NCBI GenBank assembly: GCA_963855995.1
Contig: OY979716.1
Coordinates: 92,945,369-93,009,368 of the forward strand
Reading direction: 5' to 3'
From: Muricea muricata
Lineage: Eukaryota; Cnidaria; Anthozoa; Malacalcyonacea; Plexauridae
DNA length: 64,000 bases
The notes under the pieces: model-generated
Seen by the model: only the letters and a program-made list of their open reading frames with translations
Databases searched by the model: none
What the model was told of the DNA's origin: nothing
Part shown: in pieces, positions 1 to 64,000 of the stretch
Position numbering within the stretch: the stretch's first letter is position 1
Layout: each line of letters opens with the position of its first letter
Position numbers and translations under genes: made by a program

Positions 1-1659
1 TTCAGGTATATTGACACACAGCTGTTTTTAAAGTTAACCACCCTTTATGCAATCAGACAGTAGAAGACATAGAAGTTCAGACATAGAAGTGTATATCTTT
101 TTTACACTGGCACAATTTGACACATATGTCTGCAAAAAACATAGCTAGATTTGTGGGTCCTACGCCTTTTTAAAAAAGGGAAGTCAAAGTCATCCTTTTC
201 CTAATACAATTTTGTATTAGGAACAAATACAATGAATCCTATATCCAACCACCATCCCCTGGGTGATCATCTAACATCCTTTCTTGTCAATGTTATGTTT
301 TTGTTTCTGGTAAATACTGTAAAATTGACACCTGGTTTGTGCAGACTCTTACCTGTTGTTTTTTGTATTCTAGGAGAATGTCTAAAATACATGCAAAATG
401 CCTCTTGGAAAGTGAAGAGAGCATTAATGCAAGACTAATTTTGAACTTTTTAATTTGGCATTTTACATGTATGATAACTAGCTTAACATTAACAATGTAA
501 CTTAAGAATAAGCAGTGACTACTGTACAATATAGAATTTGAACTTTTATTAAAACATTCATCATATCATAGATATGACATGATAAAATTTCTGCCTCTGT
601 TGTTTTACATAGTATGTATATGCTTTATGCCATGCTGAGGTGAGGTTCTTACAGTAGATAGATCCTACAAAACAAGAAAACTTTAACAAGTATATTAGTA
701 TACTGTAGTACATTTTTGCCTTTACAACATAAAGATACACATACATCCAGTAAAGAAAGCAAATGTCTTTCTTCTATAAGGGTGGAACTATCAAGGATTC
801 TTAAATATTGATAAGTCAATGATATTTACAATTATAATTACACAATCTTATTTTTACATAGTGACCCCATGCATTCAATACTGGGCCCCTGTATTTGATT
901 TTATGTGCACATGCTGCAGTCAACTATTATATCTTTAAAAGGCATCAATGGCTAATACAAAATGCAGTTTTCTGGACAATGTCACTTCTAGATTTTCCTG
1001 ACTGTTAATATAAAGTGTGAGTTACCTTGATGCATTTGGAAAACAAAACCTCTTATGCCATGTCCTGGATATTTTCCCTTTTCTGTAGCTGACGACTTTT
1101 TATCAGGTATTGGACTATTGGGTTTGCACATACTGGCAGGTACAAATCTAAAACAAAGCGAGTGTGTACTTTCTTTAAATCTTCTGGTAGTATCTACTTT
1201 CTACATAAGCAACTTAGCCGGAAAGAGTTGCATAAAGATGCTGCTGAGTCCTGGAAAGTCTGGCTAACATATGCAACAGCATTCAGCAAAACAAAACGAA
1301 GCTAGCAATAAAAATACAATGCTCGGAAGAAAAAAAACTATGTCAATAATCTTTAACCAGTTGTATATATAAGATCTAACGGTTTGTGTGATCTAAAAAC
1401 ACTCTATTATCAAACAAGACAAATATTGAAGCGTGTTGCCGTATCCGTATTAAAATCGTACGCAAAATACAAAGTATATGACATATGTTGTGTGAAACAT
1501 ACCTGAAGAAAGTATTCTCATAGTAGATTCTTGCTTCGAAAAGTAAGGTAAAACACCTTTTTTCACCGTTAAGCAAATGTAGTATAAAAATATATTCAAA
1601 GAAATGAAAATATTTTAAGATTATTTCCTTTTTCTTGCTATCTCGTAAACATTTTTTTG
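1..1659. other. AT-rich stretch without a supported gene
   Basis: Only short open frames on both strands. None shows a recognisable motif or a convincing pair of splice sites. I see no obvious repeat or hairpin. Confidence 0.5.
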
Positions 1660-1660
1660 T

Positions 1661-2520
1661 TAAAAACCAGGGGGGCGAAGGGCTTTGCCGGACGTATATG
1701 TGACATGGCTAATTCATAAACAATTAGTTTTGGGTACCCTGTACCGGTTTTTCTGAGATTTGGTCACGTGGGAAAACACATGTATGTGTGTCTTTTGTAT
1801 ATTTTTTATTTCTACGTTATGCAATAAATTCCGATCAAAAACATGTAGTATTTCGCGTTGAAGAACGGGCAACATAATAGCATCGCATTTTGGGTCAGTG
1901 GTAGCTACCTGTAGCCGGGAAACAATCGGGAACCACTGAGCTATAATAATATTACTGGAGAACTTGCTCCTATCTTCCTTCAGTCCAGTGAACTGAATAT
2001 AACTGTTATTTAACAAATAGATTTCATTTTTGCGTGCGTCTGTACTGTAATAGATCACAGATGACGTCATAGCGTGTGAAGAACAAAAAAGTATGCACGA
2101 GACGCAGTCGAGTGCGTGACTTTTTGTTCTTCACACGCTATGGCGTCATCTGTGATCTATTACAGTGCAGAAGCACAAAAAAATGAAATCTATTTGTTTT
2201 ATATTATAATAAAGTTGACAAAATTCATGCGAAGACCCGCGAAATAAATTAGCTAAATTAGATCACGCCATCAGTTGACGTCATCCGTGCGTGTGTACTT
2301 TAATAACACACAGCTCGCGACCAATGAAAATGCAGAACGAACACGTATTATTATATAAATTCAGTTCACTGCTTCAGTCAAGCATTTGAAGCCGAAAAAA
2401 TGGCTGACTTTGGTCATTGCTGATGCCATCTCCATGACAACTGGTCCACTATTCTCATGCCAATTACCACTGACCAGGCCCGTTTCTTGAGCCCGCTACT
2501 ATTTTCAACCCCCTGGTTTA
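1661..2520. mobile_element. Candidate foldback/MITE-type element
   Basis: The stretch begins with TAAAAACCAGGGGG and ends with the near-inverse CCCCCTGGTTTA. Inside, further inverted pairs surround a central hairpin, for example CAGTGAACTGAA near 1986 against TTCAGTTCACTG near 2360. There is no coding capacity. The outer ends are short and imperfect and I see no clear target duplication, so the boundaries are tentative; the central hairpin is certain. Confidence 0.4.
2013..2197. repeat. Inverted repeat, arms about 80 bp
   Basis: The left arm (about 2013-2092) and right arm (about 2118-2197) are near-perfect reverse complements. Both include the GATGACGTCAT/ATGGCGTCATC and GTGAAGAACAAAAAAGT portions. 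The roughly 25-bp loop is itself partly self-complementary. Confidence 0.88.
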
Positions 2521-4171
2521 GTCTATAGGGGGTATTAGCTTTTTTCAAGTTTTTGTTTTAACGAAGCTGGTTTAGCACTTTAGCGTTATTCTTTTAAGAA
2601 AAATTATAAGTGATAAACCATTTCCTGCAAAAAAAAATCAAGTTATTGGTCAATAAGTCATTTACACGACAAGAAGTTTGCGAGTAAAATTTACGAGCAA
2701 GATTGTTTTCTCATGGCATCTTCAATTTTCCTGCCATATTGAAGGTACGTGTTTTGTCAAGTTTTTAATATTTTCTTTTACATCTGAGGCTATTATGACA
2801 TTGGTATTATGGTATAGACACTTAGATCTTATTCAAAAACCAGTCATAAGTTTTCTAAATTTCAATTTTGAACAGACATTAATACTATGACTGAAACACT
2901 GGGTCTTGCCGGCTTTCTGTATAATGTATATTAATTTTACCAATGTCTGCATGCTTTTTCTCGTCTAATATCTTTCAAGTCATCATTTTTCATGTTTAAG
3001 TAGTCACTTTTTTACTGTATAAATTGTGTTTTGAATTATTTAGACCAGCTACTAATGACTATGAAGACTTGTACTTTGGGGTGTTTACTATTGTTAAATA
3101 TACTTTGACTTGTTGCATAACTAAGTAGGAACATCCTTATCCAATCAAACTGGCACAGTTTATAAATACCAATATTTGGAGTGAAAATCTAAGAGTGGGT
3201 ATGCAATTGCTGATTTAACTTTTTAATAGTTGCTTTCAGAATCTCATTCTCATTTTCCTCTTATTTTATGATTCATAGGTGGGCCTAAAATAGCTTTACT
3301 AAATTACCCTATGTATTGTGCTTTATCAATTCCCATTGGCCTTGCTAAAACCCTGCATGGCAATGTTGGGTGTTTCATGTACATGCATGCACGCATAATT
3401 ACCTTTCCCTTGGAGTGTAAAATTTCCTGTAGCTTCTCTGTATCTTTTTATATCCATGTTTCATTGATCATCACCAATTTGGTTGAAAAAGAAGTTGCAA
3501 ACTACAGTTCATGAATTTTATTACAATTTCATATTTATATATTTAAAATATATAGTATTCATATTCAAAAGTAATTATTAACTATTGCATATTTTTAATA
3601 AAGCTTGGATGCATATGCTTATATAACAACAAATAAATAACATTTCTCCATTGTCTGTCAGATGTCTCTCGATCTTCATAACCTCCCGCAAACTTGATGC
3701 TTCATCACTAAAATTGTCTTGGTTTGTTAATATTATTTGCACTGGACCATGAGACATGCCATTTTGTTCATCCCCTGTCAATACCTCTATCTTATTCTGT
3801 CCTACCTGAATATAAAAATATTCAATAATCAAGGCAAACATTTCATGTACTATTAGCAGCAAACTGCATTGGGTATTTGCTGAAAAGCTCCATATTCCCT
3901 GAAGGAGATTATATCAGGAAGTTGAAAATTATGCCTCCCTCCCTCAAGATAACTCATAGAAAGGTCTGGAAACTTGGTTTTAGATTTCCCTCACCCCAAC
4001 TTTGCACACCCATAATTATTTTTTTTGGTTTAAAGATTTTGTATTACATTCTGATAATTACAGACAGTCAGTTTGTGGGCAAATAACTTTACAAAGGGAA
4101 ATTCATTGGTTTTAGCAGACTTTGTCGTACAATAGGCAAAATAGCATGCATGCATGCTAAAGCATCCTTAT
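2521..4171. other. No supported gene apart from one doubtful exon
   Basis: AT-rich DNA with short open frames. Apart from the minus-strand exon candidate at 3578-3805 I see no coding evidence and no clear repeats. Confidence 0.4.
3578..3805 (-). CDS. Possible terminal exon of an unrecognised minus-strand gene
   Basis: Read on the minus strand, a polypyrimidine stretch ends in TATTCAG at 3806, followed by about 75 open codons to a stop. The first part (GQNKIEVLTGDEQNG onward) is mixed and hydrophilic, unlike the low-complexity frames nearby. The end (LFICCYISICIQALL) is hydrophobic and could be read-through into intron. I do not recognise the family and see no partner exon within the window. 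Confidence 0.22.
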   Translation of the reverse strand, partial: VGQNKIEVLTGDEQNGMSHGPVQIILTNQDNFSDEASSLREVMKIERHLTDNGEMLFICCYISICIQALLKICNS

Positions 4172-4693
4172 TAGTCTAGGACCTGTCAAGGACTTTGTAT
4201 GCGTTTCATTTACCCCAGATAATCTCAACTGTTTTAGGGTAAGTTAACCATGGCGAACAAGATGGCATATTTGCCCAAACCTGAATCTGGGACGAAACAT
4301 TCGAAAACGAGCACCCGCAGAAATAACCCTCTCGTTAGGACTACAAATTCTGAATCAATAGAGATACATTTGTTTTAAAGCTTTTATGGTGTTCAGAGTG
4401 GTCACTTTAGGGGTGGTAGTTAGGAAGCAAAAAACCCCTAGCTTTAATATATTCCAAGAATATGGCTATACCTTATCAGGGGAAAATTGCTGAATATGCA
4501 TAATTTAAGTTACAAGATTGGCAAAGTGGATTATTTATATTTTTTCCGAAAATTTTTTCGCTGCTGGCAAACTTCACACTTGTTTAAACATAATTCCCAT
4601 ATTCTACATAACAGAGCATGCAAACCTGCCGATATATAGTACCGATAAATTCACTCACCGACGCCATTTTGCGAATTCGGCCGTGTGTTCCAG
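4172..4693. repeat. Left inverted arm of P-like transposon
   Basis: The outer part is TTAGTCTAGGACCTG followed by a conserved block containing AACTGTTTTAGGGTAA. The inner end is the CATTTTGCGAATTCGGCC region near 4668-4682. Its reverse complement lies at 8454-8870. Open frames here (4518-4998) also occur in the other arm and are not treated as genes. Confidence 0.8.
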
Positions 4694-5974
4694 CCATAGA
4701 AATAATAGATATAGAATGCGTACTCCTAGCATTTCTCAGTCGAAATTTTGTCTCCACAAAATGGCGGATTTCGAAGGGCATTTCAACTAGTTCCAATCTT
4801 CTGTGTCAAGGAATTTCACGCGGTCAAGAGCTCGTTGCACGAGGAGCGGAGATCAAATTGATGGACTTTAGAGCTTTAACTCCTGTTTTTTTGCCGGATT
4901 TGTATTACCGTATACAATTTGCAGCTTTAACTTTTCTACCTATCATGGCAATAATGAATGCTTCATTGCTGTGGCCTCTTTTGGAGTTTTGGTACTAATA
5001 TTTGAAGTGGAACTATCAACTATTTAAGTATTTATATGTCCGTAATATAAACGAACTGATTTTGTTTTGAACATCATTATGAAAGGGAATTTCCATACGT
5101 GCATTTCCACGCTAAGACAACAATCATACAGAGTTTGGTAAAATGGATTATCCGGACTAAATAGACTGGAGTGGAAGGACAGGTGTTGTGACAGCAGGTA
5201 CAATAATTTTTTTGCCATTAATATTCTACAGCAACTGTAGTAAATGACTCACCTGATTTGTCTGACAAGAAATTGTTTTTAATCCGGCGTTTTAAATCAT
5301 TTTAATTCTTTTGAAAATAATAGCGGAATTTGAGAACAAGATGTAAACTACATATAACATTGTCAACATGATTTTTTATTTATTTCATTTTTTACAAATT
5401 CATGAAATATACAGAAAAGGCAATCGAACTTTGGAGGATTGTAGTCAGAACAGAGTACACTTAACATAAACATTGCCATTCATCTTGTGAGTGATTGACT
5501 TAAATCTTGTGAATGATTGGCTTAAATCTAAATATAAATCATTGACTTGAAAATATGTAGATATGAATGTTATGTTCTATTTATTGTTTTTGTGTTTTAA
5601 TCATTTGATAGCAAATTCCCATTCCAAAGTTGGATTACTTGTGTTTAATACACAGTGTTATATTTAATACACAGTGTTGATAATTTATTTACAATTGAAC
5701 ATTATAATTATACATTATTGCAATTAATATTATAAACACAATCTAGCATTTAATTTAAATTTAAGCTGCAGCAATGTTCTCTGGTGTTTGGATGTTATTT
5801 CCCACATCCAGGGCACCATTCCCTAACCAATAGTGCAAATGTTATGCACTTCTTGGGGACCAGGTTAGTTAACCGCCGCCCGGCACTCGGCGTTGTAGTG
5901 CTACCCAGTGTAGCCCAGGATGTTCGAGAACATTGAATGCAGTGTTATTTCTTTAATAATCTTTATCAAACAAA
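4694..5974. other. Non-coding 3' flank of the transposase inside the P-like element
   Basis: AT-rich sequence between the left arm and the end of the transposase reading frame. I see no gene and no strong hairpins. Confidence 0.4.
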
Positions 5975-7989
5975 TTACTCATTCTGGAACAAAATTTGCT
6001 TAGTTAATATATGCCTTTTTGAAGCTTTGTTTTCTTTGATAATTCTTTCTGTGTAAACTCTTCCAAACTGGTAGCAGAAGAGGTCTAAATAACTTTTTAC
6101 AATAAGTCTAATAAGATCAGTAATATGATCATCCCTCATGTATTCATCAAGTAAATGACTTTGTCGAGAGTGTTCAAATAACTCATTGAAGGTGCTTGAT
6201 TTGGTTTCTTGAAGCACATCAGAAAATATTTTATCTGCCTTCTTTTTCTTTAGTGACGTCCAGCAGGTTAACTGTTTTCTTGCAAATGTGTCAGTTGAAG
6301 TGATAACTCTAACAACTGAAGGTGATGGAACAGACAGTTTGCCATATTGTTTACAAGCTAAAAGGGAAAAGGCATCTGGAACTTGATTGATTTCTTCAGA
6401 TGGTTGGAATAATGCTGTTGCACATTCACAGCATTTCATCTTCTTGCATAACTTTTTTGCAACATAACCAGATATGTAAAAGAGGACATCAGGTCGCCAA
6501 GTAGTGGAAGTATCCAGCATATATGAAACTTTCTTGTCTTCTTTATCTATTGCAGTTGTATCAGGTACTACATCATCATCTTTATTTTCCACTGGAACAC
6601 AATTTGCTGTGGAAGAGCTTTCTATTTTGTTTGCTAATAGTAATGATCGTAGTGCATATTTAAATTGTAATGCATTAGGGTTGTTATTCCAGCCTAAACG
6701 CCCTCTGATTTTGCTGAAAAACATCTCCAATTTATCTTGGGAAAATTTGTACGTTAATACAAACTCGTAGGGACTGTTAGACCTTTGCAAAAGGTCCTTT
6801 GCAATGGCTAGTAAGGACTTTGCTGAAATTGCAAATCCTCGAATAAACGTTTTTCTTGGACCACTGACAATTTTCAGTCCGCGTTTTCATCAGTCAGAGA
6901 TGTTAAAGTTTTTATACCATTTGTTAAATAGCTTGAGATTTCTTCATAATTTTTTGTAGTTATTGGTGCTTTAAAATGCTTGCCAAACTTGCTTTTTGAG
7001 TTTAGTATGTCAAAAAGATTATTAATTAGCACGATAAATTCACATGTGGCATTGCTGTCTTTGAAATTGGGATTACCATTCTTTCTTAAAAATGTTATTG
7101 CAGATGCCACAGATGCACTCAATGTTTGGGCAGCAACAGCAACATTCATTTTGTGTTTTTGCCATTGTACATGCTTTGTTTTGAGTTTATTTGCAATGTG
7201 CAAAATGTCCTGCTGTTGAATGTCATACAGAGCTTTTATATACTCCCATGAGATTGTGTCCCCTGTGGGTGTCACAAAATATTTCATGTCTCCTAAAGCA
7301 TTTCTAGCTAACTTGAGCATATGGCAAATGTCTAAAACTATGTAGACTTTTAAATCTGGTCTGCAAGGATGGGGAAACGAGCCTTCCAAATTATCAATAT
7401 TGCAGCCGAGTTTTCGGGCAGTTGCTACGTTTTTTGTTGGGCCATCAAAAGTTAGCGACTTAACTATTATGTTTTCATTATATAAAAGGATTATAGCTTT
7501 CTTTATGATTTGTGCTTGAATTTGGCTGCTTGTTTTGTTGGTTAAAAAGTATGCTATTGGCTTTTGCCAAGGTGATTTAAGGCCAACTGCCATAACCACT
7601 AAGACATTTGAGGCGATGTTCTCAGCATCTTCGCCTTTTATTTCGCCATAATCAACATTGCCAACAAATTGGGACTTTTTCTTGTCCCATTGCGTATCGC
7701 TGCGGATGGACATTTCGTCCAAAATTAGCGCACATTCTGTCTCTCCACTGAGCTGTAGTTTTGCAGAAAGACTGCTAATAACGTTAGAAAGAAACCCTGG
7801 TTCGCAAACCACATTTCCTGCCCACGATCGAATTGTTGCAGGATGCGGCAAATGAAGTGTTTTACGCACAAATTTGTAGGCCCTAGGGCTGTAAAAATGC
7901 AGAGAAATTGCAAATTCTTTAATATCTTTGCTATATCTGGAACCAGTTTTAAGACTTTTGTTGCTAAATTCGTTTTTGAACAATTCCAT
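5975..7989 (-). pseudogene. P-element/THAP9-like transposase, frameshifted
   Basis: Two minus-strand reading frames cover the transposase core. The first (7989-6874, 371 codons) holds the RNase H-like catalytic start (CALILDEMSIR), the second acidic region (SLTFDGPTKN) and the CHMLKLARNALGD segment with the long insertion typical of P-element transposases. The second (6790-5975) continues with LTYKFSQDKLEMFFSKIRGR and a GWNNNPNALQFKYALR block, then a Cys-containing tail (CCECATAL). Between them, near 6880, the frame changes by one base; the sequence linking them continues the alignment in the new frame. No THAP zinc finger is visible upstream. A possible 3' splice site (AACATTCAG) precedes the first methionine near 7997, so the amino-terminal exons may be lost or unrecognised. 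Cut-and-paste function is known for the family; this copy looks inactive. Confidence 0.85.
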
Positions 7990-8453
7990 CCTGAATGTTT
8001 ACTTCTTTTTAACCGTCGATCGTGAAAATGTACAACCCTCCTGTCATCAAGTTCGCGTGTTCGTTTCGTGCAGTTCGTGTGTGTTTGGAAATTGGCGAAC
8101 GGTTGCCCCATGATGGAATTTCTTCGGAGTGGTTTACATCAAAACCTGCGAGTTGAATTGTTTAATTTTTGCTTTCAAAGTTTATCACAGTACCGTTTGT
8201 TTGTGTGCTACAGTTAAAACTCGTGTGAAGTGTGTTACATGCTATATTTCGAGAAGACAAATGACATGACCCAAAGTTGAAGCTATAATTCGCCAAAACA
8301 ACACTTCGACAACATCGAAGATTTCAAAGTCACCGAAGCAAGGGAATTCGTTCAAAGCCATTAAGGATATTCTTCTAATAATACCTAGTAAAAATAATGG
8401 CATTTTGCGGATCATAAAAGCAAAGTTCGACGGTGAAAAGCGAAGGAATCTGC

Positions 8454-8870
8454 AACACACGGCCGAATTCGCAAAATGGCGTCGGTGAGTGAATTTATCG
8501 GTACTATATATCGGCAGGTTTGCATGCTCTGTTATGTAGAATACGAGAATTATGTTTAAACAAGTGTGAAGTTTGACAACAGCGAAAAAATTTTCGGAAA
8601 AAATATAAATAATCCACTTTGCCAATGTTGTAACTTAAATTATGCATATTCAGCAATTTTCCCCTAATAAGGTATGGCCATATTCTTGGAATATATTAAA
8701 GCTAGAGATTTTTTGCTTCCTAACTACCACCCCTAAAGTGACCACTCTGAACACCATAAAAGCTTTAAAACAAATGTATCTCTAATGATTCAGAAATTGT
8801 AGTCCTAACGAAAGGGTTATTTCTGCGAGTGCTCATTTTCGGACGTTTCGTTCCGGATTCAGGTTTGGGC
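8454..8870. repeat. Right inverted arm of P-like transposon, outer end lost
   Basis: Reverse complement of the left arm (about 4274-4693), including the block around CTAACTACCACCCCTAAAG. It ends at CAGGTTTGGGC. The sequence beyond does not match the outermost ~100 bp of the left arm. Confidence 0.8.
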
Positions 8871-9334
8871 CAGTGAACTCAATAAAGACTGGAACAATAC
8901 CTTCAGGTAAATAGCCTTATCTTTAGGTGAAACCAAGATGGCGGAAATTGAAGGCCGTCTTGTTGGTATAAAACACGCGTGTTTTTTGCGTGGGGTAATC
9001 ACCAGACAAGAAAGCATGGCGACTATGGCGCGTTTCTCAATCGAAGCATCCTGTCTAAAGACCCAAAAATTTGTACTTTTGGTTTGAATTTACACGATTT
9101 TTATGGTATTTTTAAAAGAACTTGTGACTGAGAAGGGGTTTATTTTGTATAATAATAGTGGATCAAACGGATATTAAACTTATTCTACGAGGATTTTGAA
9201 TGTGGTTAAACCTGGGTCAATAAACACATTCGAACGTCGTTGAACAGCAAAGAATGCATTTGTTTTAAATAAACAATCAACGAAATATAAGATAAGTATT
9301 GTATTATTTTAACATCCTTTACAAACTTGGATAA
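8871..9334. other. Unassigned junction between two P-like transposon copies
   Basis: No gene seen. The stretch lies between the truncated end of the first transposon and the end of the second transposase, so it may hold the terminus of the second copy. I could not identify its inverted partner. Confidence 0.3.
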
Positions 9335-11985
9335 CTATTGATTTCTAAACAAAATTAATTTGTTCAACTGGTGCCTGGCACTGGGCATTCCGGTATGTAC
9401 AACTGTCTCGCTAAAATGTTTCCCGCACGTAAAGAGACGCATGGTAAAGTATTTATCCGATGTCCATTTTATAAGTTTTATTTGATGCTCCTTTTCCTCC
9501 ATGTTCGCGTTTAAACCCATCTCATGGTCTTCAAATACAGAATTGTTGACACTTAAAAGAAAATGATTGCAAACTTCGAGTATCATCTTGGTTTTTAGGT
9601 TTTTCGCGTTGCTGATTCCGTTTTGGCAAACATATTGTTTGAAGATGTGTTCACACTGTTCAATGGTAGTAAAAACTGACTTTGATGGTATACGCAATCC
9701 ACCGTTGTTCACAAATAGCGTGAATGCAGCAGCTGTTGAAGCTTCATTGTATGCAGACTGTCCACAGTAATCGTGATCTGATTCTGCTCTGTTAATACTG
9801 CCAACAAGACAATCTATGCATGCTTGGCAGGTGGGTTTCTTTACGAGTTTCGACACAATGAACCCACCAATATAAAATAGAATGTTCGAAATAAAGTCAT
9901 GCAGAGTGAATGCCCCAGTCCAAATGTTCGAACATTAAACTCTCTTCTGCCTCTTCCAGGGAATTGTTTGCATCGGCATTCTCATCCTTGTCCTCTTCTA
10001 AAGACATTCCACTTAATGGTGACTGGTGCTTGTTACTGTGGAAAATTGGAATGATAGAATAGTCAGCAAAATCTGTACAGTTTGCATTTTTTGATGCAGT
10101 GATAGCATTCTTCATCATCATTTGGCGCAGGGCATACTTGAACTGCAAGCAGTTAGGATTGTTGTTCCATCCGCCTCGAGATCGAATGCAGGAGAACAAA
10201 AGTTCCAGGTGATCTTGTGAATATTAGTAAGTTAAGAGGTATTTAAAAGGGTCATTAGGTATAAGGAACATTTGATTTGCCATTTCGATGGTTGATTTGA
10301 TGGTGGTTACTAAACCAATGATAAAGGTCTTCCGTCTGTGAGTTGCTACAGTTTTGAGGTCAAGTTTATCTTTAAAGAGAGTAAATATTTTGCTGTGGAC
10401 TGCAGCTTATCTTCATACATAACCTTGTTTGTTGAACGTAGGGGCTGTTTGTATCCTTTTCCCGCAGGGTTTCTCGAATTTAGCATGTCGAAAAGCTGAT
10501 CAATTGTTCTTACAAATTTAAGTGTTCCACTGCTATTTTGAAATTTTCGATTTTTCATGCCAACATCTAAAAACTCTATCGCATCAGCCACAGATGAGCT
10601 GAGTGCCGCAAGTCTTACATTCATCTTGTGCCTTTCAAACTTGATGTGGTTGAATGAAAGCTTGTTTGCCATCTTTAAACCCTCTTCCTGTTGAAGCATA
10701 TGGATTTGTTGGAAATAATGCCATTGTATTTTTTGACCATCTTCATCAGTAATGGTACCAAGGAATGCCAATGCATTCCTTGCCAATTTCAGCATGTGGC
10801 TTGGATCTGCAATGAAAAACACGTCTTCTCCTGCAGTTGGATGTTAGAATTTTGTCTGAAAGGTATCATATGTGGTACCAAACTGACATCCTAGTAGCTC
10901 AAAAGTACTCAAGTTTACTGATGTTCCGTCTGCAGTTACAGACCACACCTTTAAACCAGCATCAGCTGCCATTTCCAGAGGTGTCTTAATCAATTGTGCT
11001 TGAGTTGTTGATTCAATTTTAGCAGTTAGAAAGTAGCCAACAGGGCACTTCCAATGGCTTCTTGTCCCAACAAGAAGAAAAACGTGTGCTTCTGATGCTA
11101 AGGTGTCTGGGTCATCAAGAACAGGGCCACCCTTGCCATAGTCTACAAAACCAACATATCGATCATTCTTTGGCTCCCATACTGTTTGCTTTCTAATAGA
11201 CATTGCATCTATTATTAAGCAACAGTCCCTTTTAATGGCTTCTTTCCTGACCTCGCTTTCCAATGCAGTAAAAGCTTCTTTGGAAAAGCGTGGTTCATAG
11301 TTGATAGAGGATAACCGTTTTCGAAGCAATGAAGGATGAGGCTGAGGAATTATTGATCTCACATATTTGTAGGCCTTAGCCGAATAAAAGTAGAGTGTTA
11401 GTGCAAACTCTTTTACTTGATCATCATATCTTCTTGCTGATGGTGCACTCGTTACATTGTTCTTGGTATTTTGGAAAAGGGTGAACTGTAGGTTGTCAAA
11501 TTCTGCGTGTAGTATCCTGCTTGCTCGGAACTGATAACTAATTTTTCCTGTTAGTGGGAAATCAAATTTGCCATATTCTCTAACTTTTTCTTTGATCGTC
11601 TTAGCTTCTGTTGCAAGTTCTTAATTTTTTGTCTCAATTTTTGCTGCAAATCTGGCTTCTCTTCCGGCTTTTCCTCTTCGTCAGTTAACTCTTCTTGCCA
11701 TTCATCTTCAGGTTGTTTTCTTGCGTAGTTGTGCTCAAGGAAGATCTTTTTTGCTGGTGACATGTCATCTGGGTCATCAGGGGGAAGTGGGTGTTTCCTT
11801 GGAATCCCTAACCTGTTTCTTTCTTCATTTGAAAGACGCATTGCATTAGGTTGCTCCAATGTTGAAAATACTGATGGAATTGCATGTTTTTGTAACCTAC
11901 AGGTCTTACCAGAAGATGGTAGGATAATATGATCATGGTGTTCAAAATAGTGACTACAAATGAAGCTGAAGCTTTGTTTTTTACC
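9335..11985 (-). pseudogene. THAP-domain P-element-like transposase, heavily decayed
   Basis: Reading on the minus strand, the THAP end comes first (about 11985-11860: ICSHYFEHH, then LQKHAIPSVF). It is followed by an acidic/basic coiled-coil linker with repeated QQKLR (11859-11551). Next come the RNase H-like segment (CCLIIDAMSIR, SVTADGTSVN; about 11540-10844), the SHMLKLARNAL block (10822-10346), the GGWNNNPNCLQFKYALR block (10199-9897) and a Cys-rich tail (CQACIDCL; 9890-9335). Its breaks are frameshifts near 11,553, 10,375 and 9,905 and in-frame stops near 10,845 and 10,230. The final residues (LNKLILFRNQ) match those of the first copy (LTKQILFQNE), so the two are relatives. The THAP C-x2-H position reads CSHY, a possible loss of the zinc ligand. 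Confidence 0.85.
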
Positions 11986-12200
11986 ATTTATGGGAACTTT
12001 GTTTTAAATCTCGCGTGTGCAAAATTAAATTGCGTGTACAAATAATTTTATAATTTAAAAATGTTTTCAATAAAAAATTGAAATGGCAAAGCCGCATTGG
12101 AGTCTTATTGTTTTGAGTGAAAAAATAAATCTGTTATTTACCGGCAGCGTCGGTCCGGATGGGGAAAACTGTGCCCTTGCTCTTGAAAACGGCTCTCGTT

Positions 12201-12381
12201 GTTGAAAACAGGATTAAACAATGTTGTGCTGCCCATACTGTTCAATGTTATCAACAATATTGTTCAGCATTGTTACACCTGATTGCAGGCTGGATTCAGC
12301 CTCAACAACTTGTTCAGTATTGTTGACAACATTGAACAATGTGGACAGCACAACATTGTTAAGTTCAATCCTGTTTTCAAC
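12201..12381. repeat. Foldback element with GTTGAAAACAGGATT ends
   Basis: It starts GTTGAAAACAGGATT and ends with the near-inverse AATCCTGTTTTCAAC. The arms of about 75 bp are full of AACAATGTTG-type words. The same words recur at 57.8 kb and 62 kb. Confidence 0.8.
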
Positions 12382-13359
12382 TACCTTCAGCAACTCGTAA
12401 TTTTTACGCGTCTAGATGCACGTTTGCGTTCAGCGGTCAACCTTCGTGCGCCCGCGATATATCAAGCCCGCGATCAGTTGTAATTTTCAGAGTAGTTTTA
12501 TTTTTTCGAACAAGTCTTATTTTCGAACAACACTTATTTTGGAACAAGTCTTATTTTCGAATAAGTCCTTTTTTTTGGAAATATTTAATTTTTGCAGCAT
12601 GTGCTTTCTTGTCTTTCGAAAATTGTTGTGCGTGTATGTTTACAAGTGTGATTTTTCCAAACAAGTCTTGCTTTTTGCACGAAGTATTTTTGTCCCGTCT
12701 GGCGCGCCATACAAGTGTTCCTTGTTGCACGTACACACGAGCAAGTTTCGTTGTTGAAAAGCTGGTACGACTGGCAGGCTCCTTGTTAAGGAAAAATTAC
12801 GCACGAGTAAATAAAACTTGTCGAGGAAAACTTGTACGGGACTTAAGACTGCAAGTACACAGCTAAAACAATAAAAAAAACAAGATTTATGAAAAGCGCC
12901 ATGTAAAATATACCAGACCTATTCCCACTCCCCTTTATACAATATACAGTTAATACTCAAAAGTTTAAATACATCTTTTACCTGTAATCTGCTTAGTCAA
13001 CTACACCAATCAATTTCGGGACTTTGATATTGTATGCATGTAGTCATGTACTACTACTACTTAAATTGCAAGTGTGCAAATGTGCAAAGATTTTAGAGGA
13101 TGCAAGTCAGATTTTTAACAATGAAAGTATCACTAAGGATATGTTATCACTCAAAGCATAAAACTGGATTCCACACTTTCAAACGTTTGAGCGGGTATAC
13201 TATATGTGCCTACAAAAAGCGACCCCTTCCGTAACCTTAGCTAGCTTCTTTGATGACCTATCCCCATAATTCAAATACTCGCTTTCGTAAAATTCATGTT
13301 GCTCCGAGTGCATGTAGAAAGATATTTTCTCATTTTCTTTCTTTTCATTGATCATAACG

Positions 13360-13560
13360 ACAGGCTGTTTCAAGTTGTTAACAGACGTCGTGCAATAAGA
13401 TTATTAAAACTTATTATCCACAGGTTTGCTGCAAGTTGCTTCAAGAAGTTTTAACACGTCTGTAAATGACAGGTTGCAACAAGTCTGATTTTGTTACAAC
13501 TTATGAAAATGACAAGTTTGTTGCAACTTGTTGACAAATTGTAAGAAGCTGGTAAATTGT
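13360..13560. repeat. Cluster of CAAGTTGC/GCAACTTG short palindromes
   Basis: Several imperfect inverted words such as GTTGCAACAAGT and TTGCAACTTGTTGACA occur close together just upstream of the TRAF start. The architecture resembles the other palindrome clusters of this window. Confidence 0.5.
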
Positions 13561-13636
13561 AGAAATGCACTGATTACGCGCACGAGAAATAGCCGATTAA
13601 TGTTGCCAATCAACATATTTCACCATTTGTCGTTCA

Positions 13637-13648
13637 TTTTTGTTTTAG
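13637..13648 (+). promoter_or_regulatory. Possible 3' splice site in the TRAF 5' UTR
   Basis: TTTTTGTTTTAG ends at 13648, 13 bases before the TRAF start codon. A pyrimidine-rich AG this close suggests that an untranslated first exon lies further upstream, so the promoter need not be adjacent to the ATG. Confidence 0.45.
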
Positions 13649-13661
13649 TTGAAGAACTAAC

Positions 13662-14029
13662 ATGAGTCGACAGTATCGCCAGTTAGCAAGCGACATCGCT
13701 GAAATGGAGAACGGAGAAAACGAAGCTTATGTAGCTCCAAGTGCTGAGAGAAGTGGTTCTCAGTCCAGTATATTAGCAAATCCACAATCCTCAGGCCCAG
13801 ATGATAGTGGCGAACGTGCTCAAGCCAACCGCCCAAATAGTCAGAGCAGTATTGAAGCAAGTCCGAATACTGCAAGAAGCAGTGAGAGGATTGATGGTTT
13901 CGACGAGATTTTTGATCCAGCAGTGAGCGGTGATTATGAATGTCCTGTGTGTATGCTGGTACTGCGTAATCCTGTTCAAACGCAATGTGGTCATCGTTTT
14001 TGTGCAGCTTGTATAAAGCGACACATCGA
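13662..14029 (+). CDS. TRAF exon 1: amino-terminal tail and most of the RING
   Basis: The start ATG at 13662 follows AACTAAC and is the first in frame. Residues 1-90 are polar and probably disordered, with two SQSSI repeats (33-37 and 60-64). The RING begins at YECPVCMLV (92-100) and continues through CGHRFCAACIKRH. The donor is CGA|GTAAGT at 14030, phase 2. Without splicing the frame stops two bases later. Confidence 0.92.
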
Positions 14030-16303
14030 GTAAGTTTATGACGACAATACAGAGTAGTTTGTGCTGTTAGTATTATTACCCTGGTGGATTCCAGTTTACA
14101 TATTGATTGTTTAAAGAGTAAAGAAAATTAGCAAGTATATAATACCGGAGCCGAGCCGGAGCTGAAAAACCGAATTTTTCACAGCCCTACAGTATAAAGT
14201 GTTTTTTCCCTTGACAGAACGAATGCTCAAACATGTCCAATTGATAATCAAGAGTTAAAGCAAGAAGAGGTATATATTATTAAGCAACAAAATTCGCGTT
14301 AGTACGAGAGGATTTCACGACAATGACTTCTTACTCTAGTTTGTGTTTTCACCATTTAGTGCAAAATAGCCTTGAAATTTCGGAAAACACCGTGTACGTT
14401 TGATCTCTATCAAAATTAATTTTTATTTGAAACTAAATAGATTTTTTAGATCTAGTCTCCTTTTCGGGATGTTCGTCTGTTTTAAGCAAGCAAATTAAAG
14501 GCAAAACTGATGCCATCTATACTTGCGCATTCAAAACTAAAATTGCTAGACAAAGAATATCTTTGAAAACAGTTAGGAAAACGTCGGTAATATTTTAACG
14601 ACAGTACATTACTCTAATTTTTGTTTAAGTTTGAATAATTTAATCTTTTTGTTTTAGTTTAGAAAACATTTCTGATTTGATAAAACTGTTTTTAGTAGTA
14701 TTTAGTATGCGTGTAAGTAAGGTCCTTAAAAGCTATTTAGATGCACGTTCCAAAGCAGAACGTAATTATATAACTGCAGCAAGGGGCAACTTGGAAACTA
14801 GAACTCCTTGAGGGCTCATTTCGATAGAATGTTAATTTTGTTTGCTAGATCAAAGATTTTTTAACATAGAATATTTAATAAGTTTGATATATTCATTTGT
14901 TTAGTTCGTGAAAGAAGTTGACTGAAACCAACGGACTGCCCGCCATCTGATATTGCTTTCCTAATATTGCCTAATTTACTAACTATTTTGTTTTCTCATA
15001 TGTGGGATTAAAGACAATAAAAGACCTTGTTAAATTTGGTTTCTATTTAACTTCGAAAATCAAAGTCAAAACTTGGATTTAGGCATTTAAATTACATTGT
15101 ATTATGTTTTCATTCTATTTCGTTTATAAAGTTGCAGTTTTAACAATTCCACATTAATCGGCCCACTCAATAATCATATCTTGCATGAATTTCATTTTCT
15201 TTTTTAAAATGCCCCAATAATTTTTCCTAACATTAGTGGGGATATAACGTGACATCTTTCATGGTCCAATTATAGATATACGCAGATAATTTTGCCAAAC
15301 GAGAGATAAGTCAATTCAAGGTGAAATGCCGTACTTTGAAGAACAAAAAGGATTGTCCATGGACTGGAACCTTGCAAAGTATCGAGGTAAATAAAGATTA
15401 GTCCAAAATTGAGGAGACATTGTTCGTCACCCAGTACGAATTTCATATGTACGTATTTCTATGCTAGTTGCGTATTTTTTTTATTATGTGGCAAGTGTTT
15501 TTGAGCCGCCCATCCACCAAAATAGATCATTTTGATTGGTTCCTGAGTGGTAGGAAACCAACGGTGTGGACCGCTGTCGTTTGACAGAAATTTTGGGGTT
15601 TGAATCTTTGAGAAATCTTTTTGTATTTTTTTTAAAGAAAATTTTTGTTTTTAAAACGGACTAAAGTATAAAATATCTGAATGTGAGGAGGCACGAATGC
15701 TTCTTATCACTTAATTAAGAAACCACTATGACACACACACAATGTTGTGGGAGAAGGGTTGATGGGGAAAATGCTCTAATTCTTATATAATTATAAACTG
15801 CGGTCAAATTGCCCCTCCCCACAGACTCACAATTATGATTATGCATTATGGTTATGATATAATTATGTCCTCAGGGGGTAATAGGTCCCCCATGTTGGAC
15901 CTTGCCCAAGGGGTAGTAGCTCCCCGAGATGGGCACTCTCAATGTCCAAGGGGTAGTAGATCCCCGTGATGGTCATTGTTTACTTAAATGTCCAAGGGGT
16001 AGTAGATCCCCGTGATGGTCATTGTTTACTTAAATGTCCAAGGGGTAGTAGATCCCCGTGATGGTCATTGTTTACTTTAATGTCCAAGGGGTAGTAGATC
16101 CCCGTGATGGTCATTGTTTACTTTACAATACATTGGTTTGTGTGAGTCTATGGCGTTAAGGGTGACCTTTGGGAGCACTACATCCCCACAAATGCGCAGC
16201 ATGCGCATTCCCCATAAACGAAAAACCATCCCCCGGAACGTTGGACCAGATTTTTGGTTGTTTTTTTTTTTTTGTTAAAATTGCAATAATAATAATAATA
16301 ATA

Positions 16304-16345
<42 letters not shown>

Positions 16346-19300
16346 GTTCTTAGTACGCATTTTGCAATGCCTCATGCCTTTACAAATTACATCGAATTAG
16401 AAAACTCTATATTACACTATATATAATAACTGTAATGAAATAAAAACTGCTTTGTCAGGTGATGGAAAAACTAGCCGTCTGAGCATTACCATTGCTTTAA
16501 ATACAGCTGGATTGTCAGGAGGTCAGGAAAAACCTGCAATACAGGAAACCTGAATGGGGCCGAGACAGCTACCAGCAGCTTCCCCACAAAGCTTCTATAT
16601 TACAACTTGATGATTAAGCCATTGATAATACAGCAAACAGAGCTGACCATCCCTGCATTTCTTATTTCTTCATGTTTGCATTTTTAATATAATAGTTTAG
16701 AATCTAGTCATTGGTTAGGCAAAAACCAAATGCAGACTATTTTCCAGTTGTCTTTCATATCATGTTGTTAAGAATTTTAGAAAGAAAAGTTTTGGTGCAA
16801 ATCACAAAGTTGTAATGTAGTTTTAAATTGCCCTGATAATATTGATAATACTGATTTGATTGAATATTGCTGTTGGCCTTGGTCATCAATTAGTTTAACT
16901 TTGAAAACATAGTAGTACTATTAGGCAAACATGCAATTTATCCAATAGGAGCTGTGTTGCAGTTGACAGGTTGCCAGTTTTAATTATATTGATTGTGACC
17001 ACATATAATGCATGGTGGTATAAATGGGTAACAAGCTGTATCAGATATACCAGATAGCTCTCTTTCCCCAACTATAGAAACCGTCAACAAATTTAGTGTG
17101 TAGTGTTTTGTGTGAAGCAAATATGAACAAATTTCATTCAATGAATTATTAATTGAATTGAGCTCGAAACGCAGAAAGACAGGATTAACATTAATTTTGG
17201 GAAACAAAGTATAAAGTACATGGTCATATAGACCAAGCAATTCCCCAGGTTTGCCGAGAAAATGAAGCATTTTTTCTAACTGGCAGTAAGATCCCAGTTT
17301 AGAATTTAATGCTTTAAGCCAAATTCAAAACTATTTGCGTATGTAGATTCACATAATATACAGTGCTGAGTCCTCTGATGAAAATTACATTTATATCTGG
17401 TTTATGATTAATCTTGGTGCAGAAAAATCAGGACTTGTATTAAGGATTAAAATTCAAATCAATATTGAACTATACATATGACGACAAATATGCATGGAAA
17501 AGGCTTTCCAATGTATTCTAATTTGTGACGGTGATATAAACACTTGAACTTTGAACGTCATCATCTTTGGCGAATCAAGTGTCAAATTCACAGTAAAGTA
17601 TAAGTCGAATATATCAGATTATTTAAGTAAACTTTATGCCTGAGTTTTATCACAAATGACAAACTTTATGCATTTTGTTTAGATTTTTTCATCGACATGT
17701 GCACTAGAAGTTTGAATAGAACGGAGTACTTACGATACTATAATATAACTTGCGCGCAATATGATAATGTATTGATAGCTGATGTGGATCTCAGCCAAGT
17801 GCTCAGCAGCTCTTCCCGGCGGTGTTTCAATGTTGTTCCAGTTGTTACCCGTAAACTTTGACTTATTGCGGTACTCGGTGAAATGGCAAGACAATACTTT
17901 TACCATATAATACAAATGAGACCAGTATATGCAGGAGATTCGCCGAAGACAGATCCCACTCGCACATGTCGATTTTAACGTCAAATCCTTCCCTACAACG
18001 CTAGATTGTACCTTTTCTTTGAGAACCCACAAATCTTGATCGTTCGTTGTGTTCCCAATTTACTTTTAGCTTGGTCCATGCCTTTTCTTGGTTAGGACTT
18101 GAAAGTTTGTGAAACTGTGACCTTTGTCATGACCCTTGTCTTATACGCGAACGCTATTCATAGTGCTCTGTATATAATCGGAGGAAAAATGAATTGGACG
18201 GGAAAGCACTATATTTTTGTCTTCAGACATACTCGGCCGTACAAACAGCGTGTCAGCGTCAATTACTCAAAATTTCAAAATCTCTTGCTGCTGAGGTCAG
18301 ATGCCTTTGGTTGCATGTGGCAAAATAAACCTTACTGATCCAAACAGGAAGCTATGTAGACAAAATGGTGCAATCTGATTGGTCAATTTTCCCAGGCACA
18401 TACAGAGGGATTTAGACAATGGTTTGTTGTTACGACAGTTTGTGCTAAAGGAACGTGTATGATCATGCGGTTCCTGGACTGACCTTTGTACCCCATTAGA
18501 CTTTGCACAACTTTACTTCTGGCCCTTCGCTTGTTTCATTGACTTAAGTTTATGGTGTTGTTACACATATAAACTAGCTAACACAGTGACCACAACCGGT
18601 GCGGCCGTTTATTGAATCCAGCTGCGAAGACGAATGAATTAAGGCTTTTTCTTTTTTTAAGGCATTAAAAACTTTTTGTCCTTTTCCTTCGTGCACTGTA
18701 GCCAATAATATTTTAGAAAACACTGATTCATCTCACAAGCGAAAAAAGAACTCGACCGTGCAGTATCCTTTGCGGACCTCTTGCTCAGTCAATCACATAT
18801 GTAGAGGTTATTACACGAAAGCGTGATGATCTAGTAACGACGGTTAAGCAATTTGAAAGGCTATTAAATAAAACCAGTTGTATGGATTCCGTTTTGGTTG
18901 ATCATACCCCTTTAAAGTTTATACTGATTGAATTTGGGATAATACTTTGGTTGGCTTTAACACAGATAGTCAATCTTTTAAGGCGATTTATCTGGTGAAC
19001 AATTTGTTTGAGCTTTTAACTCTTGCGAATCACGGTTATCTTTATTATTTCCAAAGATATTAGCAATCTTGTGTTGTGGTTGAAATGCATAATTTCTGAT
19101 TGCATGTTATCACTGTACTCATGCTGGCATTGGAAAATATCCCACAAAAAAATTGCAACCGACCAAGAGGTACCATTGTTGAAGAGTTAGTAAAGCTTGG
19201 CGATATTGGTAGTCTAACAAAATTGAAGCTAAATATCAAGAAAATGAATCTTTTCCAAAAGATGGATTCTGTAGTCGACGAAAGCGGAGAAGGGAGAGTA

Positions 19301-22300
19301 TGTTTTTGTCTGTTGGAGAACGGTTGGCAAGTGATATCTGTTACTATGTGAATTTCTTTATACTGGGATCCTTATAAGTAAAATTAAGAACATGTTTACA
19401 ATTCATGGTGAGAACTTTGAAACCAGCTAATCTCAAGAGGCGACAAGTGCAACACAATATGTTTACTCGCCTCCAGAGATCACTGCAAAAACCCCATTGA
19501 GTTTCTCGAAATCTAGTGCAGCGCACCGATCTAGAGGGTGGTCGGGTCTGACGAGCCAAGTTACCACCCTTAGAGTGGCGATATTCTGTTCAGAGAAACA
19601 GTTACATTGGAGATTTCTCACATACAGAGTGAAATTAAACGTTTAAGTGACGTAATTAGGAAACAAGGAGAAGAGTTTGTTCAACTCAGAGAAGAAAACA
19701 AGTTTTTGCGTGGAGTCTGCACGACCCATATTATGTCAGAAAATTTAAATTCAGTTGCATTGTATAATGTCAATTCCTCCGTAAACTCTGATGCAGAAAC
19801 TGCATTTATTCAGCTATTAATGAAAAGGCTACTAAAAGCCTGATGACAAGCTAGCATCTGAATTTTTTTTTGGTGTCAGGAGACAACGAATACATACTAG
19901 GCGTTATTTTATCAGTGGAATTGCTGATGTTAAAAAAGAAGAGATCTTCTGTTTTTTAAATAAAAAAGGAATTACACCTTCATTAATTAACCTCTTCCAA
20001 AGCAACTCAGTCAGCAAAAAATAAGCGTGCATGCAAGAACGAAAGCCTAAAAATGTACAGAAAACTTATTATACCCAAGAAAGAGAGAAATTCTCAACAT
20101 GCGTGTAAAGGCGGAAAGTTCACAATTATAAACGAATTCGACACTACCAGTAATGGGAGATTTTCAGCACGTGTATAATGGCTCAAACAATCCAAGTACG
20201 AATTTCATTTCAAGTGCGTCAAAGTTATCGTAGAGGGTTCCCCTCGGTAGCTGGGAACTGCAGTAATTTGATTAGAGTTCACAGAACTTAACCAGTCAAA
20301 AATAAACACATGTTACCTAATATTTTGTTTTTAAATGCGAGATCTATTCTTTTCATGGTGCTCGAAACTCTGCTTTCTAAAAAAATTCCAGATGAAGCAT
20401 TGCATTTTCCAGGAATTCCGGGTTTCAGTGCAATAAGGAACGGTAGGGTGAACAAAAGAGGTGGTGGTGTGGCTGTCTTCATAAACGACACAATTCCGTT
20501 TAAAATATGTGGCGATTTTTATTAGTTCAGACTATGAATGTCTATGGATGATTTTACGTCCAAAACGTTTACATAAATCAATTTCAAAAATTGCAATGCC
20601 ATGGGTTTATCTTCCTCCAGCGTTAAATTTCTAAAAATGGAGGCCTTTTTTATTATTTTTGTAATTGACACACTCGCAAGCAATCGCCCAAACATACCCA
20701 TTGTTGCTGATTTTAATTCTGCAAGAGATGGTTTTTAGGAAAAGATAATCACCGACTACTGACAATTAATGCAATTAGTTAGATAATCTACAAGAGGCTC
20801 AGCGACCCTCGACCTTGTTTTAAGTAACTTTTACACACTTTATAATAAACCAAATGTGCTCGCCCCTCCCGGTAGCTCAGACTATTACATTATTGACTGG
20901 AGTGAAAGAGAAGAGTAAAACAAGGAAAATCATTACGCGCTAATAAGAGATTCCAATCTTCAAATATTTTAGGAGCTCATTATAGTCGGCAAACCTAGTC
21001 AATGTTATACGATTCTTCATGTGTAACACACCATAGTATGGTGGGTGCCATTTTAAACGTCACGTCGGAGATGATCGATATCATCTTTCCTCTGAAAACC
21101 TTTAAAGTGCATGAGGATGATAAACTGTTTATCTCCGGCAGGCTTAAGAATTGGTTTCTAAAGAGATAGCATGGTCAGGTACAAACTATTGCGCAATAAA
21201 ATTGTATCAGAGCAAACGAAAGAACCCGAAAGAGATCGCTACTAGTATGAACGACTTTTTTTACCAACCTTACCAATGATTTTCTAAAAGTAAGAAGCGA
21301 ATTGTTGAATGTTGGAGTAGATAGTTACCTACGTGAAAAAATTGAGCAGTCTTAAAGTGAATGACCCCAACACGAGGATTATTAATTTTTTGCAAAATAG
21401 TTGCATGTCCGGCAACACACATGTTTAATGAGTCCTTCGCTCGTCAGATTTTCCCTGTTATTTCTGAAGGTGTCTAAAGTAGGTGCTGTGCCAAAAAGCA
21501 AACTATGTTGTTCATTGAATCTACTGAGGCCGATTACACTAACATGTACCTTGTCCAAGATTCGTACACTACCGAGGTTGTTAGGGACAATATAAATGAA
21601 TTTCCAGTTTGGTGGCTCACCCTGTACATCCACTGTTCAAGCCTTAATTTTCTTAATGCATAAATGGCATTCGGCGTAACACACTCCGGGAAAGTAATTA
21701 GAATCGAAGGCATTTGATCTAGTCCATCATAATAAGCTTCTGGAAACTTTTACTAACATTGGTGTTCGGCCAGCGTTGGTGGGATGGCTTGCGTCTTATC
21801 TCCAAGGAAGTTCGCAGTGTACGTCATTTTAGGGTGAACAATCCAGCGTGCTTTAGGTGAAGGGCGATGTCCCACCAAGGTAGCAGGGAGAATGTAAAGA
21901 AATGCTAATTGACCTTCGCAGAAATAAAACTGAATTACCACCAATTTATCTTGGTGAAAATCAAATATCTCGAGTTCATCCGTACAAATTGTTAGGAATG
22001 TGGTTAGATGATGATCTGATATGGACTACAAATACTAAGTACATATTGTAAAGAAAGTCTACAAAACGTCTTCATCTATTAAAGATTTTAACGCGCTACG
22101 GTGGACCTGAGAGTGATCAATCAGTGTTCTCCTGCACGGTAATTCGTTCGGTGTTGGAGTATTGATCGCAGATTTCGAGTGCATGGTGGCTTGACGTAAC
22201 TACAGAAGAAAATATAGAAAGAATCTAAAAGAGGGCAATCCGAATAATTTATCCCGGCCGAGATGAGCACCACGCAGTACTAACTCATGCAACTTGCTGT

Positions 22301-25300
22301 CATTGGGAGAACACCGGAATAATTTGTGTGCATCCTTGATTGAGGATATGCTAGATTTATCGCATAGACTTCATGGACTATCGCCAAAGAGAATTAATGA
22401 AATAAAAGAAAAGCAGAAAATTAGAAATAGGAGAAAATTAAATTTATAACTTTTTTTCTAAAACTGAACGATTTAGAAACAGTCCCCTTTAATTCATGCT
22501 ATTCGCGAGTACAATTTTAAATTAGATAAATAAGTATTTTAGTCTATACATAATTGCACGACTGCTTGTGTGTTTATTGATGTAAATAATCTTATTAATG
22601 TTCTCAAATTAGTCTCTTTCATATAGCCTTTAACGTAATAACTTTTGAAATTGTAAACACGTTGAATTTAGCTCACTCAGCTACTGAACATGTATTAATA
22701 AACCCACTTTTTTATTTATAAATGCTCATTTCAAATACACTGTAGTGTTATGAGTTGCTACAAGACAAGATAAGTCAGTGATAAGTGGGTCCTCAATTAA
22801 TGACTAATGACTAATCAATTGTGTCATCTTGCAAAACGACGACCTCATACACAGATATATCAAGATAAATAATTTATGCTTTGCGTGCCCACTTACCCTG
22901 TGATCACGGTAAAAAAGTTCAATCTTTTTCTAGGGACATTTAAAAACATGCGAGTTTGTTGAAGTACCATGCCCTAAAGGTTGCAACCAAAATGTGGACA
23001 GAAATGCTTTGGATAATCATTTGAAGAAAGAGTGTGCAAAAAGAACAGTAACCTGCACACATTGCCAAACTGAAGTGCAGCACAAGAATTACAAGGTATA
23101 TGTGGAAAGAAATGTTTTTATCGATGATGTTGTCAAGGGTAGGGATAAAATGCAGAAAGATCAACGAATACATTGTGATTTAGAGACAGTCTGTCGTGTA
23201 CTTTAATTATACTACGGCTAATTTAAGGAAACTAAAAAAGTAGATCAGGGGGTAAAGCACTGAAGATATTTTGCCTGGTCGTTACAAAAGGTTGACTGTC
23301 TTAGATCACTTCAGTTGCTGTTTTAATACTAAGCCGTATCAGACCTCATTAAGCACCACTATACTATAGCAAAAAAGTAGGAAACTCCAAATAGTTCACC
23401 AGCTTTTTCAAGTTTCACGCCGACTTGATCTCATTGCACAAGTGTGCATTTAGAAGTTAGCCTACGTGCCTACGATGTTTGATCGAAATTCCTGCTATTT
23501 CGAATATAGTAAAAGGTAAACGGATTAATAAAGCTCATGACTATGGTATCCCGTTGGTATGGTAGGAACAATTGTGGTACGACCACTAATTATCGACAAG
23601 TAAGATGTGTACTACAAAATGTTTAACTCGTACAATTTCTTTTAAGAGGAAATGCCCTTATTGCTGATCTTCTGTGCAGCATATAAGAAGTTCGGCAAAA
23701 GCCGATCAACGTATTTGTTTGACAGAATAACTTAGCATTAATTTTTGTATTAAAAGATCTTGAGCTCGCTATAGTAAATGTAATCTAAACTTGCATTTCC
23801 TTTATTTTGAGCGGAATTAACTTCTAGAACCTTTTGTATGTTTTAGGATCACTTAGGAAAATGCCAGAAGGTGTCTGTTTCTTGCCCCAATTGTAATAAG
23901 AAGATGCTCGGAGAAAAGGTATTTACCATGACGTGCTTCCGGTATGAGCTAGATCGTCAGATATATGATTTGTCTTTTTACGAGAGTTTTATGCATCTCA
24001 AAATAGCCCAGCTTTGTAGATTTGATATTAACCATTAAATGTTTCATCTAAGAGCTTGTAAATGCTTAGCCTCCTACGCAGACTGTAGTGTTTTCTCCTA
24101 AAGCTCACTTGGGGGAGTTAAAACGACAGCAAATTCCGACTGCATGCAATGGAGTCTAGTAAATGCTGTGATCCTAAATATTAGTATATATTTTTACAAG
24201 AAAATCTGAAATCATTATGTTACAGTTCAGGCTGAGAAAATAGGGCGAAAAGGAGGCTTGTATGTTTTATGATGGGAATTTGGCTAGAAAACACACGCGA
24301 AACTTGATTAATAAAAACGCGCAGCACTTGATGTAATACACAATAAATTCGATATAAAAAATGGAGCGTGACAAAATATTTTGGTGTAAAAATATAACAG
24401 TTAATATAAATGTAGAACAAGAGTTTCTTGATTATAGAATAACGACATTTAACATAAGACACGAACAACTTAATTGATGTTAAAATTCCTTACTTCTTAT
24501 TTTGTCATGTTTGGCCTAGCATACAATACTTAACTTTTAATAACACAGAGCAGTGTCTACACGTACAGCATCTTTAACGTCAGTGTCTCAATTCAATTCA
24601 AAACTCGCATCTTCGGAGTTCGAATCCTGCTCGAGACGACGAATTTTTCGTTGTTCTCTGCAGTGTCAGATTAATATGAATCTAGTTTTCACGTCTCTAA
24701 AGATGGTTCTGAAATAGAATTGAAACACTGCGCGTCCTCAAAGACCAGCGTTAAGTCCTCACGGAAATATTTCGTGCATTTAAAATGAGTAAGACTCGCT
24801 ACCAATCCCACTTGACTCTATAGCTTAATGGGTGGAGCGGTGGTCTAGAAAGCCGAAGATGCGAGTTCGAGTCCCCCTTGAGGCTACGAATTTTTCGTTG
24901 TTCTCTGCAGTGTCAGATTAATTTGAATCTAGTTTAACGTCAGCCATTACCTATTTCAACGTTCACAATGGGTACACGTCAACAAATCGTACTGATTGTT
25001 AGGAACATCTTGACGTTTTTCTTCCTCATGCAAGTGGTCAATGCAATGGAATTTCCTCATGGAAATGGCCATGCATGTTTTAAGATAGATGTTGATTTAG
25101 CAGGTCAAATTGAAACATCATTTAGAAATTCGATTTCTTATTGTAAAATATTTTGACTGGCTGGGAAGAAACTGCACTGAACTGCACTGGGCTCATTCGT
25201 TCCTCAAATACTTTTCAAAATTTTGAGTTTTAACACAACGCCTTTGCTTTTCAAAGGGATTGTTTTGATTCTCGGGGGAATTATTTACTTCCCAAAACAC

Positions 25301-28300
25301 GAAAGAAATAGAAGACAGAATGTAAAGAAATGCACGAGAGTAACATGATTTGATTTTTATTATTTAATATGGCATATAAAAACTCATATATAATTCGTAA
25401 GTAAAATCGGAAAGAAATACATCTTTATTCTGCATCCTTATATATTGATAAGGAAACAATTTTCAAAGCCTTTTACATTTATATGATTTTATATGAGTTT
25501 ATTTTCGAAGTTGCTTAAAAAATCATCTCCGTTCTGTATAAGTGTATCGAGATAATCATGCAGAGCACTTGACGTATCTCTATACATAGGTAACTCACAG
25601 CCTGCACTGATTTATCAAACATTACACAATTCCTATTTTATGATGAATAGAACAGTCTTACATCGAATAGCCGTGAATAGAAAACCATAATATGTTTTTT
25701 TCGTCACAGTGAAACTGTATGACTTTCAGAAAACTTTCTGAATAAATTTGTTAATCATTCTAGCATGATAAAAATGCGGCGAACATTATAAAGGATATAT
25801 GTTTGTAACAGTACACACGAAAAAGTAACCTTCATTTTTCCAGGCCGAATTTATGTACCATTGAGTTACTGAACATGAGTGTCGCTTTGAACACATTATA
25901 ATGCCTCCTATTATTGTGGATGTAAATTTTGCACTATCTCAATAAAAAATTTAAAAATGAAAAGTGTCTAGGAAATGGGTTGTTTGTTGCATGCGCATCT
26001 AACATGGCATTGACATTGTTTTACTGTAGGTTTATCGTGTAAAAACGATGATAAGCCATATTACTGAGTTCATGACAGATGATATAACGACAGTTACTCT
26101 CATAAGTTCTTTTTCTCAACTTTCATTATGACCCCCTCCCCCTGTATAATTTTTCCAATTGTCAATAAACTAATTCCTATTATGCAAATTTGCTCTAGTT
26201 AATCGCTGGACATGAAAAGGATTGCCCAAAAGCACAAACTGTTTGTGACTTTAGGCAGTATGGATGCAAATGGACGGTATGCCTATACCTTGATTTTACT
26301 TCCGAATATACACCGCAGTAAAATGCAAGTCTTGTTTTTATCATGATGAGCTCACAATAATATTATACACCCCCTGTTTAGTTTTTTTTTATTTACGTCC
26401 ACTCAATAAGTGTTCCTTGCCATTATGGCCTTACGAAATTTCTGTGCAAGATACATACCACAGATTTTGACCTTCCCAACAAGAATATCTCGACCTTTTA
26501 TTTTATTTTTTGTCCAGTACTTTGTGAATTGGCATTCAAAAAAGTTAGTAAAGCTGCCGATATGTACAAACACTTGCCACCTCGCTAGAAGTTGGACTAT
26601 GCAAAAGGCCAATATTTTTTATTCTTGTTTTACAATAAATTAAATAAACGGCTTTTTACTGCTATAGAGTATTCGAGCCCAACTCCAAAACCACCTCTCC
26701 GACGAAGCTAGCATAAGGGCACATCTATCCATGATAGGCGGATCTCTAACACCGCTAATTCCTGCCAACGGGCAAAAGAACAAAGGAAGTGCATTAAAAC
26801 CTGAAGCTAGAGTTGGTGGCAACGGTAGAGGAGGAAATGGTGCTTCGAGTGGAAATGCCCTTGACGAGTTAAGCCGTCAAAGAAACCGAAATGCAGAAAG
26901 CATTACCACTTTGGAAGCCAAGGTTGAACAAATGGAACGAAAATATCGCGATCTGATAGGTGAGTGCGTTAGATGTGATGGTGGACCTTCCGAGTATTTG
27001 TTCTGAGAGCAGTAGCGAAACCAGCTGGATAATTTGGTCACGTTATGCAAATATTTCCGTCTTTATAGCCATGGGAACGACCAATTTCTAAAGAAATGAA
27101 TAGTAAATATGATTTAAAACACGTATTTTTCGAGTGGCATTCATGTAATGGGAGACTAGGTGACTATTTCTCATGAGGAAACAAAATAAATAAATGTCAT
27201 TCAGAATATGCCTATTTGTATACGGCTTTCTGCTTTTCTTTGGTCACGCGGCTGCAACCGGACAGGCAATGAATTCAGATACATGCCACAGTTTCACCTT
27301 CCCAACAAGAATATCTCGGCATTTTACGTTAGTTTTAGTCCAGTAATTTGTGAATTGGCATTCAATTTATAATACTTATACCGACTATCTCGAGTTAAAA
27401 CTTCTACTATCTTGTACATGACTTTTAAGAAGCTTAATAAGAAGCGTTAAAATATATTGAAGTTTTATCGCCGGTTCCGTTGCTACCTCGTAACTAAGGA
27501 AAACTAAAATTCACCAATCCGGGACGAATGTGACTGAAAGCCGTACACGAGGTAATAAACCTCCTCTTCACGTGTTTCATTTTCGCCTCATTTTCTCTCA
27601 GTACTTGAGCTCTAATTTTTCATCAGACTTTTTATCAAAATTGGAAAGAATCTTTGCATTTCACTGGCAGAAATATATCGCGTTTCTTATATATCTGTCT
27701 AGGTCGTACTGAAAGGCAGCACAGAGAAAATGATGAAAGTATATCTGCTTTGAAGAAGTCGGTTGTCGAATTGGAAGCGCGTATGTGCAACGGTGTATAC
27801 TTGTGGAGGATCAATGATTACTCCCGTCATCTTGACAGAGCACGTGATAATACCGTGACAGAGCTAGACAGTCCACCATTTTACACCAATTTCTATGGTT
27901 ATAAGCTTTGCCTCAGGTATGCTTACTTGAATCCTGTCAATGTATAATAAACTAGGCTAATCGAGGCTCGTTTAAAAGGCCGGTTTTCGGAAACTACAGT
28001 AATATACTGCTAGTACTAACAACGTTTGAAAAATGTGAGGAAATGGCAGATTTTCTAGTATCATAACTACTGAATACAGATGTATTACTTTATATTTAGT
28101 CTAAGACCTGTATAGGAGTTTGTATGCATTTCATTTGCCACAAGTAATCTCAACTGTTTTAGGGTAAAATGACCATGCCGGTCAACATGGCATATGTGCC
28201 AAAACCTGAATCCGGGGCGAAAGTCCTCAAAATGACCCCGCCTTGAAACGGCAGTGTCGACATAGCTCTAACCTCAGACCAATGCGAGCAACAGCATTTC

Positions 28301-31300
28301 TGAAGTGCCTATAGTGTTTAGAAGAGTTGCTTATAGGGGTGGTTATTACAAGCAAAACATTGCCTAACTATAATACTTTCCAAGAAAACCACCACTCAAC
28401 ATGCTAGGTCAGCAGCTAATTATGCATAAAATCGCTGGCAGAAATTAAATTTTCATATTTCCTAAAAAAAATTATTATAACATGAAAAACCATGTTCGAT
28501 TGTATCCAATTCTTGCAGATTTCAATAGGATTGTAATTATCTTGTTGATATACAAGGCACTGTATTTCACTTACCCCCGCAAAAACACGATTTTAGCCAT
28601 ATTTTCCGTCTTGTTCGCTTTTTTATCGCCGAGTAGCCGAAGTCTCATACAATTCTTGTACTTTTCCGTAATCACAGATGACTAAAGAACAATTCAGCCC
28701 AGTTTCGACTTGTTCTGAGACTGTGCCATCTACTTTATCTCCGATTTGGCATCCTCGACAATTAGCCAAAATTGCCGCCATTACGAACTGTTGCCGCTTT
28801 TCTGTCCGATAAATGTGGCTTCTTCGTCTTTGTGTGTATTTATACTATGTAATCCAACAGTACTTTATACTATTGAATTTCTGAAGGTCATTTTGTTAAA
28901 TATGATCAAATTTCAATATAAAAATCCACCCACATAAAATCGAGTCTCTTCGAGCTTCAAAATAATTTGAAAGTCACGCGCCATCGTCACGAAAATTCCT
29001 CGTGGGCGACCATACCGGGGGGAGTGAATATTTTCACGAATGCGTTTGCATGTTTATATTTGCGTATTATTTTGTTTTTAAGCTTTAACTATGCGTTTAT
29101 TTTGAGGGCTATGCCAGTGCAGATACGTACGTTTAAATTTTAAAATCTTAGTGGGCTAATAGTGGCTTTTATTGGCTTAGACGCTTAGTTATTTTATACT
29201 TTGGCATAATAAAAATCGCCCTTTAAATAAAAATGGGGAAATGCGTAAGAATATCTGTCTGATTTTCTTTTACTTGAAGCTTGAAAACAAAACAATACGC
29301 AAATATACCTGAACATAGAATAATATGAAATGTTTACTTGGCTTGCTTTGGATGCTTTGGAAACAAGCAAACGTATTCGTGAAAATATTCACTCCCCCCG
29401 GTATGGTCGCCCACGAGGAATTTTCGTGACGATTGCACGTGACTTTCAAATTATTTTGAAGCTCGAAGAGACTTGATTTTATGTGGGTGGATTTTTATAT
29501 TGAAAATTGATAGAAGTTTACAAAATTACCTTTAGAAATTCAATAGTATAAAGTACTGTTGGATTACTTAATATAAATACACATAAAGACGAAGAAGTCA
29601 CATTTATCGAACACAAAAGCGGCAAGACTTCATAATGGCGGCAATTTTGGCTAATTGTCGAGGATGCAAAATCGAGGATAAAGTAGACAGCACAGTCTCA
29701 GAACAAGTCGAAAATGGGATGAGTTGTTCATTTGTCATCTGTGATTATGGGAAAGTACAAAAATTGTGTGAGACTTCGGCTACTCGGCGATAAAAAAGCG
29801 AACAAGACGGAAAATATGGCTGAAATCGTGTTTTTGCGCGGGGTAAGTGAAATACAATGTCTTGTATATCAACAAAATAGTGTCAATCCTTTTGAAATCT
29901 GTAAGAATTTGATTTAATTGAACATGGTTTTTCATGTTATAGTAATTTTTTTCAGGAATTATGAAAATTTAATTTCTGCCAGCAATTTTAGTGATTTTAT
30001 GCATAATTAGCTGCTGACCTGGCATGTTGAGTGGTGATTTTCTTGGAATATATTATAGTTATGCAATGTTTTGCTTCTAATAACCACCCCTATAAACAAC
30101 CCTTCTAAACATTACAGGGACTTCAGAAAGGCCATTGCTCGCATTGGTCTGAGGTTAGAGTTATGTCGACACTGCAGTTTCAAGGCGGGGTCATTTTGAG
30201 GACTTTCACCCCGGATATGGGTTTTGGCACATATGCCATGTTGACCGGCATGGTCATTTTACCCTAAAACAGTTGAGATTACTTGTGGCAAATGAAATGC
30301 ATACAAACTCCTATACAGGTCCTAGACTAATTACCATGATATTATTCTTTGACCTCTAAACAATAATAATTGCAGGCTTTGGAGCTCATATTTGCAATTT
30401 TCGCATTTTTCATGTGTACTTAGCCACCCTAAAGTTGACGAATTTGAACGTTGAGAACTGCGACCACTGCTCGCGTTTCACTACCATCTCTTATTTGTAC
30501 AAGTAATCATGCATGGCGAGTACAATAGTACGAGTGAAGGTTGGAAATTTTGTGAAAATTGGACGAGCCGCGGGGGCGATTCCGATTTTGCAAAATTTCT
30601 AGAGATCACGAGTACTACTAATCCCAAATTGTACGAGCAACATCACATGATTATTTGTTTATTACTAGCATGACAAAATTACATCCACCACGCACCTCAG
30701 CGTAAAACATTTGTAGTACTTTCTCAAGCTTTTCAGGGGGATAATTCTCGATTTCAGCGTCATACTGTCTCACCAAACCCAGTCTTGCCATACTTTTAAC
30801 GAGTATTTCTTGCTTTTGGTTGTATTTTCGTTGTTTGCTTTTGCTTTTAATGCCTCTAGGTCAACTGAATTTGTATGCAAATACCTTTCCGCGATTTTGG
30901 TTGTTTTAGGAAAATCATTAATTAATTGTATTGCCATACAATTAATGAAATAATTGTACTCTTCTCAACCAATCAGCATCCAGTAATTTTTGTCATGCTA
31001 ATAATAATCTTAATAATGTAATAAAAATAAAATCCATTCGATTAATTACAATCGCTGGGCAAGAAAAGTAGTTACTCATTAAGGATTACAGCACTCTTGG
31101 AGTGCATTATCGGGATTTACAAGCACTCTTGGAGTGCATTATCGGGATTTACAAGCACGAGTTCACGAACAAGAAGCAAGAAATTTAACACTGTGTTAAA
31201 TTTCGAGTTTCTTGTTCGTGAACGAGTGCTTGTAAACCGATAATGCACGAACAAAAAGTGCTGAAAACGTTTTAATATTCAATTTGAGTAAACGTTAAAA

Positions 31301-33339
31301 ACATGTGCATGTTGAGAAACATTTGCCTGGAAAGGTTCAACACCAAAAACGTGTATGATATTAAAATAAAACGAGTTAAAGTTTATCATTTAACAGTTCC
31401 TTGATTGTTCTTTAAATCAATTCAACATATTTGTATTCACAAGAAAATAAAAAAGTGAAGTAAGCCATTTAAGTGCTCCAAGGCAAGAAAACTACATGAC
31501 AAAGCCTCTGCTTCTCGCATCCGTTTAAAAGCATTAAATTTAACTAAAGAACAACCAAAAGCTTACCTTTAATAATAAAAAACTTCATACTGTTGCTCTT
31601 TTAGTTTTTTGATAGTTCTGTTTTCGTCAATCACCAGTATTTTCACAAGAAATGAATAAATATAAGTGCAATTAAGCTTAAGCTATTTGTGTTTCCAGAA
31701 CACAAACCAGGGCCTTTTTTAACTATATACGTGGGGGGGCCAAGGACCCCCCACTCCCTCCTTTGGCCCCCCCCCCACTGATGGATTTTGCCCCCCCCCC
31801 CCCCACTAAGTTGTCATGTTGTTACTTTAATGTTGTCAGCTCCTCGCTGTTAACGATATATTACACAAAAAAACAGTGCGTTGATGAGCGAAAATGTTAA
31901 CTAATAATAACTGATCGTAACATTTTAAAAATATTTTTCATTCAATAAATATAGAAACTATGTCAGCATATCCCACAATTTGCTGGTCCCTTCGGTCATT
32001 ACCAAAAGGTCCTTTATGTACACCGGCCCCCCCACGGGCAATTTCTTGAAAAAGGCCCTGACACAAACAGGATAAGAAAACCGGTTAAACTGCCTGTACT
32101 TTCACACGTTAACACGTTCAGCTTTAACAGAAACATCTCATGTTGTTTTTCTCTTAGCCTTGTAAAACGTTGCCGCCGAAATTAGCTTTACAGTCCTCCC
32201 TCAAGTAAACTTTTAAAAGTCTTAACATTCGGCCATCTTTGCCGTGGAATAAAATTTCATGCACACTATTACTGCACGGCCGTGCGTTGTTGTCGTGTGA
32301 AAGAAACTCACGTGGTACAAGTCGACCAATCAGAACGTTAGTTTACGAAAAATGAATACTAATTAGTTTTATTGAACACATTATTTATGTAGCTCTGTAA
32401 TAGAAAATTTAAAATTTAAATCCAGAAATCACGCCCAGCGATATATTATATGGAAAATAATTGTGCTTGTATATTTCCTGCATTTGAGCAGTATCCGTTC
32501 GGCAGCTGCTGACCAGTCGATTTTACGCTTTCGTAACTGCAAAATGTGTATTTCGTTCTCTTGACAAACAAGCGTTCATCTGATATGCATCTGCCTGTAA
32601 CTTTATCATCCAGTCTCCGATGGACAAATTATATCATTCGCCAATAATGACGGTAGAATTTACACGCGTGTTTATACTTTTGCTGCTACAGTTTGTGAAC
32701 TTGTTTTCTCATGTATATACCTTAAAGGAAAGAAATTTTCACGAAAATCTTTCGAATTTACTGTTTCGTGTTTACAGATTAGTAATATAAAATTTTAAGG
32801 AAAGACGCTGCAGATCGACCGGAAATAAATAATTTTTATACTGTGCTCGTACGCAGAAAAGTATTTTTTCCACTACTATTTAGTTTCTACATTTGGGTTT
32901 GTACTCATGATGCAGTTTGTACTGTCCACATGTTTCTGCTTAAACTGAGTTGCTTAGTGCTTTAATACAACTTCTGAATTGTTCATTTGATGTGATCTGT
33001 CTTTTTAGAATCTATCCAAATGGCGTAAGCACTGGATATGGTACTCACATCTCCTTATTTGTGCACATGATGCAATCAGACTGGGATGACACCCTGGAGT
33101 GGCCATTTTCTGGCAAAATATCCTTATCTATCTTTGACCAAAGTGATGACGGCGAGTACAAACATCACATCAGTGGAACCTTGGTAACCAGTCCAATGCT
33201 TTCGGCATTTTGGAGACCTACAACTCCACGCAATTACACAGGCTATGGATACGAGGAATTTGCCCGCATCGGAACCTTGCAAGATCGGCAATATCTTAAA
33301 AATGACTGCCTCCTTATTCGTGTGCAAGTTTTTCAGTAA
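13662..33339 (+). CDS. TNF receptor-associated factor (TRAF2/3/5-type architecture), nine coding exons
   Basis: TRAF proteins are cytoplasmic adaptors and RING E3 ligases that couple TNF-receptor and Toll/IL-1 signalling to NF-kB and MAP-kinase pathways. Exons: 13662-14029, 14218-14269, 15276-15386, 22934-23095, 23847-23918, 26199-26276, 26668-26959, 27703-27916, 33009-33339. All introns begin GT and end AG, and the joined exons total 1680 nt (559 codons plus stop) in one frame. The RING uses C94, C97, C109, H111, C114, C117, C129, D132. Five TRAF-type zinc fingers follow (ligands C158/C167/H179/C183; C190/C194/H206/C211; C218/C221/H233/C237; C244/C247/H260/C264; C271/C278/H290/H300). A coiled coil covers about 350-400 and a TRAF-C/MATH domain about 407-559. 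Five fingers and this length match TRAF2/3/5 (human TRAF3 is close to 570 residues) rather than TRAF4, but orthology needs a tree. The serine- and glutamate-rich first 90 residues are unusual. Confidence 0.92.
14218..14269 (+). CDS. TRAF exon 2: end of the RING
   Basis: The acceptor is CCCTTGACAG. The 52-nt exon encodes ETNAQTCPIDNQELKQEE, supplying the last ligands C129 and D132 (the TRAF-typical CPxD). The donor is GAG|GTATAT, phase 0. It is too short to show as an open reading frame. Confidence 0.9.
15276..15386 (+). CDS. TRAF exon 3: linker and first zinc finger
   Basis: 111 nt between AATTATAG and GAG|GTAAAT. It encodes DNFAKREISQFKVKC, the conserved TRAF linker after the RING, and CPWTGTLQSIE, the first part of zinc finger 1. 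Both ends are phase 0. Confidence 0.9.
15899..16127. repeat. 46-bp minisatellite in TRAF intron 3
   Basis: A unit beginning GTCCAAGGGGTAGTAGATCC repeats at 15944, 15990, 16036 and 16082, nearly identical at a 46-base period. A degenerate earlier unit starts near 15899. Confidence 0.93.
16285..16343. repeat. (AAT)n microsatellite
   Basis: About 20 AAT units with one interruption (AGT). It produces a spurious poly-isoleucine frame on the plus strand and a poly-tyrosine frame on the minus strand. Confidence 0.97.
16440..19600. other. Unassigned part of TRAF intron 3
   Basis: Short frames only. One at 19100-19351 (KLGDIGSLTKLKLNIKKMN) is slightly less repetitive than its neighbours but I do not recognise it. 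It could be older LINE-derived sequence. Confidence 0.35.
19607..22449 (+). pseudogene. Dead non-LTR retrotransposon (CR1/L2-like LINE), sense to TRAF
   Basis: In order: a coiled-coil-like start (IQSEIKRLSDVIRKQGEEFV, 19607 on); an AP-endonuclease fragment at 20310-20525 (ILFLNARSI, then NGRVNKRGGGVAVFIND); and reverse transcriptase pieces from about 21,500, including KAFDLVHHNKLLETF and GWLASYLQGSSQC near 21,700-21,820. The carboxy part contains YKLLGMWLDDDLIW and IRSVLEY near 21,990-22,170, then KRAIRIIYPGRDEHH. Many stops and frame changes are present. The stretch that should carry the catalytic YxDD between about 21,850 and 21,890 is missing, so the copy cannot be active. Confidence 0.82.
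22934..23095 (+). CDS. TRAF exon 4: zinc fingers 1 to 3
   Basis: 162 nt between TTTTTCTAG and AAG|GTATAT. It encodes GHLKTCEFVEVPCPKGC onward, with the Cys/His spacing of TRAF zinc fingers; the last part (VTCTHCQTEVQHKNYK) opens finger 3. The preceding intron (7.5 kb) holds a minisatellite and a dead LINE. Confidence 0.92.
23847..23918 (+). CDS. TRAF exon 5: zinc fingers 3 to 4
   Basis: 72 nt between TGTTTTAG and AAG|GTATTT, encoding DHLGKCQKVSVSCPNCNKKM. It completes finger 3 and starts finger 4. Phase 0 at both ends. Confidence 0.9.
24600..24945 (+). mobile_element. tRNA-derived SINE, tandem arrangement, TRAF intron 5
   Basis: A tRNA-like head lies at about 24,813-24,885: A-box-like TAGCTTAATGGGTGGAGC and B-box-like GAGTTCGAGTCC. 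It is followed by a tail ending CTCTGCAGTGTCAGATTAAT. The same B-box-plus-tail segment also lies upstream at about 24,610-24,685, so the internal body is flanked by direct copies about 250 bp apart. The same family is at 51.6-52.0 kb. Confidence 0.8.
26199..26276 (+). CDS. TRAF exon 6: zinc fingers 4 to 5
   Basis: 78 nt between TTGCTCTAG and ACG|GTATGC, encoding LIAGHEKDCPKAQTVCDF followed by RQYGCKWT. The C-x(6)-YGC pattern is the hallmark of the last finger of TRAF2/3/5. Confidence 0.9.
26451..26545. repeat. Direct repeat copy 1 (TRAF intron 6)
   Basis: Contains CTTCCCAACAAGAATATCTC and GTGAATTGGCATTCAA. A diverged direct copy lies at 27,282-27,367 in intron 7, about 830 bp downstream, so the pair flanks exon 7. 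Confidence 0.75.
26668..26959 (+). CDS. TRAF exon 7: end of finger 5, spacer and coiled coil
   Basis: 292 nt between CTGCTATAG and ATAG|GTGAGT, phase 1 at the end. It starts SIRAQLQNHLSDEASIRAHL (finger 5 His ligands). A glycine/asparagine-rich spacer follows, then heptad-like LDELSRQRNRNAESITTLEA, the coiled coil expected before the TRAF-C domain. Confidence 0.88.
27282..27367. repeat. Direct repeat copy 2 (TRAF intron 7)
   Basis: Diverged copy of 26,451-26,545 in the same orientation. Confidence 0.75.
27703..27916 (+). CDS. TRAF exon 8: coiled coil and start of the MATH domain
   Basis: 214 nt between ATCTGTCTAG and CAG|GTATGC, phase 1 in, phase 2 out. The coiled coil continues (ENDESISALKKSVVELEA). 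The MATH domain opens at CNGVYLWRINDYSRHL, the canonical TRAF-C entry, and runs to FYTNFYGYKLCLR. Confidence 0.92.
28096..30330. mobile_element. 2.2-kb palindromic non-autonomous P-like element in TRAF intron 8
   Basis: The left arm (28,096-29,093) and right arm (29,275-30,330) are nearly perfect reverse complements of about 1 kb, separated by about 180 bp. The outer ends, TTAGTCTARGACCTG, match the left end of the transposon at 4172. Homology to its arm continues for some 350 bp (the CTCAACTGTTTTAGGGTAA and GGGGTGGT blocks). There is no transposase, so it would depend on an enzyme supplied in trans. I could not find a matching 8-bp target duplication (flanks CTTTATAT and TTACCATG). Confidence 0.9.
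30331..31079. other. Unassigned intron 8 sequence
   Basis: No gene seen. An ATTAATTGTATTGCCATACAATTAAT palindrome lies near 30,913-30,946 region; otherwise nothing distinctive. Confidence 0.35.
31090..31248. repeat. Tandem 32-bp duplication and hairpin
   Basis: GCACTCTTGGAGTGCATTAT begins at 31,090 and again at 31,122. The second unit starts a hairpin (31,133-31,248) whose arms include CACGAACAAGAA/TTCTTGTTCGTG, with a centre near 31,192. Confidence 0.85.
31708..32060. mobile_element. hAT-type MITE with 8-bp target duplication (TRAF intron 8)
   Basis: It starts CAGGGCCTTTTT and ends AAAAAGGCCCTG. The flanks are the exact 8-base direct repeat ACACAAAC (31,700-31,707 and 32,061-32,068). An 8-bp duplication with CAG-type ends is diagnostic of the hAT superfamily. 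The interior has long C runs. Confidence 0.9.
33009..33339 (+). CDS. TRAF exon 9: rest of the MATH/TRAF-C domain
   Basis: The acceptor is CTGTCTTTTTAG. The exon begins RIYPNGVSTGYGTHISLF and contains DDTLEWPFSGKISLSIFD and FARIGTLQDRQYLKNDCLLI, standard TRAF-C motifs, ending VQVFQ and a TAA. I could not assign a convincing polyadenylation signal. Confidence 0.93.
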
Positions 33340-33834
33340 AGCACATCAATTGATTAGTGTAGCAGCTGGCGGAGACTGTCTTGTTAGTCATATATCGTAT
33401 TACTTATATATGATAGGTTCATTATAGGGACAACGAAATACCGCTGTAGGTATGATAAACAATATATATATACTCTAAAGTTAACTCATCTTTTATGAAG
33501 AGACAATCTTCTTAATATTATTATTATGTTTGCATGTAACGTGAAACTATACCACTGGAGACTTGCATGAGAATGCAAATACCTTGCGCCTACGCGATGA
33601 TGTAATCCAACACGCTGTGGCTAGCGATTGGTTCTTAATGGAATTTGCTTGGTCACACAGTATTGCCCAGCATTACCTCATAACATAGTTATAGAAAATT
33701 AGGTCATAAGTTGGTGCAACGGTTAGTATAAAAGCCGGTGCACTCTTATGCATTATTCATAAGCGACTAAGCGAGTGAACGGTGACGTGATTTGTGAACT
33801 TTTATTTTAATACAATTTTAAAACTTATTGCGTG
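33340..33834. other. Region downstream of TRAF stop
   Basis: Probable 3' UTR followed by intergenic DNA. I see no gene and no certain polyadenylation signal before the MITE. Confidence 0.4.
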
Positions 33835-33842
33835 TGATTTAG

Positions 33843-34045
33843 CACTGGCGGATCCAGGGTAAGTCAAAATAAATTATAGCAGCTCAATTTTAAATTCAAA
33901 TTAACTTTATAACAATGTCATAGGTTATGAATTTCAAAAGAATAAAATCTAACCAATGAAGTTGCTTTGCAGGTATTTTAAAATGTAAAAATATCCTAGA
34001 ATGAGCTGTGGTAATTTATTTTGACTTACGCTAGATCCGCCACTG
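33843..34045. mobile_element. hAT-type MITE, 203 bp, 8-bp target duplication
   Basis: The ends CACTGGCGGATC and GATCCGCCACTG are inverted with one mismatch; the inverted similarity extends over about 34 bp (GTAAGTCAAAATAAATTA). The flanks are the exact direct repeat TGATTTAG at 33,835-33,842 and 34,046-34,053. Confidence 0.94.
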
Positions 34046-34147
34046 TGATTTAGTGATTTGTTGGGCGAACAAAAAGGGAGGCAATCCCCAACACAGCCAA
34101 GGCGCGTTAAATCTAGGTTGATTAAATGTGTCTGTAAGTGTCACCGT

Positions 34148-34350
34148 GGTATTTCTTATTAAAAAAATATTTTCTTAATTTAAGAAACAAAATTCTCAAA
34201 ATAAGAAAATAATTTTCTTCATGAGAAAAAATATTCTTGAAATAAGAAATATTCGATTTTGAAAAAATTATTTTCTTAAAATAAGAAAAAGTTTTCTTAG
34301 TCTATTGAACCAAGAAAGTTTTTTCTCAACTCAAGAATTTTTTTTCCTTA
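34148..34350. repeat. Cluster of TTTTCTTA..TAAGAAAA palindromes
   Basis: Six or more imperfect inverted units of the type TTTTCTTAAAATAAGAAAA with variable spacing. A second cluster of the same motif is at 53,505-53,725. Confidence 0.8.
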
Positions 34351-35194
34351 AATTATAATCATTCTGAAATCACGAAATATGAGCAACAATTATAAATGCA
34401 TGATAATTATAAACGGATTAAGTTATATTTCCAAACAATTAAGCGCTAACTGACCTCAGGCCTGAAATAGTCTATCAAAAAACGTTTAATTTTTGTTAAG
34501 ATATGTTATATAAACAAATTTGCAGTTAGACTCTGAATGACATTCAGTATCTGTTCTATTTTAAAATGAACCGCTTGCTTCTCAATGACTTTAATGTAAT
34601 TAAGTTACTAATATTTAGATATATCAATGGTAGTTTTTATGTCTAACACTGCAGTGCATTAATGAAAAAGTTTGTTAGCTATTACACTGTAGGAACTACA
34701 GTAGTTGTGTACCAGTAAACTTTGCCAGTGAGCTTTAACATTTAATATGCTACACAGCCCCCCCCCCCACCCTGTGGGTCAGGTGTGAGAATTTAGAAAA
34801 AGAGCCACAGTGCCGAAACAAAATACCCCTAGGTTTATTAACCTTACCCCTCAGAACAGATCAAATGAAACTGGCAATCATAACCCCTAGAAAATGCTTC
34901 TGAGCAACTCATCATACCTTGATTATATCATGTGTTAGCAGATTGTTCATAGTTAAGTCATTTAGTTCTGGCAAAAAGACACATTAATATCAGAAATCAG
35001 AGTAGAGAAAATTACTCCGAGTTTCACGCTATAAAGCGAACGTCAGGCAACTGACAGATCTGTTGAAGCTACTCTCTATTTATAGTTTGATACTAGGTAT
35101 CGCGTTACATGTCTACACTTGGTAAATAGTTCGGTTCGTTTGTTCAGTAAGGCATTATCTTTGTTTTTCATGACGGCCAGTTTTTCCTCAAGGC
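34351..35194. other. Unassigned
   Basis: No gene seen. A C homopolymer run (about 34,757-34,770) is the only notable feature. The last part may be 3' sequence of the adjacent Penelope-like fragment. Confidence 0.35.
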
Positions 35195-35980
35195 ATAATT
35201 AAGTTACATCTTCTGGAACCAGCTTTGTAGGCAGGAACCTTCTTAAGTAACGACCATTTGATAGTGAATGGCTTTCTTGCTGCCTTCAGTTCCCATACAT
35301 GCTTTGATAGCTCCGTTTCCGTTCAATACTTCTTGTGAGCGAGTGACTTGGCGTGGTTTCTAAATCTTGTTTTGAAGTCATCGGCGGTGACTCCAATGTA
35401 CTTTACGGGCTTGTTATCTACTGTAACTTCGGCTTGATATACCACGCTTTTTGTGAAGCATTTACCCTCGGCCGGGCATTTGTTGGGTTGTCTGCAGTTG
35501 CACTGTCGCTTGTTCTCTGTGTTTCTTACGTTCGTTTGTCTCGTGTGTTTGTTTAGTATTTTCCTGTTGTGTCTGTTTATGAACGAGCTCATGTTGTCTA
35601 GGCAACTGTAACTAATTCGCACGTTGTGTCGATTAAAGATTTTGTGTAGTTTGTTAGAAGGGGGGAAGTGTTGGTCAATCAGTTGGAGGAATCGTTGTCC
35701 TATGTTTGTTTTTACGTTCTTGCTGTAAGGGGGATTGTACCATATAGTGCTGCGTTGTCAGTTTCGTCTTTGCGTTTTGTTGCTTTCGCTGTTTTCGTTG
35801 CTTGTAAATTGCTCGTAGGTTAGAGTTTCGTCGAAGTTGCTTTGTTATAAAGCGTCATTGTACAGTTGGGATGAGGCGTCAAATGTTTGTTTGTTGCATG
35901 AGAGTTTGTTGATACGCTTGTCGATGCATGAGGGTAACTGCTTTACGATAGGAGGTGGGTGGTTTGAAAGACGGTTGATG
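35195..35980 (-). pseudogene. Penelope-like retroelement fragment with GIY-YIG endonuclease
   Basis: On the minus strand the frame begins in the region after the reverse transcriptase (YINRLSNHPPPIVKQLP, then INKLSCNKQTFDASSQLY). It passes CNCRQPNKCPAEGKC and reaches the GIY-YIG-type core (SVVYQAEVTVDNKPVKYIGV) and FKTRFRNHAKSLAH. It ends with ELSKHVWELKAARKPFTIKW and a stop. In-frame stops near 35,323 (inside the endonuclease), about 35,747 and about 35,850 mark it as dead. The reverse transcriptase core is absent. Confidence 0.85.
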
Positions 35981-36015
<35 letters not shown>

Positions 36016-36020
36016 TTATC
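35979..36020. repeat. (TA)n microsatellite
   Basis: About 20 TA units with two interruptions, at the 5' edge of the Penelope-like fragment. Confidence 0.93.
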
Positions 36021-36023
36021 ATT

Positions 36024-36171
36024 TATCATTTATAGACCCAGAGCGAGGGGGATTCGGTGAGATATTTCCTGAAGTGACGATATTTCCCGAGGGCTTTCGT
36101 CCGAGGGAAATATCATCACTGAAGGAAATATTTCGCCGAATATCCCCCGAGCAGAGGGTCTATAAATGATA
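36024..36171. repeat. Foldback element, 148 bp
   Basis: It starts TATCATTTATAGACC and ends GGTCTATAAATGATA. The arms pair almost to the centre through CGAGGG..CCCTCG-type blocks and GATATTTCC/GGAAATATC. Confidence 0.88.
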
Positions 36172-36478
36172 TCTTATACCGAAAATCAAAAACTTCCGTA
36201 AGAACAAACTTGTAAGTTCTTCAAGTTGAACATACCTTCGTGAATATGATGCTCTAAAATACAAAATAGCCAGATCTTTGTTTATTTTTATAACGAGAAG
36301 TGCAGAAAATTCCTTTTAATTTTTTATATACTTGTGTTTCCAACGTCCTTGCCCTCCAAAATACTTTATTATTCTTCGTGAAATTCATCAAACTTTTCGC
36401 ACATTCCGCCATTTTTGTTTACGAAAACTTGCCAATCTGTGCTTGCGTGTACAAGCGTTGCCATGACAGCGTGAGATA

Positions 36479-36537
36479 TATAGCATATCTCACTTTGAAA
36501 GTGAGATATAGGCATATCTCACTTTGAAAGTGAGATT
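36479..36537. repeat. Duplicated short palindrome
   Basis: ATCTCACTTTGAAAGTGAGAT occurs twice in tandem, about 32 bp apart. Each is a near-perfect hairpin. Confidence 0.8.
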
Positions 36538-36539
36538 CC

Positions 36540-37097
36540 TGGCGAAACCACCTTATCACGTGGTAGAATTACGATATTTTACGAGGTATAATCATAGCTA
36601 TCTCATATGCACTAGATAGCGCATCTGTATATCAAAAGTGAAGCCAAAATCTCAGCGGTATCCCTTCATAACTATAGGCGGCGGCCATATTGGTCGTTCC
36701 CACGCGTCAAAAAAATGCCACAGAAAACACTATACTTTTCTGCATTTGTGTATTAAATACCCTTTTAGGTGCATTAAAGAGGACTTATTGTCAACTTTGT
36801 CCATTTCCGCAATACAAAATACACAAATTATCATGCTCCGTGTCAACTCCGTGGGAACGACCAGCGCCTGCGATCCGGCTTCAATTTTCGCCTGCCCACA
36901 GTGTGGGATGCACCATCTAGTGCATATCAGATATCTATAGGTATAATACTATAATATATCTAACCCTTTCAGTGGGATTATTAACATTTGCTACGTCAAT
37001 AATCATCACCGATAGATCTTTAATCCCTAAATGCCCCTCTGTATAGAAATGCGAGTACAAATGTTTACCACAAATTTCCTTTTGTCCCTTACCAAAC
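36540..37097. other. Unassigned
   Basis: No supported gene. Two overlapping frames (36,638-36,940) lack recognisable motifs. Confidence 0.35.
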
Positions 37098-38345
37098 CTA
37101 TTTTAGCGAGCTTTTATGATTGTTAGACCTTTTCCTAAATGGCGTCACGGTGTTACCCACATGTTGTTTCTCGCATTTCTTACAGGTAATTAAGTAAACA
37201 ACCCCCGATGAATCGCAATTAAACAGATAATTAATATGAAAAATTCTCCCAGATACCGAAGTTCTAAACGTATTTCCAACAACCGAATCGCACACTTTAC
37301 ATTTTTTACCTTCACATTTAAACGTTCCCACCACCACCTCCACTACCTCCACCACCTCCACCACCTCCACCACCTCCACCATTCTACGCAACTTAGCTCT
37401 GACCAGATGATCCTTTAGGTTTTTTGGTCTACGATAACAAATCATTGGCTCCTTAGGAATAATTTTACTCAAAACAGCGGATAAATTTACCACACTTTGC
37501 AACTCCTTAAAAATTCCATGTAAACACCTCAAAGTCGGATAGTAATCAATGACCAAATTAACTCCCCTGCTTTGCTCCTTTTTCTCCCCTCTATCAAATA
37601 AATTAAATCTATCCACCTCCCTTGCCCTACTAAACTAGTTTTCAACAAAATCCTTTTCATAACCTCTATTGACCAAAAAGCCACGTAAATCACCTAGCCT
37701 CCGTTCAAACACTTTATCCAAATCACAAATACGTTTAAAACGCAAGGCCTGTCCGTATGGAATTCCTCTCTTAACATGCGGAGGATGACACGATTTATAA
37801 AAATATAATTCAAATACTGATGTGTATCCGTAGGTTTACTATACACATCAGTATGAAACACGCACATCAAGATAGGAAATCTGCCTATAACCTATCTCCC
37901 ACGTACATTTTATCGTCTTATGAAATGAGTTCAACCGTGCAAGAAATAAATTTAATTCCTCCTCCGAATGAAGCCTAATCATAAAAACGTCATCCAAAAA
38001 CCGCACCACACCCATGGCCTAAGTTTACACGTCGAAAGAAATTTTTCTTCCAAATAACCCATAAATATATTAGCAAACCCCGGTGCAAACTTAGTTCCAA
38101 TAGCCGTTCCCAATATTTGCCGAAAAATCTTTTCATCAAATTTAAAATAGTCAATCTCAAGCACTAGCCTTGAGATTAACTATTTTAAATTTGATGAAGT
38201 TCATTCATCCACCGGCAATTTACTTTCAGGGTTATCAAATGCTCTTGTTAGAGCCTCCAAACCTTCACCGTGCGGAATATGAGGATACAGACCGACCACA
38301 TCAATAGTACATAACATAGCAGTAGATGGAATATGCCCGTTGGAG
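37098..38345 (-). pseudogene. Penelope-like retroelement: reverse transcriptase and GIY-YIG endonuclease, broken
   Basis: Read on the minus strand from 38,345: reverse transcriptase fragments (VVGLYPHIPHGEGLEAL; then EKIFRQILGTAIGTKFAPG at 38,164-37,979), a partly decayed stretch to 37,620, then an open frame to 37,098. That frame carries RGVNLVIDYYPTL, the Cys motif CEGKKCKVC and the GIY-YIG core GVVYLITCKKCEKQHVG followed by FRKRSNNHKSSL. A 9-base GGTGGTGGA-type microsatellite (37,326-37,381) has expanded inside it, giving a VEV repeat. Breaks include frame changes and a local palindrome at 38,131-38,194. Confidence 0.82.
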
Positions 38346-38794
38346 GACGTTTTTATGATTTGGCTTCATTTGGAGGAGGAATTAAATTTATTTCTTGCAC
38401 GGTTGAATTCATTTCATAAGACGATAAAATGTACGTGGCAGATTTCCTATCTTGATGTGCGTGTTTCATTAGAGGATGGCCTACTTCATACTGATGTGTT
38501 TAGTAAACCTACGGATACACATCAGTATTTGAATTATAAATCGTGTCATCCTCCGCATGTTAAGAGAGGAATTCCATACGGACAGGCCTTGCGTTTTAAA
38601 CGTATTTGTGATTTGGATAAAGTGTTTGAACGGAGGCTAGGTGATTTACGTGGCTTTTTGGTCAATAGAGGTTATGAAAAGGATTTTGTTGAAAACTAGT
38701 TTAGTAGGGCCAGGGAGGTGGATAGATTCAATTTATTTGATAGAGGGGAGAAAAAGGAGCAGAGCAGTGGAGTTAATTTGGTCATTGATTACAT
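38346..38794 (+). pseudogene. Inverted partial copy of the same Penelope-like element
   Basis: A plus-strand frame with reverse transcriptase carboxy-terminal motifs (CTWQISYLDVRVSLEDGLLH; PTDTHQYLNYKSCHPPHVKR; GIPYGQALRFKRIC; RGYEKDF). It is the reverse complement of 37,545-37,993 with few differences and stops at the same point as the homology. The two copies lie head to head about 350 bp apart. Confidence 0.85.
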
Positions 38795-40062
38795 ATCCTT
38801 GTAGATATTTTGACATGATTAGTACATTTGGCAGACCAGTCCTGGAAATATGCATGATCTACAATACAGTACTAGACAACACCGCGGTCAAACGTTTGCG
38901 CATGCGCGAGTTGTCCGGCGAAGAAGTAGAAGAACATTGCTATCGATGGTCGCTGATTGCAGTGATACTTCACCTGTTGGCATATTACATAATTTTCATT
39001 GTGAGCACTGCCGTTGGGTGTGTTTTCTGGTCCTAGTTCTCGATTGTGACAACAACAGCTGTAAGAATATTTAGCAGGAGTATCGCTGTCGGCATGTTTA
39101 TGAAGCTCCAGAAAAAAGGGTAAATAAAATTACCAGGGGTAAACTCAGAAAAACTTTCTTTTAACATAAGGAACATACTAGCTCAATATTTTGCTACCTT
39201 ATATTTTCAACCGTTGTCTTGTATTCTTCGCTTTTCTTAGCTTTTCACTCCTTTGTATTCAATTTGCCTTTGTTTTTCGCGCATGCGTGTAACGTTTGAC
39301 CGCGGTGTTGTACTAGACTGGATGTATGGATGTTCATGACTACCACCTAACATCATGGAACCAAAATTTTCTATCTCCTGCTGCACTTGAGGGGTATGTA
39401 AAAGCCATAACACAACGGGGCAGCCCTCTGACAAATTTTTTTGGATTTATTGATGGCACAGTTCGCCAAATATGTCGACCTGGCAAAATGCAACGGGTTG
39501 TGTACAATGGGCATAAACGTGTGCATGCACTAAAATTTCAAGCAATTATAGTATACCGAATGGTCTAATAGCAAATCTATATGGCCCTGTTGAAGGGTGT
39601 CGTCATGATGCAGGGATGTAAAAAGATTCTGGTTTACTCAATTCTCTTCAGCTTTATGCACATAATGCTGAAGGGCAGTTGCTTTGCTTGTATGGAGACC
39701 CGGCTTATCCACTGCGCTCACATTTAATGGCACCATACCGTATTTGAGATGTTGAAGTACTAACAGAAGATATAAAAGCTTTTAACAAAGCAATGAGCTC
39801 ACTTCGCGTTGCAGTAGAATGGCTCTTTGGTGATGTGTCAAATAGTTTTAAGTTCATCGATTTCAAGAAGAATTTAAAATTACGACTAAGCGCCGTTGGC
39901 AAGTTTTATGTAGTGCCAGCATTAATCAGGAATATACTAACATGTTTATATGGAAACACCACTTCAAAATATTTCCAAATTGATCCTCCAACAATCAATT
40001 TAGACAAGACGCTTGCTAAGCGTTTACTCGAGCTAAAGCGCTCAGCCGCGCTCTGCATGTGA
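38795..40062 (+). pseudogene. PIF/Harbinger-type DDE transposase, split by a MITE
   Basis: The part before the insertion encodes PCRYFDMISTFGRPV and ICMIYNTVLD. The part after it (39,317 on) encodes YHLTSWNQNFLSPAALEGYV, then FFGFIDGTVRQICRPG (first catalytic Asp) and VVYNGHKRVHALKFQAI. Next come LYGPVEGCRHDAG (second acidic motif), LYGDPAYPL (third region) and RVAVEWLFGDV near 39,800. It ends LELKRSAALCM. Frame changes and stops (near 39,335, 39,567, 39,618, 39,746) disable it. This DDE family needs a DNA-binding partner protein; a candidate remnant is at 43.8 kb. Confidence 0.88.
38876..39311. mobile_element. 436-bp MITE inserted in the Harbinger transposase
   Basis: It starts ACAACACCGCGGTCAAACGT and ends with the near-inverse ACGTTTGACCGCGGTGTTGT. 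It is flanked by the 5-base direct repeat ACTAG (38,871-38,875 and 39,312-39,316). The host reading frame resumes immediately on the other side. Superfamily not assigned. Confidence 0.88.
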
Positions 40063-40640
40063 TGCGGCATGTTTACATATATTAAAAGGTGACTGAGTTA
40101 TTATCTTTACTATAAGCATATTAAAATATATATTGAACCAATATCGGGCTACCTGTGCTGGCTAGCGGCGTAACTAGCGTCAATATATTTCATACACTAG
40201 GATACCTGCAAGGTAGGGAATGCTGCGGAGGCATAATGGGTGCAATAATACATTAATATGGTTTTTGTTGGATTGAAAATATTGGTTTAATTTTCGGCTG
40301 GGTCAACCTTGTTACCTGGGATGTTTACGAAATCGAGCCACCAAGGTTTAACCCAGTCGCGGCCTGAAATTTTGAGTGAGTCGACAAAAAATAGATAGCT
40401 AAAACAATTTATAAAGTAAAAGACAATGTGACTATTAAAATATGACTAATAAAAAGTATTACATTCTAAAAGAATGAAAATACAGTATCTTTTAGTGTCC
40501 AAGCACAACAATGATTCAGTAGAAATGAATGTACCTCAGTGTCCAAACACACTATTTAACAAAAAAAACTATATAAGATAGATAATAAAGGCTACTATTA
40601 CTATTAAAGGCTACCAGGGCAAGTATTTTAGCAAACATAA
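40063..40640. other. Unassigned, between transposase and OTU-like ORF
   Basis: No gene seen. The word CCTGCAAGGTAGGGAATG occurs at about 40,206 and again near 40,826, suggesting a small local duplication. Confidence 0.35.
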
Positions 40641-40851
40641 ACGTTAGCAACTTGCGCTAATTGTTCTTTTTTTGGATAGCAACAACAGTTTTTTTTTGGT
40701 TAAAATGAGCAGTCGCCTCAACAGTTAAAAGGAACTCCATGAGACTATCATCATCCAAACTTTCAAATGATTTTTCGTCATCTGTTTGACCTTGATATAC
40801 TTCGTACAGCTGCTTCAATTTCACCTGCAAGGTAGGGAATGGTAGGCAATT

Positions 40852-41355
40852 TCAAGTATGCTGAATGTAGATAGCACATGTGTTTTGTGGAGATGAATTG
40901 TCAAGCATTGATTGTGAAAACTTATTCCACCTCATGTTAGAACCAGTATTAGTGTACACATATATGTCAGTACTTAATAAAGAAGAGGCAGCAAAAATTT
41001 CAGTATCTGTTCCCCACACCGTCTCATTAGCCATTCCACTAGCAAGGAAATAATTATTCAATGACATGTTCATATGTGGCAGCAAAAGGTTTTCAATGGA
41101 CCTCATGTGTTCTAGTATCTTATGTCTAACTGTCATATGGTAAATTTGTCGGCCTGTAATAATGTATGAGAAAGCTCGAAATAAACAGTTTCCATCACCT
41201 ATTATGTTGTATAATTTAATTGGTTTGTTCAAGGGCTTTGAGATCTTTCGAGCATGTGGAAAAATCAGTGGTAAATCAACTAATGAACATAAAAACCTTT
41301 GAGCATTTTCATCAATTGGATTAAATATATATGGTGTTCGAAGTTGAGTAGCCAT
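40852..41355 (-). CDS. OTU-domain cysteine protease-like ORF
   Basis: 167 codons from ATGGCTACTCAACTT, with no internal break. The motif NIIGDGNCLFRAFSYIITGR (residues 50-69) holds the OTU catalytic Asp54 and Cys57. WGTDTEIFAASSLLSTDIYVY (about 114-134) is the usual second conserved block. OTU enzymes remove ubiquitin or related modifiers. The frame stops right after AIYIQHT, where the family normally continues to an NHY/NHF motif with the catalytic His. That His is missing unless a further exon supplies it. Possible downstream coding sequence (about 40,830-40,660: QLYEVYQGQTDDEKSF) follows a TACCTTGCAG acceptor but has no OTU His motif. OTU domains occur in host genes and in some transposons; its position between Harbinger remnants suggests the latter. 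Confidence 0.75.
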   Translation of the reverse strand: MATQLRTPYIFNPIDENAQRFLCSLVDLPLIFPHARKISKPLNKPIKLYNIIGDGNCLFRAFSYIITGRQIYHMTVRHKILEHMRSIENLLLPHMNMSLNNYFLASGMANETVWGTDTEIFAASSLLSTDIYVYTNTGSNMRWNKFSQSMLDNSSPQNTCAIYIQHT

Positions 41356-41539
41356 ATGTTTTGTTTAAATACAGGTATAAGTGCAAGTAATACAGAATTC
41401 AATATGAATTACACACACAAGAAACACAATAATCAAAATATTTTTAAACAACGAAAACGAGACGCCTGCAGACGCCAAAACACACGAGGCGCCTGCAGAC
41501 GCCAAGAACACGAGGAGCACAAGACGCCAAAGGACAGGA

Positions 41540-42110
41540 GGCGTGAATACACACCAGCAAATATCGTTTACAGTATAAAAGTAAATGAGTATACAACGCG
41601 TGAATAAGCAGTGAAGCGAATAAAAAGCTTTAACGCAGTTACAACGAAAGAATGAAATAAACAGGCAAAAAAATCAAATCGATTTAATCCCCCCAAGACA
41701 CGTGCCACCGGCCGCGTGGAATGTAAATTGGGCCGTATATAATACACACCAGTAAATATTGTTTACTGTAAAACAAATGAGTATACACGCTTAAATACGC
41801 AATAAAGCAGATAAAAAAGCTTTTTTAAGGCAGTTACAACGAAAGGAAATAATAAACAGGCGAGAACGCCAAACACACGGGCGCCCTGAAGACGCCAAAG
41901 AACACGAGGCGTGAATACACACCAGTTAATTTCGTTTACAGTATAAAAGTAAATGAGTATGCAACGCTTGAATAAGCGGTGAAGCGAATAAAAAGCTTTA
42001 ACGCAGTTACAACGAAAGAATAAAATAAACAGGCAACTGAGAAAAAATCAAATAGGTTTAATCCCCCCAAGACACGTGCCGCATGGAATGTAAATTCCGT
42101 ATTGGCACAA
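41540..42110. repeat. Three diverged tandem units of about 170-195 bp
   Basis: Blocks starting ATACACACCAG near 41,548, 41,742 and 41,914 share GTAAATGAGTAT, AAAAAGCTTTAACGCAGTTA and AATAAACAGGC. Short GACGCC-rich segments between them are also repeated. Confidence 0.8.
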
Positions 42111-42249
42111 AATAGTGGTAATAGTATTAACATAAGCAATACATAATGAGTAAATAAACTAAATACGGTAAAAATGGCAAATAACGAGAAACTTCTTACC
42201 AGTATCAAAGAATTTCTTTTGTTGTCCACCTTCCAAAGAGCACACATGC

Positions 42250-43800
42250 AACCTTGACCACGTCAAAAGTCCAAAGAACGTTTTCAACGTTGGTGTTGGC
42301 TTTCAATTTCAAAATATGCTGTGCTTCCGCTTTGCATGTCTGGTGAAAATATTTTTTTTCAGTACGGGTACTGGCATGTTTTAGTTTCGTACATACTTTA
42401 ACCTACGTATAGTATCATGAGTCAATATTCTTTTTGGGAGTCACGTTAGGCAAAACACACAATGTTAAATTAGAACCACAACTCATCGCAATAAAATTCT
42501 CGCTGGAAAAACAGTGGAACTTCCACTAAGGAAGCACTGTTCAAAACAGTGAAATGCGCATCGCATACTGCGCACTACCACAATGCAATGCGTCGCAATG
42601 CAATGAGATAAATTTCGCCTACTGCATAAATTAGAATTGCTGCTGCGCTCGCTCGCTTAAGGCTCGCTCGCTCCGCAGCAATAAATCCGTCAGCGTGAAT
42701 TTTGCTGCTCAGAATCTGACTTAATTGGGTCTCGAGCACGCTGTTGTCGGTATTTACAGCTGTGCCTAATATCAAATCATATAGCATATTGTATTCAGCC
42801 CATTCACATCAAGATTTCGACACTGAGGTCTTTTTCAGTACATAATTAATACTGTCAGAGCGACATATTCTCCCGTATCACTCGATCGCGATAGAAGTAA
42901 GTTTGATATAATGTAGATACATGTGATGGTGTATATATGTATAAACTAGACGAGTAAACAAATTAAAGTATGCGTATGTCAGGTTGAGCGGCGTTTGAAA
43001 GCGTATACATATACTGAGCCATTTTGTTTGGATCAAGGAGGCGTAGAAGCAAATATTCCCATATATTTGATCGAGTGCGCGTGTTAAAACGCACGTTTGC
43101 AATCACAATACAGCGCAGCTGCCTACTCCGGATCCAAACAAAACGGCACTACGCTGTTGCATACTCGATCCAAGCGAAATGGCTGTATATACGCTTTCTA
43201 GGCACACCTGATCAAAACTAAATGACCATACACATTTATCACGACTGGTCTGGCAAGTGGCATAGAAAGCATATATACATCTTGCCATTTGCCTGACCCG
43301 TCGTGGTCAAGGACAGGAAGTCGAATGAGATGATAAACTGATGTGACTGAAGAGCAGCCAATCAGATAAGCTTAAGCCTGAAAGACTTGCCACGATTGGT
43401 CAAAATGTAGAGTGGCCGCGTGGGAGACTAAATGCTATTTGGAGTGTGTGCAATTATAAATATAAATCACTTGTTGTTCATGTGAATTATTGCCAGAGGG
43501 GTGATGATTGCCCCTCTTTGCGCCTAATTTCTGCTTTTGTGTGTCATCTTAAGAGACTAATCTTTCAATCCGAATAAAATATGCAAAAATTTATGCTGAT
43601 TTAAGTAAATTTGAAAAAACAAGATAATTTTTATTTAACAGCTTGACATTTTGGACAGGTTACATGTTGTGAAAGTATTCTGTAGAAGTTAAATACAAAA
43701 ATATACTTTGAACGTTATTAGTTTCTTACCAACAACTTAAACACTGCACTATTAAGTGTTAAATCACTGTAACTTAACAATAAACAAGTGATGTCATAAG
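42250..43800. other. Unassigned
   Basis: No supported gene. Near 42,545-42,610 there is a run of GCAATGCAATG-like words. No splice-flanked frames were convincing. Confidence 0.35.
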
Positions 43801-43807
43801 GTACATA

Positions 43808-44372
43808 TTATTTTGAAAGTTTTTCAATGACAGCAATAAACATTTTTTGTGTGTTTTTTTGTGATTCTATAATTTGCTGCATGTGAAGTTGTTGTAACTC
43901 AAATTGTTGCTTCTGTTCTTCAGCCTTTAGTTGCAGTTCCTTCTTTCTGAGTTCTAACTCTTCTTTTCTCAATTCTTTTTCATTTGCTGTTTTCTGAACC
44001 AAATATTGAATTGAGTCTGCACAACTTCTTCTTTTTCTCTTTTTTGCAGGCTTAGGCGCTTGGTTTTCCTGGTCTTCCACGTCACTATCTTCTTCATTCT
44101 GGTCCTGACAACATTTTTCTACCTTCTTCCAGATATTCATTGCTATTTCTCTGGTTGCAAGTGCTTCTTTCCTTTTTTTTTCTTCATCCTTCAAAACAAT
44201 AACTGGATTCCTGATGGGAGTAGATTCCATCATTTCTAAAATATCTTCTAATATTGATTCATTTTCAGTTTGTGCGTTTGGGGACACACCTGAAGATTTC
44301 TCTTCCACGGTCTTTTTTCTTTTGTAGTTCCCAATGAGCTTATTGAATTGATCTCTTACACTTCGTTAATCG
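43808..44372 (-). pseudogene. Myb/SANT-like Harbinger accessory protein remnant with coiled coil
   Basis: On the minus strand the frame reads RSVRDQFNKLIGNYKRKKTV, then EEKSSGVSPNAQTENESILE, a highly charged middle (NEEDSDVEDQENQAP, KPAKKRKRR) and a long coiled coil (KELRKEELELRKKELQL onward to HMQQIIESQ). The xSVRDxFNxL start and EExxSG continuation are typical of the Myb-like DNA-binding partner of Harbinger transposases. The upstream half is cut by a stop near 44,367, where a different frame (KKCRAINEV) seems to continue the homology. The basic patch may be a nuclear localisation signal. Confidence 0.6.
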
Positions 44373-45900
44373 CGCGGCATTTCTTGAAACACGCCATGAC
44401 AATTCAGGTTTTCAGCAATTTCTGTCCTTTTCTGCCCAGCTTCTTTACTTCCTATCTTATACAAAAAAGGTTCACTCACAAAAACTTCACGTACGTAGAA
44501 GTAACGAGTTTTTGTCATTGCTGTAGTGAAACGGTCTTTTAAATAAAGGAATGGTATTTGTAGACGGGGTTTTAAGCTTTAATTCTAATAAGAGAAACCG
44601 TCTCCAGTCTAATACTAATGGCCTTGTTAAATCAATGAATAAGATGGTTTATATGCCTATTAAGTACAAACTAAAAAATTAATAAAAATTATTTATCTTT
44701 AACAGCGAACAAAACTTATACACTTGCGTTTGAGCTATGGTTTGAGTGACGACAGTCTGGTTGGTTTCTGTTTTTTCACTAGACAAGTTGATAAGAACAG
44801 ACATTTTTGTTAGTGAGAATTTTCAGAAAATGGACAAAGCTCAAATTCTCAAGGCGAAGAATTTAACTAAAAATTTACTATTCTTCGTCTTTTCCAATAA
44901 GCGTAGATAAAACACCAAATAAATAGAGCCTAACTCACAAACATAAATTATCTAAAATATTCTATAGCAATGCTAAAGATACTGTACATTTTTTCTTGCA
45001 TCCTGACTTTTTATTTTGCTGTTCAAAACTTGATACATTTGTTTACAATAATAGAAATAATTACAAACACAGAAGAATCGTATTTTGAATTATTTTACTT
45101 GAGTAAAAAACACATTGGAAATAAACTATTTTCTCACAAAACTCAAAAAATTACACACGTTCTCACACTACGAAAAAACCAACAAAACCCGTCGTAGTGA
45201 ACTACAACACAACAAACAACGAAACCACGTATAGTTATACTGGTTATACGCATGCGCAACACACCCCAACCCAGGTCCTTCTCGTCTTTTCTCGTAGTTC
45301 GTTGTACGTACTTGCCATTCTTAAAGTCCCTATTCGCCATCTATAACGACGCAACTTACTTCCGGCGGACGTCCTTGTTGACAGAAACGTCGCTTGCTTT
45401 AAGCTCTCTAATGAATGCAGCCGAGGAAGATGCCTAGACGTGGAAATGCGCGCGCGATGAAGTTGAGTGTGATAATATTGAGCAGAATAATTGCGATATA
45501 GATATTTCGCAATAATATGGTGAATTTTGTTCCAGTGATAAAAATGATAACGTTAAAGGCCGTCTTAGGGGGAACTCTCATTCTGGCGTAATATTCTCGA
45601 GGCCCCTAAATTGTGGTGTCCATGATTGAAACGGGTTACCGGTTATCTTTTTGTAATATCCACCGCGTTGTTATTTGGGAAACAACTTGTCTAAACGCAA
45701 ACATCCCGATTTTCGTAGAGCAGACTATTGCCGAATTGTTCAGCAACCATTGTATAGTTGGGTATACAAGGCCCCTTTTTTTGTGTTAATCTCCTTACGA
45801 AAAAAAATTGCGCTTGGTAATTGACCACAGACACGTGAATCAGTATACGTTAAAAAATTAAATTCAAATATGAAGATTTGCGTAGTTTATCCCAAGTTAT
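44373..45900. other. Unassigned
   Basis: AT-rich, with short frames only. I see no gene and no strong repeat. Confidence 0.35.
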
Positions 45901-47616
45901 TGAACACTGTTTTTTTACATAGGATTTAAAATCGGGTTATCATCATGTCAATCTTTAAAAGCTTGCACAGGAGCATCAACAGTATTTGGGTTTTTCGGCT
46001 TGGACATTCAAGACCGCTCCATCAAATTTTAAACATTTACTGTCTTACCGTTTGGATTAAGTAGTGCGTGTTTTATTTTGTTTCACTAAGTTGCTACGTC
46101 CCCTTGTCCGTAGGTGGCGGTGTATAGGTCAAATAATTTGCTTGCTTAGATGACGGGCTTGGGTCTTAACCGGATGAAATATCGGCAAATGCAGCTAGCA
46201 TTATTCAGCGACATGACCTTAATCAGTCTGGGTAATTGTGCACTGAGGACAAATCACATTGGGCTCCCATGCAAATTGGAGAATGGTTAGGTTTCATCAT
46301 CAACACTATTTCGATGCAATAATTTCTTCCACAAAAGAAGGTGGAAAAACTTAAATTGTTGCTAACCACAGTTATTTCAGACGGATACTGTTCCTACCGA
46401 TTTCTGGCAAAAATTTGCCGGATCCGTCTTGTCGTGTGCATTAGCGGTCGATCCAGTTTCTCGATTACTGACGTAGCAGATGTGTTTTACTATTGAAACA
46501 AGATCTGCATAGGACTCTATCGTGCATTTTACGCCTTCCTCTTCTTGAAGAGCTGCGTTTTTGGTATACGAATATTGACTGTTTTAACAGCTATCGTCTT
46601 CGGTCGGTTCCTTCCTCTTGCACAGTTTTGTTTGGTGATGCTAGTCATATAGGTTTTGGAGGCTATACAGCAACTCTCAACGGTTCCACCGTAAGCGGTA
46701 TGTGGACAGATGACGATATTAATAAAAGTAAATACATACTAAAACACAGAAAAGTGAAGTTATTCACTGATGATCAAGCTGCGGCCACAATTGTTTCTAT
46801 CGGAAGTTCGTGTTTAGAACTCCAAAATATTGCCTTGCAGATTTTTGAGATCTGCCTTAAAAACAATATCGAATTAAGGGCCAAATGGATTCCGCGCGAA
46901 TACCATCACTGCGCAGATTTATTAAGTCGTTTTATTGACAAAGATGATTGGGCAGTTAACTCTAATATTTTCAGATTATTAGTTGTTCGATGGAAGCCAC
47001 ATACGATTGACTGATTTGCTTCGTCTTGCAATTGCCATTTGCCTCGCGATAACTCCAGATTTTCGTCCCCTGGCAGCACAGATGTGGATGCGTTTGATCA
47101 GGACTGGAGCAACGAAAATAACTAGCTTTGTCCTCCACTTTGCCTAATTGTCCCAACCGTACAGAAGTTGCAAAAGGTTTGGAACATTAATTATTCCCGA
47201 GTGGCCTTAGAGATTATATTGGCTTTATTTGCATTTGTCAGCAATGACTTTTAAACCGTATGTTAAAGGTTTTACATTTTGCCTAAGTTATCCGAACTGT
47301 CGATTGAAGACTCGGGTCAGAGAGCTATGTACAAGAGTAAAAAGTCTGTATTTTCAGGATGTCCATCTTTTAATATGCTAGCTCTTCGTTTAAATTTTCA
47401 GTTTGTAGCATGATTAATATTCATTATCGCTTTTAGCAAGCTAATCATTTGAATTACTAGAAATACATGTATGCAGCAACCCCTCGCCACTAACTAAGAG
47501 CATGCAACTAAAGTTTCGGAATTACATGAAGTACTTAAATAGGTTGTTGTTATAGCAACACGGCAATTGTTATTCTTTCTGTATATTTTTTCACAGTGAC
47601 AAAATATCAGTTTTTA

Positions 47617-48437
47617 GGACCCATCCACACGTGTACGGATTCGTTTGTATCCGCAAACATTTAGTTGCGGTTACGCTTAGCGTCCACACGTATCCGGTGA
47701 AAACGCCGACCGTAACCGTACACTTTTGAAAACGGTCTCCCGTGGAAACTTTTGAAAACGCAACAAGTCCGGATGTGTGGACGCGCGTAACCGCAATCTT
47801 TTGAAAACGATTATGCAAATCAATAAATTTTGATACCCGCCCACGGTAAAGTTTAAAGTCCAGTCTATTTGAACGTATGCTCGCGCGTGCTTTGTCTTGG
47901 TGATTTCCTACAACAAAATGGCGCCTCAGAGCCAAACTATTGTCTCAATATTTACCGGGATAATTTCAAGTATTATCGCCTATATTCAATTAAATATTGC
48001 AATGTTACAATACCAGGCTGACTATGAAAGGATGCAAGCGACCTTAGTATGGCTTCTTTCAATGCCAGTTGCCAGAAATGTGTCCGTTAAACGTCTAAAC
48101 AAAAGGCGCCAAGCACGACCTCGAAGATTTTGGGTTAGACCTGGGAATTCGACATGTTTGCTTTAATAACACTGCACTCACAATTCAGAAACGACACAAA
48201 ATAGAGCACGTGTTTTAAAAACCAATGAACCATCACAAATCACAACAACAACGCGGGCTCATCATATATGATGGCGCATGCTCTCTAAGCAATTATAGCG
48301 TATTTGTATCGTTTTCGCGGATACGTGTGGACGCTCGAAAACGCAACGAATTCGGGTACGTGTGGACGCGTAAAGTTTTGAATCCGCAACAAAATGTTTG
48401 CGGTTACAAACGAATCCGGATACATTTAGACGGAGCC
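47617..48437. mobile_element. Harbinger-type deletion derivative, 821 bp
   Basis: The inverted ends carry GGATTCGTTTGTATCCGCAA at 47,637 and its near-inverse (TTGCGGTTACAAACGAATCC) at the right. Both sides also have shorter TGTGGACGCG-type repeats. The flanks are TTA and TTG, consistent with a mutated 3-bp Harbinger duplication. It keeps only the first part of a transposase frame. Confidence 0.75.
47918..48166 (+). pseudogene. Truncated Harbinger transposase amino terminus
   Basis: 82 codons starting MAPQSQTIVSIFTGIISSII and containing RPRRFWVRPG (about residues 67-76), the RRFWVRP motif at the start of PIF/Harbinger nucleases. It stops six residues later; no DDE domain follows in the element. 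Confidence 0.65.
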
Positions 48438-49189
48438 TTGATCCTTGTTTTATTGACAATTTTTTAAATGGCACAACATTTGTCATCGGTATGTTATTAC
48501 GCCTAATGTAAGCTTAAATTTGGTATAAAATACGACCTATTAATTGCATTAATAATAAGAAGACAATCTTGCATTTACAAAACATAAACTTACTATGAAA
48601 TTTAAACAGTTTAAATAGTGGATGAGTACGACTACGCCGGCCTTTATAAAGCATTAAAACACAAGTATAAATATACATTATCAACAAACTTGTCTTGTGT
48701 TTCTCGCCATGGTCAATTGTTGGCGCTTCTCTGTATTTTCCCCCGAATTAATCTCTCTTCAATATTCTTCGGCAGTCTCCTCGAGCCTTTGTCGTCGTCT
48801 ACGCTCGTTTCGCCTTGCTAAGCGTTCTGCTTCCGCGTTTTCCTTTCGCTGCTTGCTTGACTCCATATTTGTTGGCCTGATAAATGCTTTTTATTTAATT
48901 TTTACAACAATAAATTGTTGTTAAAGTTCCCATAACTTTTTGCAAAAATACAAGTTAAATATTTGCTGACAGTTGAATAACTTGAATTCGTGATTAAGTT
49001 GATCAACAACAAATTTTAAATCTGACCAATCAGTGTTAGCCATTCATGATAGTATGCCATATTGTTGAGATCAGTGTGAGCATGACGTCATGACCTACCA
49101 AAAAAAATCTCATCCCCATCGCCCATGAACAGCGACTTTGAACTTCGCTTATGCACGATTAGTAACCCTCGCCCCGGGCTTACGCCCGG

Positions 49190-49500
49190 AACAGCGCTTT
49201 GCGCCGTTGGCTCGGGGATTACGCCATGCGTTGTTGGCAGTGTGTCAGTATAACTGCGGTTAAAGTGCTTAGCCATATGTTGTTGGCAGTGTGAAAGTAT
49301 GTTCCAATGATTTACCATATGTTGTTGGCTGGACGAAAATGTATTCCAATGATCCGCTATATGTTGTTGGCTGGATGAAAGTCTGTCCATAGAATAATTA
49401 GCCGTATGTTGTTAGCTGTATAATCTCAGTATAATTGGCCATATGTTGTTGGCCGTGTGATTTATCTTATAAAAATCAGCCATGTATGTTCTTGGCCTGA
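49190..49500. repeat. Degenerate tandem repeat (42-bp core period)
   Basis: The word ATATGTTGTTGGC recurs near 49,275, 49,317 and 49,359 with a 42-base spacing and more loosely at about 49,223, 49,405, 49,440 and 49,487. Because 42 is a multiple of three, the minus strand reads a 14-residue repeat (SSQQHMVNHWN) over 49,390-49,250. There is no evidence that it is expressed. Confidence 0.8.
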
Positions 49501-50255
49501 TGCTCTATAATTGTATTACTAATAGATATGTGTAAAAGTTAGTTTACTCTTTTATACTTACTCTGGTCATCACAGTTTCTTTCAGATATCTGGTGTACAG
49601 ATTCGTGGACCAGTTTGAATACATGCTTCCTTGCGGCATTTGTTACCGCATTTGATCAACCTTCAACTGAATGCAAGAGCGAACTCCACGAATCTCTAGA
49701 TCCCGGAAGAGTTACATGTCCAGTATCAATAACAGAAAAAGTCCTGGATCTGTTCCCTCCTCGTAGCGACAAAAACTTACCAATAGTTAGGTGTATATTT
49801 GCGTCTAAGTCCAAGGAACGTTTTCACGAGAATAGCAGGCGTATCTTATTTAACAATCAAGGATGATTTTAAAAAATCTTCCAATTCAGGATGTCAGTTA
49901 CTTAATAGTGATATTCTTGACAATCATGGAGGTTGGAAAAATCCAGCGTCAAAGAACAGATATACTAAATATGCAGTAGATGATCTGCTCCAAGTTAGCA
50001 AATCGCTTGGGCTTTAAGTTGCGTTAAAGTATTACTCTCTTGTTGGGGGAGAGAAGAGCATACCTGGGCCCCAACCTAGATTTCCTCTAATCTGGGGCTT
50101 TTTTCCAGCCTCCCTGGCAACTCTCCTGCTTTGTGTGTAAATAATTAATATTGTATTAAGTTTTGTATATGACAGTCGCTTGAACGACCCTAATACAATG
50201 ATTTTCAATGTATTGTCTGTTTGTGTGTGTTTAATTCCATAGAGTGGAATACTAT

Positions 50256-50371
50256 GTAGTACTAATTTAGGGTGGAATACTTTATTATTTTAGTACATAA
50301 TACTAATTTAGGGTGGAATACTTTATTATTTTAGTACATAATACTAATTTAGGGTGGAATACTTTTTATCT
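50256..50371. repeat. 41-bp tandem repeat, three units
   Basis: TACTAATTTAGGGTGGAATA repeats with the GGTGGAATAC word at 50,271, 50,312 and 50,353, exactly 41 bp apart. Confidence 0.93.
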
Positions 50372-50484
50372 GAGTGTGACGCCGCTTGTGGAAAGGAGGT
50401 CAGTGCGTTTAAATAAAAGTTTACATACATATACATACATACCTCTCCCATAATCACAGCCATGCAAAAAATGACTTTTTCAAA

Positions 50485-50880
50485 TTGTGTAACTGTAACA
50501 CAAAATAAGTGTAAAGACGGTTTTTTACACGCTACTTTGCGTCAGAATTACACAGAAATATTAACACGAAATGATGTGTAATTTCAACGCAAACAATACT
50601 TACACAAACTTACACAAACAATGCTTAAACTTTGCACAAAACGAATGTGCAACTTTACACAAACCTGTGTTTAGCATTTTACACAATAAAACTGGGTTTT
50701 TGATACACAAACTTGTGTGTAACTACTTATTATCTATCGAGACTTACACAAATGGTGTGTAACCACCAAATTTGCTTAAACAAATTTTGTGTAATTATAA
50801 CTGGAATATTATTTACACAAAGCAATGTGTAAACCAAAATCAGGTTTACACATATACTTGTGTATGTGGAATGGTAGATG
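50485..50880. repeat. Array of about nine TTACACAAA..TGTGTAA hairpins
   Basis: Imperfect palindromes of about 20 bp recur every 25-60 bp, for example TTTACACAAACCTGTGTTTA, CTTACACAAATGGTGTGTAA and TTTACACAAAGCAATGTGTA. The spacers are unrelated. One unit, TTTGCACAAAACGAATGTGC, differs at both arms in a way that keeps pairing. Confidence 0.85.
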
Positions 50881-51600
50881 GCAGTTATTTTAGTCAATTT
50901 TTCACCATCATTTCACTGCAGGGAAACAGGACAGCGAAGCGGCTTGAAAAAAAAAGCCACAGCCTGCTTTTGAAATGAACGAAATTATAAAGGATGATTC
51001 AGGATCATGCACATCCTGACTAGTGAAAGTACTTATTTTTAAAATGGTGTTAGTGAACATATAGCCACCTAAAGGATTAAGGTACCCAATTTTTTTTGCT
51101 TTGCGATAAAACGCGCACAAGTCATCGGCCGTGGCCGTTCCCTGAGATGCCTGCTCTTCGGGTGTTTGGAAATTTGGGTCTACGACTCATTTCCGCTCTG
51201 CCTCGTATTACAAATAATGGAAGCATTGTTGATTGTTCGTACGCGCCAAGTCCTCGCGCAAGATTGAGCAGATCTAATGAGCGTTTTGAAGGTCAAAACT
51301 TGAATCTCTTAGCATCCTGCTGCTGTTCGTTACTTTTAAAATGTCCGTTGAAGTTAGTGGGAAAGGGAAGAAAGTTACCGATAGTTTGGCGGAACGGGTA
51401 ACGGTAAAACGCGAGTTACAATTTATGTCAATTCATCCATTATTTACATAATGCACGTTGTAGGCTTGTAGCAGAATATATTTTTTCAGTGATATTTATA
51501 TTAACACAGTAACACTTGGCAAATACTTGTCAGTTGTCACATGCATCACATTGTCTTCAGTTGATTTTAATTTATATAATTCACATTCACTAATAACAGG
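50881..51600. other. Unassigned
   Basis: An open frame at 51,096-51,401 has no recognisable motif. I see no other structure. Confidence 0.35.
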
Positions 51601-51617
51601 CAAAGATAAATACTATT

Positions 51618-51975
51618 AATCTGACACTGCAGAGAACAACGAAAAATTCGTTGTCTCGAGCGGGTCTCGAGCGGGATTCGAACTCGCATCTTCGGGTTTC
51701 TAGACCGCCGCTCTACCAATCGAGCTATCGAGTCAACTGGGATTGGTAGCGAGTCTTATCCAATTTAAGTGCACGAAATATTTTCGTTACAACTTAACGC
51801 TTGCCTTTGAGGACGGGCAGTGTTTCAACTCTATTTCAGAACCATTCTCAGAGATATGAAAAACTATGCGATGCGAGTTCGAATCCCGCTCGAGACAACG
51901 AATTTTTCGTTGTTCTCTGCAGTGTCAGATTAATATGAATCTAGTTTTTCATATCTCTGAGGATGGTTCTGAAAT
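51618..51975 (-). mobile_element. tRNA-derived SINE, inverted composite
   Basis: The minus-strand tRNA-like head is at 51,665-51,734 (TAGCTCGATTGGTAGAGC as A box, GAGTTCGAATCC as B box), with the CTCTGCAGTGTCAGATTAAT tail on one side and the body (to about 51,862) on the other. From about 51,867 the next segment (B box plus tail plus start of body) is in the plus orientation. This creates a hairpin with about 33-bp arms (AGAGATATGAAAAACT against AGTTTTTCATATCTCT). The same family is in TRAF intron 5. Confidence 0.82.
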
Positions 51976-52097
51976 AAATACTATGGTAAAACCGTGAAGG
52001 TTTGTACGATTAGAAGCAGAGGAATAATTAATAAATAATAATTATATAGTGTTTACAAAATGGAACTTCCCTATACATTCTTTAATATGTGTTTCAG

Positions 52098-53222
52098 AAG
52101 AATGTGATGGGGATGAAATGAAAAAGAATGAAGCAAGCACTTCAGTAAATGGTCAGAAAGCTACCGTAATGGGTAAGAGCATCGTACCACACTATCTGAA
52201 TGCTTCTTTGTGCAAGCATAATGACGTCACTCAGTAGTTAATAGTAACGCAACTAAGACAATTAGTGCTCCATTGGTGCTGTTTTAGGGAGAAAAAGTTG
52301 AACTCTGAAGTTAACATTTTATCGTATTTGTTTCACTTGATATTTTCAAATGATAGAAATATTAAACACCTACATGTGACCTGTAAATACCATGTGAGCT
52401 CATTGCGCACAGAGTCAAATATTTTTTTAAATTAAAATAAAGTGTTATATTTAGTCATGAAACTAAGTCTCAAAGAATGCAGAACAAGGTGTTCTGCTTG
52501 GTTTTAAAAAGCTTTGTCAATCAAATCAGAATATTCTGCCCTATTTGAACGAATGGAGGTAAATACAGGTGGCATTAACCCTTTTTGAACTGGATTTAAA
52601 CTGGGTTCACTGCTCGTTGTTGCTGTACTTGTTGATTTTAGTTACCAGGCTAGAAACATTCATTTATTTTATTTTTTCAATTAGTTTACGAGTTTGAACG
52701 AATTTTAGGCGTTGATGGTATCAAGAAAAAGTATCAAAAGAATCTGTGTACTGTGGCATCTTCAATTGTTGGAGTTACCAGAGAAATCAAGACAAAGAAT
52801 TCAAACGAAGAAATAACAAAAATTAACTTACTATTAATTTACTCCAAGAGTGTTGAAATGCACAAACATAAGTATTTTTTGTTCTCTAATGCCTGATTAT
52901 TTGTAAAGAGCACTGCTAAGAGTGTCAGTAGAAGCCTTCAAGATAATGTGAGACCTAATATTAATTATATCATTTTCTAATTACCTAGATGAGTTGTCAG
53001 TGATAGCATTGGCACCTTTTTCGCACCTCCTAGGGAAGAAGGCAAAGGATGACTACGAGTTAATTCAAGTTGTTGATGTAAGTTACACTGATAAATAACG
53101 AGTTAATATAATTGAATGCATTACTTAAATTTATAACAGTCGTAGTTCTGTCTTGATTTATAATTATTTTATGTTTTCATCTTTAGCACCATACTGAGCT
53201 CAAGAGTGCCACACAAAAATAA
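52098..53222 (+). CDS. Possible 3' exons of an unrecognised gene
   Basis: Four exon-like pieces lie on the plus strand: 52,098-52,172 (EECDGDEMKKNEASTSVNGQ; acceptor GTGTTTCAG, donor GG|GTAAGA), about 52,684-52,870 (YEFERILGVDGIKKKYQKNL onward; acceptor TTTTTCAATTAG), 52,989-53,077 (DELSVIALAPFSHLLGKKAK; acceptor CTAATTACCTAG, donor GAT|GTAAGT) and 53,187-53,222 (HHTELKSATQK then stop; acceptor TTCATCTTTAG). The last two join in frame. The first and second do not join in frame with the sites seen, so the model is incomplete. I do not recognise the product. Confidence 0.28.
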
Positions 53223-53504
53223 GACGCCATGCCCACGAATTTTAGTACAAGGCAATTTGGACTGCCCAAGTGAAATTGCGATGACTGCGGAAAACAGTAT
53301 CATCACACATATATAGAACGAGTTTAGAGGACGGTATTTTTTTGTTTATTGCATGTTGTTACATATTCATGTTTGAATATCCCCCAAGTGTCAAACAAAT
53401 GTGCATTTACATCCAAAGGTGTTTCTAAGAGATACATGATGGACAATCAATAATTCAATAATTAATTTTATTAAAAAGCTTGACAATTTGAAAACGCACA
53501 GCAA

Positions 53505-53725
53505 AAAATGATTTTCTTATTAAGAAAAAACTACTGAAAATAAGAAAAACATTTCTTGAAATAAGAAAATCTTTTCTTAATAAGAAAATATTTTTTTAAA
53601 ATAAGAAATATTCTAGATTTAAGAATTGGTTTCTTAAGTCTTTCTTCCCAAAATCTGTTTTCTTAAAATAAGGATTTTTCTTGCTCCTTAAAGTATGTTT
53701 TTCTTAAAATAAGAAACCAAATATT
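53505..53725. repeat. Second TTTTCTTA..TAAGAAAA palindrome cluster
   Basis: The same motif family as at 34.15-34.35 kb: repeated TTTTCTTAATAAGAAAA-like hairpins with variable loops. Confidence 0.8.
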
Positions 53726-54131
53726 AAAGACATTAATTTTAATTCCTATATAACTTAGTTTTTAGCGCAAATTATATTAAACTATAAAAAAGCACGATAT
53801 TAAATGTTCTTCTATAACTGTAGAACCTTTTCTCAGAAATATGAAATATATGCTAATTAAATTTCTAACACTGCTAACATCACCAACAAAAAAATGTTAG
53901 TTTAAGCGGGATCTGGACTTGCATAACGCAATTTTGGGATTAGCGCTCTTCCCAAGACAAGCATTACGTCCTGAATAAATATCGAACACATGACTTGTAA
54001 ATGTGTTCACTACAGATCAATTGATGGATACATGTGTATATTGATATATTCGACAAAGACAACCTTTTGAAAAGGACAGTATATATGCAAACAAAGGTAC
54101 AATTGTATAAATAAATATAATTCAATATGTA

Positions 54132-54725
54132 CAGAGGCCCTGTTAGGGGTTTTAGGTATAAGGTATATTTACCCAAAGTATTTTAGTTATAAAGTATAAA
54201 TAACGATAGACTTTTTGGTATAACGTATAAATGATCACTGGCATTATACTTTTAGGTATAGCAAAAACTGACCACAAAACATTTTGTGTCAGCTATTCGA
54301 GGCATTTGGGAGCATTTATTTGTCAATAGTTACTAATACTGACCGCTTTTAATATCTCGACTGCCTCAGCCTGAATTTGCAGAGTTGAAGTTCCACGGCG
54401 GTATTTGTGAGAATATAAAATCTGCTAAAAGTAAGTGTTACTACTACAGGATTTTCGGATTGTCACATTCTCGCTTCTACTCTGGAAACTTCGAGCAAAA
54501 TGACTCACTAAATTCACAGGTGTCACAGGTGATGTCCAAAGAATGAAAACAACCCGGTGAATGATTTTGCAAGGGGTGAAATAGTGTACAATGCAATTAA
54601 AAGAAAACAAGAGTTGGTGCGGTACTTTTGGGTATAAATGTGTCTGTCATTTTAGGTATAAGGTATAAATGACCTCTTAATAATAGGTATAAGGTATATT
54701 CAAGACCCCTCTAACAGGGCCTCTG
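54132..54725. mobile_element. MITE-like element with CAGAGGCCCTGTTAG ends
   Basis: It starts CAGAGGCCCTGTTAGGGG and ends CCCCTCTAACAGGGCCTCTG. Subterminal TTTAGGTATAAGGTATA words appear several times on both sides. The flanks (ATGTA and TACAT) are inverted rather than direct, so the duplication cannot be read cleanly. CAG ends suggest hAT, unproven. Confidence 0.75.
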
Positions 54726-54864
54726 TACATAATGAAAGAAATTGAATGAACTTTAAAAACAATGTACTATAGACCTATCACTTTTATACATCCTGTATGG
54801 GATCATTAAAATCAAGCGTTCGTACCTTATACAATGTAGCTGGAAATGCCCTCCTGGATGCAAG

Positions 54865-55113
54865 CTAAAACTTCAGTGGATTTCTTCCCTTAACATGCTC
54901 TGCAATTACATCATTAATGTCACATTTCACAGGAACATAAAGTTTACCTAGATTGTCCTCCTGAGTGTGGAACACATTGTAATCAACCAAGTTTTCATAA
55001 GAAGCAATCCCAGTTTCCATAGCCTCTGTTTCCTTGACATGATATGCCTGGAAGCGTTCACTGAAACACATTGTTTCAAGTGGAATGTACTCAAAGTATA
55101 TAAAATGACTCAC
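54865..55113 (-). CDS. Candidate carboxy-terminal exon of a transposon-type protein
   Basis: Minus-strand frame with PLETMCFSERFQAYHVKETE, then ENLVDYNVFHTQEDNLGKLY and VPVKCDINDVIAEHVKG, ending NPLKF. The pattern of an aromatic/Cys strand, xExFxAYxV and a final VPxKxxI resembles the carboxy ends of large TE-derived proteins found in fish and cnidarians. It may belong with the exon at 57.2-57.5 kb. Confidence 0.4.
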   Translation of the reverse strand: MSHFIYFEYIPLETMCFSERFQAYHVKETEAMETGIASYENLVDYNVFHTQEDNLGKLYVPVKCDINDVIAEHVKGRNPLKF

Positions 55114-55228
55114 ATTCCATATTTGTTAGATAATCCCAAATATAGGTAACAACGAATCTTAATCAACTTCGTATACAATCACTCCACTCTTGTGGAAATA
55201 TGTACCATGGCACACAACCCAAGATGAT

Positions 55229-55447
55229 TTATGCACGTTCTTCAGCTAGATGCCACAATCCAAATCCATCCATTTTTTCTCTGAGACGTTTCCGCACAGA
55301 CTCCTCAGCTAATGACATAGAACTATACTTTCTTTCTGTGGAAAAAAAGAATGGGACATAACAGCTGGGCATTTTGTTGTCGCTGTCTAAAATAGCGCGG
55401 GCGCATTTCTTGAACTTAATCTTTTTTTCTTCGAACAATGAAAACAC
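55229..55447 (-). CDS. Unrecognised exon-like frame
   Basis: A 72-codon minus-strand frame containing KMPSCYVPFFFSTERKYSSM and SVRKRLREKMDGFGLWHLAE. About 20 bases of it (CAAAATGCCCAGCTGTTATG) recur in the opposite orientation at about 57,082. Possibly a fragment of the same TE-type gene; function unknown. Confidence 0.25.
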   Translation of the reverse strand: MFSLFEEKKIKFKKCARAILDSDNKMPSCYVPFFFSTERKYSSMSLAEESVRKRLREKMDGFGLWHLAEERA

Positions 55448-56960
55448 GTATTTTGAGATAATTTTTTAAAGTCTCTTGCTGATTTCTTCATGGAAAATAA
55501 GACGTTTCTCAACAAAATAAGTCACAGTGTTTGTATGCAACGATATAACAGCGTAATCGAGTGCAAACGTGCGGAGAAATGCTATTTAGAAATTGGCGAC
55601 AAATGGATATTTTCCACTCATGGTCAGAATTTCAGAGGCAGGGTTTAACTACATGGAAACAAGCAAGTGTTCTCATTTTACTGTTGGTAGATGCTTAGTA
55701 ACTTTTTATTCCACAGGTATGCTCAGTAAGTTGTTTGTTGTACCTGTATCCGGAATCATATGTGTCTGAAAATACACAATTTGAAGAAAATGACACATAT
55801 TCCCCTTGTAGATTCGCAGAGTATAGCCGTTGCCTTTAATTAAAAATTGTGCTTTATGAAAGTTAAATCCTACTTTGTTCTATTAAAGCTTGAACCATTC
55901 ATAGGAAAAATGCGCCAGATGTGGCAATCAACAAATGCATTTGCTGTAGTGCAGATGACATGTGATGACAAGCTATTTGAATTGCTCCACTATCGGCTTA
56001 TTATATAGTAAAAATAGCTGCAAAATGATGTTGAAGAGAATCGAGTATTGCTGTTGTGATATAGGAAGTGCTATACTGATTTGTTCAAATTTAGAAGTCT
56101 CATGGTACTGTTTAACACAGGCATGTTTGCCTTGTGAAATCCTGTAGTGACATGGCATATAAATGCAAATATCTCAAAAGTTTGACTATTGCCTTTCTCT
56201 GAAATATGCCCTAAAATTATCTTTTCATACCAAGTGTCCTGGTAAAGTTAGTGGGCATGCTGGGAAAAATGCGCACGATATATTTTTTTTACCTAAATCA
56301 TGTACATCCAGTAATCTCATAATATTTTGCTCCCTCTTTCTAGTCACATAATAGCTATATATTCACTCACTGTAAATGAAAATTTGATACAATGTTGCTT
56401 GCACCCTGATAAAGTAATGAAAGTCTTTTGTACCCCTTTAATTCTATATAAAAGTTGTAGACATGTGTCAAATTTTGCACTTGGCTGTTAGCATGTTACT
56501 GCTAAGGCTTAAATTATGTTGCATTTATTGAAATGATATTATAAAACAATCTAAATATGCTTTTTTATTGCAATTTTCATGAAATAATCACAAAAGTTGT
56601 TATACTGGTATACAATTGTGCAGTTTTTTATGTGCAGCATATGCATTAATTTGATAAAAAAAATTACATTTATTTTTATTATATTTTATGCTTTATTTGT
56701 AATAACATTGCTTAAATCCTCCAAACCAGTCAACAATGTCTTTCTAGCTTGTATACCTATGTTTTTAATCCGTATCTACTTGGACTGGACAAATGATGGG
56801 TAATATTCATTGACTGAATTTTAAAAAAGTACGAGCTTGCCTGTATTCATAGCATAAAAGCAAAACAATAAAGCAAAATAATAAATTTTTAAGTTAGAAC
56901 CTTTGTGGTGGATCGGTTAACGTTTTTCACTAAATATTAAAGTATTTTTGTTCATTAAAG
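55448..56960. other. Unassigned
   Basis: AT-rich DNA with short frames on both strands. I see no supported gene and no clear repeat. Confidence 0.35.
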
Positions 56961-57179
56961 TGGTCGTTCTATGAGTATTGAAGCCAGTCAAATCCAAAAA
57001 ACACTCTATTCATACGCCGCCATATTGAATTTCACTCCCTCGCCCCAGGGATTGCGCGCTAAATTTGGCGCATGCTCCGTACAAAATGCCCAGCTGTTAT
57101 GGGACATTGGATCTTCTGTTGAATCCCCAAAGTTGCTACATTCATTGAGTTGGCATCGTTCAGCCAATGATTTGCCAGG

Positions 57180-57505
57180 TTCTTAAAATTCTGTTTACGA
57201 GAAAGTTCCTTGAAGTAGTTTTGGGCCCACTCAAAACTGAAACAAGAGTATCGTACCATAGGCCCAAGTTGCCTGATCATTTTTGGTACATGAATCATGT
57301 AGTGCTGTTTTGGTATGATGTCCACATCTGGAAAGTGTCCTTTGAAACGACTAAGGTGATCATTAATGAGCAATTTCAACAAATTTATTGTCTGCAAGCT
57401 GATGACTGGCGAGAAAACAATCTGATATATTGCAATTAATTCGGTTATCAATGGATAAATGGGGTCATCTTCACTGACACGTGAGCACAGGATGAAAGGG
57501 ATCAA
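57180..57505 (-). CDS. Exon of a TE-derived protein (DUF4218-like region)
   Basis: Minus-strand frame preceded by TTATTTCTTAG at 57,506: IPFILCSRVSEDDPIYPL, then LITELIAIYQIVFSPVIS, FPDVDIIPKQHYMIHVPKMI, RQLGPMVRYSCFSFEWAQNY and FKELSRKQNFKNLANHW. The combination of xKxHYxxHxPxxI, GPxVRYSCxxFEAxxxxFK and NFKNLA is typical of the conserved block following the nuclease in CACTA/KDZ-like transposon proteins. The frame continues to 57,059 but its last residues look like intron. A 4-kb nested repeat lies directly upstream. Confidence 0.5.
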
Positions 57506-57779
57506 CCTAAGAAATAATCTTGCTTGAGCAGCATTTTATTTTAACTTGTATCTTTCATCACCTTGGAAAACAGACTCTCTTAAGGGATCTAGTCTGTCTG
57601 CTGCTTCACTGTATCCATAATACTGGTTGCAAATTCCTGAAACAAGCTGTGCAAGTGAGAACTCCCCCGTGCCAATATACCAAGATAAAATGTGACGAAG
57701 TTCATACCACGTAGGGCATAAACGCAGCTAAAAACGCCGAGTTTTCTTTGTCCGTCAGTATACACGCGTAAAAACGCCC

Positions 57780-57874
57780 AAGCTGATGCACGTTGATATC
57801 AACTTGTTCCCGGTTGTTCCAAACAGGTTGCAGCAATGTTGTGCTGTACCCTGTCAACAAGCTTGTTGACAATA
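57780..57874. repeat. Left half of an AACAATGTTG/CAACAAGCTTGTTG palindrome cluster
   Basis: Words such as GTCAACAAGCTTGTTGAC (a perfect palindrome) and GCAGCAATGTTGTGCTG occur. The right half is at 61,918-62,175, separated by the 4-kb element. Confidence 0.65.
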
Positions 57875-58090
57875 GGTTCATTTATTCGAGCGAAAATAAG
57901 CCGCGGCTTAAATAAGTCGAGAACACAGCCTTTTATACGCCAGTTTTACTAAATTTATTAAAATAGCCCAAAACACTCGTATAAATAAACCATAACGAGG
58001 TATCCACGGTATCCAGTTCTTCGAGCTCTTTCTCACTTGACGCCATTTTGTGTTTCACTTGCTATTTTACTTTGGACTTACCTTCAGGGT

Positions 58091-59319
58091 CATAGAGATT
58101 ATAAATAACACTAGAGGGGACATCGAGGGTAAAATTTGGGAGCGCGGCTATTGGGGGGCAAATTCAAGTCCCGGATGTTCACTCATTTACGATGTCCCAG
58201 GCAAAAACGTCATTTTAGATGAGTTTTTCTGCTTTTTGAAATGTTTTTCCTCGTAAAAATATCGAAAATATCATTTCAGATTGTCGAAAATAATAAAAAC
58301 AATTGAAAAAGTACTATTTTGCCCACAAAATTGGCAAAACGACCTCAACAACGATGAGGAAAACATTTCATACAGATTACAGATTTCTGCTGTTGCTAAG
58401 GTGGTTGTTAAGGAAGCATTAGCTCAGCCAATCAGCGCTTGGCCTAGCATCCGGGACTTGAATTTGCCCCCCAAAAAACGCATTCCCTTTTTTTTCAGTA
58501 AAAAAAATTACGATGCCTCCTCTAGTGTTATCATAGGCGGCCCAATTCAGCGTGTAGTTTCATATAGAGATCAGTGCGCACGTAAACACACTTCGTAGTT
58601 TATGATATAGTTAATTTCCTAAGGTTGGCAACTCTTTGAACTTTTTGAAATACACGGCACGAAATAAATCCGTAGTTTATCAAAACCAGAAAGAAAACAG
58701 CTTTAAAAACAACACAAATATAAACTAGGATAATTTTACTAACCTGTTAGCAACTTTTCTTGTGAAAACACGGCTTTAAACGGTCCGTATTTGAACGAAA
58801 TATAAAGGTATTTTGCCGATTTCTCGTCTGTAACTATGCGGGATGCCCTCATCCTGCTACTTTAAATGACGAATCCGTGCAGCGATTGGCTTGTCAAAGT
58901 TTTAACGTTAAAAATTCATAGTTAAGCCAATCGCTGCACGGATTCGTCATTTAAAACTCTTTCCAGTAGCAGGATGAGGGCATCCCGCATAGTTACAGAC
59001 GAGAAATCGGCAAAATACTTTTATATTTCGTTCAAATACGGACCGTTTAAAGCCGTGTTTTCACAAGAAAAGTTGCTAACAGGTTAGTAAAATTATCCTA
59101 GTTTATATTTGTGTTGTTTTTAAAGCTGTTTTCTTTCTGGTTTTGATAAAATACGGATTTATTTCGTGCCGTGTATTTCAAAAAGTTCAAAGAGTTGCCA
59201 ACCTTAGGAAATTAACTATATCATAAACTACGAAGAGTAGTGTTTACGTGCGCACTGATCTCTGTATGAAACTACGCACTGAATTGGGCCGCCTATGGTG
59301 TTATTTATAATCTCTATGT
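58091..59319. mobile_element. 1.2-kb palindromic element inside the composite
   Basis: The outer ends CATAGAGATTATAAATAACA and its inverse at 59,300-59,319 enclose two long arms centred near 58,910. They pair through GTAGCAGGATGAGGGCATCC, GACGAATCCGTGCAGCGATT and TTTCTTTCTGGTTTTGAT. The left arm is longer because a second element is inserted in it. Confidence 0.88.
58106..58530. mobile_element. MITE nested in the left arm of the palindrome
   Basis: It starts TAACACTAGAGG and ends CCTCTAGTGTTA. The subterminal GGGGGGCAAATTCAAGTCCC is present on both sides in inverted orientation. The right arm of the host palindrome lacks this segment at the equivalent place (near 59,295). An open frame at 58,281-58,598 crosses its end and is not a gene. 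Confidence 0.82.
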
Positions 59320-59795
59320 TCAGCGTTGGTAGGTCCTGCGCATGCTTGGAGCCAAATAGCTATGCAAAAAGAGGCCAAAATCTACCAAAAGAGACCAAAC
59401 TATAATTTTTCTAACGCGGCCAAATAAATGCTAACAAGCCCAAATTTATCGCAAACTCATTCCTAATAGTTTTGGGTATTGACACCGGATCAGCTTTTAT
59501 TTTACAACCAGTGCGATGACTAGTGTACTGCGTAGCACAATTGATTTATTCCATGAATACTAAATAATCCTCATATACTAAAAGTCCTCATGAATACTAA
59601 ATGCCTTTAATATCACAATTAGTATACCTAAATTATTATGACGATTAAACATATATAATCAAACTAAGGTCGAAACATTTTCCAAGCATTACTTTGAAAT
59701 AGAAAGAGGCCAAAAAGTAGCCAAAAAGCCAACTTCTTTTTTGAGGCCAAGCAAGAAAAAAAGAAGCCAAAATCGAGTTATTTGGCCTCTAATTC

Positions 59796-60018
59796 TTGGG
59801 TTTCACGTGACGTCATAAATTTCACTGGGGGTCAATTCCAAATCGATACACTGTCATCAGACTGAAAAAAATTTCACTGTATGTGTTGACCTTGTGTTTG
59901 GCAGCAAATGTGTGCAATTTCGTGAGATTTCCTTGCTCCAGTGCAGTACAATCATCAATACATTTTGATTTGACCCCCACTCAGAATTACTTAAAAGGTT
60001 CCAGTGAAACCCAAGAAT
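59796..60018. mobile_element. Small MITE with TTCTTGGGTTTCAC ends
   Basis: TTCTTGGGTTTCAC on the left and GTGAAACCCAAGAA on the right, with GGGGGTCAA/TTGACCCCC further in. No coding capacity. Confidence 0.75.
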
Positions 60019-60099
60019 AGGCCAAACTACCAGCCCTGCTTACCTTAGTCGCGAACGAAGCGTTTTTACGAGGTTTTCCCTCGTTTTTACGAGGTTTTC

Positions 60100-61759
60100 C
60101 CATTGATCTGTATAATACTGGATCACGCATTCATAATTAAATATTGAAGCCATCGCCACCATCTTGGTACTCCAGGTCCAGTGTTCTTTGCGGGTGTAAG
60201 AGTAAGCTTTTAAGCAGCGTTTTCAATTTCCGTAAATTTCCTTAAAATAAGGAAGTTTATTTATCTATTGAAAACATTGAACTCAATATAAATGGAAGGC
60301 TACCTGAGGCGGGAAATTTGAAGCCAAACATCACCAGGCCTCCGCCAGAAAAAACATGCGCGGCCATCTAAGGAATGTATACAAAAGCCAGCCGATAACA
60401 GTCAAAAATGGGCTGAAACACTTCTAAAGTTTTAACAAAATGTAATCAAAACAATGTTCAAATGACTATCTTTCAAATTTAAACTTTTTGACCAAATTCA
60501 TTTGAATAAAAAGCAATTTTTACGCGAAAGCGTACAGCCAAGAGTGGCGATCGTCACGTCGGCAGAAGTTATTTTGCAATTCGGATTGTTTTTCTCGGTT
60601 TTTGTCCGGGTATTTCAAAATTATTAGCTTTTTTTCCTTTTAGTGTAGCTTATACGCATTTCAAGTGCTCTAAGACAAAGATAAATAAAAACCAACACAA
60701 GCACAGTTTTGACTACTCTTATTTAATAATACAAAATTTTACAAGCCGCGATTACTTTTTCCGACTTTCCGAAAGATATTACACGATTTTTCGATACGAG
60801 TTTTCGAAAACTTTTTACTCTTTTCGCACATCCATGGCTCGGTAGTCCAGAACCTTTATTGATTTAAGTCTAAGATCAAGCAACTGTGGCAAAAATTCTT
60901 TTCCAAAAGGCAAATATTTAACGACAAGACTATATGTCCGGCAGTTTTCCTGGGCCGAATCCTTACTCGCCCTTCGGACTTGCGCTTTAGCTAAATTTGG
61001 TGAAGTAGATACAGTCCCAGTGAGTGAGAGTAGTGAGTGAGAATAGTTTTAATGAGAAAAAATATAAGAATATAAGAAAAAAAATATTCAAAAAATTAAG
61101 AAGAAGAAAAAAAAAGTATGAAAGAAAAGAACGTAACCGGACTCGAACCCGAATCACACAGGTCAAAAGCGCACCAATCGAAAGTTTCCCTTAAAAACTA
61201 AATTTATACTGCGTATGTAACCTGAACCTGAAAACGACATGCGCAGAAAAACAGCCGGACATTTAGTTTTTTCAAACAACTGTCCGGCTGCCGGACATAT
61301 AGTCACTTCGAATATTTAAATATCTGAAGTTCAAAAACTTTGTTGAAATAATCACAATATTTTGAACTGACCTGAGGTCTTTTCGAGCTCCTGTTTCCAC
61401 ATTACAACTTATCATCATAAGAAACTTGATTTCTCTTTATCATTTCGGTATTAATGCAGAATATGACTTGCTTTCATGCCAAAAAAGAACTTTTCATAGT
61501 GAAAAAAATACCAGTTTGTAATTCATCACTCCTAATTAGCACGCGTGACTGTCGCGAAGCTGAACTCACGCGTGTCTGGGGGTCATTTCACGCAAATTTT
61601 GGCTTCAAATCTTGTATTACCGGCTTAACTGAAGATAGCCTTCCAGTTATATTGAGTTCACTGATTGAAAATGCTGATTGTCCGCCATCTTGGTACTCCA
61701 AATTCTGACTTCACTTGATGTCACTGTATGCGTGATCAAGTATTATACAGATCAATGGG
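60100..61759. mobile_element. Inverted-repeat element inside the composite
   Basis: The left end, CCCATTGATCTGTATAATAC, is matched by the right end GTATTATACAGATCAATGGG. Further in, TGAACTCAATATAAATGGAA and the inverse (TTCCAGTTATATTGAGTTCA) pair again. No transposase is visible. Confidence 0.75.
60912..61317. mobile_element. MITE carrying a tRNA-like segment
   Basis: The ends pair as CTATATGTCCGGCAG and CTGCCGGACATATAG, with AAATATT outside each. Inside, on the minus strand at about 61,130-61,195, A-box-like TTTCGATTGGTGCGC and B-box-like GGGTTCGAGTCC suggest a tRNA-derived SINE head, different from the family at 24.8 and 51.7 kb. Confidence 0.6.
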
Positions 61760-61917
61760 TTTTAATTTAAGACGAGGCCCGAACCCTGGACTAAAATTAG
61801 CCGCGGCTTACTTTAGTCGCAAAGAAATAGTACGTTTATACAGACACAGACGTTCTCGACTTATTTAAGCCGCGACCTATTTAAGCCGCGGCTTATTTTC
61901 GCTCGTATAAATGGCCC

Positions 61918-62175
61918 TAATATTGTTCACGCTTGTTCGAACAATGTTGTTGACGGTTGATGGATTAACAAGGCCTGAACAACGCTGTCGGAACAGCTCA
62001 AATCAACATGGTATTAATATTGTTCACGATTGATGAATGAACAACGTTGAACAACCTTATCGGAACAGCATAAATCAACCGGATATCAGTATGTTTTCTG
62101 TTGTCAATAATTGTGTTCAATATTGTTTTAACAATGCACGACAAGGTTGTCAAAACAGCACAAATCAACGTGATA
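61918..62175. repeat. Right half of the AACAATGTTG palindrome cluster
   Basis: Repeated GTTCGAACAATGTTGTTGAC, GAACAACGTTGAACAA and related inverted words occur, with the recurring AACAGCxxAAATCAAC block three times (about 61,992, 62,066 and 62,156). Confidence 0.7.
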
Positions 62176-62900
62176 TTCCAGGGGGGAAGGGAAAGATACA
62201 CAAATTTTGTTTGCTCTGATATTTTTATTTCACGGACGAAAATGTGAAAGCTACAGTATATATATATATACAATATACAAATTACAGAAGTAAATACAAA
62301 GGTAAGACTATAATAATTCTAAGTACATTTTATACCAGGTAATTTGTCGTGGCCTTAGTTTTTATATTCATATTATAAATGATGTACAAATTATGCATTT
62401 ATGTGTAAATACAAAATCTATTAAAAGAGTTTATTTGGCCTTTGTGAGAAAGGTTGCATGTTTAGTAAAATGAATAATACAAAGTATTTTGAATATTTGT
62501 TATTGGTTGTAGTAAATAAATTTGCCCTAAGAAACGAACTGCCATGATTTGATGTTCAAAATGCAACTTAGGAATATCCAATAAAGATTGAATTTTCTGT
62601 ACTTGGGGGATCTGATCTGAACCAAATACTGAACAATGCAACCTCTATAAATTATGATTTAGGTAATTCAGGATGGATTAAGAATAAGCAGTTGCTGAGC
62701 AAGATATTATTTTAAAGATGCTGTCCACTCCATAATGTAAATAAACGCTTTGTTTAGGTTTTGAGTGCTGTATTCGTGAAATATGAAATAACTGACACTG
62801 TTAGCCACTTTTCTGGTTTGCCATGTTCATAAATGAATATAATTCAGAGTTTCAAATTTCAATACAAAAAAGTTCAAAAAATCTGAAATTTATGAGCAGA
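62176..62900. other. Unassigned
   Basis: AT-rich with a short TATATATATA run near 62,258. I see no gene. Confidence 0.35.
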
Positions 62901-62901
62901 A

Positions 62902-63146
62902 CAGGGGCCGGTTGTATCAAAGGCGTTTAGCTTAAACGCTGGATAAGTCAAAAATATAAAACAAGTTTGCATGTTGTAAAAACAAACCAGCTAAAGTTGT
63001 TTGACCTTAGAAGAACAATCATATATAAAACTAAGTGTTTACTCTACTAAACTCATAATTTCGGTTCCGTACTAGGTGTAAAAGTGATTTTTAAATTTCA
63101 CTTATCCACCGTTTAAGCTAAACGCCTTTGATACAACCGGCCCCTG
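62902..63146. mobile_element. 245-bp MITE with CAGGGGCCGGTTGTATC ends and about 10-bp duplication
   Basis: It starts CAGGGGCCGGTTGTATCAAA and ends TTTGATACAACCGGCCCCTG, a perfect inverted match continuing through GGCGTTTAGCTTAAACG. The flanks ATGAGCAGAA and ATGCGCAGAA match at nine of ten bases. A 9-10-bp duplication points to a Mutator-like mobiliser rather than hAT. Confidence 0.92.
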
Positions 63147-63216
63147 ATGCGCAGAACGGAGTGGGCAGCGTCTTTAATTATAAACTCATTACAGTAAGAT
63201 ACAAACTAAATTAGAT

Positions 63217-63559
63217 CTATGAAATATTAAAGTATTTAAGAGATTCTCCAAGGTAGAACTTGTTCACGAGGTAATAAGGGTGATTGGTATTATGAACAAA
63301 GTTATACGTTACTTTTTTAACTGGTTCTCTTTCAATTGTGGCAGTTGTTTCACTCTCTCCAAAACAGCAGCTTCCTGTGGAACAATCATGGACGAGACAT
63401 GCTTGGTCGATAACATACTCGGGTGATATCAATTTCATTTTTCCAGTTCTTTCAACCTTGGCACACTGAAAACTTCCCAAGACTTGGTTTCCCAATTGTG
63501 TGCTGTTCTAGACACTCACTTAGAGGCTGAGTCTGCAGTTTCCCTTTTTGATAGTTTCC
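63217..63559 (-). CDS. Possible exon of a TE-type or unknown minus-strand gene
   Basis: After the acceptor TTTGTTTTAG the frame reads GNYQKGKLQTQPLSECLEQH, then TIGKPSLG. Beyond that a second frame, shifted by one base, continues: GSFQCAKVERTGKMKLISPE, YVIDQACLVHDCSTGSCC and NFVHNTNHPYYLVNKFYLG to a stop. The ISPEYxxDxxxLVHDCxxGxC pattern resembles TE-encoded proteins of the same broad class as the 57-kb exon. A frameshift or an unrecognised small intron separates the two parts. Confidence 0.35.
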
Positions 63560-63655
63560 CTAAAACAAAGAGAGAAATTTAGGTGAACTTTTATGGTAAA
63601 TTTTGTTGCAGAACAACTGAAATTGCGAAGAACTAAGTTATGACAGAATTTTTAC

Positions 63656-63782
63656 AATTCTTAGACACCCAGGCTGATAAATTGCTTTATCTTCCATGCT
63701 TTCCTTTTTGGGAATATTGTCCAAGAATTGTTGCAGCTTTGGATCTTGTGCCAACCTTATGATGGATTCTGATGCATGTAAG
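63656..63782 (-). CDS. Possible upstream exon of the same minus-strand gene
   Basis: Flanked by acceptor TATATCATTAG and donor ATT|GTAAAA on the minus strand. It encodes HASESIIRLAQDPKLQQFLD and NIPKKESMEDKAIYQPGCLR. The donor phase allows an in-frame join to the exon ending at 63,217. Product unrecognised. Confidence 0.35.
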
Positions 63783-64000
63783 CTAATGATATAATTAATA
63801 TAAAAAACTTCTTTAGTTAATTACAATGCAAGGTACATTGAACTAGCCGATTCAATTTTTACAATACTAAGTATAAAATACACTGACCTATGGTCTTCCC
63901 CTCATTTTTCTCCTCCTAGCACAAATCGAAGCTTTTCCATCTTCGCACATTTTGTGCATATATCTAACCTGGATGCATGTCTGTTACTGTTGATATTCAG

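Follow-up and report, generated by a model that had tools for sequence, protein, structure and literature searches.

Two related transposable elements lie within the window, a 64,000-nucleotide stretch of the Muricea muricata genome. The first (E1, 4171-8870), situated beside a TRAF6-like gene of the animal host, is a P-superfamily transposon carrying a THAP9-type transposase, and the data support the second (E2, 28096-30330), located in an intron of that gene, being a related element that shares its ends but lacks a transposase. Taken as a whole, E1 is probably a damaged P-superfamily copy and E2 a non-autonomous, inverted derivative of the promoter side that came from a diverged sister lineage. 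This account is supported by the domains and catalytic residues of E1, by the homology of the arms and by the origin of the E2 inner arms, the last established statistically at ∼51% identity.

The E1 Transposase

The transposase of E1 is distributed over two reading frames on the minus strand. The 5′ frame (6874-7998) contains the HTH, the N-terminal RNase H part and the GTP-binding insertion, which were recognized by PF12017 (E 1.3e-18), PF21787 (E 1.7e-42) and PF21788 (E 2.9e-46), respectively. The 3′ frame (5975-6886) contains the end of the RNase H domain with the catalytic E, followed by THAP9_C (PF21789, E 1.7e-16; PF22824, E 6.4e-7). All five are P-superfamily models and scored above their cut-offs; PF12596, the C-terminus of the Drosophila-type 87-kDa transposase, fell under its own (15.7 versus 22.6 bits). 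The only solved structure matched by sequence was that of the Drosophila P transposase (PDB 6p5a), with E values of 4.5e-19 and 3.6e-7 for the two frames. Residues Asp-230 and Asp-303 of this structure align with Asp-94 and Asp-185 of the 5′ frame and Glu-531 aligns with Glu-54 of the 3′ frame, these three being described as the catalytic residues of the Drosophila enzyme (PMC7776569). The P-element/THAP9-like transposase proposed in an earlier note on this DNA is therefore confirmed.

By contrast, the accompanying label “autonomous-type” is unsupported because the coding region is interrupted by a frameshift near 6880, a THAP domain was not found and one end of the element is truncated. Pfam reported no THAP domain in the three minus-strand frames of 4000-12999, a search that a split domain would escape, and the whole-domain THAP cysteine pattern had no match in six frames of 4000-14000. 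A looser half-THAP pattern returned 14 stretches, none convincing by eye. Both approaches would miss a domain that is split by an intron or has been lost from this copy, and both also overlooked a half THAP domain that was read by eye in the adjoining gene, TNP2. It is likely that neither E1 nor E2 now makes its own transposase.

TNP2 (9335-12003, minus strand), which the earlier note did not include, is a second P-type transposase with 38% identity to that of E1 over 374 columns (E 4e-76). It is decayed: the aligned parts contain two stops in frame and one change of frame. Inspection by eye revealed an apparent second half of a THAP domain, not reported by Pfam, followed by a coiled-coil-like stretch. 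The inverted repeats around TNP2 were just short, chance-like pairs.

Extent and Arms of E1

The left arm of E1 (4171-4693, plus strand) is a terminal inverted repeat (TIR) of ∼522 bp with a complete outer end and the end motif at 4171. It pairs with the right arm (8450-8870, minus strand), of which 421 bp are kept and the outer 102 bp are gone. Pairwise alignment of this inverted repeat gave 95.5% identity between the right arm and 4273-4693, with differences at 19 of the 421 positions. Both boundaries given previously require revision: the start had been placed at 4172, one base inside the shared end, and 8870 had been taken as the right end, although the inverted repeat pairs only 4273-4693 with 8450-8870 and the outer part beyond is lost. 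No convincing copy of the missing 102 bp was present to the right of 8870, including beyond TNP2; in a best-score search, 4 of 200 shuffles reached the score over 8871-9330 and 47 of 200 did so over 8871-13600. Arms of ∼1 kb had also been claimed, a value that is appropriate for E2 (973 bp) but not for E1 (∼0.52 kb).

None of the candidate boundaries of E1 (4171, 4172 and 4177-4179, judged by eye) starts with YARNG, the terminal motif quoted for the P superfamily (PMC2820524). The CATAC start of Pdre2, the zebrafish THAP9 element, fails to fit as well, and this result counts less against the E1 transposase domains than against the value of the motif.

E2 Is a Palindrome Homologous to the Arms of E1

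The description of E2 as a palindrome without transposase at 28,096-30,330 is correct. Its 973-bp arms are 91.4% alike, tblastn with the E1 frames matched E1 and TNP2 only, Pfam found no transposase domain on the plus strand of E2, and the longest reading frame is at most 78 amino acids. Each arm can be divided into an outer part (28096-28607, plus strand, and 29809-30330, minus strand), homologous to the whole E1 arm, and an inner part (28608-29055, plus strand, and 29361-29808, minus strand). The centre (29056-29360) has a further 37-bp inverted pair (29055-29091/29271-29307). It was also considered as a relic of the transposase start, and this was rejected when alignment to the corresponding part of E1 gave no signal.

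The host gene (13662-33339, plus strand) comprises a RING exon (13662-14030), a zf-TRAF domain (about 22937-23092), a first MATH piece (about 27861-27932) that is under the Pfam cut-off and a main MATH exon (within 32944-33339). The intron that separates the MATH pieces contains E2.

The sequence TTAGTCTARGACCTG is present without mismatch at 4171, 28096 and, in inverted form, 30330; the other two of the five listed matches carry mismatches. The outer 127-128 bp of the E1 left arm are 84 and 82% identical to the two ends of E2 (E 2e-34 and 1e-30), and the outer 127 bp form the best conserved part of the arm. Alignment of the E1 left arm with the start of E2, a comparison suggested beforehand, revealed homology over the whole arm. 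All 522 bp are colinear with the E2 outer arms at ∼65% identity overall (353 of 547 identical columns for the left arm and 363 of 556 for the right). For the portion of the E1 arm inside 4297, none of 300 shuffles reached the score with either E2 arm, indicating that homology runs to the inner end of the arm. The previously reported match of the ends and ∼350 bp inward is thus real, but its extent is the full 522 bp. Homology of its ends to the P-superfamily element E1 places E2 among the non-autonomous P elements, and one enzyme family presumably moved both.

Flanks of E2

A target-site duplication of 7-8 bp is expected of the P superfamily and was not seen at E2, where every candidate of this length has one mismatch. 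In particular, the 8-bp duplication predicted directly outside TTAGTCTA is absent. Three candidates, TAGTCTAA/TAGACTAA, TAGTCTA/TAGACTA and AGTCTAA/AGACTAA, lie within the inverted repeat, and a fourth, TATTACT/TATTATT, lies outside it and is off by 3. The longest exact match is the 5-mer TATTA, off by 1.

Exact flanking matches no longer than 5 bp would be consistent with the ends of E2 having come from two insertions, such that E2 is a chimera or rearrangement breakpoint generated by recombination between copies and was never inserted as a unit. This origin is considered rather unlikely, given that the E2 arms are 91% alike throughout and both possess the same inner extension, and that the window sequence alone gives no sign of rearrangement.

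The Inner Arms of E2 Resemble the E1 Leader

The E1 leader (8002-8449, minus strand) lies between the right arm and the transposase start. When the E2 inner arms were compared with the reverse complement of 8002-8449 by anchored global alignment, 0 of 3000 shuffles reached the score for either arm, and the best register was within 10 bp of offset 0. The z values obtained, 4.89 and 3.53, compare with maxima of 2.32 and 3.08 among 266 random stretches of the window, and the controls gave maximum z values of 1.96 (E1 3′ side) and 1.89 (TNP2 leader). Identity was ∼51%. The first 150 bp of the inner arms alone gave insignificant z values (1.75 and 1.28), and the middle third was significant in one arm (z values of 1.18 and 3.25). 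Statistically, this weak homology indicates that the E2 inner arms derive from a promoter-side leader of the E1 type. Because the outer arms match the E1 arm and the inner arms match the leader in register, E2 gives the impression of having formed when a related element had its promoter-side half duplicated in inverted orientation.

Alternatively, E2 might be a MITE of the kind found in Anopheles, in which P-element TIR ends surround unrelated palindromic filler and no promoter-side inverted duplication is involved. MITEs with P-derived ends and a P-unrelated centre have been described, for example AgaP8MITE2450 (PMC1562414). Neither local alignment alone, whose scores were attained in 31 and 2 of 200 shuffles (the latter count also being obtained for the right inner arm in the wrong orientation), nor nhmmer linked the inner arms to E1. 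The anchored alignment, however, ties both inner arms to the E1 leader, with register and orientation as expected and scores above 3000 of 3000 shuffles and 266 of 266 random stretches, which makes a MITE with unrelated filler unlikely and argues for the promoter-side duplication.

The Outer Boundary

Pdre2 is reported to have a 13-bp TIR, CATACCTGTCAAC, and a 12-bp subterminal repeat, TGTTTAAACCAA, with the spacer given as 400 bp. The E1 end and the Pdre2 TIR have the 9-mer ACCTGTCAA in common at arm offset 10 (5 of 20000 shuffles), and at offset 410 the E1 arm shares the 9-mer TGTTTAAAC with the subterminal repeat (140 of 20000 shuffles), both comparisons having been chosen post hoc. E2 retains just ACCTGT of this Pdre2-like end and is without TGTTTAAAC.

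Alignment to the Pdre2 TIR sets the E1 end inside 4171, at 4178. This placement would fit a model in which the first eight bases represent a duplicated palindromic target site (TAGWCTA, 7 bp) and the true TIR runs from RGACCTG. Consistent with such a model, E2 lies between TAGTCTA and TAGACTA, a direct repeat with one mismatch, and Galileo, a P-superfamily element of Drosophila, is reported to duplicate 7 bp with the consensus GTATTAC in a palindromic motif (PMC4168063). The model is nevertheless improbable: all three ends, read inward, have TTAGTCTA, which a TIR explains more simply, and a true duplication would show TAGACTA at one end. It is very improbable that nested insertion united the arms of E1 with a transposase from another element, as the truncated right end and the adjoining P-type gene could suggest: the inverted arms enclose the gene and are 95% identical, and the E1 arm contains motifs like those of Pdre2, a P-superfamily element.

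Comparison with Known Elements

Galileo combines a P-superfamily transposase with long TIRs. Its arms are reported to range from 18 to 1,250 bp, with an average of 668 bp, the longest-armed copies are transposase-free, and the TIRs lengthen as neighbouring non-TIR sequence is recruited (PMC3573991). The same trait is seen here in one copy of each kind, with ∼522-bp arms in E1 and 973-bp arms in E2. Ends more conserved than the rest are a further likeness, and Galileo copies with non-matching flanks are on record (PMC3573991, PMC4168063). The differences are the absence of an exact 7-bp duplication at E2 and of listed tandem repeats inside the E1 and E2 arms, such repeats being present in some Galileo TIRs. 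The likeness is one of description, and E1 is accordingly not filed as Galileo. The suggestion that arms of ∼1 kb are far longer than usual for the superfamily does not agree with the 1.25 kb reached in Galileo (PMC3573991); given that range, arm length is no mark of novelty. Among the matches listed, titles and abstract openings contained no long-armed P-superfamily element outside Drosophila, Repbase lying outside the scope of this search.

Pdre2 resembles E1 in its THAP9-type transposase, terminal ACCTGTCAA and TGTTTAAAC ∼400 bp inside (PMC10983969, PMC7776569), and deleted, non-autonomous copies of it exist as well (PMC10983969). It differs in having 13-bp TIRs and 12-bp subterminal repeats in place of one continuous 520-bp arm and in its 8-bp duplication, and the sequence common to E1 and E2 begins 7 bp further out. 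E1 suggests that a continuous long arm and the short repeats of Pdre2, terminal and subterminal, represent alternative versions of one end.

The Anopheles P-MITEs are likewise non-autonomous and keep ∼100 bp of P-derived ends; unlike E2, they have 8-bp duplications, a centre unrelated to P and short TIRs, which measure 27-31 bp in the masters (PMC1562414). Izanagi of medaka is a non-autonomous P element outside insects that, like E2, adjoins a gene, but its 1,316 bp are described as having 27-bp TIRs, an 8-bp duplication, degenerate THAP exons and no palindrome (PMC2820524). The Drosophila P element shares the transposase domains and the D-D-E triad (PDB 6p5a; PMC7776569) and differs in its 31-bp TIRs, THAP domain and 8-bp duplication (PMC7776569). 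With Izanagi (PMC2820524) and zebrafish Pdre copies that carry internal deletions (PMC10983969) on record, P elements outside insects and their non-autonomous partners are not as poorly documented as had been supposed.

Pattern searches for relatives of E1 and E2 matched 1 and 136 stretches in viral_contigs and 17 and 145 stretches in genome_contigs, of which 0 were confirmed in either collection; little was expected because the collections are viral and bacterial/archaeal, respectively. One viral contig carrying the end motif was rejected, its match to E2 extending over 18 bp with no further homology.

Proposed Origin and Implications

The following scheme can be proposed. E1 would be a damaged copy of a cut-and-paste P-superfamily element of THAP9 type whose family has TIRs of ∼520 bp. 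The arms of E2 would be two promoter-side halves in head-to-head arrangement, each running from the TIR through the leader as far as the transposase start, with the transposase gene and 3′ side lost. An intact copy at another site may have provided a P-type transposase that recognized the common outer ∼127 bp and moved both elements. By analogy with Galileo, the inverted repeat of E2 may have lengthened by taking in sequence adjacent to the TIR; template switching in gap repair after excision is a possible route.

The present findings have an incremental effect, since the superfamily was already known, as were its long-armed forms and non-autonomous derivatives. A more speculative extension, thought unlikely as it stands, is that the THAP9/Pdre2-type branch evolved long foldback-like arms apart from Galileo, yielding gene-less promoter-half palindromes, and that an intronic example would give rise to ∼1-kb dsRNA of TIR and leader that could silence the family. 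If copies elsewhere agree, long foldback arms would have to be seen as recurring within the P superfamily and not as peculiar to Galileo, and the half of the element that undergoes duplication as such arms form would be evident from E2.

Genomic context of the elements

The DNA of the window, with a G+C content of 36.5%, is animal and contains a TRAF6-like gene on the plus strand, comprising a RING exon (13662-14030; TRAF6 proteins are the nearest solved relatives, E 1e-15), a TRAF zinc finger (~22937-23092), a weakly matching first MATH exon (~27861-27932; 18.2 bits against a cut-off of 27.4) and a second MATH exon within 32944-33339. E1, a THAP9-type element of the P superfamily (4171-8870), sits 5' of the first coding exon that was identified for this gene, and E2, a palindrome without a transposase (28096-30330), occupies the intron separating the two MATH pieces. 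The gene also contains a tandem 46-bp unit (15941-16123; four copies, 99% matches).

A repeat present at 24616-24689, 24863-24936 and 51875-51948 (copies 89-97% identical to the first) starts with a tRNA B-box-like GAGTTCGAATCC and is possibly a SINE. A further palindrome at 58588-59238 (279-bp arms, 98% complementary, 93 bp between) has ends unlike those of E1 and E2. An inverted repeat with arms 98% alike (35323-35757 and 37542-38792), together with nearby frames giving weak, sub-cut-off GIY-YIG matches, may represent Penelope-like remains, and an OTU-like cysteine protease frame is present at 40852-41364 on the minus strand (PF02338, E 7.6e-16).

Transposase and ends of E1 and the neighbouring TNP2 gene

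The earlier note had described an autonomous-type P-like transposon with a palindromic partner, an observation that proved sound overall but required correction. Two overlapping minus-strand frames between the E1 arms (7998-6874 and 6886-5975) together contain the full P-transposase domain set except THAP, with PF12017, PF21787 and PF21788 in the first frame, whereas the second has PF21789 and PF22824 (THAP9_C). PF12596, the C-terminal model of Drosophila type, fell under its cut-off in E1. The sole solved chain matched was Drosophila P transposase (6p5a; E 4.5e-19 and 3.6e-7 for the first and second frames, respectively), whose catalytic residues, named in PMC7776569 as D230, D303 and E531, aligned to E1 D94, D185 and E54. 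These five domains and the aligned D-D-E residues uphold the P-superfamily identity of E1, but not its intactness. With a frame change near 6880, a right end that is lost and no THAP domain detected, this copy is, as judged from its sequence, not autonomous, contrary to the reading in the earlier note.

The inverted repeat of E1 pairs 4273-4693 with 8450-8870 (421 bp, 95%, 19 differences). The left arm extends outward as far as TTAGTCTAGGACCTG at 4171; the right arm ends at 8870, beyond which the sequence diverges from the left arm. No convincing copy of the missing outer 102 bp was found to the right of 8870, the best score being equalled by 4 of 200 shuffles over 8871-9330 and by 47 of 200 over 8871-13600. 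By eye, an outward-reading, splice-donor-like GGTRAGTGAA is present at corresponding spots in the E1 and E2 arms (8476-8493, its left-arm copy, and 29842-29851), preceded in E1 by ATGGCGTCG.

Adjoining the truncated right end of E1 is a second P-type gene, TNP2 (12003-9335, minus strand), in whose aligned parts two in-frame stops and one frame change were observed. Its start resembles by eye the second half of a THAP domain, which was not reported by Pfam. The gene is not bracketed by any noteworthy inverted repeats. Given its position and its 38% identity to the E1 transposase over 374 columns, two P-superfamily lineages have left remains side by side. Directly upstream of TNP2, a short palindromic stretch with many TTGTTCAATGTT-type repeats (12200-12385) is MITE-like by eye. 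Also by eye, CGTGTTTTTTGCGTGGGGTAA at 8978-8998, downstream of E1, is like CGTGTTTTTGCGCGGGGTAA in the E2 right arm (29827-29846), a likeness that may be coincidental or a leftover of the element to which TNP2 belonged.

Structure of E2 and homology with E1

The 973-bp arms of E2 (91.4% alike, two gap openings) enclose a 305-bp centre that holds an additional 37-bp inverted pair. The longest stop-to-stop frame is at most 78 aa, and tblastn of the E1 transposase frames against E2 gave no match.

Without mismatch, TTAGTCTARGACCTG occurs in the 64 kb only at 4171, 28096 and 30330; with up to three mismatches allowed, five matches were obtained against a shuffle mean of 2.55. BLAST joined the outer 127-128 bp of the E1 and E2 ends (84% and 82%), and full alignment over 521 bp of the E1 arm gave identity in 353 of 547 columns with 512 bp of the left E2 arm and in 363 of 556 with 522 bp of the right. 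When only the portion inward of 4297 was aligned, the score was reached in 0 of 300 shuffles for each E2 arm. A profile search with the four arms placed only those arms above the inclusion threshold, with five weak matches below it (E 0.12-8.3); built from the same arms, the profile is informative only as to the absence of other matches. The common ends, and the alignment of the E1 arm along its full length with both E2 arms, bear out the proposed partnership.

The 8-bp duplication predicted outside TTAGTCTA fails at E2, the only place where it is testable, because no exact 7-10 bp repeat is found among the five candidate direct repeats. TAGTCTAA/TAGACTAA, TAGTCTA/TAGACTA and AGTCTAA/AGACTAA each have one mismatch and lie inside the inverted repeat; TATTACT/TATTATT, also with one mismatch, lies a few bases outside it and is off by three; TATTA is an exact 5-mer. 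E2 may be chimeric, by analogy with the chimeric Galileo copies with non-matching flanks described in PMC3573991 and PMC4168063; alternatively, an insertion may be rescued if the duplicated target was itself palindromic.

Comparison with known P-superfamily elements

In Galileo, a P-superfamily element of Drosophila, TIR lengths run from 18 to 1,250 bp; the longest TIRs belong to copies without transposase and grew partly by recruitment of adjoining sequence (PMC3573991 and PMC4168063). E1 and E2 follow the same pattern, so their long arms do not make them strange, and the novelty earlier attached to such arms was overstated. The same applies to the supposed scarcity of non-autonomous P elements outside insects, since deleted Pdre copies (PMC10983969) and Izanagi (PMC2820524) are already known.

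By sequence, the E1 end resembles that of zebrafish Pdre2, with ACCTGTCAA at arm offset 10 (a 9-mer of this type occurred within the first 30 bp in 5 of 20000 shuffles). The arm also has TGTTTAAAC at offset 410, the published Pdre2 spacer being 400 bp (PMC10983969); a match of this kind occurred within offsets 370-450 in 140 of 20000 shuffles and anywhere in 915 of 20000. E2 retains six bases of ACCTGTCAA, without TGTTTAAAC.

Origin of the E2 inner arms

Local alignment revealed no clear relative of the E2 inner arms in E1. Against the E1 leader, the stretch between the right arm and the transposase start (8002-8449), the score of the left inner arm was equalled in 31 of 200 shuffles and that of the right in 2 of 200, as it was in the wrong orientation. 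In the best local path of each inner arm, however, the start was no more than 10 bp from the arm junction and the alignment stayed colinear nearly to the end, and the inner arms were therefore aligned end to end, anchored, with the leader.

Anchored alignment to the reverse complement of 8002-8449 gave z values of 2.9-4.4 under three scoring schemes (0 or 1 of 200 shuffles), against at most 1.68 for the E1 3' side and three control stretches, and none of 3000 shuffles equalled the score of either inner arm. These shuffle counts are somewhat optimistic because the pair was picked after a first look; more weight belongs to the controls with random stretches and shifted registers. After 34 of the 300 stretches drawn at random were discarded for falling in or near E1 or E2, none of the 266 kept reached the value of the true locus (left arm, 4.89 against a maximum of 2.32; right arm, 3.53 against 3.08, a modest margin). 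When the target was slid, the signal fell off both ways from a best offset of 0 (left) or -10 (right). Values reached at most 1.96 over nine registers of the E1 3' side, 1.89 over seven registers around the TNP2 leader and 0.95 in reversed and complemented controls; when the target was shuffled instead, the values were 4.72 and 4.47.

By thirds, the left and right inner arms gave 4.06 and 3.34 nearest the transposase start, 1.18 and 3.25 in the middle and 1.75 and 1.28 in the first third; the right inner arm and the leader are identical in 239 of 467 columns. The signal is read here as old homology, with E2 probably consisting of two inverted copies of the TIR plus the promoter-side leader, and it is this composition of E2 that the analysis adds to the earlier note.
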